In this document: piece by piece, positions 1-41,336 of the stretch | Layout: each line of letters opens with the position of its first letter | How positions within the stretch are numbered: position 1 is the stretch's first letter | Origin: a virus | Strand: one strand, 5' to 3' | Length of the DNA stretch: 41,336 nt | IMG/VR virus record: IMGVR_UViG_3300048593_000256 | Coordinates: 1-41,336 of that record | Program-made: the position numbers and the translations under genes | Notes under the pieces: model-generated | Databases searched by the model: none | Told to the model about the DNA's origin: nothing | What the model saw: only the letters and a program-made list of their open reading frames with translations

Positions 1-312
1 TTGAACCGCGCACTAGAGGCTCGTTCATCTAAGCGCCCGGTCATGGCCGATCTTCGTGAGTCTGGAGAGATTGAGCAAAAGGCGGACGTGATTGTATTCC
101 TCCACCGCGAGGACTATTTTGATCCGAACAAAGACCCGGGCACACTGGAAATGATCATTGCGAAAAACCGTGATGGCGAGACGTGCACCAAGTATTTCCG
201 CCACCGGTTCGACATCATGCGGATAGAAGACGGCGAGCGTCCGTTAAGGCCCGAGCCGTCTCCGGCGCGCACGGGGTTCAAAGGCTTTAGGCAACGCCAA
301 GCCGGAAACTGA
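1..312 (+). CDS. dnaB: Replicative DNA helicase DnaB, C-terminal part (rest at 40257-41336)
   Basis: This is the last 103 residues of a DnaB-family hexameric helicase, which unwinds DNA at the replication fork. The fragment starts at the LNRALEAR motif and contains KRPVMADLRESGEIEQKADV, the conserved RecA-fold stretch with the arginine-finger region, then the final strands. It has no start of its own because the window opens inside the gene; the leading TTG is an internal Leu codon. The N-terminal 360 residues lie at the right end of the window in a compatible frame. Compared with E. coli DnaB, about eight residues (the VPVVALSQ-like strand) are missing between the two parts. It ends at a TGA just before a short gap and a small membrane-protein gene. 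Confidence 0.93.
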   Translation: MNRALEARSSKRPVMADLRESGEIEQKADVIVFLHREDYFDPNKDPGTLEMIIAKNRDGETCTKYFRHRFDIMRIEDGERPLRPEPSPARTGFKGFRQRQAGN

Positions 313-313
313 C

Positions 314-327
314 TGTTCCATTTTTGT
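314..327 (+). repeat. 14-nt repeat TGTTCCATTTTTGT (first copy)
   Basis: Lies right after the dnaB stop and upstream of the small membrane-protein gene. The same 14 bases recur at 11080-11093, upstream of the lysis/late block. Confidence 0.5.
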
Positions 328-388
328 CACTTCCCGCCACTCCGAAACAGGCCCACAATCGATGCACCACAAAGACCGAGACGCGCAC

Positions 389-553
389 ATGAGACTGTCG
401 AAAAGCCGGAACGCATGGAAAGTCCCCGAGCCCGAAAAGATGTCATGGGGACGGGCGCTGGTGAATGGCGTGGTATGGGGCGGCGGCGTGATTGCGCTGG
501 CCGCGGTCCTTGGTCAATGGTTGGCCGAGTTTCTGATGGGGGTGGCGCTGTGA
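389..553 (+). CDS. Small single-pass membrane protein, unknown function
   Basis: An open frame of about 54 residues with a basic N-terminus (RLSKSRNAWKVPEPEKMSW), one hydrophobic helix rich in Gly, Ala, Val and Leu (about residues 22-45 from the start used here) and a short tail. This suggests an inner-membrane protein with a single helix. An earlier in-frame ATG exists at 362, but neither start has a good ribosome binding site; 389 gives the more usual compact N-terminus. The stop overlaps the GTG start of the next gene, which suggests translational coupling. I do not recognise a family. Confidence 0.55.
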   Translation: MRLSKSRNAWKVPEPEKMSWGRALVNGVVWGGGVIALAAVLGQWLAEFLMGVAL

Positions 554-894
554 GTAGATACAAAACACTCGCTTCGTGGGAGGTGTGCGATCCGATTGGG
601 GTAAAGGATCGTGCGGGAAACTGGGTTCTTAGAGCGTTTAATGATGGCACGCTTGGCGCTGACGACGGCATTTTAGAATTGCTTGCGGAGGCTGGAAGCG
701 TGCTTGGAGAGACCGGCCTAACCCCTCGCCAGTTGGCGGACCAGCGCGCGGAGTTGCTAGAGGTGCTGAAAGCGATGCATGCCAATTTTAAGTCCCAGCA
801 CGAACTGATCCTTTTGATTGGAAGCCCATATTTTGTTGAGTTGAACCAGAGGGCGGAAGCCGCCATCGCTAACGCCGAAGGAGCCGAAAAATGA
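550..894 (+). CDS. Small phage protein with the GLTPxxLxxQRxELLxxL module
   Basis: 114 residues, GTG start overlapping the previous stop (GTGA). The C-terminal half carries the motif GLTPRQLADQRAELLEVL followed by a run ending AEAAIANAEGAEK. The same arrangement is found in the protein at 37108-37482 (GLTPSELSAQRDELLAAL ... AITNAAKGKK), so the two are paralogues or share a mobile domain. The N-terminal part (RYKTLASWEVCDPIGVKDRAG) reads like a short beta-rich domain. Function unknown; such modules occur in many phage accessory proteins. The end overlaps the next gene by ATGA. Confidence 0.8.
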   Translation: MSRYKTLASWEVCDPIGVKDRAGNWVLRAFNDGTLGADDGILELLAEAGSVLGETGLTPRQLADQRAELLEVLKAMHANFKSQHELILLIGSPYFVELNQRAEAAIANAEGAEK

Positions 895-2006
895 GATACG
901 AAGAACTGACCACCCCCGAGGCCGTCATTGCGGCTTTCGAGGCGGGGCGGAGGGTAGAGCGAACGGCGAATCAGGGCCGGCATTGGCTGCCTACGGCGCA
1001 GGCCCTTGAACGGGATACGGCGGGATACATCCGGATTGGTTGGCGCTACCGCGCCCTGATCGAAGAGCCCGAGGCCGGCTCGGAAGATGCGTGCAGGCAG
1101 CGCGACAAAAACGACGCCGATGCGCTGGTTACGGCCATGGAGCGACACATCGCAGGCAGCGGTATTGCTATCCCCAAGCTGTGCGCGCCGCCAGCCCCCG
1201 ACGGCTTCACGCCGTGGTATGGCGGGGAGTGCCCGGAGGACGCGCGGTGGTGGCGTGTCACCGTGATCTATCGGAGCGGTGAGATGGCGACAGGCAGTGC
1301 CGCCGAAAAGTTCTGGCGCCACCTCAACGATGGCACCGACATCATCGCCTACCGCGTCGAGAGCGTGCAGCCGAAGCCCGAGCCCGAGCCCGCCAAGGCA
1401 GCGCCGGACTATCGCGCAATCCTGATCGATGTGGCCGGCAATCTTCGGCGGATGCTCGACGATGAGTTTTCAGACTGCGACCATGAGCGAGCCAATGCGG
1501 TAATGGAACGCATCAACAATGCACTCTCTGCCCCGGCACCCGCGCCGTCCGATGTCGAGGCGCTGGCGATCGTCGGCGAAATGGATCGCACGGCGCCGCC
1601 GAAAGTATGGCTGCAAATTGACACAAATGGCAATCCTAGTGACCGGTCTGACCCCATCCCTCGCGACGCGTGGGGCGAGTTGACGTGGTGCCACGAAAGC
1701 ATCGGCGGTCAAGAGGTTGTCTATATCCGCGAGGACATCGCCCGCCGCCTGCGCCCGCAGGTAGATGAGGCGACCCAAGACGCAATCGATAATATCTTGA
1801 ATCGACTGGACCAGTGGGGCAAGGCCTACCCGACAAGCATTTTCCGAGAGATTACGGATGAGGATCGCGAATGGCTGCATCGGGAAAGGCCGGGCCTGAT
1901 GGATCGAATTGCGGCCGGAATGGGCCGACACATGCACAAGATGATCGCGCAGGATATCGCAGCCCTCACCGCCGCCCTGAACCCGGAGCAAGACAATGCG
2001 AGTTGA
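891..2006 (+). CDS. Hypothetical phage accessory protein, multi-module
   Basis: 371 residues starting at the ATG in an ATGA overlap. The N-terminus (YEELTTPEAVIAAFEAGRRVE) resembles short modules often found in phage proteins of unknown role. Pro/Ala-rich linkers (PKPEPEPAKAAP, PAPAPS) separate several small regions, among them one with DGFTPWYGGECPEDARWWRVTVIYRSG. No catalytic motif stands out. It looks like a mosaic of small phage domains joined by linkers. It is followed by a gene overlapping its last 11 bases. Confidence 0.75.
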   Translation: MRYEELTTPEAVIAAFEAGRRVERTANQGRHWLPTAQALERDTAGYIRIGWRYRALIEEPEAGSEDACRQRDKNDADALVTAMERHIAGSGIAIPKLCAPPAPDGFTPWYGGECPEDARWWRVTVIYRSGEMATGSAAEKFWRHLNDGTDIIAYRVESVQPKPEPEPAKAAPDYRAILIDVAGNLRRMLDDEFSDCDHERANAVMERINNALSAPAPAPSDVEALAIVGEMDRTAPPKVWLQIDTNGNPSDRSDPIPRDAWGELTWCHESIGGQEVVYIREDIARRLRPQVDEATQDAIDNILNRLDQWGKAYPTSIFREITDEDREWLHRERPGLMDRIAAGMGRHMHKMIAQDIAALTAALNPEQDNAS

Positions 2007-2307
2007 ACTCAAGCATCATTACGGCTGGTGTGAATACGAGATTGCCGGCGCAGAGTCCATCGAGGACGCTGCATACAAGGCGGTTCGTCAGTCGCACAAA
2101 TTTCTGAGAGCCAAGAATCACACTTACAGTATCGGGGAAATGAAAACGACGTGGGGCGGTCGCGATATTCGATGGACCTCAGTCCTCGTTTTCCGCGGTA
2201 AAGGTGCGCCCGCTTATACTGGCCCGAAATGGGCGGATACTTCTTACTGGTTCGCGGTCGAATACCGGGACCCAACCGCCATGAACCCGGAGGCCGACAA
2301 TGGCTAA
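1996..2307 (+). CDS. Hypothetical small phage protein
   Basis: 103 residues; the ATG is preceded by CCGGAGCAAGACA, so a GGAG site supports this start. The sequence is rich in Tyr and Trp (HHYGWCEYEIAG, TTWGGRDIRW, TSYWFAVEYRDP), consistent with a small folded beta protein. It overlaps the previous gene by 11 bases and the next by 8, as in a tightly packed early operon. No family recognised. Confidence 0.75.
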   Translation: MRVELKHHYGWCEYEIAGAESIEDAAYKAVRQSHKFLRAKNHTYSIGEMKTTWGGRDIRWTSVLVFRGKGAPAYTGPKWADTSYWFAVEYRDPTAMNPEADNG

Positions 2308-2533
2308 GAAGAAAGCAAAGAAATCAGAATTCGACTATCCGGCGACGTTTGATCGCCTTATGTCCGAGCACTTCGGCGAGACGTTCAAGACCGAGTGGAA
2401 CCTTTTTGCGGGATCGTTCGGCGGGTACGTCACCGTGCGCGCAGGCGGAAGGCCGCTGACGAAAGCGCAGACCAAAGTCGGTAGGACGATCAGCAACGCC
2501 ATTGCGGCGGGGCAGGAGGCCGGCAATGGATGA
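2300..2533 (+). CDS. Hypothetical small basic protein
   Basis: 77 residues with a Lys-rich N-terminus (MAKKKAKKSEFDYP) and a Gly-rich end. The ATG is preceded by CCGGAGGCCGACA, a strong ribosome binding site. It may bind nucleic acid through the basic tail, but that is only inference. Overlaps both neighbours. Confidence 0.72.
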   Translation: MAKKKAKKSEFDYPATFDRLMSEHFGETFKTEWNLFAGSFGGYVTVRAGGRPLTKAQTKVGRTISNAIAAGQEAGNG

Positions 2534-3665
2534 CCTGCGCGAACTACTGAAACGGTCACTCCCGTTCATCGCCTACGCCTATAGCAGCAGCCTCGCAGGC
2601 GCGGAGGAGCTAGGTCGAGAGATTGAGCGCGCCCTCGCCGCGCAGCCTGCGCCCGTTGAACCTATCGCCCTGCGCGAGAAGTTGAGATCGTGCGAGGAAT
2701 CGCTGGCCGCTGCCGAGAAGCGCATCGCCGAATTGGAGGCCGCGCAGCCTGCGCCGGGTGGCGTTGCGACCGGTCCATATGTCGAAAGGCTGATCCGCAT
2801 CTTTCGCGACCACCCGCACGACGACACGTCGGCACTTGTGCTGCGCGATTACGGCACCGCCGCAACCGCAGCAGTCAAGGATTCCTTGACGACTGCGCAG
2901 TGCGGGCGACCGAATGTCGCGTGTGCGTATCCCGACTGCGGCGAATATTGCCGGCATCGGTTGGCGCAGCCCAAGCCCGCCGAGGGCGGGGCGGTGGACA
3001 GCACGTTTCAGGCTAGCGTGCGCCCGTGGGTGCTCGAATGCTTCGGCGATGAAGCCGCCAACGACGTTCGCGAGCGCGGGGACCGTTTGCTCGAAGAGGT
3101 CTTGGAGCTGCTGCAATCGCACGGCTACGATCCGGCACGCGTTGCGACGCTGCGCGATTACGTGTTCAGCCGGCCCGCGGGTGAGCCCGCGCAGGAAGTC
3201 GGCGGCGTCATGGTGACACTTGCCGCCTACTGCCTCGCCACCGGCATCGACATGCACGCGGCCGGCGAAACGGAGCTGGCGCGTATCTGGACGAAGGTCG
3301 ATGCGATCCGGGCGAAGCAAGCGAGCAAACGCGGCCTGCATACTCCGCTGCCCGTACCGCCCGCCGGCAGCGGGGAGGCGGTGGCAGTCCCCGTCGGAGA
3401 AGTGCAGCGTCTGTGCAACGCCCCCGCGACGGCTTGGCTCTACGAGCCGCGGAATCTCAAGCACGGCACGAAGCTCTACGCCGGAGCGCCGCCCGCGGAT
3501 GCCGAGGCGCTGATCGAGGACGTGAGAGATATCATCGCGCTCGGCTGCGTCTTGAGGCAGGGCGGGCCTGACCCGATCGATCTGCAGGAGCTTTCGGACG
3601 CGCTTTGGGAAGCGGTCCAGATCGCCGATAGAATCGACGGCCGGCTGTCCGGCGGGGAGGGGTGA
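2526..3665 (+). CDS. MazG-like nucleotide pyrophosphohydrolase domain protein with coiled coil
   Basis: 379 residues; the start is set by GGCAGGAGGCCGGCAATG. An N-terminal helical and coiled-coil part (SCEESLAAAEKRIAELEAA) precedes a Cys/His-containing stretch. From about residue 165 to 275 there is a MazG-like domain: acidic EE at 190-191 and E194 within LLEEVLELLQ, then GEPAQEVGGVMVTLAAYCL and DMHAAGETELARIWTK. This pattern is typical of phage all-alpha NTP pyrophosphohydrolases, which hydrolyse NTPs or alarmone-like nucleotides. The C-terminus has a WLYEP...LYAGAPP module common in phage mosaic proteins. Possible role: clearing non-canonical nucleotides or lowering (p)ppGpp during infection (inferred from the family). 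Confidence 0.85.
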   Translation: MDDLRELLKRSLPFIAYAYSSSLAGAEELGREIERALAAQPAPVEPIALREKLRSCEESLAAAEKRIAELEAAQPAPGGVATGPYVERLIRIFRDHPHDDTSALVLRDYGTAATAAVKDSLTTAQCGRPNVACAYPDCGEYCRHRLAQPKPAEGGAVDSTFQASVRPWVLECFGDEAANDVRERGDRLLEEVLELLQSHGYDPARVATLRDYVFSRPAGEPAQEVGGVMVTLAAYCLATGIDMHAAGETELARIWTKVDAIRAKQASKRGLHTPLPVPPAGSGEAVAVPVGEVQRLCNAPATAWLYEPRNLKHGTKLYAGAPPADAEALIEDVRDIIALGCVLRQGGPDPIDLQELSDALWEAVQIADRIDGRLSGGEG

Positions 3666-3892
3666 TGCGCATGCAGCCCGAGGATTACACTGCGATTGTC
3701 GATGCAACCATCGCGCAGATTCACGACTTGGCGTCCAGGCTGTCGGCCATCATCGCAAAGGACAACAAAATGCGTGCGGCAGGCAGTGCTGGAAAGCTAG
3801 GCCCGCGAAATCTGACGAATATCAACAGCCTGCTTTCGATCCCTCTTAAGGAGCAGATCGGCAGCAACGACAGCGGAGGCGACCATGCGTGA
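3665..3892 (+). CDS. Hypothetical small protein
   Basis: 75 residues. ATG at 3665 overlaps the previous stop by one base (TGATG) and is preceded by GGGGAGGGG, a good ribosome binding site; a GTG three bases earlier is also possible. Helical N-terminus (IAQIHDLASRLSAIIAKD), no recognised family. Confidence 0.65.
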   Translation: MRMQPEDYTAIVDATIAQIHDLASRLSAIIAKDNKMRAAGSAGKLGPRNLTNINSLLSIPLKEQIGSNDSGGDHA

Positions 3893-4796
3893 CGAACTCG
3901 AAAGGCTGGCGGATCGGCTGGCCGACATTCATATCAGCGACCATCGCCCCGGCTTGTGGGCAAAGATGGCGGATGTTGCAGAAAAACTCCGCGCTCTCGC
4001 CGAGTGCCTACCAACAGACCCGCAGGCATACACCCCGACTCGCTGCCGAGAATGCGGAGAGCCGACAATGCATGTCGGAACCCTCTGTTATGCGTGCGCC
4101 CACAAAACAGCCAAAGAAGAGGAGGTGATGCAGATTGAACCCGGGAACTCCGGATACACACCGCCTGTAGCCCCGCCCCCGTCCGATGTGGGCGGGGGCG
4201 GTCAGGTGCCACTGCCGCATCCTGACTGCGGATCAATCTCGATTGGGCGAAGGGTGTTTAAGCTCGGCCACTCGGATGAGGCGATGCTCATCTTCGCCAC
4301 CGCCCGAGTGGCCGCGGAGACTGCGGCGTTGCGCGCGAAGCTGGCCGAGGCGACAGACTGGGCATCTCATCTTGAGCGCGCAGCAAGCAAGCGATGCGAC
4401 TGGCCGGATTGCAACTGCAAGCAATCCATCGACACAAAGCTGGTGCACTGCGAGCGACTACCGATCCGAATTCTTGAGGACTCTGCGGGCACCTCTCCCA
4501 TCGACGATTTGCGAGCCGAGGCCGAGAGGCTGCGGAAGGATGCGGATAACCTGCGGGCGATCCTGCGCCAAGTCTACGGGATGGCCGACAAGGGCAGCGA
4601 GTCGCCAGGGGCTGCATACCGGTGGTGCGAACGCATAGACGAGGTGATCTGCTTAGGTCGCCCGCTATCAGAGTATGTGGATTGGGAGGCTGATCTCCCG
4701 CCGGCAATCGACGCCGCCATCCTCGCCGATCGGGAGGAAAAAGAGGAAGGCCTCGGCGGACTGGTGGGCGCGGAATTGGCCGGGGGTGAGTCGTGA
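3885..4796 (+). CDS. Hypothetical protein with zinc-ribbon-like cysteines and helical C-terminus
   Basis: 303 residues, ATG preceded by GGAGGCGACC. After an N-terminal helix a CRECGEPT...LCYACAHK pair of CxxC knuckles (about residues 54-73) suggests a zinc ribbon. A second Cys cluster occurs at CDWPDCNCKQ. Helical stretches with heptad spacing (LRAEAERLRKDADNLRAILRQV) follow. A mosaic architecture like its neighbours, function unknown. The end overlaps the GTG of a short membrane protein. Confidence 0.75.
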   Translation: MRDELERLADRLADIHISDHRPGLWAKMADVAEKLRALAECLPTDPQAYTPTRCRECGEPTMHVGTLCYACAHKTAKEEEVMQIEPGNSGYTPPVAPPPSDVGGGGQVPLPHPDCGSISIGRRVFKLGHSDEAMLIFATARVAAETAALRAKLAEATDWASHLERAASKRCDWPDCNCKQSIDTKLVHCERLPIRILEDSAGTSPIDDLRAEAERLRKDADNLRAILRQVYGMADKGSESPGAAYRWCERIDEVICLGRPLSEYVDWEADLPPAIDAAILADREEKEEGLGGLVGAELAGGES

Positions 4797-4960
4797 AAAA
4801 GAGTCTGAAATACGCGATTGCGCTCTGTATTGCGCTCTGTTTGATTTGGCCGGCCGCCATTGTCGCCGGGCTTTTTCTTGGGATTGGCGAGAGGATTGAG
4901 TCCGCAGTTATAAGGGTGTCGGGATGGTTTGATGAATGGATTGACGGGCGGGGCGAATAA
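4793..4960 (+). CDS. Short membrane protein, unknown function
   Basis: A 55-codon frame starting with GTG in a GTGA overlap. It encodes VKKSLKYAIALCIALC, a long hydrophobic helix (about residues 8-32) and then an amphipathic acidic tail (GWFDEWIDGRGE). The N-in basic end plus one transmembrane helix suggests an inner-membrane peptide. Its stop overlaps the next ATG (TAATG), consistent with coupled translation. Confidence 0.6.
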   Translation: MKKSLKYAIALCIALCLIWPAAIVAGLFLGIGERIESAVIRVSGWFDEWIDGRGE

Positions 4961-5202
4961 TGAGCCTGCAATGGTGCGCGGAATGTGGTCATAAAATGCA
5001 GCCGCTCCAGCCAAGCGGGCACGCGCGCTGCTGCACTGGTGCTGGCTACTGGTCGGAGATTGCACCGACCGAACCGGATGTAGCAATGTACCGACAGCTT
5101 TACGGCGAGTCGCCGCCAAAACGAGACGGTCTGCATCTGTATCGGTCACACAAATGGCTGCCCGGGATGAAGCCGGTATTCCCGACGAGGAGAGAATCAT
5201 GA
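4960..5202 (+). CDS. Small protein with a CxxC...CC knuckle
   Basis: 80 residues. The N-terminus WCAECGHKMQPLQPSGHARCC has Cys and His spaced as in a small zinc finger. The remainder is basic and aromatic (YRSHKWLPGMKPVFPTRRES). Coupled to its neighbours by TAATG and ATGA overlaps. Possible nucleic-acid or protein binding, otherwise unknown. Confidence 0.68.
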   Translation: MSLQWCAECGHKMQPLQPSGHARCCTGAGYWSEIAPTEPDVAMYRQLYGESPPKRDGLHLYRSHKWLPGMKPVFPTRRES

Positions 5203-5342
5203 GCCTACACCGCAAGAAGCCGAAGATGGCGCGGGCGGCGTGGAGGTCTAAGCGCGTGTGGATGAATGTTTGGTGGTCTCCAATGTCAAAGGCTGACGTA
5301 ATATGTCGCTGGCATCGCGCAGTGAGCGGGAGGAAGAAATAG
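5199..5342 (+). CDS. Very small basic protein
   Basis: 47 residues, starting in an ATGA overlap with an upstream GAGAG. Strongly basic and Trp-rich (HRKKPKMARAAWRSKRVW). An in-frame ATG at 5154 exists but would overlap the previous gene deeply. Could bind nucleic acid; no family recognised. Confidence 0.6.
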   Translation: MSLHRKKPKMARAAWRSKRVWMNVWWSPMSKADVICRWHRAVSGRKK

Positions 5343-5345
5343 ATA

Positions 5346-5786
5346 ATGCAAAAGATTGTTAACTCGCGCGACAATCTGCGCGAATTCTTCCGAGAAGTAG
5401 AAGAAGCATTTGAGCGTTACAAGTACCTTGTATGCTCGGTTACACGGAAGCGCAGGACTTTAGACCAAAGTGCGCAGGCTCATGTCTGGTATAAGCAAAT
5501 TAGCAAAGAGCTTGGAGAGGATACACCGCTTGGTGTAAAATGCGAGTGCAAGCTAAACGTCGGCATCCCTATGCTATGCGCGGAAGATGATGAATTCCGG
5601 CAGTTTTGGGCGATGGCATCCAAGGGGCTGACTTATGAAGAGCAATTGACAGCGGTCAAGTTTGTGGCCGTTACTTCAATTATGACCATAGATGTCTCGA
5701 ACCAATACCTGCGCGGATTGCAGGATTATTGGGGGCCGCGCGGAGTATCGCTTAAGTTTTTGGATTGCTATGAGCCCGGAAGTTAG
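5346..5786 (+). CDS. NinB-like recombination protein
   Basis: 146 residues, ATG preceded by AGGAAGAAATAGATA. The core KYLVCSVTRKRRTLDQSAQAH followed by YKQISKELGEDTPLGVKCECKL matches the pattern of NinB/Orf-type phage recombination proteins: a basic strand, then a Q-x-x-x-x-x-W-Y-x-x-I helix and a K-L-x-x-G-x-P segment. In lambda the NinB (Orf) protein acts as a recombination mediator on SSB-coated DNA. The neighbouring genes for a Ref-like nuclease and a VRR-NUC protein support a recombination/repair cluster. The family assignment rests on motif memory and is moderate. Confidence 0.65.
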   Translation: MQKIVNSRDNLREFFREVEEAFERYKYLVCSVTRKRRTLDQSAQAHVWYKQISKELGEDTPLGVKCECKLNVGIPMLCAEDDEFRQFWAMASKGLTYEEQLTAVKFVAVTSIMTIDVSNQYLRGLQDYWGPRGVSLKFLDCYEPGS

Positions 5787-6126
5787 AGATATCGCGATCC
5801 GCGAAATAGGATGCATCATCGCTCACAAGCTTGGGTTAGGCTGGGTGCCGTGTGAAAAGCACCACCTGCTGACGACTGGGTTGCACGGCAACGGCAAGAG
5901 GCGGGGCGAGGCGTATACCGTCGGCTTTAACCCTTGGGCGCACCAAGGGAAGCCGTTTGGAGAGTGGGACAAGGCCCGGTGCTTTGCAGTATTCGGCCCG
6001 TCTTATGCAAAGTCGCCGCGCGCGTTTCGAGAGTTGTACGGAAGCGATGAAGAATTGCTTGAATACCAAAATGCAAGAATTAGGGAATGGGCGTCTAGTT
6101 TCGTAGGGAGGAGCTTTGATGTGTGA
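5770..6126 (+). CDS. Ref-like RecA-dependent nuclease (HNH-type)
   Basis: 118 residues from ATG 5770, overlapping the previous gene by 17 bases. Motif order C28-x-x-H31-H32-L-L-T, then GKRRGEAYTVGFNPWAHQGKP, a GPSYAKSPRAFRELYG segment and a final helix. This is the layout of the P1 Ref family, which cleaves DNA within RecA D-loops. The usual PWHH is PWAH here, so one expected histidine is changed; activity may be altered or the ligand supplied elsewhere. Its place beside NinB-like and VRR-NUC genes fits recombination. Confidence 0.78.
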   Translation: MSPEVRDIAIREIGCIIAHKLGLGWVPCEKHHLLTTGLHGNGKRRGEAYTVGFNPWAHQGKPFGEWDKARCFAVFGPSYAKSPRAFRELYGSDEELLEYQNARIREWASSFVGRSFDV

Positions 6127-6349
6127 TGCAAAGGTTTGCACGCGGTGCACGCGGACGCTGCCGATTGAATTGTTCCGGCCAAAGACAGCGCCAAAAAAAG
6201 GACATCATTCGGAATGCCGGCAGTGTGAGGCTAAACGTGCGGCGAAGAAAAAGCCTTATGAGTTAGTCCACATTCCGCACCCATTGACGGCAGTTGCAAA
6301 CGCTTGGGCCGGCCCTGTAGATCGTGAGCCGTGGAGGCGGTCGGTATGA
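6119..6349 (+). CDS. Zinc-finger protein of HNH-associated type
   Basis: 76 residues with ATG at 6119 after GGGAGGAGCTTTG. It carries CTRCTRTLPIELFRPK and later HSECRQCEAK, a CxxC...CxxC zinc knuckle of the kind that often precedes HNH endonuclease domains in phages. No nuclease core follows, so it is probably a stand-alone DNA-binding finger. Overlaps the end of the Ref-like gene and the start of the next. Confidence 0.7.
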   Translation: MCDAKVCTRCTRTLPIELFRPKTAPKKGHHSECRQCEAKRAAKKKPYELVHIPHPLTAVANAWAGPVDREPWRRSV

Positions 6350-6678
6350 GCAAGAAAATCTATCGGCCCGCAAAGACAGATGCTAATCAGGCCGAGATTG
6401 TGACGGCGCTAAGGGCGCATGGATGCGGCGTCTTGTCGCTCGCCCCAATGGGTGATGGGTGCCCTGACTTGCTTGTCTGGACGCCATACGCGCTAGGTGC
6501 CGGATTGAGGCTCAAGACAGGCGGACAGCATTTGCTGCTAGAGGTAAAAGACGGGTCAAAGCCACCAAGCTCCCGTAAGCTGACGCCGAAACAGCGGGTA
6601 TTTCACGAATGGTGGCCCGGAGAAATTCACATTGTCGAAACCGTAGATCAGGCCTTGGCGGCCGCAGGGGTGACCTAG
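6346..6678 (+). CDS. VRR-NUC / Holliday-junction-resolvase-like nuclease
   Basis: 110 residues, ATG in an ATGA overlap. PD-(D/E)XK-type signature: GDGCPDLLVW (D41), then LLLEVKDG (E66, K68) and LTPKQRVFHEWW. This matches the small VRR-NUC nucleases (restriction-fold, structure-specific) widespread in phages. Probable role: cleavage of branched recombination or replication intermediates before packaging. The catalytic residues all appear present. Confidence 0.82.
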   Translation: MSKKIYRPAKTDANQAEIVTALRAHGCGVLSLAPMGDGCPDLLVWTPYALGAGLRLKTGGQHLLLEVKDGSKPPSSRKLTPKQRVFHEWWPGEIHIVETVDQALAAAGVT

Positions 6679-6680
6679 AT

Positions 6681-6860
6681 ATGAGCGACCTTCCTTTCAC
6701 CTGTAACAACCCGCACCTGTGCAAAAACGGCCATACGTGCGCCCACAACCCCATGAATCAGTTGACCGAATCCCGGCGGCAGAAAATCGCGGTTTCGGTC
6801 AAACGGGGCGGCGAGTGCAGCCATTACAAGCCGGCGAGCGTTCCACATTCGGAACGGTGA
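6681..6860 (+). CDS. Small cysteine-rich protein
   Basis: 59 residues, three bases after the previous stop. FTCNNPHLCKNGHTCAHNP then ECSHYKP gives four or five Cys plus His, likely one zinc site. Last gene of this rightward run before an 80-base gap with a promoter-like sequence. Confidence 0.65.
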   Translation: MSDLPFTCNNPHLCKNGHTCAHNPMNQLTESRRQKIAVSVKRGGECSHYKPASVPHSER

Positions 6861-6876
6861 ATCTCATTTATTGCAG

Positions 6877-6916
6877 TTGACAGCAAAAGAAAATAGCAAA
6901 TAATAGTTGCTACAAT
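6877..6916 (+). promoter_or_regulatory. Candidate sigma-70 promoter upstream of 6941
   Basis: A perfect -35 TTGACA lies at 6877-6882, with ATAATA 17 bases later (6900-6905). An extended -10 (TGC then TACAAT, 6908-6916) sits slightly further down. The stretch is locally AT-rich in a GC-rich genome and lies in the only gap of this block. Which -10 is used cannot be told by eye. Confidence 0.55.
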
Positions 6917-6940
6917 AACGGCAATTACTGAGTCAATACC

Positions 6941-7149
6941 ATGAAAATCGAATACGGTATCGAAATCCCGCAAAGAAAGCCCCTTAACGGTAAGGGCCGC
7001 GATTCCATCTACCCTTTCCATTCGATGGGGCTGGGCGACAGCTTTTCGGTTCAGAAGGCTTGGCGCACGGTCGTCGATACGGACGAAAGTTCGCAACCCG
7101 GGAGTGCCCGAAGAATCCCGAGAATGTGCGGGTTTGGCGGGTCGAGTAA
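6941..7149 (+). pseudogene. Small phage protein broken by a -1 frameshift
   Basis: Frame A from ATG 6941 gives MKIEYGIEIPQRKP ... YPFHSMGLGDSFSVQKAWRTVV, the usual N-terminus of a small phage family. It then changes into a non-family tail running to 7183. From about 7066 the frame that starts one base earlier reads HGRRYGRKFATRE ... VRVWRVE and stops at 7147-7149, exactly the family's C-terminus. Restoring one base near 7075 would give a normal protein of about 69 residues. Intact relatives are at 36911-37111 and 37727-37930. It could be a real lesion, programmed slippage or a sequencing error. Confidence 0.7.
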
Positions 7150-7198
7150 GCGCGCCAGTTTGGCTCCACCGGTAGAACGATGAATTCCGCTGGGGGCG

Positions 7199-7226
7199 TT
7201 GACCAGCCTAAGGAGCGGCGTAAGAT
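7199..7226 (+). promoter_or_regulatory. Candidate promoter upstream of 7265
   Basis: -35 TTGACC (7199-7204), 16-base spacer and TAAGAT (7221-7226), followed 39 bases later by the next gene's ATG. Moderate match to the sigma-70 consensus. Confidence 0.4.
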
Positions 7227-7264
7227 GGACACATAGCCGGCGGGGTGCCGGGGGAGAAACGAAG

Positions 7265-7510
7265 ATGAACATCACGAATGCCAAGCTGATCGCTTACGCC
7301 GAGGCCAACTTCAGCGCCACCAAGGCGCTGGCCGAAAGCTCGAAGCCGGGATGCAGAGAGGCCCGCGAGCGCATGAAGCGCGCAGCGAAGTACGGCCTCG
7401 ACAGCAAGGGCTACATGGTCGGGCGGCAGGGCGGATACATCAACATGATCGGCTGGGGCTCGCGTGGCATCGAGATTCTGCGGTGCGTCCGCGAAGGCGG
7501 TGCGGCATGA
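7265..7510 (+). CDS. Hypothetical small protein
   Basis: 81 residues from ATG 7265, preceded by GGGGGAGAAACGAAG. A helical N-terminus (TNAKLIAYAEANFSATKALAES) and basic centre lead to a Gly-rich C-terminus (GYMVGRQGGYINMIGWGSRG). An upstream in-frame start at 7199 lies within the promoter-like region and is unlikely. No family recognised. Ends in an ATGA overlap. Confidence 0.7.
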   Translation: MNITNAKLIAYAEANFSATKALAESSKPGCREARERMKRAAKYGLDSKGYMVGRQGGYINMIGWGSRGIEILRCVREGGAA

Positions 7511-7860
7511 GCGCCGTCGAGGCCGATCTGGCCAGCTACGAATCAGCGCAGGACCGCGCAGACCGTTACAACGATGCGCTTTGCGACTGGATCACGACCG
7601 ACCGCGTCAAAGCCAAGTTGCGCGATCTGATTTCGACCCAATGGGTGTCCACCGAGGACCTGCTGACCCTCGCTGTGTCCGCCATCGCCGACGCCGCCCC
7701 GCGCGAAATGACCGGCACCGCCGTGGCTTACGACAAGGGTGTCGAGCTGTTGAACAATCGCCTTGCCGGCCTCGTCTTGGCCGAGCTGGCGCTCGAATTT
7801 GACCGCGAGTGCGACGAGATCAGCGCGCAGAATCGAGCGGACGCGAGGGATGCGGCATGA
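7507..7860 (+). CDS. Hypothetical acidic helical protein
   Basis: 117 residues starting in an ATGA overlap. Mostly alpha-helical by composition (LASYESAQDRADRYNDALCDW; LNNRLAGLVLAELALEFDRE). No motif recognised. Part of the run of coupled genes 7265-8772. Confidence 0.7.
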   Translation: MSAVEADLASYESAQDRADRYNDALCDWITTDRVKAKLRDLISTQWVSTEDLLTLAVSAIADAAPREMTGTAVAYDKGVELLNNRLAGLVLAELALEFDRECDEISAQNRADARDAA

Positions 7861-8150
7861 GCGCGCCCGTTGATTTTGACATGACAATGAGTCAGGCGAT
7901 TTTCGATCTTGAGGCTTCGGGCATCGATACCGATCCGATGGAGGGGCTTCGGGACGCCGTGGCCGAGCTGGTCGAGGCCTGCCGCGCGCGCGACGCTGCG
8001 GGAGATGCGCATCGCTCGGCGATGAGGGCGAAACTCATTGCCCGCCAAGCCGGACTTCCCGAACCCGATATTAGCGACGCATCCCGCGCTCACTTGGCGG
8101 CCGAGGATCGCTACATGGCGGCCCTCGCCCGCTTCGGGGGTGCCAAGTGA
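7857..8150 (+). CDS. Hypothetical helical protein
   Basis: 97 residues, ATGA overlap with the previous gene. Acidic N-terminus, Ala-rich helices (DAVAELVEACRARDAAGDAH) and an end in LAAEDRYMAALARFGG. Similar in style to small phage coiled-coil accessory proteins; function unknown. Confidence 0.68.
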   Translation: MSAPVDFDMTMSQAIFDLEASGIDTDPMEGLRDAVAELVEACRARDAAGDAHRSAMRAKLIARQAGLPEPDISDASRAHLAAEDRYMAALARFGGAK

Positions 8151-8626
8151 ACGCAGAGCAGGCGCTGGCGGTGCTGGACTCTGTGATACAGAGGAGCGGG
8201 TATATCGTGGCTTGCGATGTCGTGCAAGCCCGCGCCTTCTTCGCCGCGCTGGCGGACGAATGCAGGCGGCAGGCAAACATCGTCCGCAGCCATGAGGCGC
8301 AGATTCTGCGAATGACGAAAGAGCGGGATGCGCAAGCCGAAAAAATCAAGGAGCTGGAACTTAAAGCGGCGCAATGGGATTCGCTCATCGCCGCGCGCGC
8401 TATGACTTCGGCGCAGCCGGAAACCGCAAAATGGAAAGCTATCGCGCGCAACCCGCTACGCACGATCGAAGCGATCAAGGATTGCCGCGCAGAAAACGGT
8501 CTTTCGCTCAGAGAGGCGCGGGATTGTGTGGAGGCCTATATCGCCAGCCTCCGCGAGATCATCCCCGATGCGCACGACTGTGGCCCCTCCGGCCGCTACT
8601 TCGAGCCAAAGGAGAAAGAGCAATGA
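8147..8626 (+). CDS. Protein with coiled coil and L7/L12 C-terminal-like domain
   Basis: 159 residues, GTG start in a GTGA overlap. A central coiled coil (MTKERDAQAEKIKELELKAA) is followed by KAIARNPLRTIEAIKDCRAE and NGLSLREARDCVEAYI. That arrangement (Lys-rich strand, then I-K-x-x-R-x-x-x-G-L-x-L-x-E-A-x-x-x-V-E) resembles the C-terminal domain of ribosomal protein L7/L12, the part that recruits translation factors. Phage proteins with such domains are known but unstudied; a role at the ribosome is inference. Confidence 0.7.
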   Translation: MNAEQALAVLDSVIQRSGYIVACDVVQARAFFAALADECRRQANIVRSHEAQILRMTKERDAQAEKIKELELKAAQWDSLIAARAMTSAQPETAKWKAIARNPLRTIEAIKDCRAENGLSLREARDCVEAYIASLREIIPDAHDCGPSGRYFEPKEKEQ

Positions 8627-8772
8627 TGTATGCCCGTACCGTAGTAGGGCAGCCTGTCATCATGCAGATGATCGATGAGGCAGAGCGTCAGGCGTATTTC
8701 GCCCAGTCTGCGCGGACGGTAGACGGCGAGCGAGCCGAGTATCGGGCGCTTGAAAGGGAGGACGAAAACTGA
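8623..8772 (+). CDS. Very small protein, last gene before the non-coding stretch
   Basis: 49 residues, ATG at 8623 after AAAGGAGAAAGAGCA, a good ribosome binding site. Acidic and Tyr/Gln-rich (IDEAERQAYFAQSARTVDGE). Overlaps the previous stop by four bases. No family recognised; its stop is where the 0.93-kb non-coding region begins. Confidence 0.62.
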   Translation: MMYARTVVGQPVIMQMIDEAERQAYFAQSARTVDGERAEYRALEREDEN

Positions 8773-8877
8773 TAGAGTCCAGGTACTCGGACGTTGCGGG
8801 GCGGCGACCCGCAGAGCCAAGCTTGACGCCATATTTGAGCCGATAGCACCTCGCCGCCATTAGGCGGCAAGCCCCAA

Positions 8878-8962
8878 CCGCCCGGGGCCGTCCGAAAGTT
8901 GTTTGGGGTGAATGCGCAGGCGATGCGCTGGGGTTCGACTCCCCGCCGTCCATCCCGGGCGG
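8878..8962 (+). repeat. Diverged copy D of the shared RNA module
   Basis: A 10-bp helix (8878-8887 with 8953-8962, one G-U) encloses AATGCGCAGGCGATGCGC (8911-8928). That differs by a single missing base from the 5' hairpin block of modules A and B. It is followed by the T-loop-like hairpin at 8930-8944. The conserved 3' block of A and B is absent. Confidence 0.5.
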
Positions 8963-9315
8963 AACGAGAAAAGGAAGATGCGGTGGTGTGAAGTCCGTCC
9001 GGTCCTTATGGGCTGGGGCCGCAATGCCGGGATCGCATCCGGCCACCCCTGCGTTTCAATGCCGGCAATCCATCAAATCCGGCGGGAGATAGCAACCGTG
9101 CTGCATAGCGGGCATGGGCTGATTGACTCCCGCCGGAGCCGGCGCCAACGTTTAGCCGGCCCTAGTGGCCGTAGAAATACCCCGGCGGCGTGGATAGACA
9201 CGCACCTAGTTCAACCTCATGACTAGGGTTTGTGGGCGTAAGCGGCATGGCATGAGGCGTGATGTAGCCGCCAGCAAGCGACAAAGCCGGTAACCAATCC
9301 GGCCCGGGGTTCCAA

Positions 9316-9465
9316 ACAATGCGGAATGCGCAGGCTGATGCGCAGCGAAAAGGGCTTAGGAGCTTGGCTGTATCAGGAGCCTTGAGGCAGTAGCCAATAC
9401 CCATTCAGATCGTCTGTAGCAGCCAAAAGCTGGAAGAAGTCGATAACAGCACCGGCCCGCATTGT
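9316..9465 (+). repeat. Copy A of the shared RNA module
   Basis: A closing helix of 9 bp (9316-9324/9457-9465) is followed directly by the hairpin block AATGCGCAGGCTGATGCGC (9325-9343). The 3' side has a 5-bp hairpin (9429-9433/9452-9456) holding the 18-nt loop AAGAAGTCGATAACAGCA. The same parts occur in the same order at 34618-34730 on the other strand. ACCCATTCA (near 9399-9407) is also shared. Copy A has about 50 more bases between the two conserved blocks. Confidence 0.8.
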
Positions 9466-9703
9466 GCAGTAAGGCGGAACAGAAATGGCCTCCGAGTCCT
9501 AGCCGAGAGGCTAGTTGAAGTCCATCGGCAAGGTGCGCCCTCCGATGGCAAGGCAGTAAGGCGTGGCCCCGGCCATACGGGGCGCTGAACCCTACGGCCT
9601 CCCGCTGGGCCGGCCTTACACCGCATCCTCCCAGTGTAAGGAGAGGCGAAAGCCGCAGCGGGAACATTCAGTTCTGCGATGGGTCGCAGATAAGGAGGAA
9701 GGC

Positions 9704-10105
9704 ATGATAATCGCGACAGGTAGCGCCGGCATCCCGCGCGGGGCGCTGGCTAAGATCCGCAAGATAGCGGATGGCTCTTTTGTGTCTCGGATCGATATTG
9801 ACCCGCCGCCGATTGAAGGCTGGGAAGTGGACAGGGCGACAGGTATTGCCCTAGCCATGCGGTGCGTGGAGCCGCACTCGGATGTTTGGCTTGGCACAGG
9901 CCCTGAACCGCCCGCACGCGATCAGGCGTCATTATTTTGGCTCTTGCAAGAGCCGCGGCGCGGACGTTTTTATTTGCAGTGTGGCGAAGGCTTCGCCGGG
10001 CTGGGTCGCGGCGATTGGGTGCTATTCCCGCACGATATTGCTGCGCACTGCGCGACTGCGGACAGCCTGTGGCGCGGGGTTGCGTGGCAGTGCAGGCGGA
10101 TTTAA
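9704..10105 (+). CDS. Hypothetical protein downstream of ncRNA-1
   Basis: 133 residues; the ATG at 9704 follows TAAGGAGGAAGGC, a strong ribosome binding site. The frame can be extended back to 9563, but only through conserved-looking RNA helices. Sequence features include IDPPPIEGWEVDRATGIALA and a C-terminal beta-rich region ending GDWVLFPHDIAAHC. No domain recognised. It is the only gene between the large RNA and the terminator at 10183, so it may be expressed from the same transcript. Confidence 0.75.
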   Translation: MIIATGSAGIPRGALAKIRKIADGSFVSRIDIDPPPIEGWEVDRATGIALAMRCVEPHSDVWLGTGPEPPARDQASLFWLLQEPRRGRFYLQCGEGFAGLGRGDWVLFPHDIAAHCATADSLWRGVAWQCRRI

Positions 10106-10148
10106 GGTGTTCCCGGGCCCCGGGCGTGCGGCGGATGGTTGCTCATCG

Positions 10149-10181
10149 CGCCGAAGTTTCTAGGTTGCCAGCCTAGAGGCG
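10149..10181 (+). other. Two-part hairpin in the 3' untranslated region
   Basis: A 6-bp stem (10159-10164/10172-10177) with the 7-nt loop TTGCCAG sits on a 4-bp stem (10149-10152/10178-10181) across a one-sided internal loop. It lies directly upstream of the bidirectional terminator. The arm resembles a tRNA anticodon arm (GCC), but no tRNA can be built around it. Confidence 0.4.
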
Positions 10182-10182
10182 G

Positions 10183-10207
10183 AAAAGGCCCCTGATCGGG
10201 GCCTTTT
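10183..10207. terminator. Bidirectional rho-independent terminator
   Basis: A perfect 10-bp stem AAAAGGCCCC (10183-10192) / GGGGCCTTTT (10198-10207) with loop TGATC. The A-run on one side and T-run on the other let it work in both directions. It sits exactly between the convergent genes 9704-10105 (+) and 10217-10414 (-). Confidence 0.9.
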
Positions 10208-10216
10208 CTTTGCCGC

Positions 10217-10414
10217 TTAGCCGGCAGGTCGCCAGCGGTTCGGCGGAGGATAGTTTTCCTCGTCCCAAGTCGTGCGCACTGGCCCCATTGGCGTGAAAGC
10301 CATTCCGACCCATCTGCGGCCATCGTGAGACATAAGGACTTCGCCGACATCCGGCATGCTGTCGTTCGAGACATAAACCGGAATGCCTCGGGGCGCGGTG
10401 TTGATCGGGTTCAT
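10217..10414 (-). CDS. Small conserved-type phage protein (TAPRGxPVxV...)
   Basis: 65 residues. MNPINTAPRGIPVYVSNDSM then DVGEVLMSHDGRRWVGMAF and a proline-rich end. This 'I-x-T-A-P-x-x-x-P-V-x-V' start followed by a WVG core is a common small phage/prophage protein type of unknown role. Third gene of a leftward operon; its ATG overlaps the stop of the upstream gene (ATGA). Confidence 0.75.
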   Translation of the reverse strand: MNPINTAPRGIPVYVSNDSMPDVGEVLMSHDGRRWVGMAFTPMGPVRTTWDEENYPPPNRWRPAG

Positions 10415-10572
10415 GTGCTGGCATCCTTAAGTGCGTACTCGATTGCGGCCCTTTCCGACCCCTTGGCCGCGATCAGCGCCGCAAGGGCCTTGATCGCTTC
10501 GGGGCAGAGCAGGACCGCGCTAAGTCGGCGGCCCTTGGCTCGGTGTTTGGCGACTCTGGCGGTGGAGGTCAT
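10411..10572 (-). CDS. Small ribbon-helix-helix-like protein
   Basis: 53 residues, read from 10572 down to 10411. TSTARVAKHRAKGRRLSAVL is a basic N-terminal strand, followed by two predicted helices (CPEAIKALAALIAAKGSERA, then AIEYALKDAS). That is the length and order of a ribbon-helix-helix (CopG/Arc-type) DNA-binding protein. It overlaps both neighbours by ATGA, so the three genes form one coupled operon. It may regulate its own operon (inference). Confidence 0.62.
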   Translation of the reverse strand: MTSTARVAKHRAKGRRLSAVLLCPEAIKALAALIAAKGSERAAIEYALKDAST

Positions 10573-10751
10573 GCTCGAAGCACCCAGCCGATGAGCGTAT
10601 CGCCGTCGTCGTCCCTGAGCTCAAGATCGGATGTTTCCGCATCTTCGGCATAAAAGCCATACCGTTCAGCCATTGCGGGGAGTTCGGCTTTGGAGAAATG
10701 AACGGGACGCGAGCGGTCTGCAAACCGAATAACAAAATCGAAACTGGGCAT
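10569..10751 (-). CDS. Hypothetical small acidic protein
   Basis: 60 residues from ATG 10751, preceded on this strand by CGAGGAAAAGACA. Sequence PSFDFVIRFADRSRPVHFSK then ELPAMAERYGFYAEDAETSD. The frame extends upstream to 10892, but the extra part crosses a terminator-like hairpin and is unlikely to be translated. First gene of the leftward operon 10751-10217. Confidence 0.72.
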   Translation of the reverse strand: MPSFDFVIRFADRSRPVHFSKAELPAMAERYGFYAEDAETSDLELRDDDGDTLIGWVLRA

Positions 10752-10865
10752 TGTCTTTTCCTCGTTAGTGGCTAGGCGCTTTGCCCTGCCGATGTGTGTA
10801 GATTGCCAGAGTTGCCGGAAACAGTCAACAGTAATCCGACGAATGGTAGTAGGCGCAACAGGGGG

Positions 10866-10895
10866 TTGACGAGTCAAGGGGAAGAGAAGCAAAAT
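10866..10895 (+). promoter_or_regulatory. Dyad TTGAC-GA-GTCAA with promoter-like spacing
   Basis: TTGACGAGTCAA (10866-10877) carries a -35-like element on both strands and is a 10-bp dyad. On the plus strand CAAAAT (10890-10895) lies 18 bases after TTGACG. Either a weak promoter or an operator between the leftward operon and the late genes. Confidence 0.3.
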
Positions 10896-10924
10896 GGAGC
10901 CCGGATAATGACATCCCGGGCTCC
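10892..10924 (-). terminator. Leftward terminator or attenuator hairpin
   Basis: A 9-bp perfect stem (10896-10904 with 10916-10924) and 11-nt loop. Read leftwards it is followed by ATTTTGCTTC, a short U-run, as in a rho-independent terminator. It lies upstream of the leftward operon starting at 10751, so it could end a short leftward transcript or attenuate the operon. Confidence 0.55.
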
Positions 10925-10981
10925 GCTGCCTTACCTCATAACAAGGTGGCGTGCTTGCTAAACATTATCCGCACCCTCCTT

Positions 10982-11065
10982 CGCAGTTAGACCCTCTGCG
11001 ATTAGGGGCTCTCGGTCAGAGCAGCTAGTCATCAAACCCGTCCCCTGTTGGCGCAGGGGGCGGGT
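10982..11065. other. Three consecutive hairpins in the 10752-11138 intergenic region
   Basis: Stems at 10982-10986/10996-11000, 11008-11012/11018-11022 and a long 12-bp hairpin 11036-11047/11054-11065 (one G-U pair). The 387-base gap between the leftward operon and the late genes otherwise holds the terminator-like hairpin at 10896-10924, the dyad at 10866 and only tiny open frames on the minus strand. No larger gene is seen. Confidence 0.5.
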
Positions 11066-11079
11066 CCGAACGGTAGTAG

Positions 11080-11093
11080 TGTTCCATTTTTGT
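11080..11093 (+). repeat. 14-nt repeat TGTTCCATTTTTGT (second copy)
   Basis: Identical to 314-327, the short gap after dnaB. Both copies lie 35-62 bases upstream of the first gene of a rightward block. Possible phage-specific control element. Confidence 0.5.
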
Positions 11094-11138
11094 TCGCAAT
11101 GTGGTATTCTCGGCCGAACTAGGACCGGGAACGCGACA

Positions 11139-11264
11139 ATGAAGAATGCTCCGCCCCCTAAGAAGGCTCCGCCCCCTAAGAAAGCGCCGCCACCGAGAAG
11201 GCCGACCCCAAAAGAGAATCCGGGGTTTCTCGGCAAGTCAAAGAAACAGAACAACCCCGGCTGA
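11139..11264 (+). CDS. Pro/Lys-repeat small protein
   Basis: 41 residues: NAPPPKKAPPPKKAPPPRRP followed by TPKENPGFLGKSKKQ. The DNA holds near-perfect tandem copies of a CCGCCCCCTAAGAA-type unit, so the repeat can expand or contract. Highly basic and probably unstructured; polyproline II conformation is likely. Its stop overlaps the endolysin ATG (TGATG). Function unknown; short Pro/Lys-rich proteins of this sort occur near phage lysis or structural genes. Confidence 0.6.
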   Translation: MKNAPPPKKAPPPKKAPPPRRPTPKENPGFLGKSKKQNNPG

Positions 11265-11686
11265 TGCTCCCGATCCGCTTTCTGACGATCCATTGCGCCG
11301 CGACCCCCGAGGGGCGCGATAACTCTGCCGAGGAAATACGGCGGTGGGACATTGCGCGCTTTGGCCAACCTAGCTATCACATTGTCATTGAGTTGGACGG
11401 CGACGCAGTCCGTCATTTGCGAGACGATCAGCGCGGCGCGCATGTCGCCAAGGCGAACACTGGAAACATTGGAATCTGCTACGTCGGCGGCACGGAGACG
11501 CTCAACGCTGGCGGGAAGCCAAAGGACACGCGCACGCCGGCCCAAAAAGCGACAATGGCGAGATTGGTTCGGGAGTATCAGGCCAAGTATCCCGGGATCA
11601 AGGTTAGGGGGCATCGCGATTTGCCGGGCGTCAAAAAGGCGTGCCCGAGTTTTGATGTTGCGGCGTGGCTGAAGGAAATCGACTGA
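11264..11686 (+). CDS. Endolysin: N-acetylmuramoyl-L-alanine amidase (T7 lysozyme-like)
   Basis: 140 residues of the amidase_2 fold. It cuts the bond between N-acetylmuramic acid and the stem peptide of peptidoglycan. Zinc ligands are visible: H10 in LTIHCAATP, H117 in VRGHRDLPGV and C127 in KKACPSF, as in T7 lysozyme (His, His, Cys). The SYHIVIELDG and NTGNIGICYVGG strands are also typical. Length is close to T7 lysozyme (about 150). No signal sequence, so it needs the downstream holin for export. T7 lysozyme also inhibits T7 RNA polymerase, but no phage polymerase gene is seen here. Confidence 0.93.
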   Translation: MLPIRFLTIHCAATPEGRDNSAEEIRRWDIARFGQPSYHIVIELDGDAVRHLRDDQRGAHVAKANTGNIGICYVGGTETLNAGGKPKDTRTPAQKATMARLVREYQAKYPGIKVRGHRDLPGVKKACPSFDVAAWLKEID

Positions 11687-11985
11687 TGGCCGTTGAGACT
11701 TTGTCGGACTATGCGGTGTGGGCCTTGTGCGCGGCGTCTGCTTACCTAGGCAAAAAGACCTTGGACAATGACCGGGCCGTTGCGGCGCTCGAACTCAAGG
11801 TTGAAAAAGAGTTCCAGCGCAAAGAGGGGTTAGAGGAGACGATCCGCAAGGCCGTAGACGCCGCATTTGTGCCGATGAATGCAAAGCTGGATCAGGCGCT
11901 AGAGGAGTTGGAGACGCAGCGCCTAGACCTGAATATCATTTTGGACAAGTTTGAAGTGCCGGCGGGGCAGCGGAATGGGCACTGA
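11686..11985 (+). CDS. Small membrane-associated coiled-coil protein in the lysis cassette
   Basis: 99 residues, ATG overlapping the endolysin stop by one base (TGATG), preceded by GAAGGAAATCGAC. A weakly hydrophobic N-terminal helix (YAVWALCAASAYLG) is followed by a long charged coiled coil (ALELKVEKEFQRKEGLEETI). Location suggests a lysis accessory or a holin-like partner; no family recognised. Confidence 0.65.
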   Translation: MAVETLSDYAVWALCAASAYLGKKTLDNDRAVAALELKVEKEFQRKEGLEETIRKAVDAAFVPMNAKLDQALEELETQRLDLNIILDKFEVPAGQRNGH

Positions 11986-12298
11986 TCATGAAGTCTTACG
12001 GCAGGTGAAAGCGCGTCAAGACAAGCTGGAGCGGCTTATTCAGGACGTGAAGGAGCTAAGGCAGACCCCGCCGGCCGTAGGAGCCAATACGGGGACGGCC
12101 ACGATCACGGTCAACATGGGCGGGTGGGGTGTGGCGGTAGCGGTCTGTGCGGCCCTGTTTTGCCTCTTGCTGGTGATTGACATGCGGAACGATCAGCGAG
12201 ATTCCAATCGCAAGATCGAGAGAGCGCAGGACTACAACAACATGCTGTGGCAGAGATACCCGGAGCTACGTCCGGAGAATTTGGAGAAGAAGCAATGA
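11975..12298 (+). CDS. Coiled-coil protein with one transmembrane helix, lysis cassette
   Basis: 107 residues from ATG 11975. N-terminal coiled coil (QVKARQDKLERLIQDVKELR), then a transmembrane helix at about residues 50-69 (GGWGVAVAVCAALFCLLLVI) and a charged tail. Topology with one helix between charged domains fits a class III-like holin partner or regulator. It overlaps the preceding gene by 11 bases and the next by ATGA. Confidence 0.65.
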   Translation: MGTDHEVLRQVKARQDKLERLIQDVKELRQTPPAVGANTGTATITVNMGGWGVAVAVCAALFCLLLVIDMRNDQRDSNRKIERAQDYNNMLWQRYPELRPENLEKKQ

Positions 12299-12579
12299 GC
12301 ACCCCGATCATTATTGGCGGAAGCCCGCCCCCGCCGCCCCCGCCTAGGAAATTGCTAGGCATCCCGTTGACCAGTGACGCCGGTCAGGTTCTCCGCAAGT
12401 GGTCTACCAAGCTGGTAGCGATCGCGGGTCTGTCCACGCTGGCGCTTTCGACCTATGCGGCGTGGCCGGCCCGGCTGCAAGAGCTTACCCCCGATTGGGC
12501 GCTTGGCGTTTTGGCTGTCTTGCAATTCGTCTATGTACTGGTCCCTGCGGCTACTTCGATCCTCCAGAGGACCAAATGA
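12295..12579 (+). CDS. Probable holin (two transmembrane helices)
   Basis: 94 residues, ATGA overlap. A run of seven prolines near residues 11-17 and a basic segment precede two hydrophobic helices at about 39-57 (KLVAIAGLSTLALSTYAAW) and 68-88 (WALGVLAVLQFVYVLVPAA), with a short basic C-terminus. Size, topology and position between endolysin and spanins fit a holin that forms the membrane lesion releasing the endolysin. The neighbours at 11686 and 11975 are alternative or accessory holins. Confidence 0.75.
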   Translation: MSTPIIIGGSPPPPPPPRKLLGIPLTSDAGQVLRKWSTKLVAIAGLSTLALSTYAAWPARLQELTPDWALGVLAVLQFVYVLVPAATSILQRTK

Positions 12580-13085
12580 CCCCGTATCTGCCCGCGCTCA
12601 AATGGCTAGGCGTCGGCGTGCTGATCGTCGGCGTCTGGTTTCATGGTTACTCGAAAGGTAACGACGCGGGCGAGGTCGAGGTTGCGAAGCTGACCGCCAA
12701 GCATGCCGAGACGATGCGGTCAATCGAAGAGGAATTCCGGAGACTGGAAGCCGAGGCCCGGATCAAAGAGCACCAAATGGCGGATGAGTTGGCAAAGATC
12801 GCCGCCGCATACGAGGACGACAAGCATGAAATTGCACAGAGTACCCGCAATGCTGTTTTGGCTGACTTGCGCGCTGGCCGTATCCGGCTGCGCCAGCCTA
12901 CCCAAACAGTGCCCGCCACCGATCAATCTCCCGCCGCCGCCGGCCAATGTGATGGCCAAGCCGCAAGCGGAAGCCAAGCTGAGGGCGATCTTGTTCGAGC
13001 CGCCGACATCATCGCAATCGGCGCAGAGTCAGACGCCCAACTCGCAGCCTGTCAGTCCGTGATTCAGTCTTATCGGCTGGATTAA
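12576..13085 (+). CDS. Rz: Inner-membrane spanin Rz
   Basis: 169 residues, ATGA overlap with the holin gene. N-terminal transmembrane anchor at about residues 8-26 (KWLGVGVLIVGVWFHGYSKG), then a long periplasmic coiled coil (KHAETMRSIEEEFRRLEAEA). This is the i-spanin layout; it complexes with the outer-membrane lipoprotein Rz1 to fuse inner and outer membranes in the last step of lysis. Rz1 is embedded in its coding sequence in another frame. Confidence 0.88.
   Translation: MTPYLPALKWLGVGVLIVGVWFHGYSKGNDAGEVEVAKLTAKHAETMRSIEEEFRRLEAEARIKEHQMADELAKIAAAYEDDKHEIAQSTRNAVLADLRAGRIRLRQPTQTVPATDQSPAAAGQCDGQAASGSQAEGDLVRAADIIAIGAESDAQLAACQSVIQSYRLD
12826..13062 (+). CDS. Rz1: Outer-membrane spanin lipoprotein Rz1 (nested in Rz)
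   Basis: 78 residues read in the +1 frame entirely inside Rz, starting at ATG 12826. Signal sequence MKLHRVPAMLFWLTCALAVS with lipobox LAVSGC; C22 would be lipidated. The mature part is proline-rich (LPKQCPPPINLPPPPANV), as in o-spanins. The nested arrangement matches lambda Rz/Rz1. It shows that the host has an outer membrane. Confidence 0.88.
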   Translation: MKLHRVPAMLFWLTCALAVSGCASLPKQCPPPINLPPPPANVMAKPQAEAKLRAILFEPPTSSQSAQSQTPNSQPVSP

Positions 13086-13103
13086 AATTTACAAGTGTAA
13101 TCA

Positions 13104-13385
13104 ATGCCATTCAAGAAAGGACAATCCGGAAACCCTCGAGGCAAGCCGAAAGGCGCAGTCAGCAAGGTTGATCGCGAATTCCGCGAGACCGTGCGCATGT
13201 TGCTCGAGGAGAACGCGGACAACGTGGCGATATGGCTGCGGCAGGTCGCAGAGAAAGACCCGGACAAGGCGCTGGACAAGCTGGTGCGTCTTGCCGAGTT
13301 CGCGGCGCCGAAGCTATCGCGCGCAGAGATTGGCGGGAAGGATGGCGCCCCAATCAGCGTCAGTCTTGTGAGGTTCAGCGAATGA
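13104..13385 (+). CDS. Terminase small subunit-like protein (DUF5681 type)
   Basis: 93 residues. The N-terminus PFKKGQSGNPRGKPKGAVSK is the typical GQSGNPxGRPKG motif of DUF5681 proteins, which in phages lie next to the large terminase and are taken to be DNA-recognition small subunits. Helical remainder (ALDKLVRLAEFAAPKLSRAE). No clear ribosome binding site; an in-frame stop lies just upstream, so this is the first possible ATG. Confidence 0.75.
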   Translation: MPFKKGQSGNPRGKPKGAVSKVDREFRETVRMLLEENADNVAIWLRQVAEKDPDKALDKLVRLAEFAAPKLSRAEIGGKDGAPISVSLVRFSE

Positions 13386-13663
13386 TCTTTGTCCCGAAGT
13401 CTGGCGAGCTGGCATACAGGCGCGGCCGACAGGTCTGCATTGACATCGGCGAGGCTGTCCGAGAGCACCAGCTTGCCGGGCGCCATGTCGAGGAAGTCCG
13501 AATCTCCAAGAACGTGGGCGCAGACATGCGGGTGTTCTATACGCAGGCGGCGCAGGCGTTCGACAACGTGCTGCCCAAGCGCATTCTTGGCGTCCCGCTG
13601 ATTGAGGGCGAGACAGACGGGAAGGACGTGGTGATTCGTGTCGGCGATCACAGTACCTGCTAA
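13382..13663 (+). CDS. Hypothetical protein between terminase subunits
   Basis: 93 residues, ATGA overlap with the previous gene. Beta-rich sequence (IFVPKSGELAYRRGRQVCID; VLPKRILGVPLIEGE). It overlaps the large terminase gene by 26 bases. No family recognised. Position suggests a packaging or head-assembly role, otherwise unknown. Confidence 0.65.
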   Translation: MIFVPKSGELAYRRGRQVCIDIGEAVREHQLAGRHVEEVRISKNVGADMRVFYTQAAQAFDNVLPKRILGVPLIEGETDGKDVVIRVGDHSTC

Positions 13664-15026
13664 CGGCTGGCGGCCTCGGCCGTACCAGATGCCCGCATGG
13701 CTCGCGATGGAGCGGGGCGTGAGGCGGCATGTCCTTTGCTGGCATCGTCGGGCAGGCAAGGATGATTTTGCGTTGCATCGCGCGGCGGTTGGGATGCTGG
13801 AGCGCGTCGGGACCTATTGGCACATGCTCCCGCAGGCTAATCAGGCCCGCAAGGCGATATGGGATGCAGTGAATCCGCACACAGGCCGGCGCCGCATTGA
13901 TGATGCGTTTCCGCAAGAGCTGCGGGACGTGACCCGCGAGCATGAAATGTTCATCCGTTTCAAAAACGGATCGACGTGGCAGGTTGTGGGCTCTGATAAT
14001 TTCGATGGTCTGGTCGGTTCTCCTCCGGTTGGCGTGGTGTTCTCTGAATACGCATTGGCCAACCCCGATTCGTGGGGCTTCCTACGCCCGATCCTTGCCG
14101 AGAACGGCGGATGGGCGATGTTCATTTCTACCCCGAGGGGCCGAAATCACTTTGCCCGACTTCTCGAATACGCAAAGGCAAACCCCGCAGAATGGTACGG
14201 CGAGAGTCTGACGGTCGAAGATACGGGGGCAATTGCGCCGGAAGTCATTGATCGGGAACGCCGGGAACTGTCAGCGGAGCGCGGAGACAAGGAAGCAAAG
14301 GCAATCGTTCAGCAGGAGTATTTTTGCGATCTTGATGCCGCCATCCCGGGCGCCTACTACGGCGACCACATGGCGAGCGCGGAGCGTGAAGGGAGGATTG
14401 CGCATTTGCCGTGGGTTCCTGCGCTGCCGGTGTATGTGGCGTCAGACCTTGGGCATGGCGACCAGTGTGTTAATTGGTTCTGGCAAGAATTGCCCTCCGG
14501 TCGGATCAGGATTGTGGATGTTCTCGCGGGTTCTGGTGTCGGGATCGATTGGTACGCAAAGCGAGTAACCGCGATGCCGTACACGATCCGGGAAACGTTG
14601 TGGCCTCATGACGGGGCGCATAACAATATTCGGGATGAAAACGGGACGAATCTACAGGCGCAGGCTAAGCGTTTGGGCTGGCATCCGATCAGGATTGTCC
14701 CGAAAGACCCTAGTGTCGAAACAGGCATTCAGGCGGTTCGGCAGTTGTTCGGGACTTTGGAATTCAACACCGACCCGATCCCGCATCTTAAATCAGATGG
14801 CGACATGGAAACGCAAGACGAGGCCCGTTCCCGCATGTCCCGCGCAATGGATGCGTTGCGAGGCTATCGGCGGGAGTGGGACGAGAAACGTCAGCGTTTC
14901 AAGGATGCGCCGCTGCATGATTGGACATCCGACTACGCCGACGCACTGCGAACGCTTGCCCGAGGGAAGAAGAAGCCCGAGCACATGCGTCCGGAGATAC
15001 GCCAACGTTTCGCGATTATGGAGTGA
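13638..15026 (+). CDS. terL: Terminase large subunit
   Basis: 462 residues with a GTG start. N-terminal ATPase: adenine-binding RPRPYQ, Walker A CWHRRAGKD (about residues 34-42), Walker B GVVFSEYALAN (about 131-140) and the coupling motif STPRGRNHF. C-terminal RNase H-like nuclease with acidic residues in YVASDLGHGDQ and SDYADALRTLARG. It pumps DNA into the prohead and cuts concatemers. The length is typical for podovirus terminases. The first ATG-initiated alternative (13689) would delete part of the adenine-binding region, so GTG 13638 is preferred. Confidence 0.93.
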   Translation: MSAITVPANGWRPRPYQMPAWLAMERGVRRHVLCWHRRAGKDDFALHRAAVGMLERVGTYWHMLPQANQARKAIWDAVNPHTGRRRIDDAFPQELRDVTREHEMFIRFKNGSTWQVVGSDNFDGLVGSPPVGVVFSEYALANPDSWGFLRPILAENGGWAMFISTPRGRNHFARLLEYAKANPAEWYGESLTVEDTGAIAPEVIDRERRELSAERGDKEAKAIVQQEYFCDLDAAIPGAYYGDHMASAEREGRIAHLPWVPALPVYVASDLGHGDQCVNWFWQELPSGRIRIVDVLAGSGVGIDWYAKRVTAMPYTIRETLWPHDGAHNNIRDENGTNLQAQAKRLGWHPIRIVPKDPSVETGIQAVRQLFGTLEFNTDPIPHLKSDGDMETQDEARSRMSRAMDALRGYRREWDEKRQRFKDAPLHDWTSDYADALRTLARGKKKPEHMRPEIRQRFAIME

Positions 15027-15029
15027 GCA

Positions 15030-15200
15030 ATGAGAACCCCGAAAATGCCAAAGCAGCCGGCTGCCCCGGCCGCCCCTCCGCCGCCTCCGACCATCGATGA
15101 GGCTGCGCGCAACTCCGAGCAGGCGGACATTGCCCGTCGTCGTCGCGGTCGGCTGGCGAATCGATACGCGGCCAATATGCGGAAGGAACGGCTGGGATGA
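15030..15200 (+). CDS. Short conserved-type head-assembly protein between terL and portal
   Basis: 56 residues: proline-rich N-terminus (PKQPAAPAAPPPPPTIDEAA), then a very basic segment ending ADIARRRRGRLANRYAANM. Small proteins with this 'Pro-rich then RRRRGR' plan sit between the terminase and portal genes in many podoviruses and siphoviruses. The role is unknown; it could bind DNA or the portal. Ends in ATGA with the portal gene. Confidence 0.65.
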   Translation: MRTPKMPKQPAAPAAPPPPPTIDEAARNSEQADIARRRRGRLANRYAANMRKERLG

Positions 15201-16843
15201 GCGACAGCCGCGCCCATGACGTGGTCCGCGAACATGAGGCGATGGTCACTGACCGCGCCCTGTTCGACTCGCTTTACATTGAGCTGGAAGAGCGATTCAG
15301 CTACAAGGGCCGGCACGTCAACAATAAGCGCACGACTCAGGGCGAGAAGTCGTCTCAACGCATATGGGATGAAACTTGCTTGCTTGCTGCGGATCGGTTT
15401 GCGGCCGCTTGCGAGGCGATGATTACCCCGCGGACCGGGAAATATCAAAAGCTTGCGCCGTCTGATCCAGACTTGGCGGATCATAAGCCAAGCGTTGATT
15501 GGTGTGAGGAGAAGACAGATCTGCTGTTCCGGGCGCGGTATTCGCCGCAGACGAACTTCGCCAGCCAGATGTCCGAAAACTACTGGAGCATCGGCGTTTA
15601 CGGGACGGGGACGCTGTTCGTTGACGACATGGTGGGACGTGGGCTGTTGTATCGGGCAATTCACATTGCCGAGTCTTACTTTGCAGAGAATCAGAACGGT
15701 GTCGTCGATAAGTTCCATCGCTCTTTCGAGCCGACGCTAAGGCAGATCGTCCAGCGGTTTGGGCAGGACGCGCTGCCGGCCAAGCTTAGGGGCATCTATG
15801 AGCGAAGCCCGGAGACAAGAGTTCCCCTGATCCACTGTGTCCGGCCGAATCAGGAGCGTGTCGAGTCCCGCTCCGATTACCGCGGCATGGCGTTTTCGTC
15901 TTACTACACGCTCCCGGATGAGCGCGTGATTCTGGAGGAGAGCGGATATCGGACCATGCCGTATTGCGTGGGGCGGTATTCGACTTCTCCGCGCGAAACA
16001 TATGGCCGTGGCCCGGGCATGATGGCGCTGGCGGCGATTAAGAACTTAAACGAGATGGTCAAGACGCTGATCCGCTCGGGACAGCGGGCGGTCGATCCTG
16101 TGTTCCTGCTGACGGATGACGCGCTATTGCAGCCGTTCGATATACGAAACGGCGCTATGAACTTCGGCGGGTTGGATGCCAATGGAAACCCGCTGATTAA
16201 GCCGCTCATGGATGGCGCGCGGGTCGATATCGGTTTCGACTTTGCGGAGCGGGAAGCGCGGATTATCAATGACGCCTTCCTAGTCTCGCTGTTCCAGATT
16301 CTTGTGGATCAGCCGCAGATGACCGCCACCGAGGCAATGCTACGGGCGCAGGAAAAAGGACAGTTGCTGGCCCCGACGATGGGCAGGCTCCAGTCCGAAC
16401 AGTTGCACGCGATTACGGTCCGGGAGCTGGATATTCTGGCGGCTGCTGGTCTATTCGAGGATGCCCCGGATGAGCTGATCGGGCAGACTCCGCTGGTTCA
16501 GTTCGAGAGCCCGCTTAACCGCTTGCAAAAGGCGGAGGACGGTATCGGCATTCTGCGGACGTTCGAGCAACTGGCGCCGCTGATGCAGATCGATCCGAGC
16601 GCGGTTGAGATTGTTGATATCGAGGCAACGGCTAGGATTCTGGCCGAGGTTAACGGCATGCCGTCCCGTGGTCTTAGGGACAAGAAGCAAATGGAAGCGA
16701 TCCGCGAAGGCAGGCGCGAACAGGCCGAGGTGCAGACGATGTTGCAGGCTGCCCCTGTTGCGGCGAGTGCGGCCAAGGATATCGCGATGGCGCAGCAGTT
16801 GGCGCGGCAGGCGCCGGGTCCGCTTCCGGGGGTTGGCGCATGA
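15197..16843 (+). CDS. Portal (head-tail connector) protein
   Basis: 548 residues, T7 gp8-like head-to-tail connecting family. It forms the dodecameric ring through which DNA is packaged and ejected. Diagnostic stretches include FDSLYIELEERFSYKG near the N-terminus, SQMSENYWSIGVYGTGTLFVD, RYSTSPRETYGRGPGMMAL with the following helix, and MTATEAMLRAQEKGQLLAPT. Length matches the family (about 500-560). Preceded by GGAACGGCTGGG. ATGA overlaps on both sides. Confidence 0.93.
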   Translation: MSDSRAHDVVREHEAMVTDRALFDSLYIELEERFSYKGRHVNNKRTTQGEKSSQRIWDETCLLAADRFAAACEAMITPRTGKYQKLAPSDPDLADHKPSVDWCEEKTDLLFRARYSPQTNFASQMSENYWSIGVYGTGTLFVDDMVGRGLLYRAIHIAESYFAENQNGVVDKFHRSFEPTLRQIVQRFGQDALPAKLRGIYERSPETRVPLIHCVRPNQERVESRSDYRGMAFSSYYTLPDERVILEESGYRTMPYCVGRYSTSPRETYGRGPGMMALAAIKNLNEMVKTLIRSGQRAVDPVFLLTDDALLQPFDIRNGAMNFGGLDANGNPLIKPLMDGARVDIGFDFAEREARIINDAFLVSLFQILVDQPQMTATEAMLRAQEKGQLLAPTMGRLQSEQLHAITVRELDILAAAGLFEDAPDELIGQTPLVQFESPLNRLQKAEDGIGILRTFEQLAPLMQIDPSAVEIVDIEATARILAEVNGMPSRGLRDKKQMEAIREGRREQAEVQTMLQAAPVAASAAKDIAMAQQLARQAPGPLPGVGA

Positions 16844-17124
16844 ATCTTCTTGACTCCCTGCTGAGGAAGCACACGGCCTACAAGCGGTGTTTCTGCGATG
16901 CATCCGGGAACCTGACGGATGCAGGCCGCGCTGTCCTTGCGGACCTTGCCGAATATGCGTCACTTGCCAAAGGGCCGACAGTTGTAAGCCCCGTTTCGAG
17001 AATGGTTGACCCGCTGGCAACGCAGCAGCGGATCGGCCGGTGTGATGCTGTCCTGCGAATCTCGCGAATGATCCGGCTGCCGGTGAATCGCATTCATGAA
17101 CTACACGGAGACTTGAATGACTGA
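16840..17124 (+). CDS. Bbp19-like structural protein
   Basis: 94 residues. Pattern YKRCFCDASGNLTDAGRAVL then ADLAEYASLA, later QQRIGRCDAVLRISRMIRLP, fits the Bbp19-like family of podoviruses (named for Bordetella phage BPP-1), found between the portal and scaffold/capsid genes. Role in the virion not established. Overlaps the next gene by 8 bases. Confidence 0.75.
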   Translation: MNLLDSLLRKHTAYKRCFCDASGNLTDAGRAVLADLAEYASLAKGPTVVSPVSRMVDPLATQQRIGRCDAVLRISRMIRLPVNRIHELHGDLND

Positions 17125-17899
17125 CCTTAATGGGTCCGCTGCGGCGGGCAACCCGGCCGACGCCGGAAACTGGATTGAGACCATTCCGGACGCGGAGCTT
17201 CGCGGCTTTGTCCAGACGAAGGGATGGAAAGACCCGGGCGCGATGGCCGACGGGTATCGCAACCTTGAGAAGCTGATGGGCGCGCCGAAGGAGCGGCTGT
17301 TGCGTCTCCCCGAAAAGGAGGATGCGCCGGAGTGGTCGGATATATGGGGAAGGCTTGGCCGTCCCGAAAAGCCGGAGGATTACGGCCTTTCGTTCGAGGG
17401 CGACGCGGCCTTTGCCGAGCGGTTCAGCGGGGTCATGCACAAGGCCGGAATTCCGAAGTCTGCGGCTCAGTTGCTGAATCAGGAATGGAATGCATACGTC
17501 CAAGAGATGATCGACGGCGAGGACAGGGAGTGGCAGGCCCGCGAAAAGAAAGAAATGGAGGACTTGCGCGGCCGCTGGGGAGCGGACTTCGACAAGCATG
17601 CGGAGTTTGGCCGGCGGGCCGGGTTGGAGTTTGGGCTTTCCGAAGAGCAATTCGCCGCAGTGTCCCGGTCCTTGGGTCCGGGTAAGACGCTGGAACTGTT
17701 CCACACCATCGGGCAGAAACTCGGCGAGGCGAGGCCGTTTGAAGGCGACGGCCGGTCGCAGATTCAGTTGACCAGAGAGCAGGCGCTGCACCAGATTCAG
17801 ACCTTGAAGTCTGACCCCGACTTTGTGTCGCGATACCTGCAAGGCGGGCAGGCTGAAAAGGACAAGCTCGAAGCTCTCGCGAAGATTGCATCCAAATGA
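17117..17899 (+). CDS. Capsid scaffolding protein
   Basis: 260 residues, acidic and helical. Contains GWKDPGAMADGYRNLEKLMG and LPEKEDAPEWSDIWGRLGRP followed by PEDYGL, a signature of scaffolds in T7-like podoviruses. Coiled-coil centre and a basic C-terminus (KDKLEALAKIASK) expected to bind the capsid protein. Located two genes upstream of the major capsid gene, as usual. It should be absent from mature virions. Confidence 0.85.
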   Translation: MTDLNGSAAAGNPADAGNWIETIPDAELRGFVQTKGWKDPGAMADGYRNLEKLMGAPKERLLRLPEKEDAPEWSDIWGRLGRPEKPEDYGLSFEGDAAFAERFSGVMHKAGIPKSAAQLLNQEWNAYVQEMIDGEDREWQAREKKEMEDLRGRWGADFDKHAEFGRRAGLEFGLSEEQFAAVSRSLGPGKTLELFHTIGQKLGEARPFEGDGRSQIQLTREQALHQIQTLKSDPDFVSRYLQGGQAEKDKLEALAKIASK

Positions 17900-18063
17900 A
17901 ACAGAGATTGACAAATCAGACGGATCGTGATTCAATCAGGCTAGAGTTGGTGCGCCTTGTTTATCGACACGACAAGGCGCCCGACGATGCAATCGAACGC
18001 GCCCGCGAGCTAGAGCGGTACGTGTTCGGCCAGCCAGCGGACAAGGCCGAAGGCCCCCGCTGA
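17896..18063 (+). CDS. Small conserved-type phage protein before the capsid gene
   Basis: 55 residues, ATGA overlap. RLELVRLVYRHDKAPDDAIE followed by RARELERYVFG; short proteins with an 'RLELVRL..RHDKxPxxxxxRAxxLExYV' pattern occur in the same spot in related podoviruses. Function unknown. Confidence 0.68.
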   Translation: MKQRLTNQTDRDSIRLELVRLVYRHDKAPDDAIERARELERYVFGQPADKAEGPR

Positions 18064-18123
18064 CGCCGTGAAAGAACGGCGCGTGACCGGCGTTAGGGTC
18101 ATGCTGGGCCCCGGCGATGCCGG
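18064..18123 (+). promoter_or_regulatory. Hairpins in the leader of the major capsid gene
   Basis: Between the stop at 18063 and the capsid ATG at 18166 lie a 6-bp hairpin (18064-18069/18076-18081) and a 5-bp hairpin with a 3-nt loop (18111-18115/18119-18123). No U-run follows, so they look like mRNA-stability or processing elements for the highly expressed capsid gene rather than terminators. Confidence 0.45.
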
Positions 18124-18165
18124 AGAAGCCCCGCGAACGAATCCCCATTCATTCGAGGTTTTCTC

Positions 18166-19086
18166 ATGAGCATCAATCTACCGGATCACTATGTAATTAC
18201 GTTCGACACCAGCATGGAGCTTTTGCTCCAGCAGACCGCATCCGCGCTCCGCGATTGCGTCATGCAGGGCAGCTATACCGGCAAGGCTGCGTCCGTTGTT
18301 GACCAGTACGGCGCCATTGAAATGCAGCCAGTTACCGGTCGGCTTGAGCCCAAGGTCCGCAGCGATGCGCCGGTAGATCGGCGTTGGATTTACCCGCTTG
18401 ACCGCGATTTGACGCAGTACGTCGATACGTTCGACAAACTCCGCCTGATGACGGACCCGACTTCGCAGTTCGTGCAGGTTTCGGCCGCTGCGGTTGGCCG
18501 TGACTATGACCGCATCATCATTGACGCGTTCTTTGGCGATGCGCGGACGGGCGAACAAGGCGGGACCACCGTGTCTTTCGGCACGACCTTGACCACCTCG
18601 GCGGGTGGCCGGAACGTGTCTGTCAGCACTGGCGGCACGGCTTCGGGCCTGAACGTGGCGAAGCTGCGGGAAGGTAAGAAAATCCTGATGGCTCGGCAGG
18701 TCGATATCCGGACCGATCCGATTTACTTGGGCGTGACGGCGACCCAGCACGACAACCTGCTGAACGAAGTGCAGATTACCTCTGCGGAATTCAACGGCGG
18801 GGATCGCCCGGTGTTGAAGGAGGGCGAAATCGAGCGGTTCCTCGGTATCAATTTCAAGCGGTGCGAGCTATTCGAGACCGGCACGGACGATGCGGCGGGC
18901 ACTTCTCGCGCCCTGCCGATGTGGGCTAAGTCCGGCATGAAGTTGGGCACTTGGATGTCGCCAAGCACGACTGTCACTCAGGATTTCGGTATCAAGGGCA
19001 ATCCGTACCAGATTTACACCATGATGACCATCGGCGCGACCAGAACGCAGGAAGACAAGGTTCTGCGCGTTTGGTGCCGTGAATAA
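18166..19086 (+). CDS. Major capsid protein
   Basis: 306 residues, start supported by CGAGGTTTTCTC. Sequence INLPDHYVITFDTSMELLLQ, later DRRWIYPLDRDLTQYVDTFD and VGRDYDRIIIDAFFGDARTG match the HK97-fold capsid proteins of BPP-1-like podoviruses (Bbp17 type). C-terminal half is beta-rich (KVLRVWCRE end). Length is typical. Expected to be the most abundant virion protein. Confidence 0.88.
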   Translation: MSINLPDHYVITFDTSMELLLQQTASALRDCVMQGSYTGKAASVVDQYGAIEMQPVTGRLEPKVRSDAPVDRRWIYPLDRDLTQYVDTFDKLRLMTDPTSQFVQVSAAAVGRDYDRIIIDAFFGDARTGEQGGTTVSFGTTLTTSAGGRNVSVSTGGTASGLNVAKLREGKKILMARQVDIRTDPIYLGVTATQHDNLLNEVQITSAEFNGGDRPVLKEGEIERFLGINFKRCELFETGTDDAAGTSRALPMWAKSGMKLGTWMSPSTTVTQDFGIKGNPYQIYTMMTIGATRTQEDKVLRVWCRE

Positions 19087-19100
19087 CCGGGAGAACTAGA

Positions 19101-19607
19101 ATGGCAGTTGTAAACCGCAAGTCTCAGATTGTCACCAACGCCACGACGACCCCAGTTGTTCTGTCCGATCCCGCGCTTCATGGCGGCTTCCTTCGCGAAC
19201 GCGCGGCCGTTGTCACCTCGGCGGCGGATGATTCGGCAACCTCCGTGTTCCGATTCTTCCGTGTTTCGTCTACCTCCCGAATCTCGCAGATTCTCGTGTC
19301 GGCAGCGGACGCCACTACGGCGGGCGCGATCGATATCGGTATCTATCAGACCGAGGATAACGGCGGCGCCGTGGTCGATGCAGACCTGTTTGCGTCGGCT
19401 TTGGACTTGACCGCGGGCCCGTACAACAATTCAGACCAGACGTTTGAGTCCGGCCAGTACACATTGGCGGAAACGGAAAAGCCGTTGTGGGAAGTGCTGG
19501 GTCTGTCGGCAGACTCGCAGCGCGAGTATGACGTGTGCGCTGTTGTGACCACCACGTTCAACGGCGGGCCGACTGCGATCCGAATCGCAGCCCGGTATAC
19601 GGTGTAA
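19101..19607 (+). CDS. Candidate capsid cement/decoration protein
   Basis: 168 residues, start supported by GGGAGAACTAGA. Beta-rich with Ser/Thr (VVLSDPALHGGFLRERAAVV; VFRFFRVSSTSRISQILVSA). It lies directly after the capsid gene, where BPP-1 carries its cement protein Bbp16. Assignment by position and style; the sequence itself is not diagnostic. Alternative: head fibre or head completion protein. Confidence 0.6.
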   Translation: MAVVNRKSQIVTNATTTPVVLSDPALHGGFLRERAAVVTSAADDSATSVFRFFRVSSTSRISQILVSAADATTAGAIDIGIYQTEDNGGAVVDADLFASALDLTAGPYNNSDQTFESGQYTLAETEKPLWEVLGLSADSQREYDVCAVVTTTFNGGPTAIRIAARYTV

Positions 19608-19609
19608 TC

Positions 19610-19807
19610 ATGGCTGATCGTTTCTACTCTTGCGAGTTTGGGACGACCATGAAATCCGGTGTCACGGAGGCGGGTAGTACAACCGCCTCCGCTGATGTCG
19701 AGGTTCGGGTCACGTATGACGCCACCAACAACAGCCGGAGTGCCGCGCTTTTCGCGATCGATGCGATCAAGCAGAAGATTCTGGAAGACACTTGGCCGCC
19801 GGCCTGA
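19610..19807 (+). CDS. Small structural-region protein
   Basis: 65 residues, starting three bases after the previous stop. ADRFYSCEFGTTMKSGVTEA then SADVEVRVTYDATNNSRSAA and a helix (ALFAIDAIKQKILEDT). Small virion or assembly protein of unknown role. Confidence 0.65.
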   Translation: MADRFYSCEFGTTMKSGVTEAGSTTASADVEVRVTYDATNNSRSAALFAIDAIKQKILEDTWPPA

Positions 19808-19815
19808 GGTAGACC

Positions 19816-20112
19816 ATGGCGACGACAGCATCAACTGTATTGCTTGAGAATGGCAGCGCAACAGGCCCATGGCTTTACTTTCCCGGGGGTATAGCCACAA
19901 TTGCCATACAGGCAAACTTCGGGGCTGGTAATGTTGCCGTTGAGTACTTGATGCCGGATGGAGCCACTGCACTCAGCCTCACAGGCTCTATTACTGCAAA
20001 CACCCTTGTGCGTTCAGCAAATGCGCAGTTACACCCGCCCGGCAGATATCGTGCAGTTGTGTCCGGCGGTGCGACGGCGGTATGGGTCAGGATGGACCGG
20101 GTTCCTTCGTAA
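19816..20112 (+). CDS. Small beta-rich structural protein
   Basis: 98 residues, preceded by CTGAGGTAGACC. Repeating short beta strands (WLYFPGGIATIAIQANFG; RYRAVVSGGATAVWVRMDRV) suggest a jelly-roll or Ig-like virion decoration domain. Overlaps the next start by one base (TAATG). Could be a head decoration protein or fibre base. Confidence 0.6.
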   Translation: MATTASTVLLENGSATGPWLYFPGGIATIAIQANFGAGNVAVEYLMPDGATALSLTGSITANTLVRSANAQLHPPGRYRAVVSGGATAVWVRMDRVPS

Positions 20113-20960
20113 TGCGCCAACTCCGGCCGAAGCTGCCCTATGGTGAGAACTCCGCGGAGAGCGTTCAACTGCGCGCCATTGCGGGTTCAGGGTTTGAGCC
20201 CGCGGGGTCTGTTTCTGCGCATGCAACCTCGCCGACCGCGCATGGGGTAGCAACGGGCTCGGCCTCTGGATTCATGTCTGCGGCCGACTGGTCAAAGCTC
20301 AATGGAATCGCCTTGGGCGCGACGGCCAACGCTTCGGATGCTGCTCTGCGGGACAGGTCTACGCATACGGGGTCGCAGGCGGCGAGCACGATCAGCGACT
20401 TTGCGGAGGCGGTAGACGACCGTGTCGCAACGCTATTGGTCGCGGGTTCTGGCGTCACGCTTGTCTATAACGACACGCTCAACACGATTACGGTTTCCGC
20501 AACGTCAGGAGCTGACCCGTGGACCTATATCAAGCTAGGGTCTGACTTTGTCACTTCGAGCGCGACGGCGGTCAATGTGACAAGTCTCGCATTTACACCC
20601 GATGTGTCGAGTACCTATGTGGTCGAGGCTTATTTCCTCTTGCGGACCACAACGGCCACGGTTGGTCCTAGGCCCGGCATCGCATGGCCGTTGTCTGGCG
20701 TCACGGATGGGGCTGGGGATATTCAAACGACTTCGGCAGCAGGGACCAACGTATTTCAGAACGGCAGTGCGGCGGCGGCCATTCTCGCCCCTGTCGGCGG
20801 ATTGCCGAACACCACCGCTAGTTGGCCAGCCATCGCAAGAGCGGTATTCACGACGGGCGCTAGCGTTTCCGGCAATTTTCGGATTCAGCTCGCGAGCGAA
20901 ACTGCCGGCACCAACGTGACGATGCGGGCCGGCAGTTACTTGCGCTATAGGGAAATCTGA
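20112..20960 (+). CDS. Virion fibre protein (head or tail fibre)
   Basis: 282 residues. Central motif HGVATGSASGFMSAADWSKL followed by NGIALGATANASD, the 'GFMSAADkxKLdGIaxGAtaN' repeat of phage fibres, then STISDFAEAVDDRVATLLVA and a small strand-rich region. The C-terminal ~140 residues (WTYIKLGSDFVTSSATAVNV onward, ending GSYLRYREI) form a beta-sandwich-like tip. Probably the receptor-binding or head fibre; no larger tailspike gene is seen in this genome. Confidence 0.75.
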   Translation: MRQLRPKLPYGENSAESVQLRAIAGSGFEPAGSVSAHATSPTAHGVATGSASGFMSAADWSKLNGIALGATANASDAALRDRSTHTGSQAASTISDFAEAVDDRVATLLVAGSGVTLVYNDTLNTITVSATSGADPWTYIKLGSDFVTSSATAVNVTSLAFTPDVSSTYVVEAYFLLRTTTATVGPRPGIAWPLSGVTDGAGDIQTTSAAGTNVFQNGSAAAAILAPVGGLPNTTASWPAIARAVFTTGASVSGNFRIQLASETAGTNVTMRAGSYLRYREI

Positions 20961-21556
20961 TGGCCACCGACGTTGAAATTGTCAATCGCGCTTTGGCGAA
21001 GATCGGCCATAAGCGGATCACAACGCTTGCCGACGCGACCAAGGAAGCGCGGGAAGCGTCGGCGATGTTTGACATCGTGCGAGACGCATTGATCCGTCGG
21101 TATAACTGGAAGTTTGCGATCAAGCGCGCATCCGTCACGGTTGACGCCACGGCTCCGGCGTGGGGGTTCTCGAAACGCTACGACATCCCGTCGGACTGTC
21201 TGAGAATCCTCCAAGTTGGAGAGGTGTATCCGCTGGACCTTTCCGACTATGTGCAGGTCAATACCGATTGGTACACGATTGAAGATGGCTGGATTCTGAC
21301 CGACCTTGCCAGCCCCCTCAAAATCAAATACCTGTACCGCGTCACGGATGAAGCCAAGTTTGACGCGACATTTGTCGAGGCGTTCGCCTGTAAGCTTGGG
21401 ATGGAACTTGCGGAGGTTATTGCAGGTTCAACCGGCAAAACGGAATCGCTCATGAGGCAGTTTCAGATGGCGATCCGTGACGCCCTCGCTGCGAACGCCA
21501 TCGAGGCGCACCCTGCCCGTGTCGGGTCTGACACGTGGGCACTGTCGAGGCTCTGA
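20960..21556 (+). CDS. Tail tubular protein A (T7 gp11-like adaptor)
   Basis: 198 residues. EIVNRALAKIGHKRITTLAD then AMFDIVRDALIRRYNWKFAI, and later WGFSKRYDIPSDCLRILQVG, are classic for gp11-type adaptor proteins that bind the portal and form the upper tail tube. Length equals the family norm. One-base overlaps (TGATG) on both sides couple it with the fibre and nozzle genes. Confidence 0.88.
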   Translation: MATDVEIVNRALAKIGHKRITTLADATKEAREASAMFDIVRDALIRRYNWKFAIKRASVTVDATAPAWGFSKRYDIPSDCLRILQVGEVYPLDLSDYVQVNTDWYTIEDGWILTDLASPLKIKYLYRVTDEAKFDATFVEAFACKLGMELAEVIAGSTGKTESLMRQFQMAIRDALAANAIEAHPARVGSDTWALSRL

Positions 21557-23970
21557 TGGCCGAATACCACCCGATACAAGCGAATTTCAACGCTGGCGAA
21601 TTTGCTCCCGAACTTGCGGGGCGTGTCGATATCGAGAAGATGTCGAACGCCTGCAAGAGAATGGAGAACTTTATTCCTCTTGTGCAAGGCCCGGCGCGCC
21701 GCAGGTCTGGCACCAAGTTTGTTGAGGCGACAAAGTTCAATAACCTGCAAAGCCGGCTTGTTCCGATGTACTTCGCGGACACGGCGTTTCAGCTAGAGTT
21801 CGGCGAGAACTATATCCGTTTCTACAAAGATCGGGCGCGCCTTACCACAGGCGCGGTTGCCGCCTATTCCGGCGCGACTGCATACACCCCGGGAGACTTG
21901 GCCGAAAGCGGGGGCGTGAACTATTACTGCGTTGCGGCCGTGACTGGCGTGGCTCCGCCTAACCCGACGTATTGGCATGCGCTGACCAACGACATTTACG
22001 AAATTCCGACGCCTTACACGGAATCCGACCTGATCGACTCGAATGGTCTGATCCGGATCGACTGGGAGCAGTCGGAGGACGTGCTATACATTTTTCATCC
22101 GGACATCAAGCCGCGCAAACTGATTCGGTTCAGTAATGACCGCTGGGTGTTGCAGGAGCTTGAACTGGAGAACGGCCCATTTATCGGCGTCGATTCCAAG
22201 GAAACGCGGACCGTCTACTCCAGCGCGGCGACCGGAACAGGCATCACCCTGACGGCAAGCACTGCGATTTTTACTGCCAACCATGTCGGGTCCTTGTTTT
22301 TGATCGAGGTCAAGAATACGGATGCCGTCCCGCAGTGGGAGCCCGCAAAGTCGGTTGGCGCAAGTGTCGAACAAAGAAGCGACGGCAACGTCTATGCTTC
22401 CTTGAATGCCGCGACCACCGGGACGATCAAGCCGATTCATTTGTCTGGCTCTCGTTACGATGGCGCAAACGTCGGTGGCGTTGGCGTGCAATGGGAGTAT
22501 AGGCATTCCGGTTACGGCATCGCGCGCATTACGGCAATCGGCGGAGGTGGGACGACTGCGACCGCAGATGTCATTTCCCGCATCCCGTCCCAAGCGGTTG
22601 GCGTTGGCAACCCGACGACGCGCTGGTCATTCTCCGCGCTTTCCGAGGCGGAGGGCTGGCCATCGCACGGAAAGATTTTCAGGGAGCGTCTGTTCCTGTT
22701 TCGCGGCACGCAAGCGTGGTATTCCGTCGCTGGTGCGTTCGAGGATTTCGCGGACCGAATCGGCGCAGATGTCACGGTCGATATGTCCGGCGAACTTCCG
22801 TCAATTTCAAGTTACCCTGTCCAATGGGTGCGTGAAGTTGGCGGCGTTCTTGTCGTCGGGACGACCGAGGAAGAAGTCACCCTGAGTGAGATTACTTCGG
22901 CGGAGCCGCTGGGCCCGGGGAACATCAAACCCCGCGTACAGACATCCGAAGGCACGCGAGAGGTCAAGCCGGTCAAGTACAATGATTCTCTGCTGTTTGC
23001 GCTCCGGTCAGGCCGAACGCTTCGCGAGCTTCGATTCACGTTCGAGTCTGACGGGTTCGCGACAACGGACCTGTCCGTTTTGGGTGGGCACATTCTAGGC
23101 CCGGGCATTCGTCAGATGGCTTTCGCAAAAGAGCCGCATTCGATCCTGTGGGCCACAAAAGAGACGGGCGGGCTGATTGGCTTCACCTTCAACCGAGAGC
23201 AGGACGTAATCGGATTCCATCGGCACACCTTGGCGCCGAGCAAGGAATATCCAATCACTGGCAGACAACCGGCTTACGTCGAGTCTGTGAGCACGATCCC
23301 ATCGGCCCTAGGCGGGCATGATGAACTATGGATGGTTGTGCAAAGATTCGTCGATGGCGCATTTGTTCGATATGTCGAGTACATGGAAAACGACTATATC
23401 GAAAGTGACGAAGGGCACAGGTATTCTTACATTCCGTCTCAAGCCTATTTTGTAGACTGCGGCATCGTGTATACGCCACCGCCAGGTCCGGGGACGGCCA
23501 CCATTACGGGGCTGGATCACTTGGAAGGGGAGACGGTCGCGGTACTCAACTCGGGAACTGTCGAGCCCACAAAAGTTGTCTCCGGCGGGGCGATCACGCT
23601 GGAGAGCATCCCAAGCGGGCAAGTTGCTATCGGGCTTCCGTACACGTCTAGGCTGATCCCGATGCGCCCCGAAGGGGGCAGCCCGCTTGGGACTTCTCAG
23701 GGACAGACCAAGCGGATCATAGGCGTCAGGCTCCGCCTACTGTCGTCCTTCGGCGGGCAGATTGGCGTTGAAGGCGGGACGATGGAAGATATCCGATACC
23801 CGGAGACCTACACCTATGCCCCGGGCGGGGCGTCGTTCTATACTGGCGATACTGACATTGTCCCGTGGCCGGAAGGCTGGGAAACGGATGCCTATATGCT
23901 GATCGAACAGTCTGATCCGCTGCCGTTGACGGTTGCCGGGATCATGCCTGAAATCGAAGTGTCTACATGA
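21556..23970 (+). CDS. Tail nozzle / tail tubular protein B-like
   Basis: 804 residues. The N-terminus FNAGEFAPELAGRVDIEKMS followed by ACKRMENFIPLVQGPARRRS is typical of the large podovirus tail proteins that act as T7 gp12-like nozzles. Beta-propeller-like repeats fill the middle (FRERLFLFRGTQAWYSVAGA; VLVVGTTEEEVTLSEI). The C-terminal region includes the small beta domain YPETYTYAPGGASFYTGD. Expected at the tail tip, contacting fibres and the outer membrane. Confidence 0.85.
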   Translation: MAEYHPIQANFNAGEFAPELAGRVDIEKMSNACKRMENFIPLVQGPARRRSGTKFVEATKFNNLQSRLVPMYFADTAFQLEFGENYIRFYKDRARLTTGAVAAYSGATAYTPGDLAESGGVNYYCVAAVTGVAPPNPTYWHALTNDIYEIPTPYTESDLIDSNGLIRIDWEQSEDVLYIFHPDIKPRKLIRFSNDRWVLQELELENGPFIGVDSKETRTVYSSAATGTGITLTASTAIFTANHVGSLFLIEVKNTDAVPQWEPAKSVGASVEQRSDGNVYASLNAATTGTIKPIHLSGSRYDGANVGGVGVQWEYRHSGYGIARITAIGGGGTTATADVISRIPSQAVGVGNPTTRWSFSALSEAEGWPSHGKIFRERLFLFRGTQAWYSVAGAFEDFADRIGADVTVDMSGELPSISSYPVQWVREVGGVLVVGTTEEEVTLSEITSAEPLGPGNIKPRVQTSEGTREVKPVKYNDSLLFALRSGRTLRELRFTFESDGFATTDLSVLGGHILGPGIRQMAFAKEPHSILWATKETGGLIGFTFNREQDVIGFHRHTLAPSKEYPITGRQPAYVESVSTIPSALGGHDELWMVVQRFVDGAFVRYVEYMENDYIESDEGHRYSYIPSQAYFVDCGIVYTPPPGPGTATITGLDHLEGETVAVLNSGTVEPTKVVSGGAITLESIPSGQVAIGLPYTSRLIPMRPEGGSPLGTSQGQTKRIIGVRLRLLSSFGGQIGVEGGTMEDIRYPETYTYAPGGASFYTGDTDIVPWPEGWETDAYMLIEQSDPLPLTVAGIMPEIEVST

Positions 23971-24590
23971 ATGGTCAGACTCGGGCAAGGGCAGGAAGGA
24001 TATACGACGCTCGGCGGGACTTACGGCGAGGACGGGGACACGTCGGCGCGGGCCTTGACGTACCACGCGAGGCGGAAGGGATTGGAGCGGGTGAGGCAAG
24101 CGCAGGTCCGGACGCCGGACGGCCCGGGGAATCGCCGGGAGAATGCCGGAGGGGGTCCCGGAGGGCGCCGCTAGAAATTGTCCCTTTCCGGAGGGAGCAC
24201 CTGTTTCAGATCGAGTTGCAGGGCGCACAGGCGAGCCTGTCCGAGAAACAGAATCTTGAATATGCTGTCGCCTTGGAACAAAGTGGCGCGTATACTGGCC
24301 TTGTCGATGGGCGCCCTATCATTTGCGCCGGGCTGGTCGAACAGTGGGAAGGAAGGGCCTTGGCATGGGCGCTGCTCTCCAATGACGCGGGGCCTTGGAT
24401 GCTGGACATTACGCGGGCTTGCAAGCGCATGTTTCAGTTGTCCGGATATCGAAGGATAGAGGCGCATGTAGACGCGGAATTTCAGCAAGCGGTCCGATGG
24501 GCGTTGATGTTGGGGTTTGAGGTCGAATCCAAAATGCAGGCGTTTACCCCTGAAGGGAGAGACGCATTCATGTTTACGAGGCTCCGCTAA
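23967..24590 (+). CDS. GNAT-like internal core protein (T7 gp13-like position)
   Basis: The recognisable protein begins near LEIVPFRREHLFQIELQ (about 24171) and continues with SGAYTGLVDGRPIICAGLVE, WALLSNDAGPWMLDITRACK and YRRIEAHVDAEFQQAVRWAL to the end. This is the pattern of N-acetyltransferase-fold proteins beside podovirus tail genes. The frame is open back to ATG 23967, but that upstream part (Arg/Gly/Pro-rich) looks like shadow translation. No ATG, GTG or TTG lies near 24171; an ATT at 24177 follows GGAGGG at an 11-base spacing. Real length is probably about 137 residues, start uncertain. Confidence 0.65.
   Translation: MNGQTRARAGRIYDARRDLRRGRGHVGAGLDVPREAEGIGAGEASAGPDAGRPGESPGECRRGSRRAPLEIVPFRREHLFQIELQGAQASLSEKQNLEYAVALEQSGAYTGLVDGRPIICAGLVEQWEGRALAWALLSNDAGPWMLDITRACKRMFQLSGYRRIEAHVDAEFQQAVRWALMLGFEVESKMQAFTPEGRDAFMFTRLR
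23971..24174 (+). CDS. Small Gly-rich protein overlapping the next gene's 5' part
   Basis: 67 residues from ATG 23971: VRLGQGQEGYTTLGGTYGED then SARALTYHARRKGLERVRQA and a Gly/Arg tail. Its third-position GC is higher and more like neighbouring genes than the overlapping frame from 23967, which favours this one as the coding frame here. Start overlaps the nozzle stop region. Function unknown. Confidence 0.5.
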   Translation: MVRLGQGQEGYTTLGGTYGEDGDTSARALTYHARRKGLERVRQAQVRTPDGPGNRRENAGGGPGGRR

Positions 24591-25123
24591 TGGCCGCCGC
24601 TCCGATTGCTGTTTTCATGAAGTTTGCCACCGCCGCGATGACGGTGTATCAGGCGTATTCGGCATACCAAGGCGGGCGCATGCAGGAGGCGAACTATCGT
24701 GCGCAGCAGCAGTCTGCCAACTACAACGCGACTATTCAGGAACAGAATGCTGCGCTTGCGCGTCAGCAGGCAAACGCTCGGGAAGAAGCGCAGCGGAGAG
24801 CTTCGCGCCAGATGCAAGGCGAACAACGCGCCGCGTTGTCGCAGGCGGGCATGGGCTTGGGCGGTTCTTTCGGAAAGATTTTGGCGCAAGACGCTGCGGC
24901 GATGGAATTGGACGCCCTGAATATCCGATATGAGGGTGACTTGCAGGCGCGCGGCTTGCTGGCCGGCGCCGAGATGAGCCGATGGGAAGGGCAGGTTGCG
25001 GGCGTTAACGCAAGGTCTGCCAGACGTGCGGGCACTTGGGATGCTGCAACGTCACTACTTTCCGGCGCGACGCAGGCTTATGGAGGCTGGAGAAAAGTCA
25101 AGAAGGGAGGTTACACCAAATGA
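24590..25123 (+). CDS. Internal virion protein (T7 gp14-like)
   Basis: 177 residues. Hydrophobic N-terminal helix (PIAVFMKFATAAMTVYQAYS) then a long Gln/Ala-rich coiled coil (YRAQQQSANYNATIQEQNAA; RQQANAREEAQRRASRQMQG) and GLGGSFGKILAQDAAAMELD. This composition and position match gp14-type ejection proteins that form the outer-membrane part of the trans-envelope channel. One-base overlap with the upstream stop, ATGA with the next gene. Confidence 0.78.
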   Translation: MAAAPIAVFMKFATAAMTVYQAYSAYQGGRMQEANYRAQQQSANYNATIQEQNAALARQQANAREEAQRRASRQMQGEQRAALSQAGMGLGGSFGKILAQDAAAMELDALNIRYEGDLQARGLLAGAEMSRWEGQVAGVNARSARRAGTWDAATSLLSGATQAYGGWRKVKKGGYTK

Positions 25124-27747
25124 TCCCGAAGATCGGCCGATACCGTCAGCAAACTTCACCGGGCGGCCTTGTCAATGTGCAGGCCGGGAATGCGCAACTC
25201 GATACGTCTGAAATTGCCGCGCGCATGCGGTTTACTGGCGCGGTGCAACAGGCGTCCGCGTTTGTTGACCGCATTAACGAAGAAGAAGAGGAGGAAGCCC
25301 GGAGGGAAGAGGAGGAGAACGCGCGCATCTGGACGATGCAGGCCGTATCCAACGCGGCCTTGGTCGAAGATGAGCGGTTCGACAGGCTCAGGACTGAATC
25401 TCAGCCCGGCGCCGCTGGGCTGGAGGAAGCCTATGCGGCGGAATTTGACGAACGGATGCAGACGATTCTATCGCTTGCACCAAGCGATTCCGCAAAAAAG
25501 TTCACCAATGAACGGCTGATCGCACTTCGCGGACAGATGATTTCGCGCGCCCGAGATTATTCAAGGGCAGAGCGCCAGAGGTGGCGGGTCGAGACGGTCG
25601 GCGATTCGATCAATAACGTTGCGGCTGTTGTAGCCAAAGACTCGTCCCGGGTCCCCGTGCTGCTTGCGGAACAGCGGGCGGTGATTGATGCGATGGACAT
25701 CGCGCCGGATCAAAAGGCGGCGCTCCGCCAAAACTTGGAACAGCAAGTTTCGAGGGCGGCGGTTCTTGGCGATATCCAGCGCGATCCCATGGGCGCGCTC
25801 CGGAGTCTGTCGGCACGGCTTGGTGCGTCGGTCGCGACTGTTGGCGTCGGTGAGTTTTCTGAGGACGACTCTTTCGGACGGATGATTCAGCGTGAGTCCA
25901 GAGGACAGCAGTTCGGGAAAGACGGCAAGCCGCTGAAAAGCCCGGTTGGCGCAACTGGGATTGCGCAGATCATGCCCGAGACGGGGCCTGTTGCCGCAAG
26001 AATGGCCGGCGTCAAGTGGGACCCTGAGCGATTCGAGACCGACCCGGATTACAACTTGGCGCTTGGCCGGGCCTATTATGGGAACATGGTTGAACAGTTC
26101 GGCCACCCGATTGTCGCTGCCGCCGCGTACAACGCGGGGCCGGGCATGGTGCAAGACTGGATTAATGGGACGAACAAGACAGGCAAGAATCCGTCTGGCC
26201 GAAAGCTTGGAAACCCTGCGACCGGGGAAGTAGACATAGAGGACTGGATTAACGCGATCCCTTTCAAGGAAACGCGAGAATATGCCGAGTTTGTCGCGGG
26301 CGGGCGCTCGCCGAAGAAAGTAACTTCTGAATCCCCGCAAGGCGTTGCAGTTGGGAGCGTTGCCTATGACCTTTTGAGCGTGCAAGAGGTTGTTTCCTTG
26401 ATCGGCATGGCAGAGTCGGAGGCAAACAAGAAGAAGGCCGAGGCGCATAGCTATGTCGCTTCGCGAGAGTCTGACGACCTCGCGGCCTACATGGATGGCA
26501 AACAGCCGGCTGAACCGCTGACAAAGCAAGAGTTTCAGGCGGCTTTCGGCAAGGATTGGCTGTCTCGGTGGGAGCGGTATCAGTCGGCGGCAAGCTACAG
26601 CCGAGAAATGTCGGGCTTTCAAAACAAGTCGAATGCGGAGATTGTTTCTGTTCTCCAGAGAAAAGAGCCGGAGCCCGGCCCCGGGTATGCAGACCGCAGG
26701 CGTCAATATGACGCGATGCGTCAAGCTGCCACGGCAGTTCTTGAAGTTCGGAGCAAAGACCCCGTGCTTGCGTCGATCTCTGCCGGCACAGCGAAACCGC
26801 TTGATTTCACGGATCAGGATGGATTGGCCGAAGGGCTCAGGGCTCGGGTAGGGCTGGCGCAGTACAATACGCAAAAGATCGGAACGCCGTTTCGGATGCT
26901 TAGCAATTCCGAGGCGCAGCAGTTGGGCGCAATCTTCCGTTCCGGGACTGCGGCCGAGCGAGGCCAACTGATAAAGACCATTCGCGCCAATGTGTCGGAC
27001 CCGATGGCATATCAATCCCTGATGGGGACAGTCGCGCCCAACTCCCCTGTTACCGCCTTGGCGGGCTCTCTCATGGCGATCCCGCAGGGCGAGCCCGTTG
27101 CAGAACGAATGCTTGCCGGCGAGGACCTGTTGAAGCCGTCTGGAGGATTTGGCAAGGTCAAACTTCCCGAGGCCGAACTGAGGAGCCTATGGGCCACCTA
27201 TACCGGAACGGCTTATGCGGGCTTCCCGAAAGCGGGCGATGTCGCCTACCAATCGTTCCGCGCCTACACCGTTGCGCGCCTTGCGGAAACAGGCGTCAGG
27301 CCGGATGAATGGTCCAGAGAGCTGGAGGACATCGCAGACGAAGCGGCGGCAGCCGTGACCGGCGGCGTTGTCGAACTGAACGATTCTCAGATCGTTCTGC
27401 CTTACGGGGTGGAAGAGGATCGTGCAGTCAATGCGCTAGAGGCCGCATGGTCCAAAGTGACGCGAGTTCCTTTTGACAGTATCGGGCTCCAGACGCGCGG
27501 GGACGGGCTTTACATGGTCACCGCGGGGGCCGGCCCTTTCCGGATGAATGCGCAGCCGACCGGGCAAAAACGGATTGGCTCGGAGAGTTACAATATTCTG
27601 TCAAGCGGGCCCGTTGATGTTTTGCAGTCGCGAGACGGTGCAATCTATTTGCAGTATCGTCGAGACTATGGGATGCAGTTCTATCAAATTCCGGCGCCTG
27701 AAATGACTGACGACATTCCGGCAGCGCCTCCCGCGAGGCCCCTGTGA
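25120..27747 (+). CDS. Internal virion protein with lytic transglycosylase domain
   Basis: 875 residues, start at the ATGA overlap. Helical N-terminal region, then an SLT-type domain at about residues 247-375: MIQRESRGQQFGKD with catalytic Glu near residue 259, GATGIAQIMPETG, and AAAYNAGPGMVQDWI. It is injected with the DNA and cuts glycan strands so that the channel can cross the peptidoglycan (as T7 gp16 does). The long remainder is helical and resembles gp15-like channel proteins. Confidence 0.87.
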   Translation: MIPKIGRYRQQTSPGGLVNVQAGNAQLDTSEIAARMRFTGAVQQASAFVDRINEEEEEEARREEEENARIWTMQAVSNAALVEDERFDRLRTESQPGAAGLEEAYAAEFDERMQTILSLAPSDSAKKFTNERLIALRGQMISRARDYSRAERQRWRVETVGDSINNVAAVVAKDSSRVPVLLAEQRAVIDAMDIAPDQKAALRQNLEQQVSRAAVLGDIQRDPMGALRSLSARLGASVATVGVGEFSEDDSFGRMIQRESRGQQFGKDGKPLKSPVGATGIAQIMPETGPVAARMAGVKWDPERFETDPDYNLALGRAYYGNMVEQFGHPIVAAAAYNAGPGMVQDWINGTNKTGKNPSGRKLGNPATGEVDIEDWINAIPFKETREYAEFVAGGRSPKKVTSESPQGVAVGSVAYDLLSVQEVVSLIGMAESEANKKKAEAHSYVASRESDDLAAYMDGKQPAEPLTKQEFQAAFGKDWLSRWERYQSAASYSREMSGFQNKSNAEIVSVLQRKEPEPGPGYADRRRQYDAMRQAATAVLEVRSKDPVLASISAGTAKPLDFTDQDGLAEGLRARVGLAQYNTQKIGTPFRMLSNSEAQQLGAIFRSGTAAERGQLIKTIRANVSDPMAYQSLMGTVAPNSPVTALAGSLMAIPQGEPVAERMLAGEDLLKPSGGFGKVKLPEAELRSLWATYTGTAYAGFPKAGDVAYQSFRAYTVARLAETGVRPDEWSRELEDIADEAAAAVTGGVVELNDSQIVLPYGVEEDRAVNALEAAWSKVTRVPFDSIGLQTRGDGLYMVTAGAGPFRMNAQPTGQKRIGSESYNILSSGPVDVLQSRDGAIYLQYRRDYGMQFYQIPAPEMTDDIPAAPPARPL

Positions 27748-29591
27748 GTTTCCTTTACGTCCTCCCGCAAGAAGAGCGTCAGGCGGCACAGACTGCTGCC
27801 AGAATGCCATCCGATCCGGAGGGGCTGGAGCCGGGCTTTTTTGAAGGCCTGCCCGGCGCGTACTCGTCTGCGGTGCAGCGGGTTACAGCGGTTACGGCCA
27901 AGGGGATTATTGAGGGCGAGAGCGCGGCGCGGCGGCTGGTCGATTCCGCGTTCGGGACGAACTTCGCCGACTCCATGGAGGTCATGCGGGAGCGCGCCCG
28001 GCAGAATGTCGCGAGGACTTCGCCCGATCCGTACACGACTGGCACTCTCGGGAACATCCTGTATGGGCTGATTGGAACGGGCCTTCCCGCCGCAGTAGGC
28101 GCGGCCTACGGCGGCCCCGGGGGCGCGGCACTGGCGACGGGCGGCGCGGTTGGTGTGGGCACCTATGCAGACCTCCGGGCGCAAGGTGTAGACCCCGGCA
28201 CGGCGCAGCAGGGCGCGACGCTGGACGCGATACTGGCTGCCGGCGGCGTCTTTGCCCCCGCGGCAATTGGCGGCCGTGTAACGCTGTCCACGCTCGTTTA
28301 CGGACCCGGAATCAATGTGGCGCAAGACTTGGCCGCGACGCAGGGCATCGCGGAGCTTTTGGAGTCGCAGGGATATCAAGAGCTATCGGAGCATTATCGC
28401 CAGATTAACGGGGAAATGCTGGTGGCTAGCGCCCTCCTTGGGGCGGGGTTCGGCTACCTTGGCGCGCGCGACGCAGCCATGACCGCGGTCGCGAGGAAGC
28501 ATGTCGAGCTGGATACTGCGCCCGGGATTCCTGCGAACCACGCCGCGCTTCAAGAGCATGTCCGCAACTTGGCAACCGCGGAAGAAGCTTTATTGACGGG
28601 GCAGCCTGTCCGGGTCGAGTCGAGAGGCGTTTACATCGAGCGCCCCCCGATAGAGGGGGATACGGTGCTGTCCGCGCTTCGGGAGAGCGGTTATCCGGAA
28701 TTGCTTGGAGATATTCGCGCGCTGGAGTTGGAGCTTTCCGCCCGTGGCCGCGCTGTCGAAGATGAAGGCATCCTCCCGCGGGCCGAGCGTCGAGCGGACG
28801 CCGCAGAAATTGAGCGACTGAAAACCTTGCGGGCAGAATGGCAGGCCGGGAAGCTTGACCCCGCGGGGTATGATGAACTCCAAACACTGGAGACCCGAGA
28901 CCGTCTTTCTGCAAAGGTGGGCGGGCGCAGAATCCAAGGGGTTCAGAATCTTGAGGCGTATGTTGAAGCGGAGGCCCGCGGGGAATTGCTCCCTGTTCGC
29001 GGCTTTGCGGATGCGGACAACTTCAAGGCGGTCAACGATGAGCTTGGGCATTCTGCCGGCGATCAGGCAATCGTGACGTTGGCCCGGGTGTTCTCGGAAG
29101 AACTTGGAGAAGGCCGGGTATTCCATCGGAGCGGGGATGAGTTCCTGTTCCATGCCCGGACCCCGGAGGAGTTGGACGCCGCAATGTCTCGGGCAAGAGC
29201 GAGACTTGAGCGGGCCGAGCTGGTCGGATATCGTCCGGATGGGGCGACCGTTTCCCGGAAGGGTTTGCGTTTCAGTTATGGCAAGGGTGAAACCGTAGAG
29301 GCCGCAGAAAATGCCCAAACAGCAGACAAAGCCGCAAGAAAAGCCGCAGGGCTCCGCACCGACCGAGCTGAACCGACTTCCGAGCCTGTCCGAAGCCGTG
29401 AAGGAATGGGCGATGAAGGGGCCGCTCGTGAGGTTGGAGCTTCGCGTCCCGCCGAAATCGTAGACGAGACCGGCCGCGCCGTCTCAGCGGATGAAATCCT
29501 CGCCCAAGGCGATCAGGCCGTTTCAAAAGCCCGTCAAGATTCAGCCGGGTTTGATGCGGCGATCAATTGCTTCCTTAGGAATGGCGCATGA
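27744..29591 (+). CDS. Internal virion protein with a GGDEF domain
   Basis: 615 residues, GTG start in GTGA overlap. The N-terminal half is helical with Gly/Ala-rich hydrophobic segments (TLGNILYGLIGTGLPAAVGA; GGAALATGGAVGVGTYADLR). From about residue 405 a GGDEF fold is clear: FADADNFKAVNDELGHSAGD (D423, D425, F427-K428, N431-D432, G435-H436, G439-D440), then the active-site loop RSGDEF (S463-F467), and later LRFSYGKGETVEAAENAQTA. Metal- and base-binding residues are present; the first G of GGDEF is Ser and the usual RxxD inhibitory site is absent. A cyclic-dinucleotide or GTP-binding role after ejection is inferred. C-terminus is a disordered linker. Confidence 0.82.
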   Translation: MSFLYVLPQEERQAAQTAARMPSDPEGLEPGFFEGLPGAYSSAVQRVTAVTAKGIIEGESAARRLVDSAFGTNFADSMEVMRERARQNVARTSPDPYTTGTLGNILYGLIGTGLPAAVGAAYGGPGGAALATGGAVGVGTYADLRAQGVDPGTAQQGATLDAILAAGGVFAPAAIGGRVTLSTLVYGPGINVAQDLAATQGIAELLESQGYQELSEHYRQINGEMLVASALLGAGFGYLGARDAAMTAVARKHVELDTAPGIPANHAALQEHVRNLATAEEALLTGQPVRVESRGVYIERPPIEGDTVLSALRESGYPELLGDIRALELELSARGRAVEDEGILPRAERRADAAEIERLKTLRAEWQAGKLDPAGYDELQTLETRDRLSAKVGGRRIQGVQNLEAYVEAEARGELLPVRGFADADNFKAVNDELGHSAGDQAIVTLARVFSEELGEGRVFHRSGDEFLFHARTPEELDAAMSRARARLERAELVGYRPDGATVSRKGLRFSYGKGETVEAAENAQTADKAARKAAGLRTDRAEPTSEPVRSREGMGDEGAAREVGASRPAEIVDETGRAVSADEILAQGDQAVSKARQDSAGFDAAINCFLRNGA

Positions 29592-32077
29592 GAGCGGAAT
29601 GTATCCAAGCGGTTGAATCCGCGGTTGGCCGGGCGATCACTGTATCGGAGGCCCGCGGGATTGAGCAGCGCATCCGCGACGCGATGGCCATGATCGCCAA
29701 GGAAGACCCGCAGACGTGGCACGCCATGCCGGAAGCGGATCGCCTCAAGATGGCGGCGAAGCGCGCTGCTGAAGAATTGATTGCGGAAGCTGCGAAGAAA
29801 AAACAGCGTCTGCAATTGATGGTTCAGGCACATGATGGAATCGAAGCCTACATTGCCGACCGGTCCGCGAAGAATCGCGAGCTAGCTACCGATACCTTCT
29901 CGCGTCTGATTGCCGCTCGAACCGACTCCAGAAACGGGGTTATCTCTGCGGAGGATTCCGCAAAAGGAATCAATGCCGTTGCTCTCGGCCGGCTGACGGA
30001 CGCATTTGATGCGGCGAGTCCGCGACTTCTTGGGTTGCTTGCGGATCGAACCGCTGAATCCGAGCTGGTGCGCGCGCTTCACGGGGACAAGAACGCCCGC
30101 CCCGAGATTGCCAAAGCGGTACAGGCTTGGGTGGAAGTGACGGATTCCCTGCGGGAGCGTTACAACGCGGCCGGCGGCACCATCGGAAAGATGGACAATT
30201 GGGGCATGCCGCATTCGTGGGATCAGGCGCTAGCGTCCAGCCTTGGCAAACAGCAGTTTGTGGATGATCTTTTCTCGCTAGTGGATCGCTCGCGTTACGT
30301 GCACGAAGATGGCCGCCTGTATTCCGATGATGAGATGAAAGCGTTTCTCGCGGAAGCGTGGACGACGATTGTCAAGAACCGTGCGAACAAGCCGATTGCG
30401 AAGGGCTCCGGCGTCAAGGCGAACCGTCATTCCCAGCACAGGCAATTGCACTTCCGAGATGCGGAGGCGACGCTACAGGCTCTAGAGAAATACTCCGGGA
30501 AGAGTGTTTTAGAAGCGATGGTTGGTCATGTCCGCCAGCTTTCCCGCGACATTGCGATCATCGAGACATTCGGTCCAAACGCGGATCATACGGTGTCTTT
30601 CTTTCTTGACAAGATTCGCCGAGAGTTGACCAAGGCGTCGCCTGAAAAAGAGGAGGCTGTAAATAAGTCGATCCGTTATATCGAACACCTTTATGACAAC
30701 GTCGCCGGGAACGTCTCTCCTCCGCCGAACAGAAAGCTAGCCGATGCATTCGGAATTGTACGTTCCGTGATTACCGGCTCTCGGCTTGGGTCGGCCGCGA
30801 TCACGTCGATTTCCGATGAGGGGACACTTTATCTGACTGCCGCGGTCAATAATATCCCGGCACACAAAGTATTTCTGAATGAGATTGCGGCGCTGAACCC
30901 AGCGGATCAGGTTGAAAAGAACCTAGCCCGCCGAGCTGGATTGCTTGCGCACACCATGACCAATGAGTTGGACCGGTTCGGCACGGAGACGATGGGGTCG
31001 GATATCCCCGCAAAGATCACCTCTGCGGTTATGCGTGCGTCTGGATTGAACGCGATTACCGAGGTTCGCCGTCGCGCCTTCTCTGTCGCGATGATGGACA
31101 CCATCGGCTCATTGACCCGCCGCGTGAAGTCTGTTGACGACTTGGACCCGGCCGATTGGAGAATCCTCCGAGACAAGGGAATCACTCAGGAGGAGTGGGA
31201 TATCTGGCGCGCGGCCGAGCTGGATAAAGGCAGGGGCGATGATACGATTCTGACGCCGGAATCGATCTACAGGCTTGACGGCGTTGACCCAATCGCCAAA
31301 GAGAAAGCAGCAACAAAGCTGCTTTCCGTCGTCCTGTCCGAGCAAGACATTGCGGTGATTGAGCCGGGCGCTCGCGAAAGAACACTTATGCAGGCTGGCG
31401 CGGAGCGGGGCACATGGAAGGGTGAGCTTGTCCGTTCGTTCTTTCAATTCAAGTCGTTCCCCATTGCGATGATGTATCGCCACTGGGGAAGGGCGCTCAA
31501 GATGTATGACAGAATGCCGCAAAAGGTCGGCTATCTGACCGCGCTTATTGGCATGCAGACTGCATTAGGCGCGCTGGCGATGCAAACGAATGAAGTCCTT
31601 TCAGGCAAGAACCCGCGCAACATGAATCCGATGGAGGAATTCGGCGCGAGGAATTGGCTAGCCGCCCTGCTGAAAGGCGGCTCGCTCGGCCTTTATGGTG
31701 ACTTCCTCTTTGCCGAAGCCTCGCGCTATGGGCAGACCTTCTTAGGGGCTGTCGGCGGGCCGATGGTGGGACTTGTGGAGGATTCCTACAAGCTGACGAT
31801 GGGCAACATTCAGCAGTCGATGCGGGGCGAGGAAGCGGACGCCGGGGCAGAGTTTGTCCGGTTTATCCGGTCGAATACTCCCGGCTCTTCTTTGTGGTAC
31901 ACCAAGGCCGCTGTTGATCGGATGACCACACACCAGCTTATGGAGTACATGAATCCGGGGTACTTGCAGAGGATGCAGCGCAAGGCTTACCGAGACCGCG
32001 GGGAAACTTACTGGTGGGAGCCCGGCCAGCCGATTCCCGATCAGGCGCCGGAGTTCGAGACAGCTATCGGTGATTAA
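29588..32077 (+). CDS. Large internal virion (ejection) protein
   Basis: 829 residues, ATGA overlap, preceded by TTAGGAATGGCGC. Highly helical N-terminal half (RDAMAMIAKEDPQTWHAMPE; AAKKKQRLQLMVQAHDGIEA), the segment NWGMPHSWDQALASSLGKQQ, and a C-terminal part with amphipathic membrane-type helices (LTALIGMQTALGALAMQTNE). Similar large proteins end the late operon of BPP-1-like podoviruses and are packaged in the head. The DNA cargo channel role is inferred from family. Its stop overlaps the stop of the convergent leftward gene by four bases. Confidence 0.8.
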   Translation: MRAECIQAVESAVGRAITVSEARGIEQRIRDAMAMIAKEDPQTWHAMPEADRLKMAAKRAAEELIAEAAKKKQRLQLMVQAHDGIEAYIADRSAKNRELATDTFSRLIAARTDSRNGVISAEDSAKGINAVALGRLTDAFDAASPRLLGLLADRTAESELVRALHGDKNARPEIAKAVQAWVEVTDSLRERYNAAGGTIGKMDNWGMPHSWDQALASSLGKQQFVDDLFSLVDRSRYVHEDGRLYSDDEMKAFLAEAWTTIVKNRANKPIAKGSGVKANRHSQHRQLHFRDAEATLQALEKYSGKSVLEAMVGHVRQLSRDIAIIETFGPNADHTVSFFLDKIRRELTKASPEKEEAVNKSIRYIEHLYDNVAGNVSPPPNRKLADAFGIVRSVITGSRLGSAAITSISDEGTLYLTAAVNNIPAHKVFLNEIAALNPADQVEKNLARRAGLLAHTMTNELDRFGTETMGSDIPAKITSAVMRASGLNAITEVRRRAFSVAMMDTIGSLTRRVKSVDDLDPADWRILRDKGITQEEWDIWRAAELDKGRGDDTILTPESIYRLDGVDPIAKEKAATKLLSVVLSEQDIAVIEPGARERTLMQAGAERGTWKGELVRSFFQFKSFPIAMMYRHWGRALKMYDRMPQKVGYLTALIGMQTALGALAMQTNEVLSGKNPRNMNPMEEFGARNWLAALLKGGSLGLYGDFLFAEASRYGQTFLGAVGGPMVGLVEDSYKLTMGNIQQSMRGEEADAGAEFVRFIRSNTPGSSLWYTKAAVDRMTTHQLMEYMNPGYLQRMQRKAYRDRGETYWWEPGQPIPDQAPEFETAIGD

Positions 32078-32430
32078 AGCATACTCCAGTCAATCAATGT
32101 TTCCTGCTGAAACCAACGCAGGACGATCCAGAAATAAGGATCGTCCTTAACGTGGTGACTGTCGATGTAGCGATTGATTGCCGCAGCTAATGAGGCATGC
32201 CATTCCAAGCCGTCAACGTATTTCATCCCGTAAAGTCGCTCTTGCCGCCCGGGCGGTTCATGGCAATAAGACTCCCGCATTGCGATCCAGTTTTCGACGA
32301 ACGCATAGCGACCGGTCGGAATTAGTGCCGCCCAATCGCCCCAGCCCAATCGGCACGGCTCATAAGGCCCAGCGAAATGCAATGCTCTTTTTATGGCCGA
32401 CTTCGCTTCCTTGATTAGTCTCTCGCTCAC
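32074..32430 (-). CDS. Hypothetical protein, last gene of the leftward block
   Basis: 118 residues. Aromatic-rich (CRLGWGDWAALIPTGRYAFV; DDPYFWIVLRWFQQETLIDW). No family recognised. ATGA overlap with the upstream gene; tail-to-tail with the large ejection protein gene with no room for a terminator. Confidence 0.7.
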   Translation of the reverse strand: MSERLIKEAKSAIKRALHFAGPYEPCRLGWGDWAALIPTGRYAFVENWIAMRESYCHEPPGRQERLYGMKYVDGLEWHASLAAAINRYIDSHHVKDDPYFWIVLRWFQQETLIDWSML

Positions 32431-32633
32431 TTGTCCAGCCCCAGCGACACAAGCGCCTCATTAAACGCCTTTTTCATCTGATCCACATGGAACGGATCAA
32501 TGCCGGGCGGGCATACAAGCTGCGGCACGCCGTCTATTTCCGCGACGGCGCATAGCGTTATCATGGTGTTTTGCGGCCACGGGAGCCTGCGCCCTGTTGC
32601 CTCTAGGGCCTCAATCGCTTGGTTGTTATCCAT
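32427..32633 (-). CDS. Hypothetical small protein
   Basis: 68 residues from ATG 32633, preceded on this strand by GGCGGAGATA. DNNQAIEALEATGRRLPWPQ then MITLCAVAEIDGVPQLVCPP. Unknown function. An upstream in-frame start (32666) lacks the ribosome binding site. Confidence 0.68.
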   Translation of the reverse strand: MDNNQAIEALEATGRRLPWPQNTMITLCAVAEIDGVPQLVCPPGIDPFHVDQMKKAFNEALVSLGLDK

Positions 32634-32855
32634 TATCTCCGCCTGTTGAAAATAAAGTCGCCCCACTCAAGGCGGGGGCGTTGCCTACAGCGTCACGGCT
32701 GGAAAGTACGGGCTAGGCATGCACTAGTGACCGGGCATCTACGATGCAGGAAAATGCCGCCGCTGTTGCCGTGGTTTGGCCTATGTTTTCCGGCCGGCAC
32801 CTTTATACGGTTTCGATTCCGTCACGGCTTACCGCCAGTTTATGGACTTGGTCGG
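32634..32855. other. 222-base intergenic stretch with direct repeat
   Basis: No convincing gene. Contains a 10-nt direct repeat CGTCACGGCT (32691-32700 and 32820-32829), a 5-bp hairpin 32735-32739/32743-32747 and the segment CGGCTGGAAAG ... TAGGCATGC. The last resembles CGGCTGGATAG ... TAAGGCATGC within ncRNA-2 (34930-34890, minus strand). Possibly a remnant or a small RNA. Confidence 0.35.
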
Positions 32856-33503
32856 TCATGCAAGCTGTTCTAGCGGGCGCTTAAGATCGTACAGCGCGCG
32901 AAGATGTTTGAACGCCTCCCATGCCTCGGGAATGGGTTGATAGCTATGATGATGAAAATCGCCGCGCTCCTTCCCGAATCTCAGCAAATGCCACCGCTCG
33001 AAAGGTTCTCCTGTGCTCTCCAAGTCAAGATGATGATACGCGGCCAACTGGATCAGGTGCTCGGCATATGTGCCGTTCGATGTCTTGAAGTCGATCAGGA
33101 CTTTCTTTGATCCCTTGCGGCCTATGCCATCCAGCGTGCCGCCATACTTGAACTGTTCTGAAACGTACGCGGCCTCGGACTCGACGACTTCGATTCTGCT
33201 ATCTTCGCGCCATTCAAGGTAGGCGGCGAACGCGCTCCTGACCTTCTTTGCCGCCTCCTCCGGTATGTCTGGCATAACGAACTCTCGCCCCTTGATATGG
33301 CACTCTGCGGCTTCGTGGGCGATGGTCCCGATCTCTGCGGCTGCGTCACGCTCCCCGTAGAGCTCTTTCCCTTCGAGACCCATCCTGTGAGCCCACTTCA
33401 TGAGCGGGCCTTTGCTCCAGCCTAGGGAAGTTCCGAGGACCGTTGTGGTCCCCGGAATCTTCGTCCCATCGGCGAGTGTATAGCCTTGCTTATGTGTTGG
33501 CAT
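32856..33503 (-). CDS. PD-(D/E)XK exonuclease (RecB/Cas4-like phage nuclease)
   Basis: 215 residues. Restriction-type nuclease core: H63 region IGTIAHEAAE, acidic E108/E110 then KYGGTLDGIG (D125), VLIDFKTSNG (D138, K140) and HLIQLAAYHH (Q152, Y156). This is the PDDEXK_1 layout of phage recombination exonucleases. With the SSB-like gene two bases upstream it likely forms a recombination/replication pair working on single-strand ends. Confidence 0.85.
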   Translation of the reverse strand: MPTHKQGYTLADGTKIPGTTTVLGTSLGWSKGPLMKWAHRMGLEGKELYGERDAAAEIGTIAHEAAECHIKGREFVMPDIPEEAAKKVRSAFAAYLEWREDSRIEVVESEAAYVSEQFKYGGTLDGIGRKGSKKVLIDFKTSNGTYAEHLIQLAAYHHLDLESTGEPFERWHLLRFGKERGDFHHHSYQPIPEAWEAFKHLRALYDLKRPLEQLA

Positions 33504-33505
33504 GG

Positions 33506-34120
33506 TCAGAGATACTTGTCATCGTCGCCCCAATACTGCGCGGCTTCTTCAACAACGTGCTGCTCAGATTTTGGCTGGAGCTGGGACGCGATCTTTTCGC
33601 GAAGCTTTTTTGGCAGCTTATCGTAAACCGAATCCGGAGATTCAGCGGTAAACAGTATCGTTTCGCTCTCTGGCGGAGGAGGCGCAAGGCCCTTCAAGAG
33701 GGGGGATGCGCTAGCAATATCTGCATAGACCTCTCCTCCTCTCTCTGACTCAGATACACTAAGGAGGCATGCCTTGCCGAGAAGTGCGGAAATATCGAAT
33801 TTCGCAGCTTCTGCATCCGTGAACGCCCTCCCTCGCCACCCTTCGATAAACTTGCGTAACGTGGCTTTTGAGTTCATGGAGGCGGTGAAGTTGCGGCCAA
33901 TCACCGCTGGGGCATCGATCATTTTCCCGTCTTTTTCGTACTGAACGCGCTCGCTCGGGATTTCAAAGCGAAGATGAATTTTTCGCTTTGGCTCGGGGTA
34001 TTGAGACGATCCGGGCTGAAGGCCAAGGTCAGCCACGATAACGCAGACCGCCAGATGAGTTCCGGCGGGGACGCGCTTGAAGTCGCCGCTACTACCGCCA
34101 ACAGGAAGGGTAAGGCTCAT
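33506..34120 (-). CDS. Single-strand-DNA-binding-like phage protein
   Basis: 204 residues from ATG 34120, supported by TTGGAGAACACA; a TTG at 34132 would overlap that site. VPAGTHLAVCVIVADLGLQP then PKRKIHLRFEIPSERVQY form OB-fold-like strands, and a helical region KATLRKFIEGWRGRAFTDAE follows. The acidic C-terminus ends EEAAQYWGDDDKYL, resembling the acidic tip of SSBs. Proteins of this build usually accompany phage exonucleases and are called SSB or DUF669-like. Assignment by context and composition. Confidence 0.65.
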   Translation of the reverse strand: MSLTLPVGGSSGDFKRVPAGTHLAVCVIVADLGLQPGSSQYPEPKRKIHLRFEIPSERVQYEKDGKMIDAPAVIGRNFTASMNSKATLRKFIEGWRGRAFTDAEAAKFDISALLGKACLLSVSESERGGEVYADIASASPLLKGLAPPPPESETILFTAESPDSVYDKLPKKLREKIASQLQPKSEQHVVEEAAQYWGDDDKYL

Positions 34121-34154
34121 TGTGTTCTCCAATTCGGCATTTCGCCATTTGATA

Positions 34155-34202
34155 CCGGGTTCCCGCCCGGCTCGGGCGCGCGCCTTAGCGGGCCTCGCGC
34201 GC
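34155..34202 (-). promoter_or_regulatory. Two stacked hairpins in the leader of the SSB-like gene
   Basis: 7-bp GC stem 34176-34182/34196-34202 and 5-bp stem 34155-34159/34166-34170 with loop TTCCCG (plus strand). The latter lies 35 bases before the minus-strand start at 34120. A near-identical CCGGG/CCCGG hairpin lies before the gene at 35653. Confidence 0.5.
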
Positions 34203-34208
34203 TAGACC

Positions 34209-34292
34209 CTAGAACTCGGGGTAAGTATAAGGCCCGTCCGTCTCATATGATGGGATGTCGGGTTCGTTCGGGTCGGTTACGTCGGGGAACAT
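34209..34292 (-). CDS. Possible 27-residue acidic microprotein
   Basis: ATG at 34292 follows the TGA of the upstream gene by one base, and 27 codons read MFPDVTDPNEPDIPSYETDG then PYTYPEF. Very acidic and aromatic, unlike shadow translation of GC-rich DNA. No ribosome binding site; expression would depend on re-initiation. Tentative. Confidence 0.35.
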   Translation of the reverse strand: MFPDVTDPNEPDIPSYETDGPYTYPEF

Positions 34293-34293
34293 A

Positions 34294-34587
34294 TCAGACG
34301 ACCACGCGATAATCAGTGGCCACATATTCGTAAGGCTCGACCTCGGGGCATTCCTGCTCATCCCCGTAATAACCGCAGCTCTCGGTCTCTTGGCTTTCCG
34401 TGAGCGGGCGGCGGATGTGCGTCATGTAAAGCTTTCCATCAAGCTCAAAAACGACGCGGCGCACGGATTCCCAGCGCCGGGCTTCGATGTACTTTTCTTC
34501 GATGATCTTGGCGTTTTTGAGCGAGCCGATTTCATGCTCGCCGCAACCATTGAAAAGCTCGACGAGTTCAGTTGTCTTGAATTGCAT
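34294..34587 (-). CDS. Hypothetical small protein downstream of ncRNA-2
   Basis: 97 residues from ATG 34587 with a strong site CTGGAGGAAGT. QFKTTELVELFNGCGEHEIG then KIIEEKYIEARRWESVRRVV and a C-terminus rich in Glu/Tyr. No family recognised. The structured module B ends only 31 bases before the ATG, so its translation may be influenced by that RNA. Confidence 0.7.
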   Translation of the reverse strand: MQFKTTELVELFNGCGEHEIGSLKNAKIIEEKYIEARRWESVRRVVFELDGKLYMTHIRRPLTESQETESCGYYGDEQECPEVEPYEYVATDYRVVV

Positions 34588-34617
34588 ACTTCCTCCAGTT
34601 GATTGCGGTTGAAACTC

Positions 34618-34730
34618 AGGGGATCGGACTCGGGCCGGTGCTGCTATCGACTTCTCCCGGCTTGAATGGGTCGCTGTCACCTGCCGTCAAGCGGCGCGCA
34701 TCAGCCTGCGCATTCCGAGTCCGATCCCCT
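34618..34730 (-). repeat. Copy B of the shared RNA module
   Basis: Read on the minus strand: 16-bp closing helix, then AATGCGCAGGCTGATGCGC (34714 to 34696), a 41-base middle with ACCCATTCA, and a 5-bp hairpin (34661-34657/34638-34634) with the 18-nt loop GAGAAGTCGATAGCAGCA. The 21 bases GG + AATGCGCAGGCTGATGCGC are identical to 9323-9343. The 23-base 3' block differs from 9435-9457 at one position. Confidence 0.8.
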
Positions 34731-34987
34731 CAGTTCAAGACGGGCGCCGGCTTGGGGTCCGGGCGCCCGGTGCCGCATGCTGGTCCGCGATTACGCGGAT
34801 TCGCGCGTTGCGGCCTATCGCGCGGGGCCGTTACGGTTGCTTTCGACACGTCCTCCTTGTTGACCTTCAAGTCTGCGGCCGGACCGCGACTGAACCGGTG
34901 GCATGCCTTAGGAGTGAACTCCCTATCCAGCCGCAGACTTGAAGGTGCTCGCCTAGACAGTCACGGCGGCGAGCGGCCGCCCGTTGT

Positions 34988-35060
34988 CGTGCGTATCGAC
35001 TTCGCCAGCCGTCCGGACGCGATGCCTTCCAGCCGACCGGAGCTTCGCAGGCTTGCGCCT
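34988..35060 (-). repeat. Diverged copy C of the shared RNA module
   Basis: On the minus strand a GCGCA-AGCC-TGCG hairpin (about 35058-35046) is followed 43 bases later by GAAGTCGATA (35003-34994). This is the same order and nearly the same spacing as in module B. The rest has diverged. Confidence 0.4.
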
Positions 35061-35119
35061 CCACTCCGCGGGTGCCCGCACTCACGGCGGCGGGCTGTCG
35101 TCTTGCACCTGCACGGAAT

Positions 35120-35326
35120 TTATGCGGGCTCTGCCGGAATGCCGAGAAGATCAAGGGCTTCGTAAAGCAGTTCCTGCGGCGTCGCGTCTGCGAAAAATGA
35201 GACGCTGATGGGCTCATCGCCTTCGTAGCGATATGCGCCAACGCGATCATTGTCCACGACCACCCGGATTCTTTCGCCTCGAACATTTGCGGCAACGACC
35301 TGCGCCAGTGTCATTTCTCGTTTCAT
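35120..35326 (-). CDS. Hypothetical small protein
   Basis: 68 residues; ATG preceded by CGAGGAACCC. KREMTLAQVVAANVRGERIR then VVVDNDRVGAYRYEGDEPIS and a helical end (ATPQELLYEALDLLGIPAEP). Mixed alpha/beta, no family recognised. First gene upstream of ncRNA-2 in the leftward block. Confidence 0.7.
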   Translation of the reverse strand: MKREMTLAQVVAANVRGERIRVVVDNDRVGAYRYEGDEPISVSFFADATPQELLYEALDLLGIPAEPA

Positions 35327-35368
35327 GGGTTCCTCGTTTGCCGTACACCTTGCACGGGTGGGATTCGA

Positions 35369-35653
35369 TCAGACGCGCTTCAACGCAGCGACGCGCGGCC
35401 AGTACAGGATCGGCTTGGCCTTCGGGGTTGCGCCGGGGACTTCAACGACATAGCTGACTTCGTTGCGCCGCCACCCCCCGCCCCAGCAGCTTCGGTGGGT
35501 TCTTTCTTTATCGTTCATGTAGTTGATCGCAACCCGATCACCAGCCCTGCCGGCCGGGACGACCAGCACAATCGGCCCGCGCTTCGTTTTCGTGGTGCCG
35601 GCGCTCGAACTGGTCCACTCGACCACGTCGCCGATCTTGAATTCTTCGCTCAT
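35369..35653 (-). CDS. Hypothetical small beta-rich phage protein
   Basis: 94 residues, preceded by AGAGAGGACAGC. SEEFKIGDVVEWTSSSAGTT then KRGPIVLVVPAGRAGDRV: an SH3-like 'F-x-x-G-D-x-V-x-W' start common to small phage proteins that may bind nucleic acid or protein. Basic C-terminus. A CCGGG/CCCGG hairpin lies 22 bases upstream of its start. Confidence 0.7.
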   Translation of the reverse strand: MSEEFKIGDVVEWTSSSAGTTKTKRGPIVLVVPAGRAGDRVAINYMNDKERTHRSCWGGGWRRNEVSYVVEVPGATPKAKPILYWPRVAALKRV

Positions 35654-35674
35654 GCTGTCCTCTCTGAATTGGTG

Positions 35675-35690
35675 CCGGGATTCCGCCCGG
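35675..35690 (-). promoter_or_regulatory. CCGGG/CCCGG leader hairpin before 35653
   Basis: 5-bp stem with 6-nt loop ATTCCG (plus strand) between genes 35918-35697 and 35653-35369. Almost the same as the hairpin at 34155-34170 in front of the SSB-like gene. Confidence 0.45.
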
Positions 35691-35696
35691 GAAGAA

Positions 35697-35918
35697 TCAA
35701 TTGAACCCTTGGATGAATCTTGTGACTGAATCTCTTGTCGGCCCAGTCATGAGCGTAACCAACCCAAGTTCCGCGCAGATGCCCTCGCCTGAGCTCTTTG
35801 TGTCCGGATGCTTCCCGAGGTCTGAAAGCATGGACGCGATGGCACTTGGGAAGTCGCCAGCCTCAACGTACTTCATAGCCCGGTCTTTACACCACTGCAA
35901 ATGATCTGCTCTGTTCAT
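35697..35918 (-). CDS. Conserved-type small phage protein (NRAxHLQWCKxRAxxYVxAG)
   Basis: 73 residues: MNRADHLQWCKDRAMKYVEA then GDFPSAIASMLSDLGKHPDT and a C-terminus RDSVTRFIQGFN. This is a well-spread small phage protein of unknown function, recognised by the 'HLxWCKxRA' and 'SMxSDLxKHPET' segments and the terminal F-I-x-G-F-N. Helical. Confidence 0.8.
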   Translation of the reverse strand: MNRADHLQWCKDRAMKYVEAGDFPSAIASMLSDLGKHPDTKSSGEGICAELGLVTLMTGPTRDSVTRFIQGFN

Positions 35919-35993
35919 TTCTGCCCCTTGTTTTGGTGAATTTCAATATACTCGCCTGCGCCGAAAGATCAGCGCCACGGATGAAACGGTGTG

Positions 35994-36338
35994 TTACGGG
36001 AGTTCGACTGTTACGATTGCGGCGATGTGGACGCCACCGGCTGCCTGCCTTGCAGATTGCTCGGAGTCGTGCAGCCCGGTGATCCAATATGGGGCGCTAT
36101 CCTCGCAGACCGCGATGTAATACGTCCGCAGCGGCGGCATTATGTCGGCGTCGGATAATGCTGCGTGATTATAGGTGCCGTTTTCGTAGTGACCGCGAGT
36201 TATGCCGTCCGGGTGAAGTGCGATAATTCGGTAGCCTTCCCTCGCCATCGGCACATACGCAACAATCTCCACGTCCTGCCCATCCCGCCGCTTTAACGTC
36301 TGCCCGAAGTGTTCCGGGCCGAATTTAAACTCTGTCAT
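35994..36338 (-). CDS. Hypothetical protein
   Basis: 114 residues from ATG 36338, supported by GGGAGGGAAA. TEFKFGPEHFGQTLKRRDGQ then VEIVAYVPMAREGYRIIALH; a small beta-rich N-terminal domain followed by RTYYIAVCEDSAPYWITGLH. No family recognised. Overlaps the upstream gene by 14 bases. Confidence 0.7.
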   Translation of the reverse strand: MTEFKFGPEHFGQTLKRRDGQDVEIVAYVPMAREGYRIIALHPDGITRGHYENGTYNHAALSDADIMPPLRTYYIAVCEDSAPYWITGLHDSEQSARQAAGGVHIAAIVTVELP

Positions 36339-36606
36339 TTTCCCTCCCAGCTTGATCGATACCATCGTCCACTAGCTCTACAAGAGAGTAGAACCTTATA
36401 AAATTACCTTTGGAGTCAATTTCCAGATTCCGCCCGAAGCTCCCGACCACAACCCCGCCTCTTGGGAAGAAGTGCCCGCGCCCACTCCTGTCTATATCTG
36501 AGCCTCTCAGATAGCGTATGCGGTTCCCGATTAGCTTTTTAGCCTTTTCCGCAGTAAGCGGAACCAAGTTTTCCCCATTCAGTAGTTTGCATTTACTTGC
36601 AGTCAC
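36325..36606 (-). CDS. Hypothetical protein, first gene of the leftward block
   Basis: 93 residues with a GTG start at 36606 preceded by GCGGGAGTGCGAA. KLLNGENLVPLTAEKAKKLI then RIRYLRGSDIDRSGRGHFFP and VVVGSFGRNLEIDSKGNFIR: small beta-barrel-like character. Function unknown. Lies right after the candidate leftward promoter. Confidence 0.68.
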   Translation of the reverse strand: MTASKCKLLNGENLVPLTAEKAKKLIGNRIRYLRGSDIDRSGRGHFFPRGGVVVGSFGRNLEIDSKGNFIRFYSLVELVDDGIDQAGRENDRV

Positions 36607-36632
36607 TTCGCACTCCCGCCGGCCATGTGCTC

Positions 36633-36660
36633 AGAATACGCCGATCCGCCCCGACTTCAA
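36633..36660 (-). promoter_or_regulatory. Candidate leftward promoter of the 36606-32074 block
   Basis: On the minus strand TTGAAG (36660-36655), 16-base spacer and TATTCT (36638-36633), with the first gene's start 27 bases further. Lies in the divergent gap 36607-36729. Confidence 0.45.
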
Positions 36661-36717
36661 CACCACTAGAAGAACGCATTGTCCTATCGGCGGAACGCTG
36701 CAACTCACTGATTCCGC

Positions 36718-36723
36718 TACAAT
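36718..36723 (+). promoter_or_regulatory. -10-like TACAAT just upstream of the first rightward gene
   Basis: TACAAT ends seven bases before ATG 36730, which would place the transcript start at or near the start codon (leaderless). No good -35 is visible and no ribosome binding site precedes the ATG. Confidence 0.3.
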
Positions 36724-36729
36724 CCGACC

Positions 36730-36927
36730 ATGCGGAAACTACGAATTCCTCCGGCATGGCTTGATATGCACCCCGGAGACCTGAACCCACACCAAGGCCC
36801 GGAGTCTAAGCTGTTGAAGCTGATCGAACGGGCGTCTGAACTCGGAATCCGGATGGAGCGCGCGCCGGAGTTCGACCACGAAACCGCGCTGTATGTAAGG
36901 AGATTGCCCGATGAAATACCCCTATGA
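36730..36927 (+). CDS. Hypothetical small protein, first of the rightward early block
   Basis: 65 residues. RKLRIPPAWLDMHPGDLNPH then SKLLKLIERASELGIRMERA; helical with a basic start. No ribosome binding site, so it may be translated from a leaderless mRNA. Overlaps the next gene by 17 bases. Confidence 0.6.
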   Translation: MRKLRIPPAWLDMHPGDLNPHQGPESKLLKLIERASELGIRMERAPEFDHETALYVRRLPDEIPL

Positions 36928-37111
36928 CCAGCTAGACCGCCCCGGCGCTTTCGCCATGGTACGCACGCCCCGCGTCCTCGCCAGCGTCCGCGAAGCTGCG
37001 CGGCAATACGGCAAGCGTCACGGCATGAAAATCGAAGTGACGCGCGAGGATGAGCCGCCGGAAGTTCGTAAGGAGCTTGGAATCCATTACAGAATGGAGC
37101 GTGCGGAATGA
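36911..37111 (+). CDS. Small phage protein, intact member of the frameshifted family
   Basis: 66 residues, preceded by AAGGAGATTGCCCG. Core SVREAARQYGKRHGMKIEVT followed by RED and a C-terminus HYRMERAE. Same plan (hydrophobic start, 'S-V-R-x-A-A-x-x-Y-G-K', charged end ...R-x-E) as the gene at 37727 and the broken one at 6941. Function unknown; short DNA-binding-like helix possible. Confidence 0.72.
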   Translation: MKYPYDQLDRPGAFAMVRTPRVLASVREAARQYGKRHGMKIEVTREDEPPEVRKELGIHYRMERAE

Positions 37112-37482
37112 AGCCGACCCCAGGTCCAATTGAAGTAAGACTAAGCGGTAAACACGAGTTTTCACTTAATGCCAATAGCGGCGACCCTGAGTTGGGTTAT
37201 AGAGCATGGGAGTATCTTGCCGTTTTCTATGGGGCAACAGATCATGGATTTGTCGGCATCGAAAAAGCGCGCGATAACGCAACCCTAGCCGCCGACGCAT
37301 TCAACACCTACACCGCTACCGGCCTGACGCCGAGCGAACTGTCTGCCCAGCGGGATGAGTTGCTGGCGGCGCTGGAGAATTGCGCCGAACGCCTTGGCAT
37401 CCATATGAAGCATTCCGAAGACCTTATCGTTCACATGCAAGCATGCAAAGCAATCACCAACGCAGCCAAGGGGAAGAAATGA
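37108..37482 (+). CDS. Small protein with the GLTPxxLxxQRDELL module
   Basis: 124 residues, ATGA overlap. N-terminal beta part (VRLSGKHEFSLNANSGDPEL; YLAVFYGATDHGFVGIEKAR), then ADAFNTYTATGLTPSELSAQ and RDELLAALENCAERLGIHMK, ending AITNAAKGKK. The C-terminal module is shared with the protein at 550-894. Similar proteins are common phage accessories of unknown function. Confidence 0.75.
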   Translation: MKPTPGPIEVRLSGKHEFSLNANSGDPELGYRAWEYLAVFYGATDHGFVGIEKARDNATLAADAFNTYTATGLTPSELSAQRDELLAALENCAERLGIHMKHSEDLIVHMQACKAITNAAKGKK

Positions 37483-37730
37483 AAATCTATGTGATTAACT
37501 TTGCATTAACGTCAGGAATCATGTGTGTGGACGCCGAGCCATGCAGTGACATTTCTCCTGAGTTGATGCAATACGGCAGGCATGGATTTGCTCACAAATA
37601 CGGCAGGGATTGGGTAAAAACGAGGGAAGAGGCTATTTCAGCCGCTGAAAAGATGAGAGACAAGAAAATAGCATCGCTCGAAAAGCAGATTGAAAAACTC
37701 CGCGCAATGACTTTCGAGGTGGAAGAATGA
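37479..37730 (+). CDS. Hypothetical protein with C-terminal coiled coil
   Basis: 83 residues, ATGA overlap on both sides. KIYVINFALTSGIMCVDAEP then a helical end KIASLEKQIEKLRAMTFEVE. Lower GC in this gene than in its neighbours. No family recognised. Confidence 0.7.
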   Translation: MKIYVINFALTSGIMCVDAEPCSDISPELMQYGRHGFAHKYGRDWVKTREEAISAAEKMRDKKIASLEKQIEKLRAMTFEVEE

Positions 37731-37930
37731 ACCGCTATCCATGGCCGAAAGAGATCGGCGAAGTGTCTGAATTCACCAGCTACAAGAAGCTGTCCTCGGT
37801 GCGGTCTGCCGCGGGGATGCATGCATTGTCGCAAGAAAGAAAGACCGGCGTCCGGCCGCGATATAGGGTCGAACTGCTGCCGACGAATGAGCCGCCGTAC
37901 TGGACATACAAAGTGGAGCGCATCGCATGA
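37727..37930 (+). CDS. Small phage protein, second intact member of the family
   Basis: 67 residues. YPWPKEIGEVSEFTSYKKLS then SVRSAAGMHALSQERKTGVR and YRVELLPTNEPPYWTYKVER. Shares the S-V-R-x-A-A helix and the R-V-E/K-V-E-R end with 36911-37111 and the frameshifted 6941 gene. ATGA overlaps. Confidence 0.7.
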   Translation: MNRYPWPKEIGEVSEFTSYKKLSSVRSAAGMHALSQERKTGVRPRYRVELLPTNEPPYWTYKVERIA

Positions 37931-38133
37931 AACCTGATTGGAAAGACGCTCCGCCGTGGGCTAACTGGCTAGCGATGGATGATGGCGGGACGTGGTTTTG
38001 GTACGAGCTTGAGCCAGCGTGGAGCTACTCGTCTGGCGAGTGGTTTCGTAGAGAGTCAAGGGGGCGCTTCAAGGAAGCTGGTGGATCGCAAGCCGACTCC
38101 ACCCTAGAGGCCCGCCCGCATGACCCCGCTTGA
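37927..38133 (+). CDS. Small Trp-rich protein
   Basis: 68 residues: KPDWKDAPPWANWLAMDDGG then TWFWYELEPAWSYSSGEWFR. The 'DWKDAPxWAxWxAxDxxGxWxWxExxP' string is a frequent small phage/prophage protein with unknown role. ATGA overlap with the previous gene. Confidence 0.75.
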   Translation: MKPDWKDAPPWANWLAMDDGGTWFWYELEPAWSYSSGEWFRRESRGRFKEAGGSQADSTLEARPHDPA

Positions 38134-38275
38134 CCGCTTCCGCCAGTGCCGAGACCTTGCGCTACACGGCCCGCCTCACACCCGGGAATCCCTCCGCGAG
38201 TATCGCATCCTGATCGCTCGGGAGTACGCGCGGAGGGAAGCGCGGCTTGCGCGGCAGATGCCTTTGGGTGTATAG
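38120..38275 (+). CDS. Very small basic helical protein
   Basis: 51 residues from ATG 38120, overlapping the previous gene by 14 bases. TPLDRFRQCRDLALHGPPHT then SLREYRILIAREYARREARL; highly basic amphipathic helix. Unknown function; the only gene between the Trp-rich protein and the RNA element at 38330. Confidence 0.55.
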   Translation: MTPLDRFRQCRDLALHGPPHTRESLREYRILIAREYARREARLARQMPLGV

Positions 38276-38329
38276 TGTGCCTGCGCAATGGCGCCCGGTG
38301 TTGCAACCGGTGAAATAGACGTGCGGTTG

Positions 38330-38423
38330 TATCTCCAAAGGAAGGCGGGCTGTCGCCCTAACAAGGCCACCAGTGCCGCCGCCGTCGGGATTGCAACCGA
38401 TAGCCCGCCCCCCTTTGGAGATA
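38330..38423 (+). promoter_or_regulatory. Hairpin sequestering the ribosome binding site of the HD hydrolase gene
   Basis: A perfect 12-bp helix TATCTCCAAAGG (38330-38341) / CCTTTGGAGATA (38412-38423), continued by 8 bp (38344-38351/38402-38409). The GGAG that should serve the GTG at 38427 is inside the 3' strand and hence paired. The loop carries TTGCAACCG, as does the sequence just upstream (near 38311), and GCGGTTGTA (about 38322-38331) can pair with either. Alternative folding could expose or hide the site, as in a riboswitch or thermometer. Confidence 0.65.
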
Positions 38424-38426
38424 CCT

Positions 38427-38858
38427 GTGGACTGGAGTAAATACCTTGATCGCGCTAAGGCGATAGCCCACGAAGCCCACGCCGGGCAGGCCGACAAGGC
38501 CGGCGAACCCTACATTAACCACGTTGCGCGCGTCGCCGCGGCCGTTTCAGACGACCCGCTGGCGGAGTGTGTCGCTTGGCTGCATGATGTACAGGAGGAC
38601 TCCCCGGACGTTTGGGAGTCAATTGCCTACACCCTCCCCTACGACATAACGGGCCCGGTCAATTGGCTTACCCGAGTCCGCGGCGAGCGGGCGGATAACT
38701 ACTACCGGCAAATCTCACAACGGCCGGTCTGCTTTCGAGTTAAGCTTGCCGACATCGCCGACAACAGCGACCCCGAACGTCTCGCCAAGCTGGACACCAA
38801 GACGGCCGATAGGCTCCGCAGGAAGTACGCTAAAGCCTTGCGGCTGTTGGGGGGCTGA
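38427..38858 (+). CDS. HD-domain phosphohydrolase, ppGpp hydrolase (MESH1/SpoT)-like
   Basis: 143 residues from GTG 38427 (GGAG 7 bases upstream, within a stem). HD-4-type motifs: HEAHAGQADKAGEPYINH (H18, H32), the HD pair H53-D54 in AWLHDVQED, and KLADIADNSDPERL near residues 108-121. These match the (p)ppGpp hydrolase domain of SpoT/MESH1, which needs Mn2+. Lacks synthetase and regulatory domains. Could lower alarmone levels during infection (inference from the family). Ends one base before the next ATG. Confidence 0.82.
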   Translation: MDWSKYLDRAKAIAHEAHAGQADKAGEPYINHVARVAAAVSDDPLAECVAWLHDVQEDSPDVWESIAYTLPYDITGPVNWLTRVRGERADNYYRQISQRPVCFRVKLADIADNSDPERLAKLDTKTADRLRRKYAKALRLLGG

Positions 38859-39649
38859 TGCACTACTATCAGCACCATATCGGCGACTTCCTGCGCGACG
38901 CGGGGAGTCTGCCGAATGAGGCCCTAGGGGCTTACATGCGTTTGCTCTGGCGCTACTACGCCGACGAGTCCCCGATTCAGGGGGAGCCCGAAGATATCGC
39001 GTTCGACCTGTCTACGAGTCCGGAAACGGTCCGCCAACTGCTGCGCCGGTATTTCTGCCAGACGGCCGAAGGCTGGCGACATAGCCGGTGCGACCGCGAA
39101 ATCGAGCAGTACAGGCGAAAGGCCGACAAGGCATCCGCAAGTGCGAAGGCACGATGGGCAAATGCGAACGCAATGCGAACGCATAGCGAACGCAATGCGA
39201 ACGAAACGGTTTCCGATGCTAACCAAGAACCAATAACCAATAACCAAGAAAGAGCAAAAGATATAGATTCTTCTACCGAAGAATCTTCGCCGGCTGAAGC
39301 CGGCCCTAGCCGGGTCATCGCGGAGGCTTATCACGCGATCATGTGCCCAACCCGTGAAAGCGGCTGTGAGCGTGTGAGGGCTTGGACACCGAAGCGGCTG
39401 GCGAAGCTTCGGGCTGCGGATAAGCTGGCGGCCAGTCTGTGCAGGGCCCAAGGCTGGGACTATGGGGGCCGGAAGGCTGAATTCTGGTCGGCCTACTTCG
39501 AGCAATGCCGCAAGGACCCGTGGTTACGGGGCGACGTGGCGAACCCGAAGAACGCGGGGTGGAAGCAAAACATATGGGTCTTGGTTGACGAAAAGCGGTT
39601 CGGCCAGATCATGGACCAAGCATTGGCGGCGATGGAGGATGGCGAGTGA
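38858..39649 (+). CDS. DUF1376 replication initiator-like protein
   Basis: 263 residues. N-terminal DUF1376 (YdaU-like) domain: HYYQHHIGDFLRDAGSLPNE then GAYMRLLWRYYADESPIQGE and later WRHSRCDREIEQYRRKADKA. A low-complexity Asn/Arg/Glu linker follows (residues ~100-150), then a helical C-terminal domain with YFEQCRKDPWLRGDVANPKN. Such proteins sit before helicase genes in phages and are thought to initiate replication and load the helicase, much as lambda O with P. Overlaps the methyltransferase start. Confidence 0.8.
   Translation: MHYYQHHIGDFLRDAGSLPNEALGAYMRLLWRYYADESPIQGEPEDIAFDLSTSPETVRQLLRRYFCQTAEGWRHSRCDREIEQYRRKADKASASAKARWANANAMRTHSERNANETVSDANQEPITNNQERAKDIDSSTEESSPAEAGPSRVIAEAYHAIMCPTRESGCERVRAWTPKRLAKLRAADKLAASLCRAQGWDYGGRKAEFWSAYFEQCRKDPWLRGDVANPKNAGWKQNIWVLVDEKRFGQIMDQALAAMEDGE
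39161..39204 (+). repeat. Four tandem 11-bp repeats (candidate origin iterons)
   Basis: AATGCGAACGC, AATGCGAACGC, ATAGCGAACGC, AATGCGAACGA in direct tandem order, one per helical turn, inside the initiator-like gene (linker region). Confidence 0.7.
39205..39304 (+). other. AT-rich tract and two hairpins next to the iterons (candidate unwinding element)
   Basis: 39221-39275 is AT-rich in a GC-rich genome and contains AACCAATAACCAATAACCAAG-type short repeats (written here as overlapping AACCAAT units). It is followed by a 9-bp inverted repeat 39265-39273/39278-39286 and a 6-bp hairpin 39289-39294/39299-39304. With the iterons this is the composition of a lambda-like origin within an initiator gene. 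Confidence 0.55.
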
Positions 39650-40260
39650 ACAGAATTGAAGTTATTGGCAATGCGACCCTGTATCTCGGCGACTGCCGAG
39701 AAATTCTGCCGACGCTTCCGAAGGTCGATGCGGTGATTACCGATCCGCCGTATGGGATTGGCGCCAACAAGCAAACGCTTGGGAAGGGGAGGAAGGAATT
39801 TGACCGTGGCGGAGACTGGGATGACGAGGCGCCCGACATTCGCGGACTGCTTGCGATTGCGCCGCTGCTCTGCGTGTGGGGCGGTAATTACTTCGCCGAT
39901 CAACTGCCGGTGTCGAATGACTGGCTTGTGTGGCACAAGCTGAATGACGGGCGCAGCTTTTCGGAGTGCGAGCTGGCATGGTCGAACTTCGGAAAACAGA
40001 CCCGGCACCTTTCGCATCACTGGTCAGGCGAAGAAAAAGAACACCCAACGCAGAAGCCTTTGCCGGTCATGCTGTGGTGCGTCCAGCAAGCCGGCGACGC
40101 GCCGACAATCGAAGATCCATTCATGGGCAGCGGGACGACAGGAGTTGCGTGCATGAAACTCGGCCGGTCCTTCATCGGCATTGAGCGCGAGCCCAAGTAT
40201 TTCGACATCGCCTGCCGCCGGATCGAGGACGCGCAGCGTCAAGGGAGGCTGATAACATGA
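39646..40260 (+). CDS. DNA methyltransferase (N6-adenine/N4-cytosine, beta-class order)
   Basis: 204 residues with a GTG start. Catalytic motif IV DPPY at residues 33-36 (ITDPPYGIG) precedes the SAM-binding motif DPFMGSGTTG at about 157-166, the beta-class arrangement; HPTQKPLPVM is the usual motif X region. It transfers methyl from S-adenosylmethionine to DNA. No partner restriction enzyme nearby, so it is probably an orphan methylase protecting phage DNA or marking its origin. Ends in ATGA with dnaB. Confidence 0.9.
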   Translation: MNRIEVIGNATLYLGDCREILPTLPKVDAVITDPPYGIGANKQTLGKGRKEFDRGGDWDDEAPDIRGLLAIAPLLCVWGGNYFADQLPVSNDWLVWHKLNDGRSFSECELAWSNFGKQTRHLSHHWSGEEKEHPTQKPLPVMLWCVQQAGDAPTIEDPFMGSGTTGVACMKLGRSFIGIEREPKYFDIACRRIEDAQRQGRLIT

Positions 40261-41336
40261 ATTTCAGCGACGTAGAGCAGCTACGGGTACCGCCGCAATC
40301 GATCGATGCGGAACAGGCGGTATTGGGCGGGATCATGCTGGTGCCGGATGCTTTGGACCGTGTCGGCGACCTGCTGACGGACGCGGACTTTTATCGCCGC
40401 GATCACCAACTGATCTACCGGGCCATCCGAGAGCTTGCCGAGAGGGGCCGGCCTTACGATGCGGTCACGTTGGGCGAGTGGTTTGAGTCGCACGACCTTG
40501 CCGAGTACGTGGCGGGCGGCGCGTACTTGATCGATCTTGCGAGCAACACGCCGTCGGCTGCGAACATCGAAGCCTATGCGGAGATCGTCCGCGACAAGTC
40601 GAAGCTCCGTCAGTTGATCGAAGCCGGCACGGGGATCGTGAATTCCGCGTTTCAGCCGGATGGGCGGGATCCTGCGGAAATTGTCGTGGAAGCCGAGCGC
40701 GCGATTGCAGGCGTTGCGGATTCCGGCGGCGGCGCGAAGATTCAGCGCATCGGCGCGGGGCTTGGCGCTTGGCTTGAGGTTTTGCAGTCGAGGTACGAGA
40801 GCCGCCAGAAAATCACGGGAATCCCGACGCCGTACAACGGGCTTAACGATGTTACTTTCGGACTCCAGCCTGCGACCCTGTATTTTTTCGGAGCCCGCCC
40901 TAGCATGGGCAAGAGCGTAGTGTCTTGCGGTATTTCAGCCGCGGCCGCGTTTCGCGACATCCCAACGGCTTTTTTCTCGCTGGAGGCATCGCAGCAGCGC
41001 GTGACGGAGCGAATAGCGGCAAACATTGCCGAGGTCCCATTTCGTTGGCTGCTGAACCCCGGGGCTTGCGATGCCTCCGAAGATGATGAGGCCCTGTATT
41101 GGGACAGGCTGGGGCGCGCAGTCAAACAGATCAAGGCGGCGCCGTTGTTTGTCGAGGACCGCGCGGCGATTACGTGCAAACAGTTCGAGGCGCGAGCGCG
41201 TAAGCTGATACGAAAGGAGGGCGTGAGGCTAATCGTCGTGGATCATGTCCATGACTTCAAGGTCAATTCAGACCGCGCGCGGTTCGAGTATGGCGAGATT
41301 GTGCAGACAGGCAAAACAATCGCAAAGGAATTCGGC
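40257..41336 (+). CDS. dnaB: Replicative DNA helicase DnaB, N-terminal 360 residues (continues at base 1)
   Basis: The N-terminal domain (QSIDAEQAVLGGIMLVPDAL; YLIDLASNTPSAANIEAYAE) and the RecA-type core are present: Walker A GARPSMGKS (about residues 212-220), then SLEASQQRVTERIAANIAEV and Walker B LIVVDHVHDF. The frame is open to the last base, ending AKEFG. It continues at base 1 with LNRAL after a gap of about eight residues; total length would be about 471, normal for DnaB. The Walker B tail DHVHDF departs from the usual DYLQLM. ATGA overlap with the methyltransferase. Confidence 0.95.
   Translation, partial: MNFSDVEQLRVPPQSIDAEQAVLGGIMLVPDALDRVGDLLTDADFYRRDHQLIYRAIRELAERGRPYDAVTLGEWFESHDLAEYVAGGAYLIDLASNTPSAANIEAYAEIVRDKSKLRQLIEAGTGIVNSAFQPDGRDPAEIVVEAERAIAGVADSGGGAKIQRIGAGLGAWLEVLQSRYESRQKITGIPTPYNGLNDVTFGLQPATLYFFGARPSMGKSVVSCGISAAAAFRDIPTAFFSLEASQQRVTERIAANIAEVPFRWLLNPGACDASEDDEALYWDRLGRAVKQIKAAPLFVEDRAAITCKQFEARARKLIRKEGVRLIVVDHVHDFKVNSDRARFEYGEIVQTGKTIAKEFG

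Follow-up and report, generated by a model that had tools for sequence, protein, structure and literature searches.

Phage non-coding RNAs that occur in tRNA neighbourhoods include GOLLD and ROOL. The nearest known RNA to the element described here is STnc100 (Rfam RF02076), a gammaproteobacterial prophage sRNA established by Northern blot as an expressed stable RNA in E. coli O157:H7 (PMC5331693). A second point of reference is provided by putL and putR of phage HK022, phage-encoded structured RNAs, two to a phage and in different operons, that closely follow early promoters (PMC9378689). The present analysis concerns a 41,336-nucleotide stretch of viral DNA (IMG/VR record IMGVR_UViG_3300048593_000256; hereafter the window), for which a preliminary description had proposed one structured RNA module occurring twice, on opposite strands. 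Comparison with Rfam, including the models for GOLLD, ROOL and HEARO, returned no family that matched the window, the individual modules or the canonical copies, and a literature text search, with most subscription papers outside its scope, found no earlier description or sequence mention. The family to which these modules belong is a very widespread phage RNA, unannotated and absent from Rfam.

Copies of the element within the window

Inspection of the sequence located modules A and B exactly where the preliminary description had placed them, but its count of two fell short, since a third copy (A') adjoins module A (Table 1). A structure-and-sequence model recovered all three from the window (B, E = 8e-13; A, E = 3e-8; A', E = 5e-4). 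The closing helices had the lengths claimed for them, 9 bp in A (ACAATGCGG/CCGCATTGT) and 16 bp in B (AGGGGATCGGACTCGG/CCGAGTCCGATCCCCT), while the statement that they differ completely held for the outer pairs, the inner GG/CC pairs being part of the shared 21-base block GGAATGCGCAGGCTGATGCGC. That block, identical in A and B as described, has exactly two matches in the window against 0.01 expected by chance. Both modules also carry a 5-bp P3 hairpin whose 18-base loop ends in CAGCA, and the stem sequences given in Table 1 therefore reproduce the reported change from a U-G pair in A to C-G in B. The 18-base loop (..AAGTCGATNRCAGCA) proved to be a sub-lineage marker (loci L025, L139, L065 and L119), and the middle ACCCATTCA, previously regarded as a shared part of the module, sits in the variable insert and is no family-wide feature. 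In module A the CAGC of the P3 loop is complementary to GCTG in the P2 loop, making pairing possible; in A' both kissing strands are one base shorter, a concerted loss in the P2 and P3 loops. The candidate promoter upstream of A' is weak, two such sites being present in the stretch against 1.7 expected by chance, and no intrinsic terminator was found directly after the window copies.

Table 1. Positions of the three copies, their parts and neighbouring features in the window.
Feature	Position	Strand	Details
Candidate promoter	8750..8778	+	TTGAAA-17-TAGAGT, TG before second hexamer; ~125 nt upstream of A'
Third copy, A'	8905..9049	+	P1 GGGGTG/CACCCC; P2 loop GGCGA; P3 GCCGG/CCGGC, loop GATCGCAT
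Module A, whole element	9316..9465	+	P1 9316-9324 / 9457-9465 (9 bp)
Module A, P2 hairpin	9328..9343	+	GCGCA/TGCGC, loop GGCTGA 9333-9338; from the sequence and P2 covariation in relatives
Module A, variable insert ('payload')	9344..9428	+	85 nt
Module A, P3 hairpin	9429..9456	+	GCTGG/CCGGC, 18-nt loop AAGAAGTCGATAACAGCA
Amidase/endolysin	11264-11686	+	Lysis gene downstream of A'/A
Rz-like spanin	12399-13085	+	Lysis gene downstream of A'/A; lysis-gene span 11264..13085
Terminase large subunit	starts 13638		After lysis genes
Exonuclease	32856-33503	-	Leftward gene downstream of B; leftward-gene span 32856..34132
phrog_862 protein	33506-34132	-	Leftward gene downstream of B
Module B, whole element	34618..34730	-	P1 34730-34715 / 34633-34618 (16 bp)
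Module B, P3 hairpin	34634..34661	-	GCCGG/CCGGC, 18-nt loop GAGAAGTCGATAGCAGCA
Module B, variable insert	34662..34695	-	34 nt
Module B, P2 hairpin	34696..34711	-	Loop GGCTGA

A constant frame maintained by compensatory change

The element has a constant frame, kept up by compensatory change, in which P1 (free in sequence) is followed by an AA linker, P2 with the loop GGCUGA, the insert, and P3, which abuts P1 and has the loop ..UCAGC. In 84 contexts selected without regard to P1 pairing, the three innermost free P1 pairs formed in 82, 82 and 81 cases; shuffling the 3' strands among contexts reduced these counts to 37, 42 and 55, confirming that the closing helices covary among homologues. An alignment of 38 sequences exhibited compensatory change at 12 pairs, with a covariation score of 0.301; shuffling lowered the score to 0.090, and slid versions did not exceed 0.07. 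Variants of the P2 stem among relatives included GCGT/ACGC, GCAC/GTGC and GCGCG/CGCGC, with GCTC/GAGC in phage PAJU2. The P2 and P3 loops can kiss: in the sampled copies CAGC of the P3 loop stands opposite GCUG of the P2 loop, an arrangement for which the search is in part responsible. Because the 21-mer and CAGC served as search anchors, some of the constancy seen in P2 and in the loops is likewise built in.

The proposal that the module is a functional RNA and no DNA repeat is supported by the P1 pairing, by the 12 compensatory pairs and by strand agreement with tRNAs and promoters. Covariation in P1, together with the strand specificity of the associated promoters, terminators and tRNAs, led to a DNA repeat or recombination site being rejected as the main interpretation. 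The possibility of a short coding frame (GGAGAGGA-ATG..) was likewise rejected, insert length being unconstrained and the leading bases variable.

Exchangeable inserts

One frame carries one of very many inserts, about 23-190 nt in length, between P2 and P3; in a partial sample, 233 copies fell into 174 insert families. The same insert occurs within different P1s and in different phages, and the same flank accompanies different inserts: one five-member insert family has five different P1s, a single insert is common to an IMG/VR contig (L054) and the P1-like phage RCS47, and one Burkholderia-type flank accounts for five copies with four insert families. Between phage P1 and RCS47 the difference amounts to exactly one array unit that contains the frame. 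When two insert motifs were used as queries, every additional match fell within the same frame. With more than 170 inserts swapped between unrelated phages, these phages therefore appear to carry exchangeable RNA cargo. Covariation is also evident within at least one insert family: in A4 (six sequences), 10 of the 20 predicted pairs show compensatory change. Averaged over the inserts, stability was only modestly higher than that of shuffled sequences (mean z -0.56).

Distribution of the family

Searches of viral contigs returned at least 118 exact matches to the 21-base block and at least 120 further matches to its TG-type variant, and a fold descriptor identified 222 copies among the fetched loci, with no match once the sequences were reversed. 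The carriers are phages of Beta- and Gammaproteobacteria, and include the reference phages P1, D3, PAJU2 and PY54 together with lytic Klebsiella and E. coli phages. Matches at E ≤ 0.1 were recorded in 1005 of 5426 complete E. coli genomes, about a fifth, and no copy was found in the K-12 prophages e14 and CPS-53.

Genomic setting and possible function

Gene orientation was taken from annotated phages and PHROG counts, simple ORF calling being too noisy in GC-rich DNA. Copies occupy untranslated leaders downstream of early-left and late phage promoters, and also phage tRNA/ncRNA arrays, that of phage P1 included. Of 163 contexts, 55 had a promoter-like site 50-300 nt upstream on the same strand and 17 had one on the opposite strand, and copies agreed in strand with their tRNA neighbours in 11 of 11 cases.

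The reading tentatively preferred, though held at somewhat short of even confidence, is that the element is a scaffolded, exchangeable stable-RNA cassette of operon leaders and tRNA/ncRNA arrays. The frame would fold once transcribed, and the loop-loop contact would then clamp it into a stable piece of RNA presenting the insert, the putative working part, which may bind RNA or protein of host or phage; inserts could be swapped through recombination, either at the conserved ends of the frame or from one array unit to another. A broader proposition, put forward with slightly more reserve, is that phages of Beta- and Gammaproteobacteria share such cassettes, in which a constant kissing-loop frame holds more than 170 independently conserved domains exchanged between unrelated phages, array units are gained and lost, and the inserts form an accessory repertoire of RNA effectors. 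If so, that repertoire would be comparable to protein accessory genes, and the combination of frame and swappable inserts does hint at an exchange of RNA effectors among phages similar to that of accessory genes. Phage P1 offers a ready genetic test.

The main rival, itself rather unlikely, is a cis-acting nascent-RNA antiterminator like HK022 put, whereby the frame would bind the RNA polymerase transcribing it and cause terminators, and Rho, to be ignored across an operon or a cluster of tRNAs, with the insert serving as tolerated ballast or as a folding tuner; such activity would explain leader readthrough in lambda-like phages without an N gene. Position at the start of operons is no less suited to a cis role than to a stable-RNA cassette. 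In PAJU2 one copy (-), preceded by a promoter (TTGACA-17-TAGATT), stands between the repressor and the first left-operon gene, and another (+), followed after 11 nt by an intrinsic terminator, between Q and the lysis genes; PHROG neighbours comprise repressors upstream and RecE/Erf/RecT/exonuclease and terminase downstream; and the window copies precede the lysis genes and the leftward exonuclease operon. The copy in phage YA3 (43682-43805) lies after Q and before or at the holin; this phage is reported to lack an N homologue and to have a terminator resembling tR' (PMC7326022). Intrinsic terminators 0-200 nt downstream are enriched (26 on the same strand, 7 on the opposite), yet a recognisable terminator stands close downstream in only about 12% of contexts, and the promoter-tRNA-terminator units of the lytic phages HC6 and KP591P1 leave little downstream for readthrough. 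The phage P1 array, moreover, is situated behind two tRNAs at least 0.8 kb from the promoter, HK022 itself has no match to the family model, and polymerase binding needs no covarying, exchangeable inserts.

No protein family common to D3, PS-1, AP1, KP591P1, HC6, Marin and the window phage was detected at E<1e-4, a threshold that small divergent proteins may escape. For a put-like element this would be expected because host polymerase alone would suffice, and a dedicated phage protein partner was rejected from the same comparison of seven carriers. That comparison also counts against a nut-like or riboswitch-like leader bound by a phage-encoded protein or small molecule, an improbable reading to which the leader position and conserved loops lend some weight, but against which the downstream genes differ widely and insert diversity is too great for one ligand. 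Slightly more doubtful still is a tRNA-like element processed with neighbouring tRNAs (P1 as acceptor stem, P2 as D arm, P3 as T arm, the kiss in place of the D-loop/T-loop contact), in that same-strand copies in tRNA clusters, short P1s that often have 7 bp and ACC or ACCA directly after them, and T-arm-like hairpins in nine insert families (1.3 expected) are set against a P3 loop that differs from a T loop, P1s of 8-20 bp without CCA in many copies, ACC ends derived mostly from related phages, and copies that neither ARAGORN nor the Rfam tRNA model recognised.

Comparison with known RNAs

Set beside the Rfam structure line of STnc100, the family alignment (A3) exhibits the same topology of P1, P2, middle and P3. 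The STnc100 consensus consists of a closing helix of ~8 bp (..GGUG/CACC..), an AAU linker, a 5-bp hairpin with a 6-nt loop, a variable middle and, directly against the closing helix, a 5-bp hairpin (CCGGG/CCCGG), and STnc100-like copies occur in the same arrays as the family element in phage P1 and in UPM 2146. By score the link is weak (R1, 11-15 bits). The window copies did not reach the gathering score of 47 bits, and STnc100 gave no match at E ≤ 5 over the modules and none over the canonical copies. Its P2 stem and both loops differ (UGUGCG / AGGCA, without the GCUGA/UCAGC kiss), and it has its own 3' terminator hairpin, whereas the window copies have none directly after them and terminators stood close by in 29 of 209 contexts.

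With HK022 put the family shares a location downstream of early promoters, as in PAJU2 and mEp460-like prophages, the promoter evidence in the window being weak. Put, however, comprises two adjacent stem-loops of ~70 nt and lacks both the enclosing helix (P1) and the long, exchangeable inserts of the family; it acts by protein-independent antitermination via the beta' zinc-binding domain. GOLLD and ROOL are far larger than the family element. T4 stable RNAs C and D (species 1 and 2) were rejected as relatives, their sequence being different and without a match to the family model; they resemble the family in lying within a phage tRNA cluster without being tRNAs.

Copies and structure of the element

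The preliminary description of one structured RNA module present twice, on opposite strands, was borne out by the window sequence: modules A and B were found as described, with closing helices (P1) of 9 bp and 16 bp, respectively, and in each case a P3 hairpin of 5 bp holding an 18-base loop. The identical 21-base block (21-mer), which includes hairpin P2, occurred exactly twice in the window versus 0.01 occurrences expected by chance. A sequence and structure model built from relatives recovered B (E 8e-13) and A (E 3e-8), together with a third copy, A' (8902-9052, E 5e-4). A' and A are placed between a NinB-type region and the lysis cassette plus terminase, and B precedes a leftward exonuclease operon, a layout matching the plan of phage PAJU2, where the left operon begins with a copy located after the repressor and a second copy separates Q from the lysis genes.

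Coordinates of the element copies and associated features
Feature	Record	Position	Strand	Remark
Module A	window	9316-9465	+	
Module B	window	34730-34618	-	
A'	window	8905-9049	+	paired borders; 266 bases upstream of A, same strand
Candidate promoter	window	8750-8778		weak
Inverted repeat	window	34946-34863	-	upstream of B
P3-loop 10-mer	window	35003-34994	-	non-coding, upstream of B
Second array module	L373 (phage P1)	1100-1700		
Second array module	L362	2880-3850		
Second array module	L152, L153	~2850-3000		
plp, upl	NC_005856	69472-70041		annotated P1 genes
tmRNA-like match	L366	2187-2389		weak
tmRNA-like match	L362	2284-2390		weak
tmRNA-like match	L373	473-577		weak
STnc100 match	L364	3916-4129		full length

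The frame runs in the order P1 - AA - U - P2 (GCGCA/UGCGC, loop GGCUGA) - insert - P3 (GCCGG/CCGGC, loop AGAUCAGCA) - P1'. Across 84 contexts in which P1 itself was no search criterion, its innermost free pairs formed in 82, 82, 81 and 76 cases versus 37, 42, 55 and 42 after shuffling, and an alignment of 38 frames displayed compensatory changes at 12 pairs, with a score reached by no shuffle. Compensatory P2 variants (GCGT/ACGC, GCAC/GTGC and GCGCG/CGCGC) were present in copies for which the 3' motif, not the 21-mer, had served as the search anchor, PAJU2 carried GCTC/GAGC, and TG/CA replaced GG/CC pairs in a large subset of copies. A fold descriptor returned 222 copies, and none from reversed sequence.

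The P2 and P3 loops contain the complementary motifs GCUGA and UCAGC, and CAGC stood opposite GCUG in every sampled copy, which is little proof alone since CAG and GCTGA were imposed by the search. The informative case is the single instance of A', where the P2 loop GGCGA and the P3 loop GATCGCAT set GCGA facing TCGC, each side minus one base, suggesting that the two loops may form a kissing contact. In PY54 both loops had diverged and the contact was not restored.

Upstream of B lies a second long inverted repeat with perfect 17-base arms (ACCTTCAAGTCTGCGGC ... GCCGCAGACTTGAAGGT) some 50 bases apart, which the model did not assign to the element family. The P3-loop 10-mer GAAGTCGATA also recurs there, possibly as a decayed relative of the element or by chance.

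Distribution

Exact matches in viral contigs comprised at least 118 places for the 21-mer and at least 120 for a TG-type variant (TGAATGCGC...), and all 25 places from a one-genome-per-species scan fell within Beta- or Gammaproteobacteria. Annotated carriers included phages of Pseudomonas, Klebsiella, Escherichia, Salmonella, Erwinia, Acidovorax, Xanthomonas, Burkholderia and Yersinia, among others. Of 5426 complete E. coli genomes, 1005 contained a match at E<=0.1 (943 places on chromosomes, 242 on plasmids), the plasmids being mostly 85-145 kb and including, as an annotated example, the P1-like phage RCS47.

Inserts

The insert between P2 and P3 measured about 23-190 bases, and 233 distinct copies yielded 174 insert families by sequence, 30 of them with more than one member. 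Five different P1 helices occurred within one five-member family and four within another; the second RCS47 copy (also in viral contig L288) had an insert in common with L054, a viral contig with an unrelated P1; and a single 20-base flank (AAGACCAGGCCGCTCCGCTA) accompanied five copies from four insert families. In family A4 (six sequences, at least four kinds of P1) compensatory changes affected 10 of the 20 pairs predicted, and motifs that are unpaired or that close loops were invariant; family A5 was weaker, and new matches to motifs of both (L369, L370, L371) all lay within the same frame. Over all inserts, stability was on average only a little above that of shuffles (mean z -0.56; z below -2 in 12%). 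Given the swapping of inserts and P1 helices, the covariation in A4 and the confinement of motif matches to the frame, the insert is best seen as exchangeable RNA cargo, as demonstrated for one family and presumed for the rest.

Genomic context in relatives

Promoter-like sites were enriched 50-300 bases upstream on the element's own strand (within 400 bases, 55 of 163 contexts versus 17 for the opposite strand and 15 for the downstream side), and intrinsic terminators 0-200 bases downstream (26 on the same strand versus 7 on the other, with about 1-2 per 50-base bin farther on). tRNAs within 1 kb were on the same strand in 11/11 cases. HC6 and KP591P1 each carry a unit in which a TTGACA-17-TAGATT promoter is followed by a leader, the element and tRNAs. 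In phage P1 the element occupies a long untranslated leader behind the C1-controlled promoter P1ban, preceded by two tRNAs and followed by tciABC and ban, and RCS47 differs from P1 at this array by exactly one unit (element plus following tRNA-like module). The element separates a LexA-like repressor from yfdP in mEp460 and in prophages of E. coli, and lies within 1-3 kb of non-coding DNA in UPM 2146, IME11 and ep3.

A second array module (AACAGGTAAGRGYAT ... [T-arm-like GGGTTCRWATCCC] ... RTGCYCTTWCC), which has a variable middle and a closing helix of its own, was observed upstream of or between elements, and directly upstream in 16 of 229 copies. The annotated genes plp and upl, which run antisense to the RNA array of phage P1, may be spurious. 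In IME11 and P1-like phages, the region preceding the element gave below-threshold matches (13-33 bits) to tmRNA models of the permuted and alpha/beta types. The 9-mer TCACGCATG is repeated in upstream flanks (16/167 contexts) and lies just downstream of the element in D3.

Possible modes of action

Two readings account for most of these observations. Judged from sequence, the tentatively favoured one is a stable RNA cassette, whose frame would shield and display an insert working in trans; the covarying exchangeable inserts, the tRNA-cluster sites and the topology shared with STnc100, an expressed prophage sRNA (Rfam RF02076), all point that way. A cis antiterminator resembling the HK022 put RNA (PMC9378689) is the less favoured of the two; it would fit elements placed directly after early and late promoters and ahead of terminators, two copies in divergent operons, and the finding of no phage protein common to the carriers compared. 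The YA3 copy, at a late leader with a tR'-like terminator in a phage where an N homologue was not found (PMC7326022), is likewise consistent with antitermination. Covarying inserts need a purpose, and the stable cassette is preferred for that reason; the two are compatible and may hold together.

Comparison with known RNAs

No Rfam family matched the element copies, and the literature searched held no previous account of them. A full-length STnc100 match exactly at the Rfam threshold was recorded in an Ackermannviridae phage, outside the usual prophage setting. STnc100_4 is expressed in EHEC, as revealed by Northern blot (PMC5331693), and STnc100 is related to PasD, an Hfq-bound sRNA from RIL-seq (PMC13192938). 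The topology of STnc100 equals that of the frame, and the element model finds it weakly but in register (11.1 and 14.6 bits); the exchangeable-insert system would be new.

Follow-up and report, generated by a model that had tools for sequence, protein, structure and literature searches.

An intergenic string of RNA modules in the leftward operon of a phage, with a possible divergent relative of STnc100

The window analysed here is the whole of a virus record, 41,336 bases long, in which the terminase, head and tail genes run rightward, and the question it raises is what fills an intergenic gap of its leftward operon, at positions 34588-35119. The operon also has small genes without an assigned function and, at 32856-33503, an exonuclease gene (phrog_298, E 5.5e-31); among viral contigs we found no usable close protein relative of the 32856-33503 reading frame. 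As the preliminary description had stated, the gap lies exactly between two small protein genes, the minus-strand ORFs 35120-35326 and 34294-34587, and it does contain a perfect 17-bp helix (34863-34879 with 34930-34946) and a perfect 16-bp helix (34618-34633 with 34715-34730). No exact inverted repeats with arms within 500 nt of each other are longer than these two anywhere in the 41-kb record, and when exact 16-mers paired within 500 nt are counted the record scores 3, against 0 in 40 of 40 dinucleotide shuffles. The minus strand of the gap folds with a z of -5.66 (none of 100 shuffles as good), and the plus strand with a z of -2.75 (3 of 100 as good). Elsewhere in the record, 38329-38424 forms a further strong hairpin, whose arms are a perfect inverted repeat of 13 bp (89% over 27 nt) separated by 42 nt.

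The motifs said to be common to the gap and an RNA at 8.8-9.7 kb are confirmed, 22 of 22 and 30 of 33 nucleotides being identical, and a structured minus-strand RNA that shares modules with this second locus is well supported. The picture of one 0.53-kb non-coding RNA as a single fixed unit is not supported. The gap consists of at least four separable modules, and since relatives carry them apart (as in the viral contig L129; loci of other records are given L numbers), reordered (as in L127) or with swapped inserts, we regard it as a string of RNA modules. As neither a promoter-like nor a terminator-like site was found around it (0 of each in 34200-35700), it is plausible that the RNA is embedded in the operon mRNA.

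The 5' part of the gap, M1 (34947-35119, minus strand), is GC-rich and folded and contains GAAGTCGATACGCACGACAACGGGC; an exact 25-mer from it was found in one viral contig only, L129, and L369 has a stretch related to it. L129 is 88% identical to the gap across 290 nt spanning M1 and module D (34863-34946, minus strand), which was delimited by the inverted-repeat search and by its relatives and consists of the perfect 17-bp outer helix, longer in the predicted fold, around a small multi-hairpin core. In the module D relatives of L127, L129, L369 and L371 the flanking arms are similar and the cores different; the arms of L129 are partly kept around a differing core, and L369 and L371 have three inner hairpins. 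Apparent protein-coding sequence separates M1 and module D from module B/C in L129, and in L127 the order is the opposite one, module B/C then module D. An element ACCGTAACGGCC-GCGCG...CGCGC at 34802-34837 (minus strand), read by eye from the sequences, is also present in L127, where the arm pair is GCATG...CATGC, by eye a compensatory change. It is a variant of a wider element, GCCGG-A..CGTAA-CCGGC, which is found on the same strand and within 2.5 kb of the motif of module B/C, here termed R1, in 26 of 33 cases, a count that leans upward because the loci were mostly fetched for that motif. A frame of 39 codons within the gap (34730-34849, minus strand), with a GTG start and GGAGG two bases before it, overlaps these elements and ends at the closing stem of module B/C, and we consider a protein-coding reading of it less likely than an RNA. 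Coding by a 188-codon antisense ORF was rejected, as the corresponding stretch of L129 is interrupted within module D by gaps of 3, 1, 2 and 5 nt and the frame is thus not kept.

Two shorter motifs, B and C, had earlier been taken for separate modules. Both are present, and they turn out to be hairpin 1 and hairpin 2 of one and the same module, which is closed by the 16-bp helix. Across the aligned loci its order is closing stem, G-AAU, hairpin 1, insert, A(A/U), hairpin 2 and the second strand of the closing stem; the sequence of the closing stem varies from phage to phage, and the general hairpins are GCGCA-GGCUGA-UGCGC and GCCGG-AGAUCAGCA-CCGGC. The copy in the gap, identified by its R1 match, extends over 34613-34735 on the minus strand, with a closing stem complementary at 20 of 21 positions (16 bp of them perfect), hairpin 1 (GCGCA-GGCUGA-UGCGC) at 34696-34711, all five pairs of which show compensatory changes in relatives, a variable insert of 34 nt at 34662-34695, replaced in L129 by a different one of 115 nt, and hairpin 2 (GCCGG-GAGAAGUCGAUAGCAGCA-CCGGC) at 34634-34661, placed by the R1 alignment, whose longer loop retains a CAGC able to pair with loop 1. 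The R1 covariance model matches 34620-34727 (minus strand) with 49.2 bits and an E value of 1.5e-12, and with its closing stem, both hairpins and complementary loops (GCUG and CAGC) 34613-34735 belongs to the R1 family. The second RNA stretch, 8777-9703 on the plus strand, has two copies of module B/C with several unassigned folded stretches in between. One of the copies, at 8898-9057 (plus strand, R1 E 5e-10), has the loops GCGA and UCGC and, at about 8930, an insert hairpin like the T-arm of a tRNA (UGGGG-UUCGACU-CCCCG), and the other is at 9312-9470 (plus strand, R1 E 5.2e-14).

The structure of this module could be examined in many relatives, as an exact scan for GAATGCGCAGGCTGATGCGC matched at least 120 viral stretches. 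A first alignment (A1) was built from exact hairpin-1 matches with a visible closing stem, 62 candidates of which 55 loci were aligned, and gave 107 cells with two-sided changes against 31 in shuffles; its stem percentages lean upward because the loci were chosen with the closing stem in view. Two tests are free of that choice. In one of them the matches were anchored on the core of hairpin 2, blind to the flanks, 15 of 121 being dropped for want of the core and 95 distinct loci remaining after repeats and cut-off flanks had been dealt with, and the closing stem is fully paired over 5 bp in 87 of these 95, the shuffled mean being 27.5 and the maximum 38 in 1000 shuffles. Loci with a stem other than GUGGU are fully paired in 47 of 50 cases, against 5.7 when shuffled. 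The other test is the R1 alignment of at least 88 loci fetched by hairpin 2, with 92 matches that give 90 distinct rows, where two-sided changes occur at 5 of 5 hairpin-1 pairs and 8 of 9 closing-stem pairs, in 265 cells against 76 in shuffles.

The two hairpins also appear to touch each other. The GCUGA of loop 1 and the UCAGC of loop 2 are complementary, and both stems are of equal length. In a compensation test we scanned for a variant hairpin 1 with the loop GGCGA, which gave 7 viral contigs and, with the record's own copy at 8898, 8 loci; where GCUGA has become GCGA, UCAGC has become UCGC in 7 of the 8 (6 by script and L351 by eye), the exception being L354, which keeps UCAGC in spite of the changed loop 1. 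Further variant loop pairs are UGGUG/CACCA (L274), GCGA/UCGC (L305) and UGAUGA/UCAUCG (L278). The complementary run averages 4.33 over 9 distinct variant pairs, against 3.43 when shuffled, and this average is above every one of 500 shuffles; two of the nine, the P1-type pair and that of L293, have a run of only 3.

The region between the hairpins is different in nearly every phage. Inserts were obtained from the modules as 216 nonredundant sequences out of 239, with a median of 72 nt, and their folds are a little more stable than those of shuffles (mean z -0.54). One and the same insert cassette (GAAAGACATTGCAG.TATTGCGG...) was seen behind different closing stems and flanks in L105, L095, L092, L084, L013, L024 and others, a distribution that looks as if cassettes are exchanged between phages. 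Strict T-arm hairpins of the tRNA type are present in 8 of the 216 inserts, with 0.02 expected from shuffles and 0 in reverse complements, a count that excludes L349-L355, which were fetched for another test. The inserts of L349, L351 and L353 have D-arm as well as T-arm sequences (by eye), and the tRNA model gives one insert of L108 a score of 34.2 bits. Of 194 modules, 15 have a tRNA gene on the same strand no more than 500 nt away, where 2.5 would be expected at random, and none has one on the opposite strand. The likeness to tRNA is real and is confined to a minority of the inserts; the 41,336-base record itself contains no tRNA according to ARAGORN.

With one enteric example of the module as query, matches were obtained in 249 of 50,697 phage records, among them P1, HK629, IME11 and Klebsiella phage T751, and in 1,120 of 5,426 complete E. 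coli genomes, many of them spanning only part of the query. Most of the matches listed carry no annotated feature, and the contigs among the matches listed are mostly from beta- and gammaproteobacteria. Phages and prophages of these two groups carry the module widely. The scan with R1 covered 100 of 119 genome contigs. At 17 annotated loci around R1 modules, the module lies outside annotated genes in 13 and overlaps small ORFs of unknown or putative function in four (P1, Fyn8, Huey and SopranoGao), and ARAGORN finds a tRNA in the fetched stretch of 7. Phage ZCEC08 has a promoter-like site, the module and then a tRNA-Ile and a terminator-like hairpin, running against the direction of the neighbouring structural genes. 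A search of open-licence papers returned no description of the module or its motif, nor of the tags described below.

A conserved stretch with a tag-like frame lies upstream of the modules in P1, T751, IME11, ZCEC08, VLCpiS13c and several prophages. With its tag frame followed by a pseudoknot, it resembles the mRNA-like part of a phage tmRNA (ssrA). It is located at L130:1599-1749 (P1), L132:2277-2425, L133:2282-2430, L358:3759-3907, L359:2269-2425 and L360:2278-2426, and it occurs in 5 of 100 chosen loci and is absent from our record. The tags read ANDDVVLMAA (IME11), ANDDLMMVAA (P1), ANDEQFLAVA, ANDNTFLAVA, ANEEMYLAVA and others, which we take to resemble the E. coli tmRNA tag, and five that were searched for are printed in no open-licence paper of the literature searched. 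Compensatory changes are seen in both stems of the pseudoknot, with 23 two-sided cells against 7.2 in shuffles, even if 124 of 500 shuffles reach the observed number of pairs with a two-sided change. The IME11 unit matches the permuted tmRNA model weakly (33.1 bits, cut-off 47), and ARAGORN made no tmRNA call in the tag-bearing loci. Phage-encoded tmRNA has been described from 402 of 18,146 phage genomes (PMC9004378). The gap differs from these in that the mRNA-like tag part is absent from the record, and tmRNA was rejected as an identity for it, the tag-module model R2 having no match in the record at E up to 5 and ARAGORN none. Module B/C is preceded in the enteric loci L132, L359, L360 and L130 by a further module, ACAACAGGTAAGAGCAUU..insert..AGUGCUCUUUCCGUUGUGG, whose last strand has two alternative partners, one upstream and the other the closing stem of module B/C, an arrangement that could serve as a switch. 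The unannotated gaps L132:1484-3568 (IME11, 2.1 kb) and L133:1407-4742 (T751, 3.3 kb) resemble rows of RNA modules, both structured and tRNA-like.

Is the module a known RNA? Rfam searches of the record at gathering and permissive thresholds gave no believable match, GOLLD and ROOL included, and the STnc100 model (RF02076) found nothing in it at E up to 10, hence nothing at the curated cut-off of 47 bits. None of 20 R1-type loci matched STnc100 at gathering. Both models fall on the same P1 module (L130:2771-2903), R1 with 37 bits (E 1e-8) and STnc100 with 33.4 bits, below its cut-off, and T751 has an R1 module plus a full STnc100 (48.8 bits). The architecture of the gap module is that of STnc100, a closing stem with AAU, a 5-bp hairpin, an insert and a 5-bp hairpin abutting the stem. 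STnc100 and PasD share with R1 a closing stem UGGUG..CACCA, the AAU, a 5-bp hairpin 1 with a 6-nt loop, a variable middle, a 5-bp hairpin 2 directly on the closing stem, and carriage by phages or prophages. The R1 module differs from them in its hairpin sequences and in a host range that includes betaproteobacteria, and the loop-loop pairing test covers the R1 family and not STnc100. An intrinsic 3' terminator of its own, of the STnc100/PasD type, was not found at the gap (0 in 34200-35700). Because STnc100 has no match in the record, and matches at E up to 0.01 in only 3 of 19 other records with R1 modules, we call the gap module STnc100-like and not a member. Copies of STnc100 are expressed in EDL933, one of them confirmed by Northern blot (PMC5331693), and STnc100 is reported in outer membrane vesicles (PMC12370729). 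PasD is described as a small RNA of prophages that is bound by Hfq and can be aligned with STnc100, with seed regions differing between members, and the Pas small RNAs as all having a terminator at the end (PMC13192938). GOLLD and ROOL are, like the gap RNA, carried by phages or prophages without an assigned function; they often lie close to tRNA islands, and they form cages (PMC12286853); R1 modules differ from both in having no sequence or model match to them and in being independent units of about 100-200 nt. The rnaC and rnaD of T4 resemble R1 modules as small, stable RNAs that a phage encodes within a cluster of tRNAs, and rnaC has a T-arm-like hairpin at its end; both were rejected as relatives as R1 does not match them at E up to 5. 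The M3 RNA of phi80 was also rejected; it is annotated in its record as an oop homologue.

The structure of the module, that is its modular build, covariation, loop-loop contact, hypervariable insert and cassette exchange, is well supported; its function we infer. The best explanation, which we hold tentatively and put somewhat below an even chance, is that the gap encodes a phage RNA scaffold within an early operon, STnc100-like but divergent, which displays an exchangeable domain to host targets. A modular RNA would be made together with the leftward early operon, and 34613-34735 would be its best-defined module and a divergent relative of STnc100 in one superfamily. The covariation shows that the closing stem and the two 5-bp hairpins with their mutually paired loops form a rigid clasp, which displays the hypervariable and exchangeable insert. 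The long closing helices may protect the module, or let it emerge from the operon mRNA as a small, stable RNA. The insert would then be the part that contacts the host target, most likely by base-pairing with host RNA, as is indicated for the STnc100 relative PasD, and in the tRNA-like inserts most likely by capture of host factors that handle tRNA. Several points speak against this scaffold: STnc100 has no match in the record and its match in P1 is below the cut-off, L354 breaks the loop compensation, no promoter or terminator was found at the gap, and the inserts, for which no target was found, are only mildly more structured than shuffles.

It is because of STnc100 and PasD that base-pairing with host RNA is ranked ahead of a tRNA decoy and of roles in cis. 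In a decoy mimicking tRNA and tmRNA, modules put together from parts of both would titrate the enzymes of host or defence that handle tRNA, and the insert would diversify in an arms race. The T-arm hairpins, one of which is in the record's other RNA, the D-arm and T-arm pairs, the L108 insert, the neighbouring same-strand tRNAs and the tag-like module upstream in some enteric phages all favour such a decoy, but 208 of the 216 inserts lack a strict T-arm, none was found in 34588-35119, and the record has neither a tRNA nor a tag module; we consider it unlikely. Equally doubtful to us is an element that acts only in cis, with no trans-acting RNA, where the long helices would make the mRNA 5' of gene 34587 more stable, or would mark a point of processing or read-through. 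About 25 nt, with a GGAGG among them, lie between the end of the closing stem and the start codon, no promoter or terminator of its own was found, and long perfect helices such as these fall in the size range of RNase III substrates. The module is, however, also found in unrelated settings and on the strand opposite to its neighbours, in L359 it stands behind a promoter-like site of its own, and the exchange of the insert as a cassette is not needed for a simple stabiliser.

The paired loops could also act between molecules and build a multimer of RNA only, as in GOLLD and ROOL, which would suit a phage-borne and partly tRNA-associated RNA with kissing loops and a variable region. We find this very improbable. 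Rfam matches the record to neither family, and a contact within the molecule is favoured because in each module the two hairpins are neighbours on one junction and their stems are equally long. For the scaffold reading, the clasp-and-cassette design predicts that the insert sets the target.

It is possible, though we would put it well short of an even chance, that all this belongs to one undescribed class, in which phages reshuffle rows of interchangeable RNA cassettes as a means of attacking or evading the RNA and translation machinery of the host. The cassettes would be clasps of kissing hairpins around hypervariable inserts, arms like those of a tRNA and, in P1 and other phages, a unit resembling tmRNA that has a degron-like tag of its own, and STnc100 would be one small branch. 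Frequent in phages and in E. coli and mostly without annotation, the module is a common phage RNA that has been overlooked, and STnc100 and PasD, expressed prophage RNAs, would gain a wider family with a tested tertiary contact.
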